Origin: an uncultured Synergistales bacterium
GTDB taxonomy: Bacteria; Synergistota; Synergistia; Synergistales; Aminobacteriaceae
Direction of reading: 5' to 3'
NCBI GenBank assembly: GCA_905233565.1
Contig: CAJOCL010000017.1
Span: 1-46,676, forward strand
DNA: 46,676 nucleotides
In this document: positions 1-46,676 of the stretch, piece by piece
Layout of the letters: the number at the start of each line of letters is the position of its first letter
How positions within the stretch are numbered: position 1 is the stretch's first letter
Position numbers and translations under genes: made by a program
Notes under the pieces: generated by a model
Database searches by the model: none
What the model saw: only the letters and a program-made list of their open reading frames with translations
What the model was told of the DNA's origin: nothing

Positions 1-3000
1 TACGTAAGTACCGTTGAAATTGTTCCCGTCCCCTCCGAATGTTATTCTCGGCCTGTAATACTCGTCCAAAGCTCCGCTCTCAAGTAAACTCCTGATTCTC
101 TCGTCATGTTCATCTGCTGGAACAGGCGAAGGAGCCGGGCTGGTTTCAACAACAGCTCCCGTAAGTCTTACATCCATTGTTGAGGTGCTGTAACCCGTAA
201 CATAATAGTATGTTACCGCCGTCGGCAACGCCGCAAAACGTGCAATTCCGTTTGAATATGTCGTTGCAATATCCGCGCTGTCAGCGTCCAACCCCTGAAC
301 ACCCGATAAATTAGCGAACTGGTCCGAAGTCATTAACCCGCTGAAATTAAGCTGATACGGATATGACGTGTCGCCCGTTCTTGTCAGAGTGAACGATGAA
401 ACGTCCTGTGAATAGCATTCCAAGCTCTTTAAAGCCGTATTGCTGCTCAAGTCAAGTGCCGTCAAATGATTATTGAAGCAGTCAAGATGAGTTAAAGCAG
501 GGTTATTGCTCAAGTCAATGGCCGTCAGATAATTGTAGTCAAATGCAAGACGTTCAAGTTTTGTATTTTTGCTTACGTCAATGGCCGCCAGTTGGTTATT
601 GGCACAGTACAGAGTTGTTAAAGCGGTGTTGTTGCTAACATCGAGTACAGTAAACTTATTACGGCTTGCATCAAGCTTAGTTAAAGCCGTATTTTTGCTT
701 ACGTCAAGAGCCGTCAAACCGTTGCCGTAACAATTCAGATACTCCAGAGCCGTGTTATTGCTCAAATCAAGTTCAGTCAGACTTGCACCGCCTAAATCAA
801 GACTGATTAAGGCCGTATTCCTGCTCACGTCAAGTGCTGTCAACGGGGTATTGTTGCAGTTCAGATGATCCAGAGCCGTGTTGTTGCTGATGTCAAGCGT
901 CGTAATCTGGTTACTGCTTAAACTCAGGTAAATTAAAGCCACGTTCTTGCTAACGTCAATCGCTGTCAGAAGGTTATCACCGCAATCAAGATACTTTAAG
1001 GCCGTGTTCTTGCTCACATCTAGAGCCGTAATCTGATTCATGTAGCAGTACAGCTCCGTTAAAGCGGTGTTCTTGCTCACATCAAGGGCGGTAATTCCGT
1101 TATTTCCGCAGTCCATTGAAATTAAAGCAATGTTCCTGCTCACATCAAGGCCCGCAATCTGATTAGTTCCGCAGTCTAACGAAATTAAACTGACATTGAC
1201 TTTTACATCAAGAGCCGCTATCTCGTTATAGCTGCAATACAGATGTGTTAAGGCCGGATTATTGCTCACGTCAAGTGCCGTAAGCCGGTTAAGACGGCAG
1301 TCAAGGCGATATAATGCCGAGTTGTTACTCAAATCAAGTGCCGTAAGCTGATTAACTGCACAGTCCAGAGTCTCAAGATTCGTGCAGGTACTTAAATCAA
1401 GCTCCGTCAGCTGATTATTGGAACACCTAAGATGCCTTACGTTAGCACCCGTCAAATTTAGATACGTCAACTGATTGTTATCGCAGTAAAGTTCGTCTAT
1501 ATCCAGTCCGTGAACATCAAGGCTCGTCAGCTTATTATTCTCGCAATACAGATTATGCAGTGATGTTAAATACTCAATTCCCTGAAGCGAAGTTATATCC
1601 TTGCTCGTCAAGTCAAGAGCCGTTATGTTCGCAATTTCAGACTCGCTTAATATCCCGTCCCCGTCCGTGTCGAAATTCGAGCTTAAATACGACCTGAAAG
1701 CCGAATCAGGGAAATTCGCCGAGCTTATTTCAACGCTTCCTGACGGCGTGGGCGTGGGCGTAGGAGAAGCGGCAGAAGCCAGCGTTACATCCATTGTTTC
1801 AGTGCTGTAGCCCGTAGCGTAGTTGTACGTTATCTTTGCAGGATATTCAGCAAAACGAGCAACACCGCTTGAATACGTTGTCGATATTTCGTTACTGCTT
1901 GAATCGAAGCCCTTAACGTCCGAAACATTCGCAAAATTACTCGAACTCATGAACGCGCTGAAATTAAACTGATACGGATATGATGTATCACCTGTCGCAG
2001 TCAGGGTTATATTGTCGCGTGACTGTGCAGAGCAATCCAGCTCACTTAAAGCGGTGTTGCTACTCAGGTCAAGAGCCGTCAGTTGGTTACTGTAGCACCA
2101 CAGATAAGTTAAAGCTGTGTTGCTGCTCAGGTCAAGAGCCGTCAGTTGGTTACTGGAGCAGGACAGCGTAATTAAAGCGGTGTTATTGCTGACATCAAGT
2201 GCCGTCAGTTGGTTACTGGAGCATTGCAGAGAAGTTAAAGCGGTATTCTTGCTGACATCAAGTGTCGTCAGTTGATTATAGGAGCAGCCCAGATCAATTA
2301 AAGCGGTGTTGCTGCTGACATCAAGAGCCGTCAGTCGATTACTGAAGCAGTACAGATAAGTTAAAGCGGTGTTGCTGCTGACATCAAGAGCCGTCAGTTG
2401 GTTACTGTAGCAGTCCAGATAAGTTAAAGCGGTGTTACTGCTTACGTCAAGAGCCGTCAGTTGGTTACTGTAGCACTGCAGCGCAGTTAAAGCCGTGTTG
2501 TTGCTGACATCAAGTGCTGTCAGTTTATTACTGTAGCAGTCCAGAGAAGTTAAAGCGGTGTTCTTGCTGACATCAAGAGCCGTCAGTTGGTTACTGTCGC
2601 AGTGCAGCTCCTTTAAAGCGGTGTTGTTGCTTAGGTCAAGAGCCGTCAGTTGATTAAGGGAACACCACAGAGCTCGTAAAGCTGTGTTGCTGCTCAGATC
2701 AAGAGCCGTCAGTTGGTTACTGCTGCAGGCCAGCATAGTTAAAGCGGTGTTGCTGCTGACATCAAGTGCCGTCAGTTGGTTACTGCTGCAGGTCAGCATA
2801 GTTAAAGCGGTGTTGCTGCTGACATCAAGTGCCGTCAGTTGGTTACTGGCGCAGTGCAGCGCAGTTAAAGCCGTGAAATATTCCACGCCCGTTAAAGACG
2901 TTATGCCCTTGCCGCCAACGTTTATTTCCGTTACCGCCGAAATTTCAGCCTCACTCAGTATCCCGTCGCCGTCAGTGTCGAAATTTGAGCTTACATACGA

Positions 3001-4728
3001 TCTGAAAGTCTCATCGGGGAAGTTCGTTGCGTTGATTTCGACATCGCCTGAAGTATCAGAGCCTGAACCGACAGCACCGAGCGTTACGTCCATTAATGTT
3101 TCGTCCCCTGAAGTCGGCGTGTAGCCCGTCTTGTAGTAGTAAGATACTGCGTCAGGCATGGCCGCGAACTGTGCAATACCGTTTGAATACGTTGTTGAAA
3201 CGCTCGCACTTGTATCACCGCTGGCAACTGAGCCGGAAACGCTTGAGATATTCGCAAACTGATCGGGGGACATTAACGTACTGAAGTCGAGCTGATACGG
3301 GTATGACGTGTCGCCCGTTTCTGTAACGCTGAAGCTGTCACGAGACTGTGAAGAGCAGGATAGGTCAAATAAAGAGGTGTTGCTGCTAAGGTCAAGAGCC
3401 GTCAGTTGGTTATCAGAGCAGGACAGCCGAGTTAAAGCTGTGTTTTTGCTGACATCAAGAGCCGTCAGTTGGTTATCAAAGCAGTACAGATAAGTTAAAG
3501 CTGTGTTGTTGCTAAGGTCAAGAGCAGTCAGTCGGTTTTCGTCGCAGTACAGCGTAGTTAAAGCGGTGTTGCTGCTAACGTCAAGTGCCGTCAGTTGGTT
3601 ACTGTCGCAGGCCAGCCCAGTTAAAGCCGTGTTATGGCTTACGTCAAGAGCCGTCAGTTGGTTACTGTTGCAGTTCAGCGTAGTTAAAGCGGTGTTGTTG
3701 CTTAGGTCAAGAGCCGTCAGTTGGTTACGGTTGCAGTTCAGCGTAGTTAAAGCGGTGTTGTTGCTGACATCAAGAGCCGTCAGTTGGGTGTTGTTGCAGT
3801 CCAGATAAGTTAAAGCGGTGTTGCTGCTGACATCAAGAGCCGTCAGTTGGTTACTGTAGCAGACCAGACGAGTTAAAGCCGTGTTGCTGCTGACATCAAG
3901 AGCCGTCAGTTGGTTACTGTAGCAGACCAGACGAGTTAAAGCCGTGAAATATTCCACGCCCGTTAAAGACGTTATGCCCATGTACTCAACGTTTATTTCC
4001 GTTACCGCCGAAATCTCCGAAGCACTCAACCCCCCGTTGTGGTCAGTGTCGAAATTTGAGCTTACATACGTCCTGAATGTATCATCTGGGAAATTATCTG
4101 CGTTGATTTCTATATCGCCTGAATCGAGTTTAGGATCAACGACCAAATCAGAAAGCGTTACTATCATCACCTGTGAGCTGTAGCCCGTACTGTAGTAATA
4201 CGTTGCGCTTGAAGGCTGAGCCGGGAACTGTGCAATACCGCCTGAATATGTCGCTGCTATGCTGCTGCTTGTGTCGCTGCTGACTGAATATCGGACGTTC
4301 GAGACGTTATCGAATTTGTCTGATGACATTAACTGGCTGAAGTCGAGCTGATAGGGATATGACGTGTCGCCCGTGCTTGTAACAACGGCGTAACTGCGTG
4401 TCTGGTCATTGCAGGACAGAGAAGTTAAAGCTGTATTACTGCTTACGTCAAGAGTTACAAGATTGTTATTGCTGCAGGACAGCGTAGTTAAGGCCGTAAA
4501 AAATTCTATGCCCTTCAATGACGATATGCCGTTGTAACTAACGCTTATGGTTGTTACCGCTGAAATTTCCGAATCAGTCAATACTCCGTCATTATCAGTG
4601 TCAAAATCTCCCTCAATAATTGACCTGAAGTTCTCGTCCGGAAAATTTGTTGAGTTGATCTCAACATCCGCCCATGCCCCTGCGCAGGTGAGTGCGAGGA
4701 ACGCTACAACCGCAAATATTCTCTTCAT
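1..4728 (-). CDS. Giant secreted leucine-rich-repeat protein with EF-hand-like segments (C-terminus outside window)
   Basis: An open minus-strand frame runs from an ATG at 4728-4726 to the window edge: 1576 codons, no stop. An AAAGGAG ribosome site (4740-4746) precedes the ATG. Residues 1-20 are a Sec signal peptide (MKRIFAVVAFLALTCAGAWA). Four modules follow. Each has an NFPDxxFR segment, an EF-hand-type 12-residue loop (DTDGDGILSESE and variants; near 4567-4602, 4018-4053, 2945-2980 and 1636-1674), a leucine-rich array of 21-residue repeats, and a beta-rich linker containing SYPYQLxFS and YYYxTGYS. The arrays hold roughly 2, 10, 14 and 19 repeats. The protein is probably exported and surface-associated, with a binding role inferred from the LRR fold. 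The ligand is unknown. Whether it ends in a Synerg-CTERM signal cannot be seen. Confidence 0.9.
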   Translation of the reverse strand, partial: MKRIFAVVAFLALTCAGAWADVEINSTNFPDENFRSIIEGDFDTDNDGVLTDSEISAVTTISVSYNGISSLKGIEFFTALTTLSCSNNNLVTLDVSSNTALTSLSCNDQTRSYAVVTSTGDTSYPYQLDFSQLMSSDKFDNVSNVRYSVSSDTSSSIAATYSGGIAQFPAQPSSATYYYSTGYSSQVMIVTLSDLVVDPKLDSGDIEINADNFPDDTFRTYVSSNFDTDHNGGLSASEISAVTEINVEYMGITSLTGVEYFTALTRLVCYSNQLTALDVSSNTALTRLVCYSNQLTALDVSSNTALTYLDCNNTQLTALDVSNNTALTTLNCNRNQLTALDLSNNTALTTLNCNSNQLTALDVSHNTALTGLACDSNQLTALDVSSNTALTTLYCDENRLTALDLSNNTALTYLYCFDNQLTALDVSKNTALTRLSCSDNQLTALDLSSNTSLFDLSCSSQSRDSFSVTETGDTSYPYQLDFSTLMSPDQFANISSVSGSVASGDTSASVSTTYSNGIAQFAAMPDAVSYYYKTGYTPTSGDETLMDVTLGAVGSGSDTSGDVEINATNFPDETFRSYVSSNFDTDGDGILSEAEISAVTEINVGGKGITSLTGVEYFTALTALHCASNQLTALDVSSNTALTMLTCSSNQLTALDVSSNTALTMLACSSNQLTALDLSSNTALRALWCSLNQLTALDLSNNTALKELHCDSNQLTALDVSKNTALTSLDCYSNKLTALDVSNNTALTALQCYSNQLTALDVSSNTALTYLDCYSNQLTALDVSSNTALTYLYCFSNRLTALDVSSNTALIDLGCSYNQLTTLDVSKNTALTSLQCSSNQLTALDVSNNTALITLSCSSNQLTALDLSSNTALTYLWCYSNQLTALDLSSNTALSELDCSAQSRDNITLTATGDTSYPYQFNFSAFMSSSNFANVSDVKGFDSSSNEISTTYSSGVARFAEYPAKITYNYATGYSTETMDVTLASAASPTPTPTPSGSVEISSANFPDSAFRSYLSSNFDTDGDGILSESEIANITALDLTSKDITSLQGIEYLTSLHNLYCENNKLTSLDVHGLDIDELYCDNNQLTYLNLTGANVRHLRCSNNQLTELDLSTCTNLETLDCAVNQLTALDLSNNSALYRLDCRLNRLTALDVSNNPALTHLYCSYNEIAALDVKVNVSLISLDCGTNQIAGLDVSRNIALISMDCGNNGITALDVSKNTALTELYCYMNQITALDVSKNTALKYLDCGDNLLTAIDVSKNVALIYLSLSSNQITTLDISNNTALDHLNCNNTPLTALDVSRNTALISLDLGGASLTELDLSNNTALEYLNCYGNGLTALDVSKNTALTKLDASRNKFTVLDVSNNTALTTLYCANNQLAAIDVSKNTKLERLAFDYNYLTAIDLSNNPALTHLDCFNNHLTALDLSSNTALKSLECYSQDVSSFTLTRTGDTSYPYQLNFSGLMTSDQFANLSGVQGLDADSADIATTYSNGIARFAALPTAVTYYYVTGYSTSTMDVRLTGAVVETSPAPSPVPADEHDERIRSLLESGALDEYYRPRITFGGDGNNFNGTYV
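405..1580 (-). repeat. LRR array of module 4: about nineteen divergent 63-bp repeats
   Basis: Same 21-residue periodicity, but the framework is more diverged (LTAIDVSKNVALIYLSL, LTELDLSNNTALEYLNC and similar). Several units lack the Cys (YLSLSSNQ, SLDLGGAS, KLDASRNK). This is the longest array and the least homogenised of the four. Confidence 0.85.
2022..2890 (-). repeat. LRR array of module 3: about fourteen 63-bp tandem repeats
   Basis: Same 63-bp unit as module 2, equally homogeneous. The variable parts include ALHCASNQ, MLTCSSNQ, MLACSSNQ, ALWCSLNQ, ELHCDSNQ, YLDCYSNQ and YLWCYSNQ. Conserved framework codons are almost invariant in DNA, while the surface positions of the beta strand differ between units. 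Confidence 0.9.
3345..3960 (-). repeat. LRR array of module 2: about ten 63-bp tandem repeats
   Basis: Tandem 63-bp units encode 21 residues that begin LTALDVSSNTALT and end LxCxSNQ. Units are nearly identical in DNA except at the codons around the LxC strand. Examples of the variable part are RLVCYSNQ, TLNCNRNQ, GLACDSNQ and YLYCFDNQ. One unit pair (both RLVCYSNQ, near 3840-3945) is virtually identical, which suggests recent duplication. Confidence 0.9.
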
Positions 4729-4784
4729 TTTATATACGTCTCCTTTGTATTTTATTTGGATTTTTATGACTGAGAATATCTTGC

Positions 4785-4813
4785 ATTATAACATCAGGCA
4801 CTTTCAGTGAAAA
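4785..4813 (-). promoter_or_regulatory. Putative sigma-70 promoter of the LRR gene
   Basis: Read on the minus strand, TATAAT (4790-4785) has TTTTCA (4813-4808) upstream with a 17-bp spacer. It lies about 60 bp before the ribosome site of the LRR gene. The -10 is perfect and the -35 matches four of six positions. Confidence 0.5.
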
Positions 4814-4872
4814 AATAAATCGCGGTTAATTTTCTGTATCTTTGAGTAAGTAAAATGAATGATCGGAAATTA

Positions 4873-4902
4873 TTGCGCACGGCATTAACTGAATATTATA
4901 AT
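4873..4902 (+). promoter_or_regulatory. Putative sigma-70 promoter of the type VII locus
   Basis: TTGCGC (4873-4878), an 18-bp spacer and TATAAT (4897-4902) lie just upstream of the AAGGAG site (4922-4927) of the first gene of the locus. Together with the opposing LRR promoter this makes 4729-4935 a divergent promoter region. Confidence 0.6.
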
Positions 4903-4935
4903 TGTCAATATTTTGTCAGATAAGGAGCTGTTAAT

Positions 4936-6408
4936 TTGTATATCATGAAAAAATCTATCATAACCGCTGTATTATGTACGGCAATTTTTATAACTCTCAC
5001 GGCTGCGCCCTCTTTTTCTGCAAGCGTCAGGGCGGAACGTAACACATATTTCATTGATGACGCTGAAGGACACGCATTAATTCAGGACGGCAAAAAACAA
5101 AAGGCGCGTGAAGAAGCAAGGCGGATGGCGTACCGTGACGCAATCGAAAAGGCTATGGAAATGTTCGCAGGCAACCCGGACTCTGAAATGAGGAATAAAG
5201 TTTTTGCCAGAGCCCAAAGCATGGTCAAGAATTTCAGGATTACAAGCGAGACCGTCAGCGGTGATACTCTTTTCATAACCGGTTCTTGTTCAGTCGGCGA
5301 GAGGGCATTCGACGGGGTTTTAGGGCCTGAAGTTATTTCGATGCTTGGGAATCCCCGTGTAATGATCGTTGTTGACGAGGAGTCGGGAAAAAATGCTTCG
5401 CTTGTTGAGAGTGAACTTTTGAGCATATTTGAGAAGGCCGGCTATCTTATTGTTGACAGGGATCAGGCACAGACGCTTCTAGCCCTCGACCCTAAAAAAG
5501 CCTTCAGCGATCCCGAACTTCTTGCGGGTGCTGCAAAGACGATCAGGGCAGATATTATCATAGTTGCGAGCGTCAGTTCAGGCGCAAGGCATACACAGCT
5601 TTACGGCGTGAACATGTATAAGCCCAGCGCGAGCGTAAAGCTCAAGGCAGTTTTGACAAAGACGGCTTATCAGATAAGTTCGTCGACAGTTTCAAAGGGT
5701 TCGGGGAAATGGGGCGGAAGTTCTTCGGCAGCCGGGCTTTTGAGGTCAGGATTAAAACAGGCAGCAGAAGAGATTATTTATAAGATTGCCTACAGAATGG
5801 CTTCAGCCGGTTCAGCACTCGGAGGGATTACGGTAAATATAAAACTTGCCGGAGCGTCTTTCAAGGATATTGAGAGCTTCACGGCTTATCTTAAAGAGAC
5901 TGGGCAGGTTTTTGAACGTTCTTACAGTCCAGAAATGTCGGAGATTGATTTAGTGTCGTCAAAGAACGCAAGAAATGTAGCATCATTGATTTCTGATTAT
6001 TCACTGCCGGGAGGGAATATTGAGATTGACGGCCTTACGGCTCAGACGGTCAGCGCAAAGGTGAAGCCGGCTGCCCCTAAAAATCCTGATGCCAAGCCGA
6101 TTCAGTATGTAGTGATTAATATTTTCCTTGATAAACTTGATGAGGATGACGCGCACAGAATCGAGTATGAATTGAGGAAGTTTGTCGGCACGGTTGCTCA
6201 GGTTCAGGGGGATTATCAGGATTCAAAACTCACTATGGAAGTAAAGTTCGTTCAGGATGCGGAAGGTGCAAAGAATGTCAGGGATATAGAGGCATTCTTG
6301 AAGAATGACATGAAGAGCAGGGGAATCGAGCTTTTAGTTGACAAGCCCGAAGGAAATTCAATAAAGGGAAGCAGGCCGGGCGGTATTCTTGACCGCGTCT
6401 GGTGGTAA
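4936..6408 (+). CDS. Exported FlgT/LPP20-like envelope protein, first gene of type VII locus
   Basis: 490 residues. The start is taken as TTG at 4936 because AAGGAG (4922-4927) sits 8 nt before it; the in-frame ATG at 4945 is 17 nt away. An N-terminal signal peptide (KKSIITAVLC to about ASA) indicates export. Residues 50-80 (AREEARRMAYRDAIEKAMEM) resemble the N-terminal domain of the flagellar assembly protein FlgT. The middle part (VMIVVDEE, ESELLSIFEKAGYLIVDRDQ) resembles the FlgT-M/CsgG-type fold. Two related alpha/beta units follow (about 295-350 and 375-465). No flagellar genes are nearby. It leads a co-directional run into the EssC-like ATPase, so a periplasmic or outer-membrane role in that system is inferred. 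Family assignment rests on motif resemblance only. Confidence 0.65.
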   Translation: MYIMKKSIITAVLCTAIFITLTAAPSFSASVRAERNTYFIDDAEGHALIQDGKKQKAREEARRMAYRDAIEKAMEMFAGNPDSEMRNKVFARAQSMVKNFRITSETVSGDTLFITGSCSVGERAFDGVLGPEVISMLGNPRVMIVVDEESGKNASLVESELLSIFEKAGYLIVDRDQAQTLLALDPKKAFSDPELLAGAAKTIRADIIIVASVSSGARHTQLYGVNMYKPSASVKLKAVLTKTAYQISSSTVSKGSGKWGGSSSAAGLLRSGLKQAAEEIIYKIAYRMASAGSALGGITVNIKLAGASFKDIESFTAYLKETGQVFERSYSPEMSEIDLVSSKNARNVASLISDYSLPGGNIEIDGLTAQTVSAKVKPAAPKNPDAKPIQYVVINIFLDKLDEDDAHRIEYELRKFVGTVAQVQGDYQDSKLTMEVKFVQDAEGAKNVRDIEAFLKNDMKSRGIELLVDKPEGNSIKGSRPGGILDRVWW

Positions 6409-6433
6409 ATTTAACAGGAGGGATTAAGATTTC

Positions 6434-7048
6434 ATGGATATTTTTACGGTTTTTACGATTTTTACGAAAAGAAGAATCATTGCTGCAGTGCTGCTTTTCA
6501 GCCTCGTCTTTACCGGCGGGGCTGCAGATGCGAAGATAAGGAGCAAACTTTCAAAAAGGTCAACAACGTCATCAAACTCTTCACATTCCGATTCAGTTTT
6601 GCCGAAGAGGGGAGATATAGCGGTTATTGTTGAGGGTGATGACGAACAGCATGTAAGGATAACGGAGACGAAAATTATTGATTCTCTGATAAATCACGGT
6701 TACAGGGTAGTTGACGAAAAGAAGATGAGGGCTGCGAAAGCTGCTGCGGTCAGGGCGCAGGCTCACCGGCTGGCGATGCAGGGGAATTACGAGGCAATAT
6801 TCAAGCTCAACGCGAGTTATTCATGTGCCGCGACGATAATTGCGAGGGTACAGGGAGGCCAGGCCGTTCAGAATCAGATCGGACTGTACACGGCTACGGC
6901 CTCAATTTCGCTCATGGCCGTAACTTCAAGGGGTACTAAGCTCGGGGGAAAATCATCTTACAGCAAGGAAGTCGGATTCACTGAGTATGAAGCTCTGATG
7001 AAGTGCATTGAGTCTGCTGTTGAGAGCGGAATGAAACAGATGTATTAA
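6434..7048 (+). CDS. Exported CsgG/FlgT-M-like small protein
   Basis: 204 residues, preceded by an AGGAGGG ribosome site (about 6415-6421). The N-terminal KRR plus hydrophobic segment (IIAAVLLFSLVFTGGAADA) is a likely signal peptide. The core (GDIAVIVEGDDEQHVRITE, IIDSLINHGYRVVDEKKM) repeats the strand-helix pattern of the middle domain of the preceding 490-residue protein, and it is followed by a beta-rich part (TATASISLMAV). It lies 25 bp after that gene and 13 bp before the EssC-like gene, so co-transcription is likely. A periplasmic partner of the secretion system is an inference from position. Confidence 0.6.
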   Translation: MDIFTVFTIFTKRRIIAAVLLFSLVFTGGAADAKIRSKLSKRSTTSSNSSHSDSVLPKRGDIAVIVEGDDEQHVRITETKIIDSLINHGYRVVDEKKMRAAKAAAVRAQAHRLAMQGNYEAIFKLNASYSCAATIIARVQGGQAVQNQIGLYTATASISLMAVTSRGTKLGGKSSYSKEVGFTEYEALMKCIESAVESGMKQMY

Positions 7049-7061
7049 AGAGGGCTGAGAT

Positions 7062-10000
7062 ATGGATTATCTTATTGCTGTTTACACCGGCAGGAAGATT
7101 TACACGCTTACGGTGAAGCCGGGAATAACTGCGACGATCGGCAGCGCTCAGAATGATAATGTATTTATTGACAGGCCGGAACTGAATGCGTCACATTTGG
7201 TTCTTGCCTGTGATGCCGGAGGGGTGAGGATTCTTTCAAAACAGCCTTTCAAGTTCGGAGATGATGAAGTTTCAAACAGGGTATTATCGGCAGGTGATGT
7301 TATACACGTAACTGCAAAGATTACGCTTGCAGTTTTTGAGGCGAAATGCAGGTTACATTCTGCGGTTCTGATAGAGAGTTTTGACGAAATCAAAATCGGA
7401 CGCTCATATAACAGTAACGATATTTGCCTGAAAGATCCCAATGTTTCGAGCCGTCATGCAGTCTTGAGAAAAATTAACGGGCTGTGGACGGTTTCGGACC
7501 TTCAGAGCCGCAACGGGACATTTGTCAACGGCGATCTTGCACAGGTTGATTCTGAGATTCCTGCGGAGAACGTGAATATTTTTATCTGCGGATATATTTT
7601 CTACGTTCAGAATAACATGCTCAGATTTACGAACATACCCGGAGATGTTGAATTTTCGCCGGAAATTGATGATGTTCTTGTTCCCATGCCCGCGAGGCAG
7701 AAAGCGTATCCGTTTTTTCAGCGTTCGCCGAGAATCAGGAACAGGGCGGAGAGGGCTGATTTTGATATATCTTCACCGCCCAATGCAGGTACGAAGCCTT
7801 CTATATCGTGGCTTACTGCTCTGATGCCTCCTGCTATGATGGTCGGGGTTATGGGGTTTGTTGCTGTAATGACGGGGAATTATAACATGCTTATGTATTC
7901 CCTTCCCATGTCTTTGATGTCCTTAGTTGTTACGGTTATAAATAACAGGAACAACATGAAAAAATGGATAAAGAATAACGGCCTTGCAATAGAAAAATAT
8001 TCAGAGTATTTAGCTGAGACTGACAGGGAAATAACGGACGCTGAAGGGGCGTTTATGTCTTCATTGTCATCGGCAAATCCGGGAGTTCTCGAATGTCTTT
8101 CGATTGCGCAGAACGTGAGCCGCAGACTTTGGGAACGGACGCCGAAGGACAGCGATTTTCTTAATGTAAGACTTGGAACGGGGAGCATTGACTCAAACGT
8201 AAAAATAAAACTTCCCAGCTCTCAGATGTCCGTTGAGGATAACCCGTTTATTAAACAGGCTCAGGAGATTCGGGACAGACATAGATTTTTGACTGGGATT
8301 CCGGTTTGTCATTCACTGACTGAATATCCCGTTACGGGACTTGCGGGGCGTCGTGATTCCGTTATGCGTACTGCATGGCGGATTATTATGGACATTGCTG
8401 CACATCATTCATATGATGACGTGAAAATAATGTGCGTCTATCCTGAAGAGGAGCGGTCTCAATGGGAGTGGCTGAGGTGGCTTCCGCATATCTGGGACAC
8501 GAAACACAAGAAGCGTTTTCTTGCATTCACGAAAGATGCTGCGCGTCCTATGCTCCGTGAGGCTGCGGAAACTATGAAGGTCAGGCGCAGGGATATTAAG
8601 CCGGGCAATAGAGATGTTCAGCCGGCCATGCCGTTTTATGTTCTTATTCTTGCTGACAGGACACTGACGGAGTCAAGCGGTGAATCTCTGCTTCCTGAAA
8701 GTGCCTCGCTTGGTTTTGCGGCTGTTTATGCTTACGGGGATATAGGCGCGCTGCCCGGAGAGTGCCAGAGCGTAATAACATGTGATGTCCCTGCGAAAAT
8801 CCAGAACACACAGCCTGACAGGGGCAGTGTTACGACTTCTTTTGTTCCAGATAAAATCAGCGTTAATATTCTTGATGATTTTGCGCGTTCCCTTGCTCCC
8901 GTTCATTTAATGTCAGCAGGCGGAGGCTCAAAAATGCCGTCAAGTATAACGTTCCTTCAGGGTTTCAATGCCAGGACGGTACAGGACCTTGATGTTATAG
9001 GGCGGTGGTCTTCAAGCCATTCTGAAAAGAGTTTGGCTGCACCGATCGGAATAAAAGAGAACGGAGATATTTTTGAGTTTGATGTTTTTGAAAAAGCTAT
9101 GGGGCCTCACGGTATCGCTGCAGGCACATCGGGAAGCGGAAAAAGTGAAATGCTGACAACGTGGCTGCTGTCTCTTGCGCTGAATTTTTCGCCTGACGAT
9201 GTTAATCTGGCTTTAATCGAGTTCAAGGGTAACGATCTGTCAAATATACTTCACGATCTCCCGCATATTGCAGGAATTGTAAGCAATTTGAATGACCCGT
9301 CAACAATTATTCGCGGCCTTAAATCGCTAAAAGGTGAAAAAGACAGGAGAATGAGGCTTTTTGAGCAGTCCGATTTTCTGTCGTCAAAATCAATTTTTGC
9401 ATATCAGAAATATCAGAAATCGCACCCGGAAGCCGGCCTTGAGCCGCTGCCGTATTTAATAATAGTAATTGACGAGTTTGCGGAACTTGTAACCCAATAT
9501 CCTGAATTTAACGATGAAATAGTATCAATTGCGAGGGTAGGCCGAAGCGTCGGAATGTATATGACTTTGACTATGCAGTCTCCGCAGGGTGTTGTCAAAG
9601 GTCAGGTATCTTCAAACACAAAGTTTAGGGTCTGCCTGAGAACTGCAACGGCATCAGAGAGCAAGGAAATTATAGGCACTGATGACGCGTTCAACATTTC
9701 AGCACCGGGACGGGCATATATTAAAGTCGGCAATAATGAAGTGTATGAACAGGTACAGACTTTTTACGCAAAAGCCCCGTACAGGCCTAATTCAGGTCAG
9801 AGAAGCGCGGTTGACGAAATAAAACTCGTTGAACTCAACGGAACGCGCAAAAAACCTGAGAATTACACAAAGACGGTCAGAGCTGCCAGAGACGAACAGA
9901 GCGAAGGAAACGTAATCGTCAAAAATATAATTGAGGAAGCAGAAGCACATCACGTAAAACATGCCAAACCCGTATGGACTGATCCGCTGCCTGAAATGCT

Positions 10001-11567
10001 TTATCTTGACGAACTTATTAAAGGCTATGAGGCTTTTGACCGTCAGACAAAGACATGGAACGGGAAAAATAAAGGGCTTGCCGTCATTGCGGGGCGTATT
10101 GATGCTCCGGAGGAACAGAGACAGTATCCTTTTGTCCTGGATTTCATGAAAAACGGACATCAGATTCTTTACGGTGCGCCGTCAACGGGAAAGACGAGCT
10201 TTTTGCAGACTGTAATACTTTCGGCGGCACTTTCATACACTCCTGAACAGGTTAATTTTATTATTCTTGATTACGGCAGTTTTATATTAAAAGTTTTTGA
10301 AACTCTTCCTCACTGCATAATTGCAGCAGATCCAACTGATGAAGAAAAAGTCAGGAAAGCCAATGAATTTTTGCGCAATGAAATTGCATCGAGAAGAAAA
10401 CTTTTCAGCGCGGAGGGAGTGGCCAATCTTGAGGCATACCGCGAGGCTGTCGGGAAGCCCGTACCTGCAATAATAGTAGTTGTTGACAACATAGCATCAC
10501 TGAGCAATCAAAATTCTGATTTAATGGACGTTTTGAATCAGACGGCGCGTGACGGCGGAGGCTTGGGGATTTATTTAATGATCAGTTCCGGCAACACGGG
10601 AGGCTTCATGTATAAAATATCACAGTACGTAAAGAGCAATCACACTCTTCAAATGACAGAAAAAACTGATTACAGGCCGCTTGTCGGAGGTGACGGGAGA
10701 ATGTATCCCGGCAATTATCCAGGACGCGGGCTGACGAAGGGCGCGCTGGAATATCAGACTGCTTTGTGTGTTGACGGGACAAGCGAAAACGACAGGAACA
10801 AAAAACTCAGGGTTCTTTGTTCTGAAATGGCTGAAACATGGACAGGGAAGAGCGCATCGCTTGAGGCTGCAGAGAGTGAGACATCAGCACCGATTCAGGC
10901 AGGGGAATTAACTTCAAGCGAAAACTCAGTCCAGATCGGCATGAAGAAGGGAACGCGCGAACCCGTAGAGTTTATTTTCAGCGATATGAACGGCTGTGTT
11001 ATTTCAGGCTCATACGGAGCAGGGAAGAGCAGTATTCTCGGAATGATAGCCAAAGCACTTGATAAGGATTCTGATACTGCGCTGTATATATACGAAGAAA
11101 AAACGTTCATTGAAAATTTATGCCCGAACGCTAAGACCGCTCATAAGCCAGAAGATGCCGATTCTTTCATTGCTGAACTTGCACAGGAATATGAAAAGCG
11201 TGACGAGGACAGCAAGGGGCGTATAGTGCTGTGTATTGATGATTTCTATAATTTCTATCAGGACATTACGCAGGAAAGTGCGGACATACTCGAGGCGATA
11301 GCGCGCGGAGGTTCTGAAAGAGGAATGTACATATATGTATCTGTCAGCTTAAAAGGTCTCGGACAATTAAGCAGCTGGGGCGTACCTCTTATGAAAGAGC
11401 TTCTTAACGGCGGAAACGCCGTAGCAGCCGGCGGAAGTCTTAGGGAGTATCTGGCTTTCAAAAATCTTCACCGTGAAGACGGTATTTTGTTCGGCAATCA
11501 TGAGGGCTGTTTAATACATGACGGAAAAGTTACCGTGCTGAGATTCGGGAAACCTGAAGGAGCGTAA
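7062..11567 (+). CDS. essC: EssC/YukB-like type VII secretion ATPase with FHA domains and three FtsK/SpoIIIE modules
   Basis: 1501 residues, the size of Firmicutes EssC. Two FHA-like domains come first; the second (about 95-180) has the phospho-threonine-binding signature GRSYNSND, SSRHAV and SRNGTFVNG. Two membrane segments follow (about 248-295, SWLTALMPPAMMVGVMGF). Three ATPase modules have Walker A motifs GTSGSGKS (from residue 688), GAPSTGKT (from 1038) and SYGAGKS (from about 1317). Their Walker B strands are LIIVIDEFAEL, AIIVVVDNIASL and RIVLCIDDFYNF. Only the first has a canonical Asp-Glu pair, so module 1 is probably the active motor. The family drives export of WXG100 proteins across the inner membrane, and their genes follow directly. 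Intact FHA residues plus the downstream kinase suggest phospho-control. Confidence 0.93.
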   Translation: MDYLIAVYTGRKIYTLTVKPGITATIGSAQNDNVFIDRPELNASHLVLACDAGGVRILSKQPFKFGDDEVSNRVLSAGDVIHVTAKITLAVFEAKCRLHSAVLIESFDEIKIGRSYNSNDICLKDPNVSSRHAVLRKINGLWTVSDLQSRNGTFVNGDLAQVDSEIPAENVNIFICGYIFYVQNNMLRFTNIPGDVEFSPEIDDVLVPMPARQKAYPFFQRSPRIRNRAERADFDISSPPNAGTKPSISWLTALMPPAMMVGVMGFVAVMTGNYNMLMYSLPMSLMSLVVTVINNRNNMKKWIKNNGLAIEKYSEYLAETDREITDAEGAFMSSLSSANPGVLECLSIAQNVSRRLWERTPKDSDFLNVRLGTGSIDSNVKIKLPSSQMSVEDNPFIKQAQEIRDRHRFLTGIPVCHSLTEYPVTGLAGRRDSVMRTAWRIIMDIAAHHSYDDVKIMCVYPEEERSQWEWLRWLPHIWDTKHKKRFLAFTKDAARPMLREAAETMKVRRRDIKPGNRDVQPAMPFYVLILADRTLTESSGESLLPESASLGFAAVYAYGDIGALPGECQSVITCDVPAKIQNTQPDRGSVTTSFVPDKISVNILDDFARSLAPVHLMSAGGGSKMPSSITFLQGFNARTVQDLDVIGRWSSSHSEKSLAAPIGIKENGDIFEFDVFEKAMGPHGIAAGTSGSGKSEMLTTWLLSLALNFSPDDVNLALIEFKGNDLSNILHDLPHIAGIVSNLNDPSTIIRGLKSLKGEKDRRMRLFEQSDFLSSKSIFAYQKYQKSHPEAGLEPLPYLIIVIDEFAELVTQYPEFNDEIVSIARVGRSVGMYMTLTMQSPQGVVKGQVSSNTKFRVCLRTATASESKEIIGTDDAFNISAPGRAYIKVGNNEVYEQVQTFYAKAPYRPNSGQRSAVDEIKLVELNGTRKKPENYTKTVRAARDEQSEGNVIVKNIIEEAEAHHVKHAKPVWTDPLPEMLYLDELIKGYEAFDRQTKTWNGKNKGLAVIAGRIDAPEEQRQYPFVLDFMKNGHQILYGAPSTGKTSFLQTVILSAALSYTPEQVNFIILDYGSFILKVFETLPHCIIAADPTDEEKVRKANEFLRNEIASRRKLFSAEGVANLEAYREAVGKPVPAIIVVVDNIASLSNQNSDLMDVLNQTARDGGGLGIYLMISSGNTGGFMYKISQYVKSNHTLQMTEKTDYRPLVGGDGRMYPGNYPGRGLTKGALEYQTALCVDGTSENDRNKKLRVLCSEMAETWTGKSASLEAAESETSAPIQAGELTSSENSVQIGMKKGTREPVEFIFSDMNGCVISGSYGAGKSSILGMIAKALDKDSDTALYIYEEKTFIENLCPNAKTAHKPEDADSFIAELAQEYEKRDEDSKGRIVLCIDDFYNFYQDITQESADILEAIARGGSERGMYIYVSVSLKGLGQLSSWGVPLMKELLNGGNAVAAGGSLREYLAFKNLHREDGILFGNHEGCLIHDGKVTVLRFGKPEGA

Positions 11568-11571
11568 AATT

Positions 11572-11835
11572 ATGAATGAACCTGAGACATTTATAGCAAC
11601 CGTTACGAATGATGAGCGCAGTTTTGAGCAGGATATGGAACTGCCTTCCGCTATGCCTGTATCTGAATTAAGCTCGCAGATCCTCATGATTCTCAAGGAC
11701 ATTCACGAGGATATTTTTTCGCAGTGGGTTTCATGCCGCCTTGAATGCAATAACAGGCTTCTGAAAAAGGATGATACATTGATAAAAGCAGGAGTTTTTG
11801 ACGGCAGCAGGATAATCGTACGTGAGGAGCGGTGA
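11572..11835 (+). CDS. esaB: YukD/EsaB-like ubiquitin-fold protein of the type VII system
   Basis: 87 residues, starting 4 nt after the EssC-like stop. The C-terminal half (LLKKDDTLIKAGVFDGSRIIVREE) has the YukD/EsaB pattern: a ubiquitin-like strand, a short helix and a final strand, without the diglycine tail of ubiquitin. The N-terminal strand pair (FIATVTNDERSFEQDMELP) fits the same fold. In Firmicutes type VIIb systems this small cytosolic protein is a conserved component encoded beside EssC. The translationally tight spacing supports an operon. Confidence 0.85.
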   Translation: MNEPETFIATVTNDERSFEQDMELPSAMPVSELSSQILMILKDIHEDIFSQWVSCRLECNNRLLKKDDTLIKAGVFDGSRIIVREER

Positions 11836-11888
11836 ATATTTATACGTAATATTCGCTATGCCATAGCAGGTAATTTTCGCGCAATATT

Positions 11889-11918
11889 TTGTAGCCTAAG
11901 TTATAGGACATGTATATA
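11889..11918 (+). promoter_or_regulatory. Possible internal promoter before the WXG100 genes
   Basis: TTGTAG (11889-11894) and TATATA (11913-11918, within TATATAAT) are separated by 18 bp in the 138-bp gap after the EsaB-like gene. The gap suggests separate transcription of the small secreted proteins. The -35 is weak. Confidence 0.35.
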
Positions 11919-11973
11919 ATAATCATCGTAGCAAGCAAGACAGGCAGAAAATAAAAAAGGAGGTGAAAAGTAA

Positions 11974-12267
11974 ATGCCGAAGATTAGATTAACATCAGAT
12001 GTACTCAAGCAGAGGGCCGGCGAAGTAAACCAGTGCATGGAAGATCAGCAGGAAATCATCAGGAAGGTCGCTCAGGTTATAGCAGACGTCGTCGCAGACT
12101 GGGAAGGCGAAGCCCAGAAAGGCTTCAGAAGTGCGTTTGACGAAGCAAGACCGGTATATGAAAAGTTCGCACCGGATCTCTCGAACTTCTCACAATTCCT
12201 GACCAATTACGCCAACACAATGGAATATCTCGATGTAGGCGGACGTGAGGAGATAACCAGCAGGTAA
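11974..12267 (+). CDS. WXG100 (ESAT-6-like) protein 1
   Basis: 97 residues, the canonical size. A central ADWEGEAQ turn carries the Trp-Xaa-Gly motif between two predicted amphipathic helices. A near-perfect AAGGAGGTGA ribosome site (11957-11966) lies 7 nt before the ATG, indicating strong expression. WXG100 proteins are small helical-hairpin substrates of type VII systems and usually form dimers. The C-terminal YLDVGGREE is a possible secretion signal, but the YxxxD/E signal is not clear-cut (Y-L-D-V-G). Confidence 0.93.
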   Translation: MPKIRLTSDVLKQRAGEVNQCMEDQQEIIRKVAQVIADVVADWEGEAQKGFRSAFDEARPVYEKFAPDLSNFSQFLTNYANTMEYLDVGGREEITSR

Positions 12268-12272
12268 TGAAG

Positions 12273-12330
12273 CGTACTTAGTAATTCAACGATACAAGTA
12301 CGTAAGAAATTCGGGGATTTGTCCCTGAAT
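12273..12330 (+). other. Two mRNA stem-loops between the WXG100 genes
   Basis: An inverted repeat CGTACTT/AAGTACG (12273-12279 with 12296-12302) is followed by a nine-pair stem ATTCGGGGA/TCCCTGAAT (12309-12317 with 12322-12330) with a four-base loop and one G-U pair. No T-run follows, so these look like transcript processing or stability elements rather than terminators. Confidence 0.5.
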
Positions 12331-12361
12331 GGTTAGTGAAAATGAAAAGAGGTGAAAATTA

Positions 12362-12658
12362 ATGCCCGTAATCAAATTAACGCCCGAGCTTCTCGAACAG
12401 GGAGCTGACAAGTTAGTAGAAGCAAACAACTTAAACGAGGACGTCATCCAGCGTCTGGATAATCTCATCAGTGGCCTTAACGCAGACTGGGAAGGTGACG
12501 CGTATAACGCCTTCAAGCAGAGCTACGATAGCAAACGTAAAACATTTGTGGAACTGTCTCAGCACATGGAGAAATTCGTGCTTTTCTTAAAGAAGTTTGC
12601 TGATGTCATGAGGCAGGAAGAAAAGCGGCAGGCTGATGCAGCAATAAACTTGGGCTAG
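12362..12658 (+). CDS. WXG100 (ESAT-6-like) protein 2
   Basis: 98 residues with the central motif ADWEGDAYNAF, flanked by helices rich in heptad-type hydrophobic residues (VEANNLNEDVIQRLDNLISG; TFVELSQHMEKFVLFLKKFA). An AGAGGTG ribosome site precedes the ATG. It shares MPxIxLTxxxLxQxA at its N-terminus with WXG100 protein 1, so the two are paralogues and plausible dimer partners. It is followed by a terminator hairpin at 12698-12720, so the pair may be made in excess of the downstream genes. Confidence 0.93.
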   Translation: MPVIKLTPELLEQGADKLVEANNLNEDVIQRLDNLISGLNADWEGDAYNAFKQSYDSKRKTFVELSQHMEKFVLFLKKFADVMRQEEKRQADAAINLG

Positions 12659-12697
12659 TAGGTTTTATTTGCTGACACGTAAAAACAACGGCGGGAG

Positions 12698-12720
12698 GCA
12701 GGAAATGTCTCCTGCTTTTT
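12698..12720 (+). terminator. Rho-independent terminator after the WXG100 pair
   Basis: GCAGGA (12698-12703) pairs with TCCTGC (12710-12715) around a six-base loop and is followed by TTTTT (12716-12720) and further A/T bases. Because the locus continues in the same direction, it probably attenuates rather than fully stops transcription. Confidence 0.7.
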
Positions 12721-12749
12721 ATTAATTAAAATTAATGGGAGAAAGATAT

Positions 12750-13184
12750 ATGTCAGATAAGAAATTTCTGCTCATAACGAAGAAGGAATTATTTTATTCG
12801 GCTGTTATGCTGAGAATTAGAAAACTTGTCAATGTTGTCTACGATTTCCCGGCAGACAAGCTCAAATTTGAAGCAGAACTCAGAGAAGCCCGCAAAACTT
12901 TACGCCGCAAAAACCTGCTTGAAGACACTCCCAGAGACGGCGTAAACATCAGTTTTTCGGTAAGCGTTTGTGTTTCTTTCTGTGCCAATCCGGACAGGTG
13001 CGAAGTGATAGACAGTTACGGTTATTATGCAACTGTATATCAGGCCTCAAAAATGTATATGCTCATGGAACATAAAGACGATGACCAGGATTTATTGGCT
13101 GTGGCATGGTTCACGGACAGAAAAATTTTAGACAGATATATTAATTCTCAGATTGAGAAGCGGAGAGGAGCTGTATTGAAGTGA
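12750..13184 (+). CDS. Unknown protein of the type VII locus
   Basis: 144 residues from the ATG at 12750, chosen because GGGAGAAA (12738-12745) lies just upstream; an in-frame ATG at 12735 has no ribosome site. No signal peptide or membrane segment is visible. The composition is mixed alpha/beta, with an N-terminal KKFLLITKKELFYSAVMLRIR, a charged helix (FEAELREARKTLRRKN) and a C-terminal helix (RKILDRYINSQIEKRRGA). It lies between canonical and divergent WXG100 genes, and its stop overlaps the next start codon. I do not recognise the family. A cytosolic chaperone or adaptor for the small substrates would fit the position, but that is inference only. Confidence 0.75.
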   Translation: MSDKKFLLITKKELFYSAVMLRIRKLVNVVYDFPADKLKFEAELREARKTLRRKNLLEDTPRDGVNISFSVSVCVSFCANPDRCEVIDSYGYYATVYQASKMYMLMEHKDDDQDLLAVAWFTDRKILDRYINSQIEKRRGAVLK

Positions 13185-13495
13185 GCGGACTCAGAGACTC
13201 AAGCGGTACGATCGTAATTGATGAGGCTGAAGTTGAAGAAGATATTCGCCGCATTCAGCAGGCACGCGGGAAATTAGACGAAGCCAAGCAGTATTTAGAC
13301 CCAGCGGCAATAGACAGTGAAAGGATGCGCGGACTTACAGGCGATGCGCTGCAAGAACAATTTACGAAAATGAATAAAGATCTGGCTGAATGGGAAAATT
13401 TCTGCGAGGGGACAATAAGTTACATCCGCAGGGTTGTGGCCGAGTACCAGAGAATCGACCGCGAATACGCCGCAAAAGCTAAGGAGCTGAAGTAA
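13181..13495 (+). CDS. Divergent WXG100-size helical protein (LTG in place of WxG)
   Basis: 104 residues. The GTG start (13181-13183) overlaps the previous stop, with GAGAGGAG just upstream, so translational coupling is likely. Two long predicted helices flank a central RGLTGDALQEQF turn, which occupies the place of the WxG motif. The first helix is DEAEVEEDIRRIQQARGKLDE and the second runs to the charged C-terminus (EYAAKAKELK). Size, helical-hairpin pattern and position argue for the WXG100 superfamily, but Trp is missing. A non-secreted partner or diverged substrate is possible. Confidence 0.7.
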   Translation: MSGLRDSSGTIVIDEAEVEEDIRRIQQARGKLDEAKQYLDPAAIDSERMRGLTGDALQEQFTKMNKDLAEWENFCEGTISYIRRVVAEYQRIDREYAAKAKELK

Positions 13496-13498
13496 TCA

Positions 13499-13798
13499 AT
13501 GCCCGCAACAATTATTAATGTAAGTGCAGTTGAAGAAAGCACGGCCCGCGCCCTCAGATTAGTATCTGAGCAGCAGGACACCCTGAACACTATAGACAGA
13601 ATAGTAAATAATATGGAAGACTCTTGGGAATCTGAGACACAAAGGGCTTATGTTGAAAGTTTCAGGACTTCACGGGACAGAATAGAACGCTTCAACGAAT
13701 CAGTTATTCAATCCGTTGAAAACATGAGAAGTTTTGTAACTGACTGCGTGAACGCCGATGAGCTTACGGCCAGAGAGATTCTTAACGTAAGCTGGTAA
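13499..13798 (+). CDS. Divergent WXG100-like protein (WES motif)
   Basis: 99 residues. The central turn reads EDSWESETQRAYVESF: the Trp of the WXG motif is kept but the Gly is Ser. Both flanking helices are present (TARALRLVSEQQDTLNTIDR; RDRIERFNESVIQSVENMRS). The ATG is 3 bp after the preceding stop, and AAGGAG lies within the end of that gene. A member of the WXG100 superfamily by architecture; substrate or heterodimer partner is inferred. Confidence 0.8.
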   Translation: MPATIINVSAVEESTARALRLVSEQQDTLNTIDRIVNNMEDSWESETQRAYVESFRTSRDRIERFNESVIQSVENMRSFVTDCVNADELTAREILNVSW

Positions 13799-13816
13799 AC
13801 GAAAGGAGAATATATT

Positions 13817-14119
13817 ATGCCGAAAATTTTAGCCGTAACTGAAGAAATGCAGAACCGTGCGGCAAATATAGGGAACAACGCCGATAACCTTTTGAACAGC
13901 CAGAATGCAGTTACAGATATATTTCAGAATATGGGGCGTGATTTCAGCGGCCGGATTCCATCACTTATGACTGAAAAAATGATAGCTATGGAAGAAGTAT
14001 ATCAGGGAATAAATGCTACACTGAACAATTACAGGGATTTTCTGATTGATGCCGCGAGAAATTACGAATGGAATGATTCAGAAGCGTCCAGATGGACAAG
14101 ATCATTAACACAGAGGTGA
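13817..14119 (+). CDS. Divergent WXG100-like protein (FSG motif)
   Basis: 100 residues, preceded by AAAGGAG. The N-terminus MPKILAVTEEMQNRA resembles that of WXG100 protein 1. The turn between the two helices reads GRDFSGRIPSLM, with Phe in place of Trp before Ser-Gly. The C-terminus (YEWNDSEASRWTRSL) carries an extra Trp. It belongs to the run of small helical-hairpin genes downstream of the ATPase and is probably a diverged WXG100 protein. Confidence 0.75.
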   Translation: MPKILAVTEEMQNRAANIGNNADNLLNSQNAVTDIFQNMGRDFSGRIPSLMTEKMIAMEEVYQGINATLNNYRDFLIDAARNYEWNDSEASRWTRSLTQR

Positions 14120-14126
14120 TTAAAAC

Positions 14127-15356
14127 ATGCCGGCAAATTTATTGATTTTTGATGCCGATTACGTTTCAGAATTGACCGCGAAAATGAATACGGCCTGTGA
14201 ACTTATGGCCGAAGCGGTTTCGAGCCTGAAAAGTGCAAGCAATCATGAAAATTGGAAGTGCAAGGAACGCACGAAAATTTCGGAGAGCTTTGGGGAATTA
14301 AATACAAAACTTGGCCGTCTTGACAACGGAGTTAATGAAGTAACAAGGATTTTGGGCGGAAGCGTCAGCCGGTTTGCATCGCTTGAAAGCCAGTACGATT
14401 CTCAGGCCAATAATTTATCCGATGAGCTTACTAATAATTACGGTTTCAGGGCAGCAGTCAGAACAGGAGACGGCACCGGCTCAGGAACAGAGGCCGCAAG
14501 CGTTGCGGGTTCAACGGCTGCAGGCGCAGGAGCAGCAGGACAGGCGGTCAGCTCAGCAGGTGATTCAAGCCGTTCAGACAAAAACACAGGGACAAGAACA
14601 GGGACAAGAACAGGAAACGGGGCAGCCGCTGCAGCAGCTTTCCGCATTCCGGGAAGGGGCAGGCCGTCTGATAATAATACGAATACAAGCGCAGGTACTG
14701 ATGCAAGAATGGGAGGCAGTTCAATGAATGTAAATCTTCCTGTAACTCATATTCCTGATAATCCCGGCGCAGCAGCAAGAGGCGTAAAAGATACTCAGGA
14801 CATAGCCAACGCGGCATTAAACAGCGTAGTAAACACAATGACTGAAGCACTCGGAGCAAATTCAGGGGATCACGGCTCAGGTTTAGCGGCTAGACTTGCA
14901 GACACGTATAATGCAGGACGAAGCGTATTTGAATCATGTTCCGTAATACTTGCGAACCCTTCACAGCCTCATACTTCAGAGCGTTTAACAATGGCGGCAG
15001 GGCTCGTTAAACTTGCGGAAAATTCAGGAGCCGTTAAAAATACGGGCAATAATTCAAATTTAGGATTAGGGGATTTGTCCCGTAATGCCGGGCTTATATC
15101 TTCAGCATTGCAGGATGACAGCGAAACCTCAGAATTTAAGAGCCTGTTGGAAGCTATAACGAATCAGAGCAGTAATTCAGGAAGTTCAGGCGGTGAAGAA
15201 CTGTCATTTTTCGATATGATAATTGAGGAGTTAAAGAAAGTATTTTCCGAAAACGGTAACCGCGGCGGAAGCTCTTCAAGTTCAAGGACATCTCTGGCTT
15301 CGTCATCGCCCGTCATGGAATTTCTCGGAAGTTTCGTAATGGATCAGGCGGTGTAA
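14127..15356 (+). CDS. Large WXG-like protein with Ser/Gly/Ala-rich tail, possible type VII substrate
   Basis: 409 residues. The first about 110 resemble a WXG/LXG-type helical domain: an N-terminal helix (SELTAKMNTACELMAEAVSS), a NWKCKERTKI turn, and a second helix (LGRLDNGVNEVTRILGGSVS). Residues about 115-210 are low complexity (Ala, Gly, Ser, Thr; GTRTGTRTG). The C-terminal half is helical and polar with SNSGSSGGEE and GNRGGSSSSS linkers. No signal peptide or membrane segment is seen. It starts 7 bp after the previous gene. An exported effector or structural component is plausible. No toxin domain is recognisable, and no obvious immunity gene follows. Confidence 0.75.
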   Translation: MPANLLIFDADYVSELTAKMNTACELMAEAVSSLKSASNHENWKCKERTKISESFGELNTKLGRLDNGVNEVTRILGGSVSRFASLESQYDSQANNLSDELTNNYGFRAAVRTGDGTGSGTEAASVAGSTAAGAGAAGQAVSSAGDSSRSDKNTGTRTGTRTGNGAAAAAAFRIPGRGRPSDNNTNTSAGTDARMGGSSMNVNLPVTHIPDNPGAAARGVKDTQDIANAALNSVVNTMTEALGANSGDHGSGLAARLADTYNAGRSVFESCSVILANPSQPHTSERLTMAAGLVKLAENSGAVKNTGNNSNLGLGDLSRNAGLISSALQDDSETSEFKSLLEAITNQSSNSGSSGGEELSFFDMIIEELKKVFSENGNRGGSSSSSRTSLASSSPVMEFLGSFVMDQAV

Positions 15357-15361
15357 AAAAC

Positions 15362-16159
15362 ATGTCGGTAAAAATAAAGTTTGCAGCACGTTCAGAAGTC
15401 GGGAATGTTAGGACGAACAACGAGGATAATTTATACTGCAACGGAATAATAATGTCAGAATCTGACCGGGAGAGGCCGTTTTTCATTAACGGAATGGCGG
15501 AATCTCCCGCAATTTTCGCTGTCTGTGACGGTATGGGAGGGGAAGACTGCGGGGAAGTTGCTTCACTTACGGCCGTTCAGAGCCTGCAGGAACATTCAGG
15601 AAAAATACTCGGCAATCTTCTTGATTCTGATAAAGAAGTCAGCGATTATGTAATTTCGGCAAATTCAAAACTTCTTGACATTATGAACGCTCAGGGAATA
15701 AGGACAGGCGCAACGCTCGTACTTTCAGTTATAGGGGGCAGCTCATTCAGGATATATAATCTTGGCGACTCAAGAGGCTTCAGGATTGAGGGAGGCAGAC
15801 TGCTCAGGGTAACGGAAGATCACACTGTTGCTGAGGAGAAAATGAGAATGGGATTCATAAGCGCGTCTCAGGCAGAAAAAAGCCCCGAACGTCATATATT
15901 AACCCGTTATCTCGGCGATAGTGACGAGTACGGAGTAATCCCGGACGCAAGCAGAGAATACGGCTTTGACACTCATAGCGGCGGGCTTCTTTGTTCTGAC
16001 GGACTGACTGATATGCTTACGTTTCAGGAAATTTCGCGGATAATGCGCGCTGCAAAAGACCCTTCTGAAGCCGTGAACATGCTCGTTGATTCTGCCCTTG
16101 AACACGGCGGTAAAGATAACGTAACATGTTTAGTCTTTGAGATTTCGGAAGGAGCATAA
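15362..16159 (+). CDS. PP2C-family Ser/Thr phosphatase
   Basis: 265 residues with the PP2C metal-binding motifs: RTNNEDN (Asp22), VCDGMGG (Asp56), GATLV, NLGDSRGFR, SDGLTDML and GGKDNVTCLV. All acidic ligands appear intact, so it should be active with Mn/Mg. The N-terminus (ARSEVGNVRTNNED) is typical of the bacterial PppA/PrpC type. It sits between the WXG-like genes and a Ser/Thr kinase (3 bp spacing to the kinase). The natural reading is reversal of kinase phosphorylation of a protein recognised by the FHA domain of the ATPase, which is inferred from gene order. Confidence 0.93.
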   Translation: MSVKIKFAARSEVGNVRTNNEDNLYCNGIIMSESDRERPFFINGMAESPAIFAVCDGMGGEDCGEVASLTAVQSLQEHSGKILGNLLDSDKEVSDYVISANSKLLDIMNAQGIRTGATLVLSVIGGSSFRIYNLGDSRGFRIEGGRLLRVTEDHTVAEEKMRMGFISASQAEKSPERHILTRYLGDSDEYGVIPDASREYGFDTHSGGLLCSDGLTDMLTFQEISRIMRAAKDPSEAVNMLVDSALEHGGKDNVTCLVFEISEGA

Positions 16160-16162
16160 TCA

Positions 16163-18094
16163 ATGAGCGACATTAAGAAATACGAGCCTTTGTGGGGATC
16201 ATGGTACGTTGATGACAGCCCGCTCGGGGAGGGGTCATTCGGGAAGGTCTACAAAGTTCATAAAGAAGAGTTCGGGCGCAGGTATTACGCCGCCGTAAAA
16301 ATAATATCACTGCCGCAAAGCCAGGAAGACCTTAACAGAATAAGAAGTGAATTTAATGACGATGAGCCGTCAGTAAGAAGCTACTTCAAAGGAATGGTTG
16401 ACGATATAGTGCAGGAAATTGACCTGATGAGCATTTTCAGGGGAAATTCAAACGTTGTATCGCTTGAAGATCATGAAGTAGTACCGAATGAAGGCTCTGA
16501 AGGCTGGGACTCCATAGGCTGGGATATTTTAATACGTATGGAGCTGTTGAAAACTCTTTCAGCGTACATAACTGAGCGTCCGCTGACGACGGCTGATGTT
16601 ATGAGGGTCGGAATAGACATATCACACGCGCTTGAACTCTGTGCAATGAAAAACGTTATTCACAGAGATATTAAGCCGGACAATATATTTGTCTCTGAAT
16701 ATGGAGATTTCAAACTTGGAGATTTCGGGGTAGCCAGACACATTGCGCGTGCAAATTCTGAAATGTCAAAGAAGGGAACGCCGACTTATATGGCTCCCGA
16801 AGTATTTAATAATCAGGATTACGGGCCGGGCGTTGATTTATATTCGCTTGGAATCGTCATGTACCGTTACCTGAATAAAAACAGGGTGCCTTTTATGCCG
16901 CCTTTTCCTGAGCCGATAAAGCCCGAAGACAGGGAAAAAGCATTATTGCGCAGGATGAGGGGCGATGAGCCTCTGCCGAACATTCCTGACATTCCGCCCG
17001 AATTAAACGATTTTGTCCTGAAAGCCTGTTCTTTTAACCCTGAAGACAGATTCAAAGATGCTGCGGAGTTCAGAACTGAACTTGAAAGAATAGCAGGTGT
17101 GAAGTCAAAAATTCCCGTTCAGGAAGTTACCCGCGAACCGGCAAGGCAGGAAATCAGAAGACCCCGTGCAATGCGTCATGAAGAAGAGGAGAGGACTACG
17201 GGAGTTTTTATGCTTAAACGTGATGCGACAGTAGCTCAGTCAAGAGATGACCGCCCCAAAGTTCCTGAAAGTATTACTAACATTATTTCAGGAATCGGCG
17301 CGGTATGTTCGGGGATTTTGACGCTGCTGTGCCTGTTCAGCGGTAAAATCGGAGATGTTTTCCTGTCAATGCCGCTATATGCGATGTGCGTTGCGTTGTG
17401 TGTGCTTAATTTCCGTCTTTCAGCCTTAAATCTCATAACTATTGCGTGGCTCACGTGCTATCTTGCTTTCAGTGCGCTGATAAATTTTTCAGCTTTCAGT
17501 TATTCACTGCTTGTTCTGCTGCTGGGTATAATGTCAGTTGAAGCATTGAGATCCAAAAGCTGGAAATACAGATATATTCTCAGTATTACGCTGGTTTCGT
17601 GGGCTTTGGTATCCGGCATATTGACATATGTTACAGTCAGCGGATCTGATGTCATGGCTTACCGTGAACTGCATTCGGCAGCGTATGGAATACCGGCGAT
17701 GATGCTGATAACGGCAGCTCTTGTCATGTTCCCGCACAGGGACAAGGGGGAGATTTTAGCGGGCCTTATGGCTCTTGAGCTTATGCCTTTTATAGCCTTC
17801 ATAGTGTTTATATTGAGCGCGTTAATCGGTTTTGATCTGCCTGTTCTTTTCAACATTGCGAAGGCGAATTTAACAGGTTTTACGCTTGAAAAATTTTCCT
17901 GGTGGCGTTACGGGCGTATATTCGGGGTTATTCTGCAGACAGTTTCGGCTGAATGCCTGCTGCTTGTTGCGGCTGCGAGAATGATTCCGGGAGATTTTCT
18001 TGGAATGCTTGAAAACAGGGAAAAAGCAGTTATGATTTTCTTTGCGAGCATAATAATTATTGCTGCCGGAGTGCTTTTTGTTGCGTTAATCTAA
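16163..18094 (+). CDS. Membrane-bound eukaryotic-type Ser/Thr protein kinase
   Basis: 643 residues. The kinase domain (about 10-315) has the glycine loop LGEGSFGKVY (21-30), ATP lysine Lys46, catalytic loop HRDIKPDN (His167), DFG (Asp187) and KGTPTYMAPE, all intact. A basic linker (EPARQEIRRPRAMRHEEEE) leads to about nine hydrophobic segments (about 370-643), an unusual polytopic tail where many bacterial kinases have one membrane helix and an external sensor. It starts 3 bp after the PP2C phosphatase and is followed by a terminator. Together with the FHA-bearing ATPase this resembles a Thr-phosphorylation switch. The substrates are not known. Confidence 0.93.
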   Translation: MSDIKKYEPLWGSWYVDDSPLGEGSFGKVYKVHKEEFGRRYYAAVKIISLPQSQEDLNRIRSEFNDDEPSVRSYFKGMVDDIVQEIDLMSIFRGNSNVVSLEDHEVVPNEGSEGWDSIGWDILIRMELLKTLSAYITERPLTTADVMRVGIDISHALELCAMKNVIHRDIKPDNIFVSEYGDFKLGDFGVARHIARANSEMSKKGTPTYMAPEVFNNQDYGPGVDLYSLGIVMYRYLNKNRVPFMPPFPEPIKPEDREKALLRRMRGDEPLPNIPDIPPELNDFVLKACSFNPEDRFKDAAEFRTELERIAGVKSKIPVQEVTREPARQEIRRPRAMRHEEEERTTGVFMLKRDATVAQSRDDRPKVPESITNIISGIGAVCSGILTLLCLFSGKIGDVFLSMPLYAMCVALCVLNFRLSALNLITIAWLTCYLAFSALINFSAFSYSLLVLLLGIMSVEALRSKSWKYRYILSITLVSWALVSGILTYVTVSGSDVMAYRELHSAAYGIPAMMLITAALVMFPHRDKGEILAGLMALELMPFIAFIVFILSALIGFDLPVLFNIAKANLTGFTLEKFSWWRYGRIFGVILQTVSAECLLLVAAARMIPGDFLGMLENREKAVMIFFASIIIIAAGVLFVALI

Positions 18095-18101
18095 AAATAA
18101 G

Positions 18102-18131
18102 CCCTGCGGAAATTTCAAACGCAGGGTTTTT
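18102..18131 (+). terminator. Rho-independent terminator ending the type VII operon
   Basis: CCCTGCG (18102-18108) pairs with CGCAGGG (18120-18126), followed by a run of five T. It lies 8 bp after the kinase stop and separates the secretion operon from the CsgG-like pair. Confidence 0.8.
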
Positions 18132-18200
18132 CAACATAGTATTTAATTATGTATGCTAGAATTAATTTATATTCTAAAATCATAGGGGGTAAAGGTAAAA

Positions 18201-18821
18201 ATGCGTACTATTTCAAAATTATTATTGATTCTGACGGCTTTAACGGTACTTACAGGCACGGCGTGTGCGCTGCCCAGACTTGCGGTAAGACAGTTTGAGG
18301 ACAGGACGCAGGAGAAAGATGCACCTGCTTCTGCCGTAATGGATATGATGGTTACGGAACTGAACAAGGCAAAAGTGTTTGACCTTATGGAACGAGAGAG
18401 ATTTGACTATGTTGCGGACGAAATAAAGCTCAGCCAGTCAGGTTTAGTCGATCCGTCTATGGTTTTAGAGGTTGGGAAAATTCAGAGTGCGCAATATTCG
18501 ATGACGGGGGCAATAACCCTTTATTACTACAATGAAAAGGCCAGCGGATTTGTTCTGCCTGTGATAGGCAGTGCAGCTATAGCAAAGACTGCATATGTTC
18601 TTCTTGAGATTCGTATTATCGACAATACTACTGGAAAAATCATATATTCATCGGAAAAACTTGGAAGTTCGCGCCAGGATTCATCGGGAAGTCTTGGAGG
18701 CTACAAGGGATTTTTTATCGGCGGATATAAAAGGGTGTACGGAGGAATACTTGCGTCGGCAACACGTGATTCAGTTATGAAGCATGTTGAGGCTATAAAA
18801 GCGATACACTGGGAAGAATAA
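18201..18821 (+). CDS. CsgG-family exported protein 1
   Basis: 206 residues. A signal peptide (RTISKLLLILTALTVLTGTACA) precedes the CsgG-type core: LAVRQFEDRT, MMVTELNKAKVFDLMERERFD, LSQSGLVDPSMVLEVGKIQSAQYSMTGAITLY and RIIDNTTGKIIYSSEK. The Cys near the cleavage point (LTGTAC) is a poor lipobox. An AGGGGGT site (18184-18190) precedes the ATG. CsgG is the outer-membrane curli export channel; shorter relatives occur in many envelope systems. It is transcribed with the next CsgG-like gene directly behind the type VII operon, so a periplasmic or outer-membrane role in the same system is plausible but unproven. Confidence 0.8.
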   Translation: MRTISKLLLILTALTVLTGTACALPRLAVRQFEDRTQEKDAPASAVMDMMVTELNKAKVFDLMERERFDYVADEIKLSQSGLVDPSMVLEVGKIQSAQYSMTGAITLYYYNEKASGFVLPVIGSAAIAKTAYVLLEIRIIDNTTGKIIYSSEKLGSSRQDSSGSLGGYKGFFIGGYKRVYGGILASATRDSVMKHVEAIKAIHWEE

Positions 18822-18832
18822 ATATAATCAAC

Positions 18833-19780
18833 GTGAAAATGAAAAAAATACTTCTTTCATTCTGCTTAATTATGTCTTTATGTGCTGTAAGTTCAGAAGC
18901 TGCAGAAAATGATAATATTCGTCTCGGTGTTATGAAATTCTTGTCAAGAACAGACGGGGTAAGCGAACAGCAGGCCGCCGCAATCGGTGATATTTTTGCG
19001 CGTATTCTTACAAATTCAAGATCACTTATCATTGTTGAACGGGACAGGTTTGACGAATTAGCAAGAGAACATCAGCTTACACAGTCGGGAAGTTTCAAGG
19101 ACAATGAGATAATCGAACTTGGTAAATTAATGAGCTGTAATTATATGCTTATAGGATCGGTTACGAATCTTGAACGCAAAGTTTCAGAGTCTGATTTCTG
19201 GATAGTCAGCGAGACGCGTCAGGAAATTACTGCGACAATAGATGTCAGGGTAGTTGATGTTACGACGAGCAAAGTAATAATGTCATTTTCTGAGAGCGGA
19301 AGTTCAGCACGAAAGGGGGAAGGCTTTAACTTTTACGGCATAAAGACCGATAAGGGGAAAAGTTTCAAGGGAATTGAAGAGTCTGCAATAGCTGAGGCCG
19401 TATTCAGGACAAGTTTCAAAATCCGTGAAAAACTTGCGGGAGAACGTATTCAGGTTGCGAATGTTTCTTCAAAAGCACTAACGCTGAATGCCGGGAAAAA
19501 CTGGGGAGTAAGCGATGGTGTTTTGTTCGGTGTTTATTCAGAAGGAAGGGAAGAATTTAATCTCGATGGTACATCATTGGGACGAAAATTAACCCTTCTT
19601 GCAATCGTGAAAGTTACGGATGCGCAGAATGAATTTAGTTATGCTCAAATTGTTAAAAACGGCGGTACGGCTTCAAGCATCCGTAAAGGTAATAAACTTG
19701 AACCGCTCACTAAGAAAGAGGCAGATGATCTAATAAAAAAGAAAGTTTTTTCAGGGAAAAAGAGCGGTAAGAAAAATTAA
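18833..19780 (+). CDS. CsgG-family exported protein 2
   Basis: 315 residues from GTG 18833 (or 313 from ATG 18839; neither has a clear ribosome site). The signal peptide is KKILLSFCLIMSLCAVSSEA. The core repeats that of the preceding gene: RLGVMKFLSRTDG, IFARILTNSRSLIIVERDRFD, LTQSGSFKDNEIIELGKLMSCNYMLIGSVTNL and DVRVVDVTTSKVIMSFSE. A C-terminal extension (about 205-315) adds a beta-rich part (NVSSKALTLNAGKNWGVSDG) and a Lys-rich tail. It lies 11 bp after its paralogue; the two probably work together in the envelope. Confidence 0.8.
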   Translation: MKMKKILLSFCLIMSLCAVSSEAAENDNIRLGVMKFLSRTDGVSEQQAAAIGDIFARILTNSRSLIIVERDRFDELAREHQLTQSGSFKDNEIIELGKLMSCNYMLIGSVTNLERKVSESDFWIVSETRQEITATIDVRVVDVTTSKVIMSFSESGSSARKGEGFNFYGIKTDKGKSFKGIEESAIAEAVFRTSFKIREKLAGERIQVANVSSKALTLNAGKNWGVSDGVLFGVYSEGREEFNLDGTSLGRKLTLLAIVKVTDAQNEFSYAQIVKNGGTASSIRKGNKLEPLTKKEADDLIKKKVFSGKKSGKKN

Positions 19781-20012
19781 TTATTTACTTACGTAATATA
19801 TCCCATTATATCATTGGGGTATGTTTGTCTCATTTTTTATTTACACTCCTTCAAAAATCAAGTTTAGCAGTTTTATACCGTACTTTTAAGAGATAATAAA
19901 CAGGCTCTTACATTCTCTTCACTTCAGAAAAATATCTGTCCCCTTTTTTGTTGACAATCACGAAAGCTAATTGTAACATCGCAGCATCGTTTTTAGAAAA
20001 GGAGCTTACATC

Positions 20013-20315
20013 ATGGATAACTCGGCATATGTAGAATATGTAAATTCTAATTAGAGCAAAATTGCCAAACACGTTAATGACTGCTTTGAATCGTCAAAAG
20101 ATTGTATCAGAACAGAACTCATAAGTGCAATTAAAGAATATCTAAATCCAATACCAGTTCATTATGATTGGCGACCAGATGGGAATCCTTATGACATTTC
20201 CGGTGAAATAATCAAAAATGGATATGTGCTGTTAGATCAGACAATAGATTCTTTTCTTGAAAATGAATATTTCTCTATGAATCATTGGCATCTTCAAGCA
20301 TATCGCGTACACTAA
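20013..20315 (+). pseudogene. Small ORF interrupted by an in-frame TAG (unknown function)
   Basis: An AAGGAG site (19998-20003) leads to ATG 20013. The frame is open for 101 codons to TAA 20313-20315 except for a TAG at codon 14 (20052-20054). The hypothetical product begins MDNSAYVEYVNSN and continues after the TAG with SKIAKHVNDCFESSKDC, then IPVHYDWRPDGNPYDISGE. I do not recognise it. It lies in a region of decayed genes next to an IS remnant, so a nonsense mutation is the simplest reading. No other start allows the downstream part. Confidence 0.5.
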
Positions 20316-20464
20316 CTTTGTCCAAGTTCCCCGCCGTTCTCGTGGCCCGTTCTATTAAATTAGAACTGTCCGGGATTGGGGAATGGGACAATTTTTTACC
20401 TGTTTTTTACATGATTATATTATGTGAAGAACGGACTATGTGAATTAAGCCCGTTCCTTAAATA
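20316..20464. other. Non-coding gap between broken ORF and IS remnant
   Basis: No supported gene. The stretch contains GTCCGGGATTGGGGAATGGG and T-rich sequence. It may include the outer flank of the IS5-family remnant, but no clear terminal repeat was found. Confidence 0.4.
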
Positions 20465-20962
20465 TTTTTGTAAAAGGATACAAAGCCGTTGATACATACA
20501 ACAGATTTGTACTGCTGTTGTATATGATGAGGTCTTTTCCCATAGCTAGTAATAATCCCCAGCCAACGTTTTAATTTCAGAAAAGCGTTTTATACTTGAT
20601 AGCGATTCTCATAATTTCTTGACTGTATTATCGTTTGTTTTTACGATTTTTCTTTGGCGGAATTACTGCTTCCATCCTCTTTGAATGGGCAATCTTAAGC
20701 ACGCCGTTTGTACTGCAAGGTGTATTTTTGAGTTAAGCCACCTTTTGTACGTCCCATGTCCTGATCCCGCCTCGTACATCAATGGCATGTGGTAAATCTC
20801 TCCAAAGAGTACCAGTGCGTAAAATCCAAATGACAGCGTTTATAAAATTCCTGTTATCTTTTGCATTACGCCCCGATGACCATTTTCTGCCTGGAAGATG
20901 AGACTCAAGCAATGCCCATATCCTGTGTCCGAAATATCGTGGCATCTGAAATCTTGTGCCAT
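20465..20962 (-). mobile_element. IS5-family insertion sequence remnant (copy 1, minus strand)
   Basis: On the minus strand a decayed transposase begins near 20962; an ATG there gives MAQDFRCHDISD and is then shifted. It continues in another frame (20945-20733) as RIWALLESHLPGR and INAVIWILRTGTLWRDLP, the N-terminal part of an IS5-type DDE transposase. An internal deletion joins this to GGIRTWDVQKV, which is the out-of-frame version of the GTYKRG region seen in copy 2. Sequence down to about 20465 matches copy 2 with many changes. Non-functional. Confidence 0.75.
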
Positions 20963-21181
20963 ATTTTTTTCTCTCTCGTATTAAGTTTTATCTGTATTCT
21001 ACTCCAATTGACGACACTATCAAACATGCGACAATCCATTGAAAATTTCAATTTCTGCGTTTGTCCCGTTAACGTAAACACAGGCTCAATGTTTCGGCAT
21101 TATCTTAATATTCCGTTTATACGCTTGCTGAGCTGCCTACACCGAGAATATGTTACATGCTGATAAAAGCAAAAATTATTT
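20963..21181. other. Intergenic, no gene seen
   Basis: A/T-rich sequence between the IS remnant and the aldo/keto reductase fragment. Frames are short and without ribosome sites or recognisable motifs. Confidence 0.4.
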
Positions 21182-21553
21182 TCATTGTAATTCCTCACGG
21201 TAAATTAAATTATATTGATTTCGCATCGTGACAAACTTTGTCCAGCCATGACGCTCAACGATATTTTGAAGTCTCTCAAACTGCCATGCGTCCATTGTGC
21301 AAGCCCCTATATAACGAGCCTTTCCGGATTTAACAACATCGTGAAAAGCTTCCATGATTTCTTCCATAGGCGTGAACGGGTCTAACCTGTGAATTTGATA
21401 TAAATCAACATAATCAAGTCCGAGACGCTGAAGACTGTATTTTAGCTCGCTATCGTACGAATATTTCAATAGGACTGCAAATGAGGTCTTTTTTTGCCGT
21501 AAGCAATAACGACATTTGAAGCTGAGCATGAAGGAATTTCTGTTACGCCGCAT
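21182..21553 (-). pseudogene. Aldo/keto reductase fragment
   Basis: Of 123 codons, the last about 90 resemble the central part of an aldo/keto reductase: SLQRLGLDYVDLYQIHRLD, EEIMEAFHDVVKSGKARYIG and NQYNLIYRE. The first about 33 residues (MRRNRNSFMLSFKCRYC) do not match, the catalytic Asp-Tyr-Lys N-terminal part is missing, and it stops at YREELQ before the rest of the barrel. Both ends are therefore lost. It is not a copy of the complete reductase at 36255, which belongs to a different subgroup. Confidence 0.75.
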
Positions 21554-21612
21554 TTCCTGCCATTGTCGGATCCGTTGTCATTTCTGAAAGGTGAAGAGGA
21601 TATTTATTCTCA

Positions 21613-21789
21613 ATGGAAGTTGACGTTAAGAGAATACCTGACATAAAACTTCATAAACTTTTTGAGAGTAAAATTTACTTGATAACTGAAAAATCAGATT
21701 CATTAGCACAGAAAAAAATTATAGAACTGTCAGCTACGTATTATGTACACATGCAAGCGAGCAGAGGAAAAGTATTTATGAATTTGTAA
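21613..21789 (+). pseudogene. Short ORF, possible LysR-type regulator fragment
   Basis: 58 codons encoding MEVDVKRIPDIKLHKLFESK, then IYLITEKSDSLAQKKIIEL. The pattern of a strand with Glu followed by a Ser-Leu-Ala step resembles the effector-binding domain of LysR-type regulators, which often sit beside oxidoreductases such as the adjacent reductase fragment. There is no convincing start site and no DNA-binding domain. Low certainty. Confidence 0.3.
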
Positions 21790-21864
21790 AACTTTTACAG
21801 AAAATTTATACGGAACGTTCAGACTTTCCTGTGTGAATAAATTCAATCCCAGCTCCTTTAGGTC

Positions 21865-21902
21865 TTAAAAAACACCCCTTAAGTTTTATGCTTACGGGGT
21901 GT
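21865..21902 (-). terminator. Rho-independent terminator of the LCP gene
   Basis: Read on the minus strand, ACACCCC (21902-21896) pairs with GGGGTGT (21878-21872) and is followed by TTTTTT. It lies about 15 bp after the stop of the LCP gene. Confidence 0.8.
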
Positions 21903-21916
21903 ATGCTTAATTCACG

Positions 21917-23302
21917 TTAAGAGTTAAGCGGTTCAAGCCTCCTGAATAATTCTTCTTTGTCATGGCCGATTATGAGAGTGAGGGAAGCGGCTCTGCTGTC
22001 AGCCTGTATTAATCTTTCGTTTGTAATTCCGCAAAGTTCAGCGAGTGCCTTAGCTCCCTGCTTAACGCTTTCATCGCTGTTGGGAGGGTAAATTATGCTT
22101 GATGACCTGTAATCGTAATGTCTTGCGTTGCCCGTATAGGGTACTTCAATGCCAATTCTTTGGAAAATCTGAGCTGCTCTTCTGCCGATTCCCTTTTCGC
22201 CGTCTCCGTTAAGTATTCTGATGCTCATAATCTGGTCTCTTAATTCCGCAATCCTTTCATTGCCAAGTGCGGCAGTATTATCCCTTTTAGGCGTTAAATT
22301 CAGTTCGACTTCCTGTTCAGTTTCAAGCGTGAAGGAATCAGCCGGAGGGAGTTTAGCGGCCAATTGCAGCGAAAAGGCGTTGTTATCAAGTATCCAGTAG
22401 CTGATCTCTTTATATGATCCCGTTCTGCCCGGAGCCATGAACATTTTTATTCTGTCCGGCGGAAGGTTATTCGCAAACTGCACGAGTTTAAGGGCTTCAA
22501 GAGGTGCCAGATCCGTATCTATTGCATCAAATAATTCATTGACAATTGCCGGTATTCTTGGGATTATTGACGGTGTTTTGAGCTTTTTCATCATTATGTC
22601 TATGAATTTCTGCTGTCTCTGAACGCGCCCTATATCGCCTAACGGGTCATGCCTGAATCTGACGTAGCCGAGAGCCGTTTTTCCGTCCATATGCTGCTGT
22701 CCTGCAGGAATGTTGATAAATAATTTCCCTGAATAATCGTTGTAATGCAGCCTTTTGTCAACGTAAATATCAATTCCGCCCAGTATGTCGACTATTCTCG
22801 GGAAACTCTTATAGCTGATTTTAACGAAATAATCTACGGGCATTCCCGTTAAATTTACGAGTGTTTCGCGTAACAGCCTTATACCTCCGTAGACATAAGC
22901 ATGATTAATTTTGTCCCAGCTCTTTCCGGGAATATAGACCCGTGAATCTCTTGGAATTGATGCTATTCTCAGACCCTTGTTGTCCCCGTCAAAAATTGCC
23001 AGTGCTATCGCGTCTGTCCTTGATCCTCCTTCAACGTTATCAAGCCCGACGATTAAGACATTAACGCTGTTACGGGTATTTGATGATTCATTCTTAGCCT
23101 CGCCGACTGCAAGTTCCGTGTCCGCTGGGCTGACATCGCCGCTTCTCTGCACCGGTTCAGTGGTTTCGGTTCTAAGTCTTGATGCTGATGGTATAGGAAG
23201 CGGGTTAGGATCGTTAAGTACTTCCATTAACCTTAAAGCTGCACCGCCTACCGCAGAGGCAGCAACCAAGAAAATTATTCCCAAAATTTTTAACATTTTC
23301 AT
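21917..23302 (-). CDS. LytR-CpsA-Psr (LCP) family cell-envelope protein with LytR_C domain
   Basis: 461 residues. One N-terminal membrane anchor (LKILGIIFLVAASAVGGAAL) is followed by a Pro/Ser/Thr-rich linker and the LCP domain (about 80-235). Conserved motifs are VGLDNVEGGSRTDA, IASIPRDSRV, KINHAYVYGG and YVRFRHDPLGDIGRVQRQQ, including the Arg/Asp residues that bind polyprenyl-phosphate substrates. A LytR_C-type domain (about 365-455, IRILNGDGEKGIGRRAAQIF) ends the protein. LCP enzymes ligate glycopolymers to the cell wall; the role in a diderm is less clear. It stands alone with its own terminator. Confidence 0.92.
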   Translation of the reverse strand: MKMLKILGIIFLVAASAVGGAALRLMEVLNDPNPLPIPSASRLRTETTEPVQRSGDVSPADTELAVGEAKNESSNTRNSVNVLIVGLDNVEGGSRTDAIALAIFDGDNKGLRIASIPRDSRVYIPGKSWDKINHAYVYGGIRLLRETLVNLTGMPVDYFVKISYKSFPRIVDILGGIDIYVDKRLHYNDYSGKLFINIPAGQQHMDGKTALGYVRFRHDPLGDIGRVQRQQKFIDIMMKKLKTPSIIPRIPAIVNELFDAIDTDLAPLEALKLVQFANNLPPDRIKMFMAPGRTGSYKEISYWILDNNAFSLQLAAKLPPADSFTLETEQEVELNLTPKRDNTAALGNERIAELRDQIMSIRILNGDGEKGIGRRAAQIFQRIGIEVPYTGNARHYDYRSSSIIYPPNSDESVKQGAKALAELCGITNERLIQADSRAASLTLIIGHDKEELFRRLEPLNS

Positions 23303-23368
23303 ATTCTGCTACTGCACAAGCCTTTCTTAATCTTAATTTTTATATATACTCAGACATTATATCAATAT

Positions 23369-24967
23369 TTATTGCTCAATAATATCAGCCCATTTGAAAT
23401 ATACAATTCCTGTGGGAGTTTCAAATATTCCCTTAACCCTTGTACTCTGCATCTTTGCCGATGAAAAGAAATAAAGCGGTATCAAAGGAAGGTCATTCAT
23501 CAGGATTTTTTCGGCATCATGAAGGTAATTCATTCTCTTTACGTGATTCGGTTCAACGGCTGCCCTTTTTATTAAAGAATCAAATTCAGGATTGCTGTAT
23601 CTGCTGTCGTTGTTCTGAGAATTTGTCGTGAATATTTCAAGAAGTCCCGCAGCGTCGGGAAAATCCATAACCCATGCACTTCCGGCAATTTCAAAATCTC
23701 CGTTCTTTTTTGTGTTCAAAAAGACCTTCCATTCTTCATTTGCCAGATTTACTTTTATGCCGAGAGCTGTCTTCCACATTCCTTGAAGGACTTCAGGGAG
23801 AGTTTTATTTGATGAACTTGACGAATATTTATACGTAATTTCGGGGAATCCCTTTCCGTCAGGATAACCGGCTTCGGCTAAAAGCCTTTTTGCCTCCTGA
23901 ATGTCAGCATTCTCAGGAATTAAAATTCCGCCCTCAGTCCTGAAATCTTCGGATTCATATTTTCCTGGTATAAGCGGACATATTGCACCTGTCGCCGGAG
24001 TGTGTCCGCCCAATATAATTTTGTCAGTGATAATTTTCCGGTCTATTGCGAGGGAAAAAGCCCGCCTTACTCTGGGATCATCGAAAGGCTTTCTTGAAAC
24101 GTTGAACTCAGAAAAAACGATGGTAAACGAAGGAATCTTAACAGCTTCACCGCGTTTTAACAACATCGGCTTCATCAGTGACGGTATGCTCGTCATGTAG
24201 TCTATGCGCCCCGCCCTGAAAGCTGCAAGTGCCGTGTTCCCGTCCCCTATAAAAACGAGCCTGACGCGGTCAATTTTAACGTTTTCTGAATCCCAGTAAT
24301 TTTTATTTTTTACGATGACTATTTCACCGCCGGAACCGTGCTTCCAGCTTTCGAGCTTGAAAGCTCCGTTTGAGATTAAAGTTTCAGGTTTTGTTGCCCA
24401 TGCTCTGGGGTTAGCGTCAATAACATCAAGCCTCGCGGGCATGAAACACTGAAAGGCCATGTGATAAAGCATTAAGGGATTTACTTGTTCAAGCTCAATA
24501 ATCAAAGTCTTGTCATCAGGTGCATATATCCCCACTTCATCACGTTCAGCCCTGCCGTTATAGAATGCTTCAGCGTTTTTTATGAAAAATCCCATATCAG
24601 CGTAAGAAGCTCCGATTTGAGGGTCAACAAGCCTCAATATTCCGTCCCTGAAGTGAGAGGCCGTTAATTTTTCCCCGTCAGACCATTTAAGATTATCCCG
24701 AAGATGAAACGTCCATTTAAGATTATCGCCTGAAACGTCCCAAGATACGGCACAGGCGGGTTCAGGGTTATTATTACGGCCGATTTGAAGCAGACCTTCA
24801 AAAATATTAGCGTCTACGATTGCGCCGTCAAGCGCGTGATTCAGGGCAGGGTCAATCGTCTGCGGATCAATGCCCAAGTTATAGACGATTTCTTTGACTT
24901 CTTCATCAGCGTTTGAAACTGATACAGAAATTAATATTATTATTAATATCAAAAAAAATTTTTTCAT
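23369..24967 (-). CDS. Peptide ABC transporter substrate-binding protein (OppA/DppA type)
   Basis: 532 residues from ATG 24967, chosen because AAAGGAG lies just before it; a longer frame to 25039 overlaps the preceding gene. A signal peptide (KKFFLILIIILISVSVSNA) is followed by an SBP_bac_5 domain: YNLGIDPQTIDPALNHALD, DNLKWSDGEKLTASHF, RRAFSLAIDRKII and AGYPDGKGFPEITY. It binds oligopeptides in the periplasm and delivers them to the permease encoded upstream in the same operon. No lipobox is evident. Order in transcription: permease B, permease C, ATPase D, ATPase F, binding protein. Confidence 0.93.
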   Translation of the reverse strand: MKKFFLILIIILISVSVSNADEEVKEIVYNLGIDPQTIDPALNHALDGAIVDANIFEGLLQIGRNNNPEPACAVSWDVSGDNLKWTFHLRDNLKWSDGEKLTASHFRDGILRLVDPQIGASYADMGFFIKNAEAFYNGRAERDEVGIYAPDDKTLIIELEQVNPLMLYHMAFQCFMPARLDVIDANPRAWATKPETLISNGAFKLESWKHGSGGEIVIVKNKNYWDSENVKIDRVRLVFIGDGNTALAAFRAGRIDYMTSIPSLMKPMLLKRGEAVKIPSFTIVFSEFNVSRKPFDDPRVRRAFSLAIDRKIITDKIILGGHTPATGAICPLIPGKYESEDFRTEGGILIPENADIQEAKRLLAEAGYPDGKGFPEITYKYSSSSSNKTLPEVLQGMWKTALGIKVNLANEEWKVFLNTKKNGDFEIAGSAWVMDFPDAAGLLEIFTTNSQNNDSRYSNPEFDSLIKRAAVEPNHVKRMNYLHDAEKILMNDLPLIPLYFFSSAKMQSTRVKGIFETPTGIVYFKWADIIEQ

Positions 24968-24986
24968 TATCAACACTCCTTTATCA

Positions 24987-25922
24987 TTAAATAAACGGGC
25001 ATGAGCATAAGTGATTATTGCCTTTTTCGATAAGCTCAAGTTTAAGGAATGAGCATTCAGGTTTTGCGAGTTTGCAGCGTGTTCTGAATCTGCAGCCTGA
25101 AGGGGGATTTATCGCGCTCGGGATTTCGCCCTGTAACGGGATTATTTTCCTTGCCGCTGATATTTCGGGGTCAGGAACCGGGATTGACGATAACAGCGAC
25201 ACTGTATAAGGGTGAAGGGGGTTTGTGTAAAGTTCGCTGCTTTCTGCAATTTCAACTATAGTCCCCAGATACATTACTGCAACCCTTGTGCTTATATGAC
25301 GTACCATAGAGAGGTCGTGAGCTATGAAAATGTAGGCAAGCCCCAGAGATTTCTGTAAATCCTCAAGCATGTTCACGATCTGAGCCTGAATTGAAACGTC
25401 AAGGGCTGAAATAGGCTCATCACAGATAATAATTTCCGGTTCAGCTGCCAATGCCCTTGCGATTCCGATTCTCTGCCTCTGGCCTCCGCTGAACTCATGA
25501 GGATAACGCCCGGACTGTTCGGAATTAAGCCCGACAAGTTTCAAAAGATGATTAACCCGGTCATCATGCTCATCTTTCGGGAGGCGGTGAATTATCATCG
25601 GTTCGCGTATTATATCCCCTGCCGTCATTCTGGGATTTAATGAGGCGTATGGGTCTTGGAAAATCATCTGCATTTTTTTTCTGAACGGCAGCAGCTCGCT
25701 TTGTTTCATGTGAGTAATGTCATGGCCGTTGAATATTATTTTTCCGTCATCAGGTTCATAGAGGCGTATCATTGTCCGTCCTGCCGTAGTTTTCCCGCAG
25801 CCTGATTCGCCGACAAGCCCCAGAGTTTCGCCGTTGTCAACAGTCAGGCTTACGCCGTCACAGGAGTGTACACGGCCTGAATCGGTATCGAAATATTTTG
25901 TCAAATTAGTTACTTCAAGCAT
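24987..25922 (-). CDS. Oligopeptide ABC transporter ATPase (OppF/DppF type)
   Basis: 311 residues. Walker A GESGCGKTT, signature FSGGQRQRIGIARAL, Walker B IICDEPISAL and the switch His (FIAHDLSMV) are intact. The C-terminal oligopeptide-transporter extension (NPPSGCRFRTRC, LAKPEC) has the Cys residues often linked to an Fe-S cluster in this subgroup. It overlaps the stop of the upstream ATPase gene by 8 bp, so the two ATPases are probably translated in concert as a heterodimer. Confidence 0.94.
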   Translation of the reverse strand: MLEVTNLTKYFDTDSGRVHSCDGVSLTVDNGETLGLVGESGCGKTTAGRTMIRLYEPDDGKIIFNGHDITHMKQSELLPFRKKMQMIFQDPYASLNPRMTAGDIIREPMIIHRLPKDEHDDRVNHLLKLVGLNSEQSGRYPHEFSGGQRQRIGIARALAAEPEIIICDEPISALDVSIQAQIVNMLEDLQKSLGLAYIFIAHDLSMVRHISTRVAVMYLGTIVEIAESSELYTNPLHPYTVSLLSSIPVPDPEISAARKIIPLQGEIPSAINPPSGCRFRTRCKLAKPECSFLKLELIEKGNNHLCSCPFI

Positions 25923-26880
25923 TATTTTTCACCTCAAGCCAGCAGGAATATTTATGTGTATCGCTTAAAACTGACACTTCAGGTTTTTTGTGAAGGCAGA
26001 TTTTCATTGCATTCTGACATCTTTTGACGAACGGGCAGCCTTCAGGGGGGTTAAGCAAATCGGGCGGCTGTCCTTCAATCGGGATTAAACGCTCTCTTTT
26101 GGAGTCTGGCTTCGGGAGTGATTTCATAAGTCCCAGAGTATAAGGGTGCTTGGGATTTTTGAAAATTTCCTGCACCGTCCCTTCTTCCATGATTTCACCG
26201 CCGTACATGATTATCACCCTGTCAGCTTCACCAGCAATAACGCCGAGATCGTGAGTAATCAGAATCATTGACATGCCGGAATATTCACGGATTTCGCGGA
26301 GAAGTTTCAGAATTTGAGCCTGAACAGTAACATCAAGAGCAGTTGTAGGCTCATCGGCAATCAGTAATACAGGGCTGCATATGACGGACATTGCAATCAT
26401 TAAACGCTGCCTCTGACCTCCGCTGAACTGGTGGGGGTACTGCTTCATTCTCTCTTCAGCCGGAACGATTCCGACTTTTGCCATAATGTCAATTACGCGA
26501 TCCCTGATACTGCCTTCCCAGTGATGACGCTTCAAGGCTTCTTTTAGCTGATAGCCTACGGATAATACGGGGTTAAGGCTTGTCATGGGGTCTTGAAAAA
26601 TCATTGCAATATCTTTTCCGCGCATTGATTTTATATTTTCAGCATCGAGAGTTTTCCCCATAAATTCCAATTTGTCGGCACTGACACGCCCGGCCTCGCC
26701 CGTAAGCCCCATTATTGACAGCATGGCCGTACTTTTTCCGCTTCCCGATTCTCCCGCAATTCCCAAGACCTCACCGCGTTTTAAGCTGAAGGAAACGCCG
26801 TTTAATGCTTTGACTTCTCCTGCTGACGTGAAGAATGAAGTGTGCAGATTCTCAACTCTCAATATTTCGTCATTATTCAT
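25915..26880 (-). CDS. Oligopeptide ABC transporter ATPase (OppD/DppD type)
   Basis: About 321 residues from ATG 26880 (MNNDEILRVENLHTSFF). A GTG at 26898 would overlap the preceding stop and lacks spacing to a ribosome site. Walker A GESGSGKST, signature FSGGQRQRLMIAM, Walker B LLIADEPTTAL and switch LITHDLGVIAG are intact. The C-terminal extension (NPPEGCPFVKRC, KICLHKKPE) is of the oligo_HPY type. Second nucleotide-binding subunit of the peptide importer. Confidence 0.93.
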   Translation of the reverse strand: MNNDEILRVENLHTSFFTSAGEVKALNGVSFSLKRGEVLGIAGESGSGKSTAMLSIMGLTGEAGRVSADKLEFMGKTLDAENIKSMRGKDIAMIFQDPMTSLNPVLSVGYQLKEALKRHHWEGSIRDRVIDIMAKVGIVPAEERMKQYPHQFSGGQRQRLMIAMSVICSPVLLIADEPTTALDVTVQAQILKLLREIREYSGMSMILITHDLGVIAGEADRVIIMYGGEIMEEGTVQEIFKNPKHPYTLGLMKSLPKPDSKRERLIPIEGQPPDLLNPPEGCPFVKRCQNAMKICLHKKPEVSVLSDTHKYSCWLEVKNNA

Positions 26881-26894
26881 GTTAATCACTTTTA

Positions 26895-27806
26895 TCACTT
26901 CCCCAGTTTAGGATCTAAAGCGTCTCTCAGGCCGTCCCCGACAAAATTAAACGCAAGTATTGTTATTGATATTGCAGCCGCAGGAAAGAACAGCTGCCAC
27001 GGATATATTGCCAACGCTTCAGTCGCATCGCTGCTCAGGACTCCCCAGCTTGCCATAGGTGCGCTGACTCCCAAGCCGACGAATGACAGAAAAGCCTCCG
27101 TGAAAATTGCGCCGGGAACTGAAAAAGTCAGGGTTACGAGAACGGCACCCATTGAATTAGGGATAATATGACGGAATAATATTCTTGACGGTGACGCGCC
27201 TGTTATCATTGCGGCTATGACAAACTCTTCATTTTTGAGCCTCATTACTTCAGCGCGTACCATTCTGGCCATAGGTGCCCAGTAAGAAATCCCAAGCGTT
27301 ATGAATATGCTTTTAAGGCCGGGCCCTACGACGACCATTAAGAGAATGACATAGATCATTGCGGGAACGCTGTATATAACGTCAACAATTCTCATCATTA
27401 TATTGTCGCACCGTCCTCCGATGAAGCCCGAAATGCCGCCGTAAATCACGCCTATAAACAGGCTTATGAAACTTGCGATAAATCCTACGGCGAGCGAAAT
27501 TCTTGCGCCGTACATGACGCGGATAAATAAATCTCTTCCGAACATATCACAGCCGAACCAGTGTGTAAAACTCGGCGGGTCATTGCTGAAATTAAAATCC
27601 ATTTCATCATATTCATAACGAGAGAAGACGGGGGCGAATACTGCAAAGAGAATTATTACGGTTATTATAAACAGCCCTAACATTGCGAGCTTGTCAGCTT
27701 TCAGCCTTGACCATACGTCAGCCCAGTAAGTTTTTGACGGCCTCTGAATTTCTGATGAAGCCCGTTCCTCAGGCGTTAACGGCCTGAAATCTTCAGAATT
27801 ATACAT
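26895..27806 (-). CDS. Peptide ABC transporter permease (OppC/DppC type)
   Basis: About 303 residues from ATG 27806 (MYNSEDFRPLTPEERA), preceded by GAGGTG. It has an N-terminal cytoplasmic OppC-type segment, a first membrane helix (LAMLGLFIITVIILFAVFAP) and five more. The EAA-type loop motif for ATPase contact is MITGASPSRILFRHIIPNS. It lies 8 bp after the partner permease. Inner-membrane subunit of the peptide importer. Confidence 0.93.
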   Translation of the reverse strand: MYNSEDFRPLTPEERASSEIQRPSKTYWADVWSRLKADKLAMLGLFIITVIILFAVFAPVFSRYEYDEMDFNFSNDPPSFTHWFGCDMFGRDLFIRVMYGARISLAVGFIASFISLFIGVIYGGISGFIGGRCDNIMMRIVDVIYSVPAMIYVILLMVVVGPGLKSIFITLGISYWAPMARMVRAEVMRLKNEEFVIAAMITGASPSRILFRHIIPNSMGAVLVTLTFSVPGAIFTEAFLSFVGLGVSAPMASWGVLSSDATEALAIYPWQLFFPAAAISITILAFNFVGDGLRDALDPKLGK

Positions 27807-27814
27807 GATATTAA

Positions 27815-28738
27815 TCACCTCAGTTTTATTCTGGGATCTATGAACGACAGGCATATATCAGTAATCATGTTGAATGACACGAGTATCGCGCTGTAAAATA
27901 CAGTTACGCCCATTATCATTGTGTAATCCCTGTTATTTATGCTTGTTACGAAAAAAGTACCCAGACCGGGAACGCCGTAGACTTTTTCAATAACAAAACT
28001 TCCCGTCAATATTCCTGCAGTCAGAGGCCCCAAGTAAGTTATTACGGGGATAAGTGCATTTTTCAGGGCATGAATATATATCACTGAAGACCTGCCGAGT
28101 CCTTTTGCATATGCGGTGCGTATATAATCCTGCCCGAGAACTTCAAGCATCTCAGAGCGTACGAGCCTTGAAATGAAAGCCGCAGGATAAAGGGCGAGAG
28201 TTACGGCAGGGAGAATGGCTGTACTGATACCGTCCCAGAAACCGACAGTAACCCAGCCTAAATGCCACGCGAATATGTAGACGAACGCAGAAGCAAGTAC
28301 GAAACTAGGAACCGTTACCCCTAAAGTTGCAAAAATCATTGAAGTTTTATCCTGCCATTTTCCGCGCCTCAATGCTGATATTACGCCCAAAGGAATACCG
28401 ATAACCAGAGATATTAAAAGCGCAAGACCGCCGACAATGAAAGACACCGGGAAGCTGTCGGCTATTAATTCGTTTACCGTCATGCCTTCATATCTGTACG
28501 AGGGGCCTAAATCGAAGCAAAGAATGTTGAGGAGATAACGCCCGTATTGTATATAAAGAGGATCATTGAGGCCGTAACGTTCGTTCATTTTTTCGATTAC
28601 AAAATTGGGGATTGCTTTTGCGTCAGTGAAGGGGCCTCCCGGTATTGCACGCATCATGAAAAAAGTTATTGTTATTACAATGAACAGCGTTATAATGCTT
28701 GATACTGTTCGTTTAAGAATGTATGTTTTAATTTTCAA
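27815..28738 (-). CDS. Peptide ABC transporter permease (OppB/DppB type), first gene of operon
   Basis: 307 residues with the OppB-type N-terminus (KTYILKRTVSSIITLFIVIT), a periplasmic loop (RYGLNDPLYIQYGRYLLNIL), six membrane segments and the EAA loop AYAKGLGRSSVIYIHALKNA. AAGGAAT precedes the ATG. It heads the five-gene operon (permease B, permease C, ATPase D, ATPase F, binding protein). A clear promoter was not found in the A/T-rich upstream region. Confidence 0.93.
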   Translation of the reverse strand: MKIKTYILKRTVSSIITLFIVITITFFMMRAIPGGPFTDAKAIPNFVIEKMNERYGLNDPLYIQYGRYLLNILCFDLGPSYRYEGMTVNELIADSFPVSFIVGGLALLISLVIGIPLGVISALRRGKWQDKTSMIFATLGVTVPSFVLASAFVYIFAWHLGWVTVGFWDGISTAILPAVTLALYPAAFISRLVRSEMLEVLGQDYIRTAYAKGLGRSSVIYIHALKNALIPVITYLGPLTAGILTGSFVIEKVYGVPGLGTFFVTSINNRDYTMIMGVTVFYSAILVSFNMITDICLSFIDPRIKLR

Positions 28739-28792
28739 TCATTCCTTTATACCTTTATACTCTATGAAATACGATAGAAATTTTAATATTAT

Positions 28793-28822
28793 TTTAACAT
28801 GGCTGATTTGCTAAAATATAAT
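28793..28822 (+). promoter_or_regulatory. Putative promoter of the MerR-type gene
   Basis: TTTAAC (28793-28798), an 18-bp spacer and TATAAT (28817-28822) precede the AGGAG ribosome site (28841-28845) of the disrupted MerR gene. Confidence 0.45.
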
Positions 28823-28855
28823 AAACTATGCCTGAAAATTAGGAGTGATAATAAT

Positions 28856-29277
28856 TTGCCTTATACGATCAAGGACGTTTCGGAATTAACGGGGCTTCCG
28901 CCGTCAACCTGCCGAATCTCGGGCGCGACAATAATAATATACACGTATTCACTGACGAAGATTGCAGGCAGCTCCGTTTAATTGAATGCTTGAAAAAGTC
29001 AGGATTATCGATAAAGGACATAAAGAATTTTATTGACATGACCGATGACGTGGACAGGGCATTACATGACAAACTCGAAATTTTCAGGAAGCGCAGGGAA
29101 AATCTGAAGAATGAGCTGTCAAACCTTCAGAACATTTTAGGAATTATCGAGTATAAATGCTGGTATTACACTAAGGCTTGCGAGGCTGGAACTGAAGAGG
29201 TCATGAAAAATTTAACACTTTCTGATATTCCGCAGGATTTCAGGAAGGCAAGAAAACGCTTGCACTGTTTAAAATAA
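28856..29277 (+). pseudogene. MerR-family regulator with internal deletion and frameshift
   Basis: A TTG start (28856) with AGGAG ten bases upstream gives LPYTIKDVSELTGLPPST, the first helix-turn-helix part of a MerR regulator. The frame then shifts. The next phase reads LPNLGRDNNNIHVFTDEDC and continues unbroken as LKKSGLSIKDIKNFIDM, a helical dimerisation part and YYTKACEAGTEEVMKN to the stop at 29277. The usual LRYYxxxGL segment of the winged helix is absent, so about 26-28 bp were lost near 28911-28915, leaving the gene out of frame. DNA binding is almost certainly destroyed. Confidence 0.8.
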
Positions 29278-29280
29278 ATG

Positions 29281-29559
29281 TCATTCTATGATCCTGAACC
29301 TTCCTTCATGCAGTATTTTTCGTGAGGGCTCAGGATCTTCAATGTATCCCAAAAGTACAAAGCAGCGCGCAGTATATTCCTGCGGAATTTCCCATTCTTC
29401 AAGAAATTTCTGACCTTCAGGATTATCAAACGTCTCTTCGCCCCTCGCAATAATACAGGACGAAAGCCCCAGTGATTCAGCACTAAGTTCAGGACTGTAC
29501 AATGAACTGTGTAAGAGTAAAAAGTACAGGAGGCAAGTAATATTAAAGAAGACAGACAT
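29281..29559 (-). pseudogene. Nitroreductase-family C-terminal fragment
   Basis: The last about 70 residues resemble the C-terminal part of a small FMN nitroreductase: AESLGLSSCIIARGEETFDN, EEWEIPQEYTARCFVLLGYI and a basic end (HEGRFRII). The N-terminal FMN-binding half is missing, replaced by unrelated sequence that runs into an IS256-type fragment. A remnant, probably non-functional. Confidence 0.7.
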
Positions 29560-29767
29560 GAAAAGCTCAAAATCAATAAAGATTTGCTCGATGCCATGCT
29601 CGTAGGGGTAAAAACTCAGGAGGATTTATGAGGTAAGGAGCATCATCACTAAGATTAACAAGGCTCTGCTGGAACGTATCCTCAATGCTGAGATGGATTT
29701 TCACTTAGACAACTCTCACGAAATACGCGCTGTTGGCAACACTAGGAACGGCCACAGCAGGAAATAG
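29539..29767 (+). mobile_element. IS256-family transposase N-terminal fragment, frameshifted
   Basis: One phase encodes INKDLLDAMLVGVKTQEDL and then stops. The next phase encodes IITKINKALLERILNAEMDF, then HLDNSHE and GNTRNGHSRK before a stop at 29765-29767. The ALLERxLxAEM and NxRNGxSRK steps are characteristic of the N-terminus of mutator-type (IS256) transposases. The catalytic domain is absent. Confidence 0.75.
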
Positions 29768-29830
29768 GTTGTAAAGTTTTCTGTATATAGACACAGTTTT
29801 TATCAGCAATTGTAAGCTGTTTATTCGATC

Positions 29831-29847
29831 AAAACACAGTTTTGTGT
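29831..29847 (-). terminator. Weak terminator after the Hxs operon
   Basis: On the minus strand ACACA pairs with TGTGT (29847-29843 with 29838-29834) around a four-base loop, followed by TTTT. Short stem, about 22 bp past the last Hxs stop. Confidence 0.3.
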
Positions 29848-29869
29848 ACAGTCTCGTATAGTGTGCATA

Positions 29870-31279
29870 TTAGCTATTTGCCCATTTTTGTAAAATCTGC
29901 ATTTCATTAGGATTATTTCTTTGAATCAGCATGAAAAGATAATCGAGAATGCCCTTTGCTATCACACACCTGTAAGAATATTCATCACGCTGAATCAAAT
30001 CACACTCCAAGCCGTAATTAACAACAGGGCATACAGAGCAGTAAGGCATGTACACACAATCACTGCACATAGGGAGAGCCTCAGCGCATGAAGCTGTACA
30101 TACCACATGTGCTACAGGAGACATCATCAATTCACGATAAGTGTTATCTACAGAACCCAGACGGAAAATATCATCTCCCATATTCGCCAGCATTCGTCCT
30201 TCATCACAGGTGTATATATTCCCATCGTAGTTGACCGCGATTTGTCCTGTTGCCGCTCCGCAAGGCGAACGAAATTCCGTATGTCCGACTGCATCACCGT
30301 TAAATATGCGCTTTAGGTATATGGACGCTGTAGCCTCTGAAACGTAGACTCCATTCCTGCATTTTTCTATCATGCAGTCAATTAGGCGGCAATAAAATTT
30401 CACATACTCTTTAGGAGAATAGCCGATAACATTCCAGTTCTCACGTGCGCGGCCTAAAGGTGTCAAAGGACGTACATAAAGATGATTTATTCCGTTCGAT
30501 ATATATTCGTCAATTATTTCTTCGGGATAGTTCAATGATTTTCTTGTCGTTGTCTGAATAGCACTGATTACAGGATTTTTACCGCATTCAGCGCAAAGTT
30601 TCCTGTAGAGTTCGACTCCTTTATGCCATGAATCGTAGCTTGATTTATTTATGGCTAACGGACGGTTGTATTCATGAACAGTCCGAGGACCGTCAAGCGA
30701 TGTCGAAATATTCACGTCCTGCCCGATAAGCCATCGCAGTAATTCAGCATCAATACTTGTCATGTTGCTTACGAGCGCGAAATTAACATTTTTCCCATGT
30801 TCAGCAAAAACTTTCCGGGCATAAGGAACAGTAAAGCGCAAAACATCAGGATTCATTGTAGGTTCTCCGCCCTGAAATTCTATCGTCATGTGTGATACTG
30901 GGGACTGAACTGCCAAATTTACAGCTTTTCGGCATGTATCAGCGGACATGTTAGAGCTATGCGCTCCACCAGCCTGACAGTAAACACAACGCTGATTGCA
31001 TGAATCTGTCAGCACAAGTATCATAAGGCGTGTAGCAGACAAAAGACAACGTTTCATTCTGGCCATTTCATATTGAAACTCTGATATATACTCGTCCTTG
31101 TCCTGATACAGAAATCCGCGTTTTTTAAGAACGTTAAATATATCACTTCTGGGAGAAAGCCTGCCTTCAGCAAAATCATAAAATTCATCTTCATTCAGAA
31201 AGTAATATTTGCCTATGTCATTTGTCAGTAGAAATTTCCCGTTGAACTCTATCCAGTTATAATAAGCTGATAAATACAT
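29870..31279 (-). CDS. hxsB: Radical SAM/SPASM maturase HxsB
   Basis: 469 residues. An N-terminal part (about 1-80) resembles a peptide-recognition region. The radical SAM core follows with CNQRCVYC (Cys94, Cys98, Cys101) and FQGGEPTM. The C-terminal SPASM region carries many Cys: PCGAATGQ, YTCDEGRM, CTASC, CSDCVYMPYCSVCP and CDLIQRDEYSYRC, enough for two auxiliary Fe-S clusters. In the His-Xaa-Ser (Hxs) system, known from TIGRFAMs gene-neighbourhood models, two such enzymes accompany a His-Ser repeat protein; the modification is not established. It is the last gene of the operon, 12 bp after hxsC. Confidence 0.88.
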   Translation of the reverse strand: MYLSAYYNWIEFNGKFLLTNDIGKYYFLNEDEFYDFAEGRLSPRSDIFNVLKKRGFLYQDKDEYISEFQYEMARMKRCLLSATRLMILVLTDSCNQRCVYCQAGGAHSSNMSADTCRKAVNLAVQSPVSHMTIEFQGGEPTMNPDVLRFTVPYARKVFAEHGKNVNFALVSNMTSIDAELLRWLIGQDVNISTSLDGPRTVHEYNRPLAINKSSYDSWHKGVELYRKLCAECGKNPVISAIQTTTRKSLNYPEEIIDEYISNGINHLYVRPLTPLGRARENWNVIGYSPKEYVKFYCRLIDCMIEKCRNGVYVSEATASIYLKRIFNGDAVGHTEFRSPCGAATGQIAVNYDGNIYTCDEGRMLANMGDDIFRLGSVDNTYRELMMSPVAHVVCTASCAEALPMCSDCVYMPYCSVCPVVNYGLECDLIQRDEYSYRCVIAKGILDYLFMLIQRNNPNEMQILQKWANS

Positions 31280-31291
31280 TGCGCCTCCAAA

Positions 31292-32155
31292 TCAATACGG
31301 CCTAACAGCAATGTCAGGCATAATTTTTGTGGTGCGAAAAAATCCTCCGCATTCGTCCTTTTTCCTGCAACTTTCACATTCTGGAAGGTACTCAATTTTT
31401 GATGGTGTAATGCTCCTCCTATACAAAGGCTGAAGATTTTTGTCAACAATGCAGAGCGGGTAATTATACAGCTCAGTTTCAACACCTTTCATTAGGAGGA
31501 TATATACTGCCTCGCGTATGAAAGACCATAATTCACCGTAGTCGCACCAGACTTTATCGCGGTTAATCATAGCATTGCCCATCATTTCAAGCCCCATCAG
31601 GCAAACATGTCGGCAGTAAGGGTATCTTCCAGCAATCATCTTAGCGAGACTCGGCAAATTTTCGCAGTTAAGTTTTGACGTTACTATGCGAAGCTCGATA
31701 TGTTCTCCGGCTCTGTAAAGGTTGTCCAGTCCGCGCAGTGTTTCGTCAAAGCTTCCCTCAGACTGCGAAATATAATCATGAAGTACTGAATTATCAGCAT
31801 GAAGAGGAATACCCAGTAAGGTTTTATACGGTCTAAGCCTGCGGAAATCGTCAAGGAAATCTTTATAGGCGAAAGTCCGCCCATTTGTGAGAATATGAAG
31901 CAGTGCCGAATGAAAATGATTCCTGCAATATTTCACCAGCCTCAAAAAATTATCACGCAGGATTGTAGGTTCGCCGCCTGTGATACATACATATTCTGCA
32001 TAAGGACTTATTGAATCAACCATTTGTTTTAGCCTTTCGAATGACTCCGATTTTGCGTTAAGCCTGAAATGCTCAGTATAAGGACACATTATGCAATTTG
32101 AGTTGCAAAGCCCTGTAGTAAATATTGTATTTTCTGAAATGTCCGATTCTGCCAT
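31292..32155 (-). CDS. hxsC: Radical SAM maturase HxsC
   Basis: 287 residues, preceded by GGGGAGGA. The radical SAM core has CNSNCIMC (Cys17, Cys21, Cys24) very near the N-terminus and ITGGEPTI. A C-terminal Cys cluster (CESCRKKDEC) could bind another Fe-S cluster. It pairs with HxsB in a locus with two His-Ser-rich peptides. I rely on context and remembered family descriptions for the name HxsC rather than HxsB; the shorter size and absence of a full SPASM domain support it. Confidence 0.85.
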   Translation of the reverse strand: MAESDISENTIFTTGLCNSNCIMCPYTEHFRLNAKSESFERLKQMVDSISPYAEYVCITGGEPTILRDNFLRLVKYCRNHFHSALLHILTNGRTFAYKDFLDDFRRLRPYKTLLGIPLHADNSVLHDYISQSEGSFDETLRGLDNLYRAGEHIELRIVTSKLNCENLPSLAKMIAGRYPYCRHVCLMGLEMMGNAMINRDKVWCDYGELWSFIREAVYILLMKGVETELYNYPLCIVDKNLQPLYRRSITPSKIEYLPECESCRKKDECGGFFRTTKIMPDIAVRPY

Positions 32156-32176
32156 GAGCTTTTTGTCCTCCCCTTT

Positions 32177-33193
32177 CTAGCTTCTCAGAAACAAAAAGCG
32201 CAACACCTGTATCACTGTCGCACCCGCTAAGAACGGCGCAAAAGGCATCATCTCAACTATAATCACTTTGCTGTGAGCGTTCCTGCACCAAGTCTTCACC
32301 GCTTCAGCCTGACGCTGTGTAAGACGCGACCGCCGATTTTCCGTTGTAGTCTGCGGGAGTTCTGGATCATTGCACTTACGCATAGCCCACAATGATGTGA
32401 ATGACAGAATCATTCCAGGACGAACTTCGTCAGCTGAAATTTCACGGTATATATTAGCGTGGACTCGGTTGCTAATGATTTCTATTGCTGAGGCGATAAC
32501 TAGACTCAAAGCGAGACTCATAAATACATTCAGCCATGACCCAGACAATATACTCTGGAAGAGAATATATATCAAACCAATGAAGCCGATTATCTTTCTT
32601 GCAGTATCGACTTTTTTCTGAAGAATGAATATCAATGCGGCAGAAGACATTATGCACAGAACCTGATTAGCATAAAAAAATCTTGGTGTGAGTGTGTCTA
32701 GTAGAATATTCAAGAATGATATTATCCCGGCATTAGCGAGAATCGAAAGATAATGCTTTAAGCTGAAATTAGGACTGAAATTCATTTTTTTGGCTGTCCT
32801 GCGTGAAAGTGCCATTGCGAGAAGGAATATATACCCAAGCGCGAAGGCATACACAACAAAATCGAGAGCAGGAAAAATATTGCCTTCCCTGACTGTATAA
32901 GCGCACATAGGAAAAATCAGCGATATTATGATATAGAGTTTGCAGTCACCCGGTGCCCAAATATCTGCTAGATAAAATATAACGGCTATTACTACTGAGA
33001 AAATTACATTCAGCGCAAGGGGAAATATATTAACTGATGATGAATGAAAAAAGAATGTCTCACTTACAGCAAGAACAATCCACAGTGTCAGAGCGATAAT
33101 TAAATGGTTATTTCTGACACGACCTGAGACAGTATCCGTAAATGCACCAACTCCGGCAACAAGTAGCACTAATGCCAAATACGCGAAAGTCAT
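32177..33193 (-). CDS. A24-type prepilin-peptidase-like membrane protein in the Hxs locus
   Basis: 338 residues, about eight membrane helices. The two Asp of A24 aspartic prepilin peptidases are present: Asp20 in AFTDTVSGRVRNNH (compare the D..x..IPN loop) and Asp83 in WAPGDCKLY (the GxGDxKL motif). A C-terminal soluble segment (PGMILSFTSLW, then RLTQRQAEAVKTW) ends in MMPFAPFLAGA, typical of the last helix of this family. No pilin, secretion ATPase or Tad genes are nearby. The gene lies between hxsC and hxsD, and the His-Ser peptides carry a Lys-Gly followed by a hydrophobic segment. They are the natural substrate candidates. Confidence 0.8.
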   Translation of the reverse strand: MTFAYLALVLLVAGVGAFTDTVSGRVRNNHLIIALTLWIVLAVSETFFFHSSSVNIFPLALNVIFSVVIAVIFYLADIWAPGDCKLYIIISLIFPMCAYTVREGNIFPALDFVVYAFALGYIFLLAMALSRRTAKKMNFSPNFSLKHYLSILANAGIISFLNILLDTLTPRFFYANQVLCIMSSAALIFILQKKVDTARKIIGFIGLIYILFQSILSGSWLNVFMSLALSLVIASAIEIISNRVHANIYREISADEVRPGMILSFTSLWAMRKCNDPELPQTTTENRRSRLTQRQAEAVKTWCRNAHSKVIIVEMMPFAPFLAGATVIQVLRFLFLRS

Positions 33194-33196
33194 GCT

Positions 33197-33598
33197 TCAG
33201 TCTTCAGACCAGCTTGCGAAAATATGACTCTGGTCATCACGCCAGCTTGATTGTGAGTCTGTATTATCAGGTTCAGGATTTTCACGTTCAGGTTCAATGC
33301 ATGTAGCATACAGCGAACGCGCAACAAGCAATTCACGTATTCCTCTTGTGCGTCGGGCAGTATCAAGCCTTATCATCTGGAAGGAAAGCTCCTTCATGAT
33401 TTCTGCTATTTCATGCTCAATTGGCTCTATCTTAGCGCTTGTCTCAAAGAACACGTGAATAAATGCCCCGTCAGTTTCATAGGATATAACATACTTATCA
33501 TGAAAACGGTACAGCGCTTTCATAACAGCTTCGCGGGCATATAAATTTCTGTCAATCCTTATAGAAAAACCGTTTTCTGTAAGTTCGTAAGCTCTCAA
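33197..33598 (-). CDS. hxsD: HxsD-like small protein
   Basis: 133 residues from a TTG start (33598); no upstream in-frame start precedes a stop, and the ribosome site is poor. The core (about 8-95) is alpha/beta: FSIRIDRNLYAREAVMKALY, FHDKYVISYETDGAFIHVFF, IAEIMKELSFQMIRLDTAR and GIRELLVARSLYA. The tail is acidic and Ser-rich. HxsD is the small conserved partner in the Hxs neighbourhood, about 100 residues long, with a similar strand/helix order and a late leucine-rich motif. The match is by position and general pattern. A peptide-presenting role for the radical SAM enzymes is a guess. Confidence 0.7.
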   Translation of the reverse strand: MRAYELTENGFSIRIDRNLYAREAVMKALYRFHDKYVISYETDGAFIHVFFETSAKIEPIEHEIAEIMKELSFQMIRLDTARRTRGIRELLVARSLYATCIEPERENPEPDNTDSQSSWRDDQSHIFASWSED

Positions 33599-33622
33599 TT
33601 TCTTCGTGTCTATGAGCTGAAT

Positions 33623-33901
33623 TTACCAGTGCATAAGGCTGTTAGCGTGGCTGGCATGACTGGCGTGACTCGCATGGCTTGAGTGGCTGGAATGGCTTGA
33701 ATGATTAGGATACCCCCAATTACTGTGGCTTGTATGCCACGCGGAAGCATCTTGAACTCCAAGAACACACGACAGAACAACCATCAGCGAACCGATGGCG
33801 AGAAGCTGACCTTTTGGAATACTAGCCTCTTCGTTGAGCAAGAAATCCGATATTGAATGACTGCTCACGGACTCTACTTCATCAAACAGCTTTTTTGCCA
33901 T
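33623..33901 (-). CDS. hxsA: His-Xaa-Ser repeat peptide 1 (HxsA-type precursor)
   Basis: 92 residues, preceded by AAGGAG. Residues 1-31 form a charged leader (MAKKLFDEVES, ending EEASIPKG). A hydrophobic stretch follows (QLLAIGSLMVVLSCVLG), then a core with HSSHSSHSSHASHASHASHA and a short LMHW end. The leader and hydrophobic part are nearly identical to those of the next peptide, while the cores differ. This is a ribosomally made precursor by composition and by its radical SAM neighbours. Gly31 before the hydrophobic segment looks like a prepilin-type cleavage site. The core would then be exposed outside the membrane. Confidence 0.85.
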   Translation of the reverse strand: MAKKLFDEVESVSSHSISDFLLNEEASIPKGQLLAIGSLMVVLSCVLGVQDASAWHTSHSNWGYPNHSSHSSHSSHASHASHASHANSLMHW

Positions 33902-33962
33902 GAATGCATCATCTCCTTATAAGGTATAAATCTTTATCTCTATATTTTAATTATTATAGCAT

Positions 33963-34400
33963 TTATTCAGGCGGAATTGTACCGGGTAATGCCTGCGGTA
34001 TCTTTGGAGTATCTGGCAACACGGGTGTTATTGCAGGCGGTTTAACGGAACTAGGCGCAACATTTGAGTGATAGTTATAACTGCTACTGTGATTGGAATG
34101 TCTTCCGCTTGCGTGGCTGCTGTGACCATATCCTCCGCTACTGTGACTGGAATGGCTTGAATGTCCGCTCATATGGTTTGAATGATTGCTACTGGAATGA
34201 CTTGAATGACTCCGATGACTCGAATGACTCCTGTGTCCGGCAAAAGTATCCTGTACACCGAGTATGCATGCAAGCACCACAATTAATGAGCCAATTGTGA
34301 GAATACGCCCCTTTGGTATACTGGCTTCCTCATCAAGCAGAAAATCTAATACTGAATGATGCTCAACAGTTTCAGACTCATTAAATAGTTTCTTCGCCAT
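33963..34400 (-). CDS. hxsA: His-Xaa-Ser repeat peptide 2 (HxsA-type precursor) with proline-rich tail
   Basis: 145 residues with AAGGAGG before the ATG. The leader (MAKKLFNESE, ending EEASIPKG at Gly31) and hydrophobic segment (RILTIGSLIVVLACILG) closely match peptide 1. The core holds HRSHSSHRSHSSHSS, NHSNHMSGHSSHSSHSS and YGHSSHASGRHSNHSS blocks, and a Pro-rich tail (VKPPAITPVLPDTP) follows. Many His residues could bind metal, and the H-x-S units are the likely target of HxsB/HxsC. It starts 12 bp after the MORN protein gene, so it is co-transcribed. Confidence 0.85.
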   Translation of the reverse strand: MAKKLFNESETVEHHSVLDFLLDEEASIPKGRILTIGSLIVVLACILGVQDTFAGHRSHSSHRSHSSHSSSNHSNHMSGHSSHSSHSSGGYGHSSHASGRHSNHSSSYNYHSNVAPSSVKPPAITPVLPDTPKIPQALPGTIPPE

Positions 34401-34412
34401 GAGAATACCTCC

Positions 34413-35138
34413 TTATTTCACAAATCGGTTATTAGACCATCTGCCTGCAATCTTCGTACCATCAAAATAATATGTGCCGTAACCATTTATAATATCATTT
34501 TCCCATTCCCCTGTATATACATCACCGTTAGCAAAATGAGCTGTGCCTTTTCCGGATCGTTTGTTGTTCTTGTATTCACCAGTATAATAACCGCCACCAA
34601 AATAGTTGCTAAAATAGTAATAAGTCCCTTCTGAAAAATTCCCAGACTTATCCAACGTTCCGACATAAAATGCTTTACCCGGCCAGATTATCACGGCATA
34701 GTTCTTTACCTGAGCAATATATGTGTTTCCCTTTCGTGTGAAAGAGCTGTTATTTGTCACCAGAGAAAATTGCGTAATGAGGTCAGCTTCACCAGTAACA
34801 GAGAGATTATTCGCTGACTGAAATTCTCTAACTGCCGAGGCTGTCTTGACACCATATGCGCCGTCAGCTTTCCCAATTGCATACCCGCAACTAAGCAATA
34901 AATTCTGAAGCTCTCGCACACCCTTGCTCTTATTGCCTGACCGATATACTAAGCCCTCCACATTCTGAAGCCCTTTGAGTATTTCATCTGTGTCTGAAGA
35001 TTCTTTGAGCTGTTCTGTAAGCATCTCCTTTATATTATTGACTGGAACGGATGCTCCAGACGAGACTGCTATCAGTATAAAGAATAACAGAAAATTAACT
35101 AGTAAAAACAGCCCGAAAAGATGTATGCTTTTTTTCAT
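34413..35138 (-). CDS. Exported peptidoglycan-binding and MORN-repeat protein, first gene of Hxs operon
   Basis: 241 residues, GGGAGG seven bases before the ATG. A signal peptide or anchor (LFGLFLLVNFLLFFILIAVS) is followed by a PG_binding_1 domain (about 72-120: GVRELQNLLLSCGYAIGKAD, TASAVREFQSANNLSVTGEA). After a beta-rich region come two to three MORN repeats (about 185-238: YYTGEYKNNKRSGKGT, VYTGEWENDIINGYGT). As I recall the family, typical HxsA proteins join a His-Ser cluster to a peptidoglycan-binding domain; here the two halves are on separate genes. Likely periplasmic, perhaps an anchor for the His-Ser peptides. Confidence 0.8.
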   Translation of the reverse strand: MKKSIHLFGLFLLVNFLLFFILIAVSSGASVPVNNIKEMLTEQLKESSDTDEILKGLQNVEGLVYRSGNKSKGVRELQNLLLSCGYAIGKADGAYGVKTASAVREFQSANNLSVTGEADLITQFSLVTNNSSFTRKGNTYIAQVKNYAVIIWPGKAFYVGTLDKSGNFSEGTYYYFSNYFGGGYYTGEYKNNKRSGKGTAHFANGDVYTGEWENDIINGYGTYYFDGTKIAGRWSNNRFVK

Positions 35139-35264
35139 AAGTAAACGCCTCCCTACTTTTAGAAAACAAGTCCAACAGATATTTTTATTAATGTAAAAAA
35201 ACGGTTAATGCTTAAAATTGCATTATTTGTCTTTCTTTTTGTTTATGTGCAACTATATTTTGAA

Positions 35265-35293
35265 ATTATATCACTATAGCTTAATATCTTTAA
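35265..35293 (-). promoter_or_regulatory. Putative promoter of the Hxs operon
   Basis: On the minus strand TATAAT (35270-35265) lies 17 bp after TTAAAG (35293-35288), about 120 bp before the first gene of the operon. The -35 is weak. The 35139-35389 stretch is otherwise A/T-rich, with no gene seen. Confidence 0.4.
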
Positions 35294-35389
35294 GGGGCAA
35301 AAGAAGAAAGACTGCGTTAATGGCTATTTACGTTGCTGAGTAAAACAAAGTCTTATCGTATTTTAGATAGTGTAGTCAAGAGAGTTAAA

Positions 35390-36140
35390 ATATATAAAAC
35401 CTTAAAGGGGAAAGAAGGATAAAACATTGACGCATGAGAAAAGACTACATGATATATCGGACAGGATGTGGGCATTGCTTGAGCCTTGTCTTCCGGGCAG
35501 ACCAGGGGCATGTGGATGTGTCGCTCAGGATAACAGACGCTTTATAAATGCTGTCATTTGGATTCTGCGTACTGGTGCTCCCTGGAGAGATTTACCACCG
35601 GAATATGGAGACTGGAAAAATACGCATCGCCGATTTTGTCGTTGGCGTGATAAAGGCATCTGGGCAAAATTATTTAATATGTTTGTTCAAGACCCGGATT
35701 TTGAATGGTTAATGTTTTGAATGCTTAATGATTGATGCCTCATACATTAAACTTCATCCACATACCTCTGATGCACTAAGAGGGAATCAGGACAATGGGA
35801 CGTACAAAAGGGGGCTAAATTCAAAAATCCACCTTTCTCAGATTGACAAGCTCAATATTTACTTGCCAACAGAGCTTACGATACAAATTCCGTGATTAAG
35901 ATTGCCCAAACCAAGAAGATGGAGCCAGTACCCCCCCCCCCAAGAGGAAGCGTAAAGACCAACGAGAATACAATCAAAAAATTTATGAAAATCGCTATCA
36001 AGTAGAGAACACATTCCTAAATTTAAAACGTTGGCGGGGGATTGCTACCAGATATGCAAAAAAACCTCATCATACACAGCCGCGGTATAAATCTGTTGTA
36101 TGTATCTTTGGTTTCGTATCCTTTGACGACACGCCCTAAG
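35390..36140 (+). mobile_element. IS5-family insertion sequence remnant (copy 2, plus strand)
   Basis: The first 97 codons (35427-35720: MWALLEPCLPGRPG, INAVIWILRTGAPWRDLPPE, KGIWAKLFNMF) are the N-terminus of an IS5-type transposase. A 16-bp imperfect duplication (GAATGGTTAATG...GAATGCTTAATG, 35702-35729) shifts the frame. The next phase reads MIDASYIKLHPHTSDALRGN with the first catalytic Asp. A C11-C12 run near 35932-35942 and further lesions follow, and sequence resembling the end of such an element (GTATCCTTTGACGACACGCCC) reaches about 36137. Same family as copy 1, opposite direction. Confidence 0.8.
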
Positions 36141-36190
36141 ACCCGTGCTTTCTGTAATGGAAGAATGGGGAAAATTTTATAAATTTCACA

Positions 36191-36221
36191 TTGATTAATC
36201 TGTACTTTAATCGGCTAAAAT
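36191..36221 (+). promoter_or_regulatory. Putative promoter of the ferredoxin-type aldo/keto reductase
   Basis: TTGATT (36191-36196) and TAAAAT (36216-36221), 19-bp spacer, lie about 35 bp before the ATG. The ribosome site is GAGGAGGG. Confidence 0.4.
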
Positions 36222-36254
36222 AACATAAAAGTTTTAGAGGAGGGAAAATTTTTT

Positions 36255-37409
36255 ATGAATTACCGTGAATTGGGATTAACCGGGCTTAAAGTGAGTGAAA
36301 TTTCGATGGGCTGCGAGGGAATGACCGAAGAAAATTACGGAATGTGCGGCAAATTCTTTGATATTGCGGAGGAAAACGGGATAAATTATTTTGATCTTTA
36401 CTCGTCAGATCCTCAGTTGCGTTCAGCGGTCGGAAAGGCACTCAAAGGACGCAGGGAAAAATTCATAATACAGTCTCATATCTGCTCAGTCTGGAAGGAC
36501 GGGCAATACACGCGGACGAGAAATCTTGCTGAAGTTAAGGCAGGTTTTGACGAAATGATGAAACTTCTTGATGTCAGCTTTATTGATGTCGGAATGATAC
36601 ATTACTGCGACGCATTGAGCGACTGGGACGAAATAATCAAAAACGGCATCCTTGATTACGCCCGTGAATTGAAAGCGGACGGGAAAATTAAACATATTGG
36701 TTTAAGTTCGCATAATCCGCAGGTTGCGTTGAAAGCTGTTGAAAGCAAAGCGGTTGAAGTTTTGATGTTCAGCGTAAACCCGTGCTATGACCTTCAGCCG
36801 GCAAGTGAGGACGTTGAAGATTTGTGGGCTGACGAAAAATACGAAGGCCACTTGACGAACATGGATCCCGAACGCGAAAAGTTATACGAGACGTGCCAGA
36901 GAATGGGAATAGGAATAACCGTAATGAAGTGTTTCGGGGGCGGTGATTTGCTGAGTGCCGAGATGTCGCCTGCCGGTGCAACGTTGACGGTTAATCAGTG
37001 CATTGCATATGCTTTGAGCCGTCCTGCCGTAGCGTGTGTTTTATGCGGTACCCATTCTGTAGAACAGCTCAAAGAGTGCCTGAAATATGAAACTGCTTCA
37101 GACAGCGAACGGGATTACGCGTCGGCTTTTTCGTCTTTCCCGAAAATAAGCTGGGAGGGTCATTGTATGTACTGTTCACACTGCCAGCCCTGCCCGGTGA
37201 AAATAGATATTGCAACTGTAACGAAATTCTTAAATCTCTCTAAGGCCGGAGGAAATGACAATATCCCAGAGACTGTCCGTGAACATTACAGGGTACTTGA
37301 ACATCACGCAGGGGAGTGCATTCAGTGCGGAGCCTGTGAAAAGCGCTGCCCGTTCGGAGTAAATATCAGGGATAACATGAAGGAAGCTAAGAAAGTTTTC
37401 GGCATTTAA
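36255..37409 (+). CDS. Aldo/keto reductase with C-terminal 4Fe-4S domain
   Basis: 384 residues. The N-terminal barrel (about 1-280) has NYRELGLTGLKVSEISMGCE, NYFDLYSSDPQLRSAVGKAL, a KFIIQSHI strand and SFIDVGMIHYCDALSDWDEI. The catalytic Tyr appears as DLYSSD and the usual Lys/His pattern is loose. The C-terminal part has CMYCSHCQPCPVKI and CIQCGACEKRCPFGV, two ferredoxin-type four-Cys motifs. This subgroup is common in anaerobes; the substrate is unknown. A single-gene unit between an IS remnant and an inverted repeat terminator. Confidence 0.92.
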   Translation: MNYRELGLTGLKVSEISMGCEGMTEENYGMCGKFFDIAEENGINYFDLYSSDPQLRSAVGKALKGRREKFIIQSHICSVWKDGQYTRTRNLAEVKAGFDEMMKLLDVSFIDVGMIHYCDALSDWDEIIKNGILDYARELKADGKIKHIGLSSHNPQVALKAVESKAVEVLMFSVNPCYDLQPASEDVEDLWADEKYEGHLTNMDPEREKLYETCQRMGIGITVMKCFGGGDLLSAEMSPAGATLTVNQCIAYALSRPAVACVLCGTHSVEQLKECLKYETASDSERDYASAFSSFPKISWEGHCMYCSHCQPCPVKIDIATVTKFLNLSKAGGNDNIPETVREHYRVLEHHAGECIQCGACEKRCPFGVNIRDNMKEAKKVFGI

Positions 37410-37413
37410 TTTC

Positions 37414-37451
37414 AGAAAAAAACACTCTCCCGCAAAAAACTCACGGGAGAG
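37414..37451 (-). terminator. Terminator between convergent genes
   Basis: CTCTCCCG (37425-37432) pairs with CGGGAGAG (37444-37451). On the minus strand the stem is followed by a T-run (TTTTTTT at 37422-37416), so it mainly serves the SH3 gene. It may also stop plus-strand transcripts of the aldo/keto reductase. Confidence 0.75.
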
Positions 37452-37498
37452 CCTTTCAATATTAACTTAATAAAATCTTAGTAGAAAAAAAGCATATA

Positions 37499-37807
37499 TT
37501 ATTCGACAGGTATTATATACCTTCCTGCAACCCATACGGTACGGTCTCCGCTGTTAGGGTCATAAATTTCATACCAGACTTGACCGTTTACGCTTCTTTC
37601 AGATACAACCCTGACTTCGTCGCCGTCGAATAATCTTCCGAGTATCTTAGCGTTAGTGCTTGGTCTTGAACGGTATCTGACATAATCGCCCGTGCATATT
37701 CCGTCGGCCGGGAAACTCGTGAATAAGCTTCGAGCCTCTGAAATTCCGCACGTCAAGACGATAAGAACAAGTGCCGTCAAAGCAGCTTTGCGAATATGAA
37801 TAAGCAT
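37499..37807 (-). CDS. Exported SH3-domain protein
   Basis: 102 residues from ATG 37807, preceded by GGGGGTG with good spacing; a GTG at 37816 lies inside that site. A signal peptide (HIRKAALTALVLIVLTCGISEA) precedes a bacterial SH3 domain (YVRYRSRPSTNAKILGRLFD, VSERSVNGQVWYEIYD, VWVAGRYIIP). Such domains bind peptidoglycan or other envelope partners. Periplasmic and of unknown specific role. It has its own terminator and lies just downstream of the large Synerg-CTERM gene. Confidence 0.85.
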   Translation of the reverse strand: MLIHIRKAALTALVLIVLTCGISEARSLFTSFPADGICTGDYVRYRSRPSTNAKILGRLFDGDEVRVVSERSVNGQVWYEIYDPNSGDRTVWVAGRYIIPVE

Positions 37808-37844
37808 GAATTTCACCCCCTTTGTAAGTAATTCTATAATAATA

Positions 37845-37880
37845 TAAAAAATCCCTCCCGTAAAATTTCACAGGAGGGAT
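37845..37880 (-). terminator. Terminator (repeat copy 1) of the FG-GAP/CARDB gene
   Basis: ATCCCTCC (37851-37858) pairs with GGAGGGAT (37873-37880). On the minus strand the stem is followed by TTTTTT. The same sequence recurs at 41168-41200 and 45172-45206. Confidence 0.85.
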
Positions 37881-37904
37881 TAAATATTGTCTTGTTAATA
37901 TATT

Positions 37905-40900
37905 TTATTTTTTACCGTTCTTTCTGGCAGCAAAAGCCGCAAAGAGCAATATTGAAAACATGCCTAAACTTGCGTTACATCCGCTGCTTGCACTGCCCAA
38001 CTCCCATTATGGCTTCAGGCTCAACAGTCCCGTTTCTTGAAGCCCTCAGACGAATAACTTCGCTGTCAGTATAGATTACGGCCTCAAGTTCGTAACAGCT
38101 CTTCCATTCTTCTGGGTTCGACAAGAATTTGAAGCTGTGATCTCCACCGCCCTGTATTATTCCGATGTTGCATGTGAAGCTATCAACTCTCCTGTCGTTT
38201 GAGGCGATCATGTTTAACTCAAGTACAGCATAAAGGGGAGTCCTTCCCTTATTGCTTATGACGCACTCAGCATCGAAAGCCGCAGGCTGTCCGGCAGCAT
38301 ATGTGATAAATTCTCCCATGCTCATGCCGTCAATAGTGAGGGTAATATCAGCACTGTTGACAGCATTACTGAAAGGCAGGGCATCGGCTTTTACCACAGA
38401 GAACGGGAAGTAACCGAAGTTATTTCCGCCGGGTACACTCGGATCCCAGCCCTCATGAACTTCATCGAGATTATTGTCCGGGTCAATCTCCGCAACAAGC
38501 TCAAGGTCTTTTGAGCCACTTATATTTTCCGGCACTGTCCAGTCAAACGAAACAACAGCCTTGTTGCTGTCTCTGCCTGATTCCCAGCCGCCTATTGTTA
38601 CGGATTTTCTGCCGATTAACGTTTTCTCCGAGCTGTCCTTCTCCCTGAAACTCAAAGCAACTTCAAAAGAACCGTCAGGCGCAACGAAACTTGCGTTGTA
38701 TATCGGGATTTCAATCGTGTATTTCCCGCCGACATAAAGCAAGCTGCCAGTATATTTGTACGCCTCTGGAATATAAAATCTCACTCCGCGTATTTTTGTC
38801 GCAATTCTCTCATCTGTCCTCGCAAAAACATCATTGCCGTTGAAGTAATATCTGTACGGAAGATAAAGCGCAGGGTCAGGCTTCTCGTTGTAAACGGAGT
38901 TCTGCCAGAGCGAAGCCGTACTCCCAAAGGCACTTACGGCAAATCCAAGCGTCAAAATTCCTGCCTCGTCTGCATACGCCTGCAAGTCTGTCGTAAACGT
39001 TACATTCGCATAATCGCCTCCCTTTGTTTCAGGGTTAGGGAATGAAGCCGTCAGCTTGTCCATTGTGCTGTAACTCTTTGTGAACGTTGACGAGTTCCCT
39101 CTTTCGCCCGACATTGAATTTTCGGTTGCAACGCCTGCAAGTACCTGAACATCTCCAATAATCTCCGAGATTGCTCCGTAATTAACTTTCCTTGCCTCAG
39201 TTGTTGATGATGCAGCCGTATCGGTTATCGCTATCGTTCTTGAGTACGAGCCGGGACTGTAAGTTATGCTGCTCTGGTCTGTCAGCGTGAGCTGCCTGTT
39301 CTGATAGCCCGGTATATAAGCAAGGTTCGTAGGATATGAGAATAAATTTCCTTCCTCGTGAAGGGGCTGATAACAATCATCATTAAGTCCTGCGGTCGCA
39401 TGGGAAACAGGATCGTCTGCCATTGAAAGCTCTTCCTCTGGGGTCTTCATCATATTTTCCTGTCCACGTTACAGCAAGGTCATCAATCATCTTGAATGTT
39501 CCAAGCTGGCCGGTAAATGGGCCTGAAGCAAGTGTGAATGTCCTGTCGACATAAGGGTAATCTCCGTGAAAGTCATTGCCTTCCTGACTTGCGCCGTCTT
39601 TTTGATAGTAATAGAAAACGCCTTTACTTGAATCTCCGAACAGAGTCCCTTGTGAAGATGAGTGATCACTTAACGGCCCGTACCCTACTCCCTTGCCGTC
39701 GTAGTATTCATTTGTGGGAGTTATAGGATTGATTGTACCCGGCTCGAAAAACACGTAAGTGAAATAAGGATAGACGCGGTCATAATACTCACTATGTGTG
39801 GTACCGTATTCAGTTGTGTGAGAGTCACCACTTTTCCATTTTCCCAAAAGCAAGACAGCAATTCCGTCTCTGCCCTCGCCGTTCATATCAGCTCTCACAG
39901 CTTTCAGTCCAACAATATTGGCCTCTTCAAACCCTTCGTCAGAACCATATTCGCTACTGCTGCTCCATGAGTTTTGGTAATTGACATATCTTGCCTGTGT
40001 AGCTGTGTCGAAACTGCCTTTGTCTTTATTCCACTTGTAGACCGTTATATTGAGCCGTCCAAATACCGACACGTTTTTATCGTCAGCATCATCTTTGAAT
40101 ACGACCGCAATTTCCGTATTCCCGTCTCCGTCAAAATCGCCCGCAACCGTTTCCGCTGAAGGATAATAATCGGCTCCATTTTCGATATACGTGTACGTGC
40201 AGACGGTCTCTTCTTTGAGTGTTTCATAGGAATAGTCTCCGCCTGAGTCCTTCTTGATTTGGCAGACGGTCAGGGTAATTCCCTCAGCAGAGGCCGTTGT
40301 GAAAGCGATCTGGTCTGTCGTTCCTGTACCCATGAAATCACCGACTGCTACAGAAACAGGAGAATATCCCTGCTTCATATCCTTCTCAATGATTACGCCC
40401 GTGTCGAAAATATTAACTTGATCGCCGCTTAAGTTCATTCCGATGATGAAGATATTTGCCGAACAAGTAAGATCTCCGGTAGCTGCTGTATGAGAATTTT
40501 TCAGCATTGCGACCGCAAAATATTCGTTCGTGTCATTTGGAAGGAAAATTCCGCCGTCAATGTCCTGATCGTAAGCAACGCCGCCTTTTTCATGCTCAAC
40601 AGTCAGCTCAAGATTTTTCACGCCTGAGGCTTTTCCGTTTTTCCCGACAAACGCAGCATAAGGCCGGACGGTCATCTTGCCGTTATCTGTGTCAACGCGG
40701 TATTCGACATAAAGAACGGCTCTGCCTTCTTCAGTAGTTAATGACGAGGCCGCAGCGTGCATTCCGGAATGCGAATCAACATTACTCAGCAGATTGAGAG
40801 AGCTAAGGTAACTCTCGGAAGCAGTGTTATCCCCTGAAATCTTCTGCACATAAAGAGACTTGTAATTATCTCCAAAATCTACATTGGCCAGAACACCGAG

Positions 40901-41068
40901 CGAGTATTTTTTCATCTCAGCTGTTCCGCCGTCAGTGGCAGTGCTTACAATGTCGTCAATTTCGTCAAGAGGTTTGCCCTTGATTGTAACTGACGCTTCC
41001 GATATGCAGGCTGATACCAAAGCCCACATACATAACACGTAAAACAGAAATTTTTGTTTGAATTGCAT
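37905..41068 (-). pseudogene. Secreted FG-GAP-like/CARDB protein with Synerg-CTERM, two apparent frameshifts
   Basis: Three frames make one protein of about 1053 residues. Part 1 (41068-39383) has a signal peptide (KFLFYVLCMWALVSACISEA) and FG-GAP-like repeats (VGDFMGTGTTDQIAF, VAGDFDGDGNTEIAVVF, VRADMNGEGRDGIAVLL). The frame slips at a C4 run (39440-39443); removing one C joins TGKYDEDP to EEELSMADDP. Part 2 (to 37975) has a CARDB-like domain (LELVAEIDPDNNLDEVHEGW). A second slip at a GGG run (37996-37998) removes the natural end, GSASSGCNASLGMFSILLF with a basic tail, read to a stop at 37905-37907. Both slips are extra G/C bases in runs. Decayed gene, phase variation or sequence error are all possible. 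Confidence 0.8.
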
Positions 41069-41167
41069 CTCAGTTTCCTCTCCAAACTAGTTATAATAAA
41101 TTACAGTAGATTTAAGCGGTGTGATTTTCGAGAGTTATGTACGCCATTAATATATTCTGTCAACGAC

Positions 41168-41200
41168 AAAAAATCCCTCCCGTAGAATTTACAGGAGGGA
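41168..41200 (-). terminator. Terminator (repeat copy 2) of the VWA-lipase gene
   Basis: TCCCTCC (41174-41180) pairs with GGAGGGA (41194-41200). On the minus strand it is followed by a T-run (41173-41168). Loop and flanks resemble the other two copies. Confidence 0.85.
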
Positions 41201-41225
41201 GAAATATTATCTTGTTTAAGACGTT

Positions 41226-44200
41226 CTATTTTTTAACGTTTTTCCTGAAAGTGAAAGCCGCAAAGAGCAATATTGCAAACATGCCTAAACTTGCGTTACA
41301 CCCGCTGCTTGCAGATCCTACAGCGGGCGGAATTGTTTCTGAATCGTCCGGCTGATTGCTTGGGGTGTTATCTTCAGTATTTGCGCCCGTTTCCTGATTT
41401 TGTGAACTGCTTCCGCTGCCGTTCGAGCCTTCGTTCGTATTTCCGCCTTCATCTTCGTTATTATCTTCAGATGACGGATCTGCGGGTACGGTGTAAGCAG
41501 GGGCTACATCAACGCTGACTGACGCAGTATAACCGCTGTTTGAGGCCGTAATTGTCGTTGAGCCTTCAGAAAGTCCCATGATTAAGCCGCGATCTGTTAT
41601 TTCAAGTATTGAGCTGTCTTCAACATCCCATGATGTCCCCATAGCCTCAGCGGAAATATCGGTCAAACTGCCGTCATTAAGTGTTGCGTAAAGACCTGCA
41701 CAGATTCCCGAACCTACTCTGGCTTTTATGACGCCCGGAACAAAAGTTTCAACAAATCTCAAAGTGCCGTCATCAGATACGATTGATTTCGTGTAGGAGT
41801 AACCTTCATTGCCGGCGAAAGAAATCCCCGTAACATCTGCCGAATTTGGTCTTACGACAATGGGAACGACATTTGAAACGTAAAGCGTATTATCATCATC
41901 GCCCTTAGCAAACGTTGAAATATCCATCATGCCCGCATTTGAACTGTCAAATTCAAGGCTTATGTCAAATGATGTTTTGCCCGCGCTTGGAATCCTGACA
42001 AGCCTGTAACTGCCGCCGTCTTTGATGTTGAGGTACATATCATAAGACATCGGCGAGCCTGCGTTGACTGAAAATTTCTTCGTTGATGTTCCTGAAGTTG
42101 ATACTACTATCGGATCGCTGTCATCTTCAGTCATTGTAAACTTAGTTTCAGTTGTTGAAGCTGAATCTGAATTTTCAGAGGCAATGAAATTAACGGATGA
42201 TGCAGAAAAGGCTGACGATGATTTAAGGCTCGTACTGCTCAAAGTAACTGCGTCGGAACCCTCGCCGTTAAGGAACGCGCTTTCAGAGCCTGTTAAAAGT
42301 GCAACAACTCTGTCGCCCACATCGTCCTGCTGACAAATTGAAGTATGTCTGTATTGCCAGCCTTCTCCGATGCGTTCCGAATATTTGCCGAAATTACCGC
42401 CTGAAGTAGCGCTGTTGGCCGTAACAGCCTCGTCAATTCCGCCCCAGAACGCTAATTCCAAAGAACCTGACACGGCATTAAGCAAAGCCCCTAACGATAA
42501 TTCCGTTAAGGATACGACGCTCTTAACATCCGCAATATGCAGCAATGACGCTTTAATGACAGACATAACAAGCTCGTCAAAATTCAGAAGTTCGCTTAAA
42601 TGTGTTTTGAAGCCGTCAATTCCTTCGTCAATCATTGCATCGCCGAGTTCATCAATCCAGTTAATAACCCCAAGAGTACCATAAATTGAGTACATCGGGG
42701 TGTCTATCTCGTTGACTTCGGGGAGACCCTGAAGGAACCTGCTGCACGGTATGAGGTCAACAATATCCGAACGCAGAAATCTTGTTACGGTATCGGCTGC
42801 TTCGACTTCATTTTCGGGCAGTTTTCCCGCTTTCCCTTCAAACAGCGATAACAAATCACTTGGGATTCTGCTTCCTTCTGAAAGACTTTTTGCGATCCGC
42901 TCAATCTGCGCCGATGTCGCTGCAGCACCTAAAATTACGCTGATACGATCCTTATAGAAATTGAAACTTGCTGTCCTTCTTAAAAATGACAATCCGAGCC
43001 ATTTTTTCTCAAGGCGTACGGCCTCATCAAGTGCTTCTTTCTTGGCATTGCCGAAAATTTCAGCGAGAACATCGAGGTAATTTACTTCTTCGCCCGCGAG
43101 ACTGCCTATAACCGGATTAAGGGCAAAAAGAGCCATTGCGCTGCCCCTGTGCGGTGTAGCAATCGTAACAACGCGCCTTATAACGCTATTGTCGTAAGGT
43201 TCGTAATCCTTATCACTGTTGAAAGCCGCTTCAGCTTTCAGGAGCTGTCTTGTCATAAGACCGCCCATGCTGTGAGCGACAACGTCAACCTTTGAACATG
43301 CTATACTTCTTGCGTTGTTCCATTCGTCAAGCCTTTTTGCAATATGCTCATAGACTTCCGAAGTTTTATATTCGTCCTCATTTTCCGAAATCAGCCACGA
43401 AGGCCCCATTGTACCCACATAGCTCGGACCGTCAGCATCAAGTCCGCCGTCAGTCAGTTTTTTGTAAACTCCGTGATCCTTATCTTTTCTGAATGTATTT
43501 TCAAAATTTGAAGCACGGCCATGAATCATTACGACGGGAACGGCATATAATTTCAACGGTAAATCTTTGCTTGTTACGTCTCCTGAATTATTCGTGAATT
43601 TTACGCTGAACGTGAAATCCATGTAGCCCGTACCGCTCGCAATATTGCTGACAAGTTTATCAGGGTAATTTTTCGGAGCTGTCAATATAACAGAAACCTG
43701 ATACCCTTTATCCGTAGCATATGTTGATGTTGCAGTTGTACTTGGTGATGACAGCGCGGTTCTTCTGCCGTCATTTTCAAGAATTTCAAGAGATGCCCCG
43801 ATGTCCGGCGAAACTGAGAATGTCATATCTCCCGATTCTTCAAGGCTTCTGACCCTTAAAATCAGTCTTGTGTTGCCGTCAGCGGTCAGGCCGTCTTTTC
43901 TGTAAGTCGCTGAATCAAGAGCCGATATTGTATCTTCAGTTACGATATTTTTTTCTGAATCGAGATAATATTGACTGTTCCAGCCGCAAATTATGCCTGA
44001 ATCAGTATTCCCGGCGCGTGAATAAGTCCCTGTCCTGCCCCGTTCTAGTGCGTCAATCTCAATGGTACTCGTGCTTATTTCGGTTACCCAGCCCGCAACT
44101 TCTGCCATGATTGCCACGTAATCGCTGTATATGTCGATGAACCTTCCGCCCGTCGGTCCGTAAATGGGCCTGTAATGTTCCTCAAGGCTGGGAATGCTGA

Positions 44201-44849
44201 CGACTGAAGTATGTATCGACTGAATCATGAGGAGATTGGCAGCCCTTTCAATGCCCATAATACGGCTGTCATCAGTGTAATCTTTTGCGGGTGCATCAGT
44301 GAGTATGAAGGCGTAGTGAGTTGCTCCGGCTCTGAACCAGAAACCGCTGCTGAAGATTTTTGCGATTGCGTCAGTCGGAGTCTCTTCCCAGTCGCCTCCG
44401 TCATCAACGGTGATTGAGTCCAACGTATTTTTCAACGCCGTAACATCTGATGTCCAAATATCTCCGCTGAACTTGTAAACGATCGTTGAGTCAAGCCCGT
44501 CATGCGTAATATCTTCAAACGCTATAACGGCGTAACGGGCATCAATTCCGGCCTTTTGAAGATCCTCAGCAAAAGCCGAGAGATTATCTTTAACGCCCTG
44601 AATTTCTTCACTCATTGAGCCTGTATAGTCAATTATGAAGACTATATCTGCTGAAGTAACCTTTTTTGTTGTTTCTGAAAACTTGAAAGAATGATGAAGG
44701 ACAGGTTTTTTTGTTGTTTCTGAAGCCCTGCTCAGTTCGGCCGCTTTTTTGTTGTAATCGGGTGATTTCGGGTCGGGAAGTTCAGCGGCTGTAACGGCTG
44801 ATACAAAAATCATCAAGCATACGAAAACTGTAGATATTAACTTTTTCAC
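41226..44849 (-). CDS. Secreted VWA, lipase-like and Big2-domain protein with Synerg-CTERM
   Basis: 1207 residues from GTG 44849, chosen because GGGAGA lies about 10 bases upstream; a TTG at 44876 has no site. Signal peptide KKLISTVFVCLMIFVSAVTA. A von Willebrand A domain (about 65-260) has the MIDAS motif DYTGSMS and a following IDARYAVIAFED. An alpha/beta-hydrolase domain (about 440-700) has VVMIHGRASN and the nucleophile elbow VVAHSMGG with ATPHRGSAM downstream, as in PGAP1/lipase-type proteins. A Big2-like Ig domain (about 1055-1125) and an acidic Asn/Glu/Ser-rich linker lead to SGCNASLGMFAILLF and a basic end, the Synerg-CTERM signal. Likely a surface-anchored adhesin-esterase; the substrate is unknown. 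Confidence 0.9.
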   Translation of the reverse strand: MKKLISTVFVCLMIFVSAVTAAELPDPKSPDYNKKAAELSRASETTKKPVLHHSFKFSETTKKVTSADIVFIIDYTGSMSEEIQGVKDNLSAFAEDLQKAGIDARYAVIAFEDITHDGLDSTIVYKFSGDIWTSDVTALKNTLDSITVDDGGDWEETPTDAIAKIFSSGFWFRAGATHYAFILTDAPAKDYTDDSRIMGIERAANLLMIQSIHTSVVSIPSLEEHYRPIYGPTGGRFIDIYSDYVAIMAEVAGWVTEISTSTIEIDALERGRTGTYSRAGNTDSGIICGWNSQYYLDSEKNIVTEDTISALDSATYRKDGLTADGNTRLILRVRSLEESGDMTFSVSPDIGASLEILENDGRRTALSSPSTTATSTYATDKGYQVSVILTAPKNYPDKLVSNIASGTGYMDFTFSVKFTNNSGDVTSKDLPLKLYAVPVVMIHGRASNFENTFRKDKDHGVYKKLTDGGLDADGPSYVGTMGPSWLISENEDEYKTSEVYEHIAKRLDEWNNARSIACSKVDVVAHSMGGLMTRQLLKAEAAFNSDKDYEPYDNSVIRRVVTIATPHRGSAMALFALNPVIGSLAGEEVNYLDVLAEIFGNAKKEALDEAVRLEKKWLGLSFLRRTASFNFYKDRISVILGAAATSAQIERIAKSLSEGSRIPSDLLSLFEGKAGKLPENEVEAADTVTRFLRSDIVDLIPCSRFLQGLPEVNEIDTPMYSIYGTLGVINWIDELGDAMIDEGIDGFKTHLSELLNFDELVMSVIKASLLHIADVKSVVSLTELSLGALLNAVSGSLELAFWGGIDEAVTANSATSGGNFGKYSERIGEGWQYRHTSICQQDDVGDRVVALLTGSESAFLNGEGSDAVTLSSTSLKSSSAFSASSVNFIASENSDSASTTETKFTMTEDDSDPIVVSTSGTSTKKFSVNAGSPMSYDMYLNIKDGGSYRLVRIPSAGKTSFDISLEFDSSNAGMMDISTFAKGDDDNTLYVSNVVPIVVRPNSADVTGISFAGNEGYSYTKSIVSDDGTLRFVETFVPGVIKARVGSGICAGLYATLNDGSLTDISAEAMGTSWDVEDSSILEITDRGLIMGLSEGSTTITASNSGYTASVSVDVAPAYTVPADPSSEDNNEDEGGNTNEGSNGSGSSSQNQETGANTEDNTPSNQPDDSETIPPAVGSASSGCNASLGMFAILLFAAFTFRKNVKK

Positions 44850-44973
44850 GATTATTGCTCTCCCTTCAAAAATCAATAAAATGATTTTAAGTCGTTAATT
44901 TTTAGGAATGAATTTTTACATTTGACAACGCAACATCACATTTTTTAACGATAAAATTCATGGAGGCTTTAAT

Positions 44974-45086
44974 TTGTTTTGTCTTTCAGCGGGGGGGGGT
45001 ATGAAGTCTCGGAACCGCCGAAAAAACAGGCAGACAATAACCCGAATGATACTGTACTTGACCTGTTTTATGAAAATTTTTCATGA
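44974..45086 (+). pseudogene. Small ORF with a G9 tract, off frame by one base
   Basis: GGAGG (44962-44966) sits seven bases before TTG 44974, and TTGACA (44922-44927) lies upstream. The frame reads MFCLSAGG up to G9 (44991-44999). With one more G it would continue as YEVSEPPKKQADNNPNDTVL, then DLFYENFS to a stop at 45084-45086. As written the frame continues as a basic peptide (KSRNRRKNRQ) instead. Either a fragment of a lost gene or a length-switching tract. The remainder of 44877-45171 holds no gene that I can support. Confidence 0.3.
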
Positions 45087-45171
45087 TCTCTTACAAATTA
45101 GCTCCTGTTAAAATTTATACTTCATGGATTTTTAGCAGTCTAACATAAAAAATATATTTGTCAATTTCAAC

Positions 45172-45206
45172 AAAAAAATCCCTCCTGTAAAATTTCACAG
45201 GAGGGA
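45172..45206 (-). terminator. Terminator (repeat copy 3) of the biotin carrier operon
   Basis: TCCCTCCTGT (45179-45188) pairs perfectly with ACAGGAGGGA (45197-45206), followed on the minus strand by TTTTTTT (45178-45172). The strongest of the three copies. Confidence 0.9.
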
Positions 45207-45229
45207 AATAATATTATCCGTTAATATGA

Positions 45230-45634
45230 TTATGCGATTACCAGGAGAACATCGCCGGTATTAACGCTGTCGCCGGATTTAACGCGGATTTCCGTAACTT
45301 TTCCTGACGCTGAGGCAAAGACTTCATTTTCCATTTTCATTGCCTCAAGTAAAAGCACTAAATCGCCGCTGTTCACGCTGTCGCCGACATTGACTTTAAG
45401 GCTGAGAATCTTTCCGGGCATCGGCGCGGTTACTGTGCTTGCGCCTTCTGCTACTGCTGCGGGTGCTGCGGGTGTTTCAGGAGCCGCCGGTGCTGCGGGG
45501 GCAACGGGTGCTGCCGGTGCTGCAGGGGCTGCGGGTGCTGCCACAGGTGCCGGGATTGCTGCTCCTGCTCCGAGACTTTCGACCTCGACCGTGTAGGCCG
45601 TTCCATCAACTACTACTCTATATTTATTGCTCAC
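45230..45634 (-). CDS. mmdC: Biotin carboxyl carrier subunit of a decarboxylase
   Basis: About 134 residues from GTG 45634, with AAAGGAG upstream; a TTG at 45661 overlaps that site. A short N-terminal strand part (YRVVVDGTAYTVEVES) is followed by a flexible Ala/Pro linker (about 25-65). The C-terminal biotinyl domain has APMPGKILSL and the biotin lysine in EAMKMEN, then SGKVTEIRVKSGDSVNTGDV. It carries the carboxyl group from the carboxyltransferase to the decarboxylase. It lies at the end of the operon after the gamma subunit. The membrane beta subunit is not in the window. Confidence 0.9.
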   Translation of the reverse strand: MSNKYRVVVDGTAYTVEVESLGAGAAIPAPVAAPAAPAAPAAPVAPAAPAAPETPAAPAAVAEGASTVTAPMPGKILSLKVNVGDSVNSGDLVLLLEAMKMENEVFASASGKVTEIRVKSGDSVNTGDVLLVIA

Positions 45635-45670
45635 GATATATTTTTCTCCTTTCGGTTTCAAAATTAATTT

Positions 45671-46075
45671 TTAGTGCCACTTTCGGTTCAGCCTGTTAGC
45701 GTTAAGCCCTAACATTCCTGCCGTCTTCCATCTTGATGTCCAGTAATCCGCAGGGACTCCGTGTCCTTCCTGCTGTACTGAAAGAATCCTGAAGTCTGAA
45801 CTTCCTGTAAATTCCACGATAGCCGCCGTTATTGCCGCCACGATTTTTGACATGTCAGTACCAGCTGCCGGCACGGAAGTTTTTACGGCCTGAACTGGTT
45901 TTGACGGTGCAGGTGTTGAGGGCTTTGACGCTACATCATTTTTTTTTTCGTCCCCTGAACCTGCAAATAACTTCATGCCGTAAATTACGCCTGTGAGTAC
46001 GAGCAGTACACCGAAAACTATCGAGAACGCAACTATACTGACATTAACAGCTCCTGCCAGTCCTTCAAAATGCAT
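45671..46075 (-). CDS. mmdD: Sodium-pump decarboxylase gamma/delta subunit (OadG-like)
   Basis: 134 residues. One N-terminal membrane helix (NVSIVAFSIVFGVLLVLTGV) is followed by a Pro/Lys-rich linker and a C-terminal segment (AAITAAIVEFTGSSDFRILS, then WTSRWKTAGMLGLNANRLNR) typical of OadG/MmdD proteins. The subunit links the soluble carboxyltransferase to the membrane beta subunit. It lies between the carboxyltransferase and the biotin carrier. OadG versus MmdD cannot be decided from this subunit alone; the partner suggests the methylmalonyl-CoA type. Confidence 0.85.
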   Translation of the reverse strand: MHFEGLAGAVNVSIVAFSIVFGVLLVLTGVIYGMKLFAGSGDEKKNDVASKPSTPAPSKPVQAVKTSVPAAGTDMSKIVAAITAAIVEFTGSSDFRILSVQQEGHGVPADYWTSRWKTAGMLGLNANRLNRKWH

Positions 46076-46115
46076 TATCTTATTCCTCCTTCTGTAAATA
46101 TTTGTATTATCGTTA

Positions 46116-46676
46116 CTAATGCGGAATTACTCCATGTTTCTTGGCCGGGCGGGTTTCGCGCTTGCTCTCGATCCCGTCAAGTGCCTGACACAAGACTTTT
46201 CTTGTCTCTTCGGGCATGATTACCCTGTCAACGTAGCCTCTTTCGGCAGCCCTGTAAGGATTGGCGAAAGCCTCGCGGTACTCGTCGATTTTTTCGAGCC
46301 TCTTTGCGCTGGGGTCGTCTGCTCCGTCAATCTCTTTCTTGAAGACTATACTTGCAGCACCTTCAGCACCCATGACGGCGATTTCAGCCTGAGGCCACGC
46401 GAGAACTACATCAGCCCCAAGAGATTTGCTTGACATTGCAAGATATGCACCGCCGTAAGCCTTGCGCATTATTACGCTGATTAACGGAACAGTGGCCTCG
46501 CTGTAAGCGTAGAGAAGTTTTGCGCCCTTGCGTATAATTCCGCCTCTTTCCTGATCCGCTCCGGGAAGATAGCCGGGTACGTCAACAAATGTAATGATAG
46601 GAAGGTTGAAAGCGTCGCAATGCCTGATAAAGCGTGATGCTTTGTCCGATGCGTTAATATCGAGACATCCGGCCAT
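46116..46676 (-). CDS. mmdA: Carboxyltransferase alpha subunit, methylmalonyl-CoA decarboxylase type (N-terminus outside window)
   Basis: The frame enters from the window edge and ends at 46116, so only the last 187 residues are seen. Motifs of the biotin-dependent acyl-CoA carboxyltransferases: [59 protein letters not shown] and [18 protein letters not shown]. The C-terminus ([11 protein letters not shown]) matches the end typical of methylmalonyl-CoA decarboxylase and propionyl-CoA carboxylase subunits. With the OadG-like and biotin carrier genes it suggests a membrane-coupled decarboxylase that pumps Na+. Propionyl-CoA carboxylation is an alternative. Confidence 0.88.

Follow-up and report, generated by a model that had tools for sequence, protein, structure and literature searches.

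Type VII secretion locus with linked CsgG/FlgT-type envelope genes in Synergistota, a probable diderm variant

The stretch of DNA analysed here (46,676 nucleotides from an uncultured Synergistales bacterium, henceforth the window) carries a type VII secretion locus at 4936-19780. All genes described lie on the + strand in a single co-directional block with intergenic gaps of -4 to 138 bp, and all reading frames in the block are open. Scanning the window for Rfam families and tRNAs gave no matches. The block comprises the following features.

4936..6408, + strand: FlgT490, exported protein with a FlgT-like N domain, a CsgG/TolB-N-like middle domain and two C-terminal alpha/beta domains
6434..7048, + strand: Ex204, exported protein of no named family whose profile weakly resembles that of the FlgT490 middle domain
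7062..11567, + strand: EssC/TsxC ATPase, N-terminal FHA plus FtsK/SpoIIIE domains (TIGR03928 934.5 bits, cut-off 778.4)
11572..11835, + strand: YukD/EsaB ubiquitin-like protein (PF08817 31.1 bits, cut-off 27)
11974..12267, + strand: W1, WXG100 protein with WEG motif (PF06013 45.8 bits; TIGR03930 53.7 bits, cut-off 44.9)
12362..12658, + strand: W2, WXG100 protein with WEG motif (PF06013 40.6 bits)
12690..12716, + strand: terminator-like stem-loop and T-run in the W2-H149 gap, a possible attenuator by pattern match only, such sites being about as frequent in the region as in shuffles
12750..13184, + strand: H149, system-specific protein without signal peptide (in 17/22 EssC-positive and 0/163 EssC-negative genomes)
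13181..13495, + strand: W3, WXG100-like helical protein in a conserved position (weak PF06013 match, E=0.022)
13499..13798, + strand: W4, WXG100-like protein with WES (weak PF06013 match, E=7e-5)
13817..14119, + strand: W5, WXG100-like protein (weak PF06013 match, E=0.002)
14127..15356, + strand: W6, putative substrate of 409 aa with helical N-terminus, low-complexity linker and a C-terminus without named domain
15362..16159, + strand: PP2C-type phosphatase, metal-binding motifs intact (PF00481 49 bits)
16163..18094, + strand: Ser/Thr kinase with intact catalytic motifs and a C-terminal membrane part that is polytopic (PF00069 134.7 bits)
18201..18821, + strand: CsgG1, minimal CsgG-family exported protein (PF03783 81 bits, cut-off 20.8; AF2 pLDDT 74.6)
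18833..19780, + strand: CsgG2, CsgG-family domain with C-terminal region (PF03783 72 bits, cut-off 20.8)

A preliminary description of this DNA had placed an EssC-like ATPase, a YukD/EsaB protein and WXG100-like genes in one co-directional block, with two FlgT/CsgG-like exported proteins before this core and two CsgG-family proteins after it. This arrangement was borne out, as EssC and YukD score above their cut-offs and the flanking pairs are found at 4936-7048 and 18201-19780. H149, which belongs to no family, the PP2C phosphatase and the Ser/Thr kinase are additional members of the block.

Profile searches detect FHA and FtsK_SpoIIIE domains in EssC, and its structure matches include YukB (E=3e-107) and EccC5 (E=5e-61); the window thus encodes the EssC/EccC-type FtsK/SpoIIIE ATPase expected of a type VII system. 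Homologues occur in 22 Synergistota genomes, with one distant match in addition. The weakest match, in G005 (E=4e-21, 31%), was left out of the type VII locus counts. The view that this EssC clade is limited to Synergistota was dropped, as three termite-gut MAGs labelled clostridial fall inside it. Two termite-gut clostridial contigs in the clade are truncated, and there horizontal transfer and mis-binning are indistinguishable.

The PF06013 cut-off of 27.3 bits is exceeded by W1 and W2 only, which supply the cluster-encoded WXG100 proteins of a type VII system. The earlier count of six WXG100-like genes holds as likeness only, since W3 to W5 match weakly and W6 has no Pfam match, yet W6 is conserved as part of the block. 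Some W5 homologues, such as that in L050, carry a C-terminal CHAP domain, and a W6 relative in L042 bears a phage-type lysozyme domain. The open reading frame listed for H149 begins at 12735, but an internal ATG, at 12750, agrees better with H149 homologues. The protein, found in EssC-positive genomes only, is weakly homologous to proteins encoded directly after EssC in clostridial type VII loci; searches of Pfam, NCBIfam and PDB sequences gave nothing convincing. H149 is likely an adaptor or chaperone.

The preliminary description had recognised no EsaA, EssA or EssB and had noted that EssA/EssB-type genes elsewhere could complete a classical system. None were found genome-wide: EssB/YukC (PF10140) was above cut-off in 0/185 Synergistota genomes, EssA (PF10661) was found in 0/185 and EsaA (TIGR03929) in 0/22 EssC-bearing Synergistota genomes, while Bacillus subtilis controls were positive in these searches. 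The assignment of the type VII core to a diderm host also stands, as BamA/Omp85 (PF01103) was detected in 16/16 Synergistota checked compared with 0/6 clostridial EssC genomes. BamA was taken as the diderm marker because a search for LptD (PF04453) was uninformative (0/20 genomes, the control matching two proteobacteria only). By its gene content, the locus probably represents type VII secretion in two-membraned gut bacteria of the Synergistota, in a new diderm variant.

The kinase shows HRD, DFG and APE motifs and hydrophobic segments, and the EssC FHA residues G113, R114, S129, H132, N151 and G152, of phosphothreonine type, are invariant among 14 homologues. The signatures of kinase, PP2C phosphatase and FHA domain are all intact, and the combination suggests a phospho-switch like those of T7SSc-j and the type VI secretion system (T6SS). 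In the T6SS, threonine phosphorylation runs through PpkA, PppA and Fha, and the resemblance lies in a kinase, a PP2C phosphatase and an FHA domain within one secretion locus. On the other hand, the window block has no T6SS structural genes and its FHA domain is placed on the ATPase.

Among known type VII systems, the closest parallels are with T7SSc-T7SSj, described in a recent survey of variants that covers Gram-positive bacteria only, with all hosts in the Bacillota or Actinomycetota and none with CsgG/FlgT proteins (Garrett, Higginson and Palmer 2024, PMC11217815). Shared features are an EssC/TsxC ATPase that in several subtypes carries an FHA domain, a WXG100 protein (TsxA), a YukD-like protein (TsxB), a kinase (TsxD), a PPM phosphatase (TsxF) and the absence of EssA, EssB and EsaA. 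The kinase and/or PPM phosphatase that several subtypes have beside TsxA/B/C are both present here, with PF00069 and PF00481 above cut-offs. In contrast, the terminal membrane part of the window kinase is polytopic, with no recognised ectodomain, and no subtype-specific envelope parts, such as the Ig-rich TsxI, were found in 4936-19780. T7SSb, the Ess/Yuk system of Staphylococcus and Bacillus, shares YukD, WXG100 proteins and an EssC above the NCBI equivalog cut-off, whereas the window system has no EssA, EssB or EsaA, has an active-type kinase in place of the pseudokinase and resides in a diderm host.

The preliminary description had proposed structure prediction for the flanking proteins. 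The CsgG1 model proved CsgG-like and that of FlgT490 FlgT-like, but a pore is not supported by the CsgG1 model. CsgG1 combines a domain above the curated Pfam cut-off with a CsgG fold, its top Foldseek match being CsgG (4uv2, E=7e-10), and was also aligned with 6lqh (VIA Z 12.8, rmsd 4.4 over 157 residues). PelC and FlgT, non-barrel proteins, are also among its structure matches. CsgG2 aligns with CsgG1 (hhalign 99.7%) and matches CsgG in the PDB (E=8e-5). The two hairpin regions of CsgG1 proteins in the window's genus are similar in length to those of the curli channel CsgG, but hairpin 2 stays under pLDDT 50 when CsgG1 is modelled as a monomer. Unlike the channel, CsgG1 proteins have no lipobox Cys in their signal peptides, hence no sign of N-terminal lipidation, and neither a constriction loop (C-loop; 8 residues shorter) nor the C-terminal CsgG helix, as seen in alignment with E. 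coli CsgG; nor are CsgE, CsgF or curlin encoded in the window block. FlgT490 falls below the cut-off for Pfam FlgT_N (E=0.0027), and its AF2 model (pLDDT 76, pTM 0.44) has FlgT 3w1e and the LPHT ring 8z5n as top Foldseek matches (E about 7e-10). In the model it resembles the N and middle domains of FlgT, from the H-ring of polar flagella (with FlgO and FlgP), and differs in its two extra C-terminal alpha/beta domains and its linkage to essC. Profile-profile comparison gave a weak match of Ex204 to the FlgT490 middle domain (probability 61%) and no match of either protein to CsgG1. The structure alignments also listed TolB, LptE and ribosomal eL22 many times, a reflection of common folds.

Type VII secretion is thought to belong to one-membrane bacteria, and even for mycobacteria the passage of its substrates over an outer membrane is an open question. 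The occurrence of such a system in a classical outer-membrane species, together with four defined genes as the conserved envelope candidate, makes that question testable, and the CsgG/FlgT module may bring type VII cargo through the second membrane. According to a 2023 review, a few Gram-negatives have FtsK genes together with WXG100 genes, which it treats as unconfirmed (PMC10765036), and our literature search found no publication tying CsgG to type VII secretion in substance.

We favour, with some reserve, a reading in which the EssC-based core, the phospho-switch and the CsgG/FlgT rings form one diderm type VII machine. EssC would carry WXG100-type dimers and longer proteins with WXG N-termini over the inner membrane, for which H149 would serve as adaptor; the kinase would phosphorylate, the FHA domain of EssC read the mark and the PP2C phosphatase reverse it, switching assembly or activity. 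FlgT490, Ex204, CsgG1 and CsgG2 could stack as rings in the periplasm and at the outer membrane and so provide a conduit or anchor in the periplasm; for a terminal ring or pore at the outer membrane, CsgG1 is the best candidate. An outer-membrane pore in this system is plausible; that CsgG1 itself forms it is a real possibility, with the balance slightly against. More doubtful is a complete trans-envelope system in which a CsgG-type ring lacking the constriction loop would offer folded WXG100 dimers and WXG-linked wall hydrolases a wide outer-membrane exit, gated by threonine phosphorylation.

Alternatively, export may reach the periplasm only, with WXG-N peptidoglycan hydrolases acting on the wall of the producing cell; the CsgG/FlgT proteins would then be scaffolds in the periplasm, anchoring the complex or strengthening the envelope, and there would be no outer-membrane step. 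The CHAP and lysozyme domains of relatives, the missing lipobox, the PelC-like ring matches and the likeness of FlgT490 to a periplasmic H-ring protein all point this way. We nevertheless regard it as unlikely, considering that both membrane-hairpin regions keep their length in CsgG1 of the window's genus and that four ring-type genes are much equipment for mere anchoring.

The single-machine reading draws on conserved linkage. In relatives the FlgT, Ex204 and CsgG genes directly precede essC. FlgT490 and Ex204 do so at 16/16 Synergistota loci with enough upstream sequence, compared with module genes at 0/20 clostridial essC loci (Fisher p=1e-10), and CsgG1 is found at 17/20 Synergistota loci having any upstream sequence; this linkage spans two families. 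Exceptions are G083 and G142, where the CsgG pair lies away from essC, and G094, where no CsgG1 was seen next to it. Ex204 is present in 95/185 Synergistota genomes, including 73/163 without EssC, where the module stands alone and must have an additional role of its own. This distribution marks the four-gene module as part of the resident envelope equipment of Synergistota, recruited to the type VII locus. The suggestion that these proteins could be the missing envelope part gains from their conserved co-occurrence with EssC and from the CsgG fold, and remains inferential. Neither outcome that the preliminary description had named as refuting it, a lack of such co-occurrence in related genomes or EssA/EssB-type genes elsewhere, was obtained. 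The genes are not peculiar to the system.

The stand-alone copies, together with FlgT as the closest fold of FlgT490 and the prevalence of flagellin (130/185 Synergistota genomes; among the 22 EssC-positive genomes, all except those missing from the match list), would also suit an independent envelope or flagellar module of FlgT/FlgO/FlgP type that is a mere neighbour of essC, perhaps co-regulated. The invariant linkage across two families makes this improbable, as do the genomes holding both separate and T7-linked copies (G046, G049, G053, G060 and G143). Moreover, the Ex204 tree separates T7-linked from stand-alone copies within the window's genus, the former making up a supported clade, and shows 5 label changes compared with 13 in shuffles. 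Ex204 does not closely track flagellin and is strong in G028 and G036, both without flagellin match. Functional coupling between module and type VII core is likely.

That the locus is a non-functional or degenerate relic, as stop codons in the EssC matches of the draft assemblies G079, G082 and G071 might suggest, is very improbable given the open frames and intact catalytic motifs in the window and a mean column identity of 61% over 14 EssC homologues. Finally, within the same EssC clade, a clostridial relative from a termite gut has no CsgG gene and an SLH/Ig-domain kinase instead, which hints at exchange of an envelope part.

The type VII-like locus consists of 15 co-directional genes spaced −4 to 138 bp apart, most of them preceded by clear ribosome-binding sites. 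Their order is FlgT490, Ex204, EssC, YukD, W1, W2, H149, W3, W4, W5, W6, PP2C, Ser/Thr kinase, CsgG1 and CsgG2. Here, FlgT490, Ex204, CsgG1 and CsgG2 (490, 204, 206 and 315 residues) are the exported proteins forming the module, W1 to W6 are WXG100-like, and H149 is a system-specific protein without family.

Features of the window
1-4728, minus strand: leucine-rich-repeat protein of at least 1576 residues with EF-hand-like units, divergent from the type VII block
4936-19780, plus strand: the type VII block
12690-12716: terminator-like stem-loop with a T-run between W2 and H149, which may cause operon splitting or attenuation
21182-21553, minus strand: truncated gene for an aldo/keto reductase, a probable pseudogene
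29870-32155, minus strand: adjacent radical SAM gene pair amid short ORFs
41226-44876, minus strand: 1216-residue protein combining von Willebrand A and lipase-like domains

EssC, with FHA and FtsK/SpoIIIE domains, scored 934.5 bits against the NCBI EssC equivalog (cut-off 778) and matched the solved YukB and EccC structures. Of the six genes initially described as WXG100-like, W1 and W2 exceeded the Pfam cut-off, as did YukD, while W3, W4 and W5 gave weak family matches and the longer W6 (409 residues) has no named domain. Likewise, the CsgG/FlgT-like assignment of the flanking proteins holds at family level for CsgG1 and CsgG2, both passing the CsgG cut-off; FlgT490 and Ex204 carry signal-peptide-type hydrophobic N-termini (computed and by eye) and gave no match over threshold in the family search.

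The host, a Synergistota genome of 2.0 Mb (96.5% complete) whose near-identical relatives are mostly rumen and gut MAGs, is a diderm, as previously proposed: BamA is found in its own genome and in 15/15 other Synergistota tested, versus 0/6 clostridial genomes, all EssC-bearing. LptD was uninformative as a diderm marker. The reported lack of T7SSb envelope parts extends beyond the window, with EssB (above cut-off) and EssA in 0/185 genomes of the phylum and EsaA in 0/22 EssC-positive genomes, the Bacillus subtilis control being positive for each. A classical system completed by genes elsewhere is therefore not what was found.

To assess linkage, neighbourhoods of EssC homologues were fetched and homologues of every window gene mapped on them. 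EssC homologues (45-83% identity) occur in 22 genomes from two families, a count that includes the window's genome; one further match is distant. The commonest order is FlgT490-Ex204-CsgG1-CsgG2-EssC-YukD-W1-W2-H149-W3-W4-W5-W6-PP2C-kinase; among the loci surveyed, only the window has the CsgG pair 3' of the kinase. The suspected co-occurrence was confirmed: FlgT490 and Ex204 lie upstream of EssC in 16/16 loci with enough upstream sequence, and CsgG1 is present in 17/20 loci with any upstream sequence (the exceptions being G083 and G142, where it is on a separate contig, and G094, where it does not adjoin EssC), versus a module gene near clostridial EssC in 0/20 loci, ~8 kb per side where the contig permits (Fisher p=1e-10). 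H149 is restricted to EssC-positive genomes (17/22 vs 0/163).

Homologues of Ex204 occur in 95/185 genomes, 73 of them lacking EssC, and at 20 sites away from EssC the module genes are again clustered, wholly or partially; the module is thus a resident envelope module of Synergistota, serving elsewhere too, and not exclusive to type VII. Stand-alone FlgT490-Ex204-(CsgG1)-CsgG2 arrays are widespread in EssC-less Synergistota (L066-L085, e.g. L068:8549-13118), often with an extra exported protein of ~290 residues upstream. In several EssC-positive genomes (G046, G049, G053, G060, G143), a T7-linked copy coexists with a separate one. Ten T7-linked copies belonging to the window's genus group as one clade of the Ex204 tree (SH-aLRT 98), with same-genus stand-alone copies apart; the T7-linked label changes 5 times, versus 13 in shuffles, so a few independent joinings or losses are possible. 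Window CsgG1 clusters with T7-linked copies from G049 and G060 (support 99).

In three clostridial/Bacillota-labelled termite-gut MAGs, EssC falls within the Synergistota clade. CsgG had no match in these genomes nor in a fourth, whose EssC is more distant. The sole such contig with flanks (L098/L143) has EssC without an adjoining module gene and encodes a kinase in fusion with SLH and Ig-like (Big_2) domains. This pattern fits an exchange of envelope parts; mis-binning is also possible.

The AlphaFold2 model of CsgG1 (pLDDT 74.6) matched E. coli CsgG best in Foldseek (E=7e-10), followed by PelC and FlgT; VIA-align gave a tie, with PelC at Z 13.3 (rmsd 2.1 over 119 residues) and CsgG at Z 12.8 (rmsd 4.4 over 157 residues). 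In sequence, both hairpin regions are within a few residues of E. coli CsgG length in the window's genus, the second modelled at pLDDT <50. Unlike the curli channel CsgG, CsgG1 lacks the lipobox and C-terminal helix, and its constriction-bearing loop is 8 residues shorter. The model is equally compatible with a wide ring or pore and with a periplasmic ring. For FlgT490 (pLDDT 76, pTM 0.44), the N-terminal and middle domains match FlgT and the LPHT-ring protein. A protein of 1157 residues with a CsgG domain and ankyrin repeats adjoins the T7 kinase in L048 (16227-19700).

A full-text search of non-subscription literature yielded two papers containing both CsgG and type VII secretion, in each of which one of the terms comes up just once and in passing, and no paper on WXG100 in Synergistota; a review passage mentions unconfirmed WXG100 and FtsK genes in certain Gram-negatives (PMC10765036). 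Judged from sequence, the putative engine is of type VII, with an envelope outfit apparently new to it.

EssC FHA residues G113, R114, S129, H132, N151 and G152, invariant in 14 homologues, match the phosphothreonine-binding signature; T7SSb EssC is described as lacking it (PMC11217815). The kinase has HRD, DFG and APE, and PP2C its metal-binding motifs; together with the FHA domain they could form a phospho-switch. All three components are already known from the Gram-positive subtypes T7SSc-j.

W5 and W6 would be substrates and H149 their adaptor. Weak H149 homologues lie right behind EssC in clostridial loci (hhalign 90.5%). The H149-W3-W4-W5-(W6) cassette (L045, L058) is duplicated in G068 and, for the most part, in G152. 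W5 and W6 of the window have no CHAP- or lysozyme-type enzyme domain. In relatives, WXG100 N-termini are fused to a CHAP domain (L050:1268-2167, E=8e-13) or a phage tail lysozyme domain (L042:5841-6947, E=7e-30). As T7SSb secretion in S. aureus requires the CHAP hydrolase EssH (PMC13059805), wall opening is one possible role of these hydrolases; attack on neighbours is another.

Follow-up and report, generated by a model that had tools for sequence, protein, structure and literature searches.

The closest described systems to the locus reported here are the classical Hxs operons (TIGR03976-TIGR03979; NF038309, NF038313), in which HxsB, HxsC and HxsD are likewise encoded in one operon together with His-Xaa-Ser precursors. 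Classical precursors open with a Sec signal, followed by a spacer and the core, and their loci have no A24 gene, whereas in the present locus the precursors start with the leader, their hydrophobic segment lies directly against the core, and the gene set includes an A24-like member. The precursor subtype has already been named HxsA3 by NCBI, as has a further one, HxsA4. The second point of reference is the prepilin peptidases, which are set apart from signal peptidase I by cutting before the hydrophobic segment (PMC4371748). Prepilin-type enzymes need Gly, Ala or Ser at position -1, and for the archaeal enzymes a charged residue at -2 is critical (PMC4371748).

The DNA analyzed, hereafter the window, is a stretch of 46,676 nucleotides from an uncultured Synergistales bacterium of the gut (contig CAJOCL010000017.1). 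An earlier note on it had proposed a prepilin-type peptidase dedicated to an hxs locus, a combination of which its author knew no description. In agreement with this, we found no description of Hxs together with a prepilin peptidase or A24 in the papers searched; the founding Hxs paper (Haft and Basu) lay outside that search. The separate parts are already known, and it is the A24-like protease in Hxs loci that appears undescribed in this literature.

The hxs operon and its A24-like protein

The coordinates of the earlier note were confirmed, and the hxs gene set lies entirely on the minus strand:

34413..35138, minus strand: first gene of the operon, membrane-anchored protein of 241 aa combining MORN repeats with a peptidoglycan-binding domain (Pfam PG_binding_1 7e-16, MORN 1e-10)
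33963..34400, minus strand: precursor peptide 1, HxsA3 type, long form with a Pro-rich tail, 145 aa (NF038309 78.5 bits, cut-off 65)
34308..34310, minus strand: Gly31 codon of peptide 1, the proposed -1 residue
33623..33901, minus strand: precursor peptide 2, HxsA3 type, short form, 92 aa (NF038309 57.1 bits, under the cut-off of 65)
33197..33598, minus strand: HxsD (TIGR03976 47 bits, just under the cut-off of 50; E 2.4e-12)
32177..33193, minus strand: A24/FlaK-like membrane aspartic protease homologue, 338 aa (Asp20 codon 33134-33136, Asp83 codon 32945-32947)
31292..32155, minus strand: HxsC radical SAM maturase, short form (TIGR03977 291 bits, cut-off 267.9)
29870..31279, minus strand: HxsB radical SAM/SPASM maturase (TIGR03978 462.6 bits, cut-off 370)

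The bit-score cut-offs for HxsA3, HxsB, HxsC and HxsD are the curated NCBIfam values. Because the intergenic gaps measure 3 to 61 bases, the seven genes running from 35138 to 29870 (the PG/MORN protein, two HxsA3-type peptides, HxsD, the A24-like protein, HxsC and HxsB) very likely constitute a single operon. HxsD orthologues were found at every A24 locus. HxsC in the window's genus lacks the N-terminal part of about 85 residues that is found in classical HxsC and in two of the A24-bearing loci described below, L082 and L128. A counterpart of the PG/MORN protein occupies the matching place in L082 (32% identity, E 1e-39).

Both His-Ser peptides carry Ile-Pro-Lys-Gly31 ahead of a hydrophobic segment, as the earlier note had described. 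In peptide 1, the leader (residues 1-31) ends in ...EEASIPKG(31) and passes into hydrophobic RILTIGSLIVVL; the hydrophobic segment spans residues ~33-50 and is followed by TFA(54) and the His-Ser core from Gly55. Peptide 2 has the same ...EEASIPKG(31), then hydrophobic QLLAIGSLMVVL, with ASA(54) ahead of the core.

The operon was present in only 4 of 43 genomes of the genus, and transposase remnants (IS256-like and IS5-like by eye) flank it in the window at 29640-29770 and 35427-36130, which together suggests horizontal gain. Transposase remnants also adjoin the L025 locus. In each of the L013 (548-657) and L025 (~11300-11600) loci one precursor type is retained and the other has decayed to a remnant, which suggests that the long and short forms can partly replace each other.

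Based on sequence profiles and a structure model, the membrane protein is a divergent prepilin-peptidase relative, as had been proposed. The window protein scores 15.9 bits (E 0.018) with Pfam A24 (PF01478), below the cut-off of 26.5, which two of its orthologues exceed with 27.0 bits in the genome search; in a set that includes relatives from other lineages, Pfam A24 matches 9 of 10 family members, with a best E of 7.3e-9. The two Asp residues named in the earlier note, Asp20 (in FTDTVSGRVRN) and Asp83 (in WAPGDCKLY), are invariant in 11 relatives. Only 11 positions are invariant among 11 A24-like sequences, including D20, N28, N62, G82, D83 and K85, and both Asp are still kept in the most distant relatives, at 17-20% identity. 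The dN/dS of the gene, 0.15-0.22, corresponds to purifying selection. The first Gly of the GxGD / GxHyD motif is missing in all members (APGD, PAGD, SAGD or SPGD), and for this reason we refer to the protein as A24-like rather than as an A24 member. The protein is very divergent, and a long additional stretch separates its catalytic motif from a C-terminal P-F-x-P motif.

A first, shallow alignment of four close sequences gave an uninformative profile comparison with PilD and a structure model with a pLDDT of 48. The model from a diverse alignment of 10 sequences reached a mean pLDDT of 72, and its top structural match was FlaK (3s0x_B; Z 11.0, rmsd 3.7, 155/186 residues), with the next row at Z 6.2. 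These Z scores were obtained by re-aligning the model to the PDB chains ranked highest by Foldseek. Since none of Foldseek's own scores against the PDB was significant for this model, and since helical bundles can score high, the FlaK match is support, not proof. Comparison of the profile of the 10 diverse sequences with the PilD of the genus matched the C-terminal P-x-x-P-F stretch alone, and a sequence-based search for solved structures of the A24-like protein found none.

Distribution of the gene and design of the precursors

HxsC scored above the cut-off in 6 of 188 Synergistota genomes. Four of these belong to the window's Synergistaceae genus, and all four carry the A24-like gene between hxsD and hxsC; the other two loci are classical and lack the gene. 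Across the 188 genomes the hxs A24 type was limited to the four with this hxs type. Including three loci from elsewhere (L082, L128 and L125), seven A24-bearing hxs loci were found. L082 lies on an IMG/VR contig, and its A24 and HxsB are 39% and 53% identical to those of the window. L128 (MT837156.1, a human faecal contig) encodes A24, HxsD, a second HxsD-like gene, HxsC, HxsB and, like the window, a MORN protein, together with an HxsA3 peptide scoring 113 bits. L125, from a genome of a small separate phylum, encodes HxsB, an HxsA4-type peptide, two HxsC-like proteins and A24. The position between hxsD and hxsC is shared by the window's genus, L082 and L128.

The gene was absent from 21 other hxs loci (on plasmids, IMG/VR contigs and the two Synergistota), as judged by two profiles (hxs A24 type, PilD) over a few kb either side of each locus. 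In the seven loci with the gene, A24 and HxsB identities fall in step (Spearman 0.97), as expected if the two were co-inherited as one unit. Judged by gene content, the A24-like gene is a constant component of one Hxs variant that recurs in unrelated bacteria, and the proposed dedication of the protease to its hxs locus was borne out in this survey, in which it was tied to the leader-first variant. Plasmid searches with the A24-like protein and with the peptide as queries gave no matches, and a search for HxsC in a small clostridial phylum found none.

Several neighboring observations were made along the way. In L082 (8057-15859), a tyrosine integrase and phage lysis and tail genes directly follow hxsB, corresponding to a prophage inserted beside the hxs operon. 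The 7.6-kb record MT837156.1 is filed as 'Bacteriophage sp.'; it opens with a fabZ-like gene, includes a complete hxs operon and looks like bacterial chromosome, not phage. One genome, at a related locus (L079 2193-9157, G307:C99), encodes HxsD-like, HxsB-like and two HxsC-like proteins with three precursors of 278-315 aa that are rich in His-containing repeats and have EEAKISSKG, EEAKVSTKG and EEAKITSSA before the hydrophobic segment; its A24-like gene lies elsewhere (G307:C147). In the small separate phylum, the hxs A24 type also occurs beside radical SAM clusters with large membrane proteins (L114, L122, L123) and beside other genes (L124), and no obvious Hxs peptide was seen near the A24-type gene in these four. 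Radical SAM genes of the hxs type occur in more than 300 Klebsiella plasmid records, and one such plasmid (L042) has a classical hxsD-B-C-A cassette amid resistance and transposon genes.

The architecture of the precursors follows the presence of the gene. At all seven A24 loci a leader of about 20-30 residues precedes the hydrophobic segment, and the core begins within about ten residues of it. At the loci without A24, a Sec-type signal comes first and is followed by a spacer of 32-54 residues and then the core, and the leader-first design was seen in 0 of 21. The association has a Fisher probability of 8e-7 when counted by loci, which are not independent samples, and of about 0.002 when counted by lineage (4 versus 8, a rough count by eye). 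As prepilin peptidases cut before the hydrophobic segment, this fit between enzyme and leader-first precursors is the strongest argument for the idea of the earlier note.

The cut site and alternative explanations

All five peptides of the genus have Gly31, as does that of L082, and L125 has KKG. Among these 7 peptides all four Gly codons are used at position 31 while the residue stays the same; its retention through four synonymous codons, together with the low dN/dS of the A24-like gene, indicates that the pattern is more than chance. The residues at -2/-1 (KG, KG, KG, RG, KG, MG in L082, KKG) fit the prepilin-type rule except for the Met of L082. L128, in which both A24 Asp are intact, has Asn at -1 (..NITRN, then KLLMVGSL). 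Residue preferences of the wider family were read by probing the NCBIfam HxsA3 and HxsA4 models with point variants. At -1, the HxsA3 model prefers Asn by 2.5 bits over Gly, which does no better than Trp; in the HxsA4 model Gly scores below Ala or Asn, with a strong preference (10 bits) for Lys at the position before. The HxsA3 model also holds Gly37, inside the hydrophobic segment, at 4.7 bits and Ala54 at 3.7 bits. The Gly required for the cut after Gly31 proposed in the earlier note is thus present in the window's genus, L082 and L125, but L128 has Asn and the models do not favor Gly, and a class III cut at this bond is a tentative proposal. Conservation of the KG site, which the note had offered as a refutation test, fails in the wider family: it is ruled out by that same Asn and by the HxsA3/HxsA4 preferences.

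A feature overlooked in the earlier model lies on the other side of the hydrophobic segment. Just ahead of the core, a small-x-Ala site resembling those of signal peptidase I is present in 8 of 8 peptides of A24 loci (TFA, ASA, AFA, ASA, ASA, ALA, AEA, TEA). From these patterns, either other -1 residues are tolerated by the enzyme family, or its cut lies elsewhere in the segment, or signal peptidase I makes the decisive cut and A24 handles the remainder.

The last of these options can be extended to a full alternative, in which leader and segment form a Sec signal whose N-region is unusually long, the core is freed after Ala54 by signal peptidase I alone, and the A24-like protein acts like a signal-peptide peptidase on the leftover segment (for example near Gly37), clearing it or freeing the leader. 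Presenilin-type enzymes, which belong to the same GxGD class, do cut transmembrane segments. Gly37 and Ala-x-Ala are the more constant features, and a simple Sec/signal peptidase I route would explain them; in the HxsA3 model changes of Ala54 and Gly37 carry a penalty, those of Gly31 do not. Against this stand the retention of Gly31 via all four codons in the window's lineage, the 21 hxs loci with ordinary signal peptides that do without A24, and the top structural match, FlaK, which cuts before the H-domain (PMC4371748). We consider this explanation unlikely, though the likeliest of the alternatives.

A second alternative is that the protein is an active prepilin peptidase that acts elsewhere, on pilins or other proteins, and sits among the hxs genes for regulatory or historical reasons. 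The earlier note had stated that there are no pilus genes, which holds for the contig of the window to the extent of a T2SSF/PilC-type search, which gave no match there, but not for the genome. Elsewhere, the host genome has PilB/PilC/PilT/secretin-type genes, a complete-looking type IV pilus or related machine, as well as a PilD of its own (270 aa) and a pilin with the usual KGFTLMEV sequence. Hence, to judge from its genes, the host makes type IV pili or a similar machine that could supply substrates, and the A24-type relatives that neighbor other radical SAM clusters, where no Hxs peptide is visible, point the same way. However, a PilD-type A24 is already present in 12 of 12 genomes of the genus examined, and the extra A24 occurs with this hxs type only and between hxsD and hxsC in three lineages, which makes this explanation improbable. 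Given a canonical PilD in the genus, the hxs A24 is better seen as an extra, specialised copy, and the absence of pilus genes is no argument.

The earlier note had also allowed for assembly of the His-Ser core, which in the form of a pilus is unlikely because the bacterial pilin-type Glu at +5 is absent. The peptides have no acidic residue there (Ile, Val or Ala-type residues are found thereabouts), a lack shared by many archaeal pilins (PMC4371748). Together with the lack of a pilin domain and of assembly genes in the locus, this led us to reject assembly of the peptides into a pilus. Finally, a non-protease role in the membrane, as a scaffold for the modified peptide or a factor in its export, which would fit the lost first Gly of GxGD, the strong divergence and the long extra region, is highly improbable, as Asp20 and Gly82-Asp83 are among just 11 invariant residues in 11 sequences and are hard to explain without catalysis.

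Proposed pathway and comparison with known systems

Taking the operon, the precursor design and the kinship of the enzyme together, the A24-like protein is likely a dedicated leader protease acting at the membrane edge. The pathway that we favor, by a small degree, is a leader-first Hxs variant with a built-in FlaK/prepilin-peptidase-like protease, comprising modification, insertion, a leader cut and possibly a second cut. The His-Ser-rich peptides are probably chemically modified: from their family membership, HxsD, HxsB and HxsC would recognise the leader (..DFLLDEEASIPKG) in the cytoplasm and introduce the modifications in the His-Ser repeats. The hydrophobic segment would then insert in the membrane so that the leader stays in the cytoplasm and the His-Ser core lies outside, and the A24-like protease would remove the leader at the cytoplasmic edge of the segment. 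In the window's genome this cut would most probably fall at or next to Lys30-Gly31, the exact bond being uncertain. Signal peptidase I may then cut once more, after Ala54, and release the modified core into the cell envelope, where it could be held by the peptidoglycan-binding/MORN protein of the operon; without the Ala54 cut, the core would remain membrane-anchored. Classical HxsA proteins often have their own peptidoglycan-binding domain, so a split into two proteins is plausible.

More broadly, and with about as much doubt as confidence, a GxGD-class FlaK-like peptidase may have been taken over by a ribosomal radical-SAM peptide pathway to serve as its dedicated leader protease. In this reading the precursor was redesigned to place its recognition leader on the cytoplasmic flank of a membrane segment, where it would be cut independently of any pilus or secretion filament. 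If true, a prepilin-type peptidase would be at work outside filament assembly, in the maturation of a peptide natural product. Hxs systems are widespread, including on hundreds of Klebsiella plasmids, and a conserved dedicated protease offers a concrete handle on their product: it predicts where the mature peptide starts and that its final location is the cell membrane or wall. Because lineages differ in having Gly or Asn at -1, the specificity of the protease can be tested directly.

Compared with classical Hxs, the window has a truncated HxsC and encodes as a separate protein the peptidoglycan-binding domain that in classical loci is often part of HxsA itself. Compared with FlaK/PibD/EppA and PilD/TadV (MEROPS A24), the A24-like protein shares two similarly spaced Asp, the GD-x-K motif, the N-terminal helices of the FlaK fold and the C-terminal P-F-x-P motif, and, as in archaeal prepilin peptidases, it has no methylase zinc domain. 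It differs in the missing first Gly of GxGD and the long middle insert, and its gene accompanies peptide maturases, not pilins. Its presumed substrates resemble theirs in the KG before a hydrophobic segment, but the -1 Gly is not universal. The same holds for the comparison with type IV prepilins and class III signals, with which the peptides of the window share a positive residue and Gly just before the hydrophobic segment; unlike type IV prepilins, they have no Glu at +5, no globular pilin domain and no assembly ATPase in the locus, and the wider Hxs peptide family is without the prepilin Gly.
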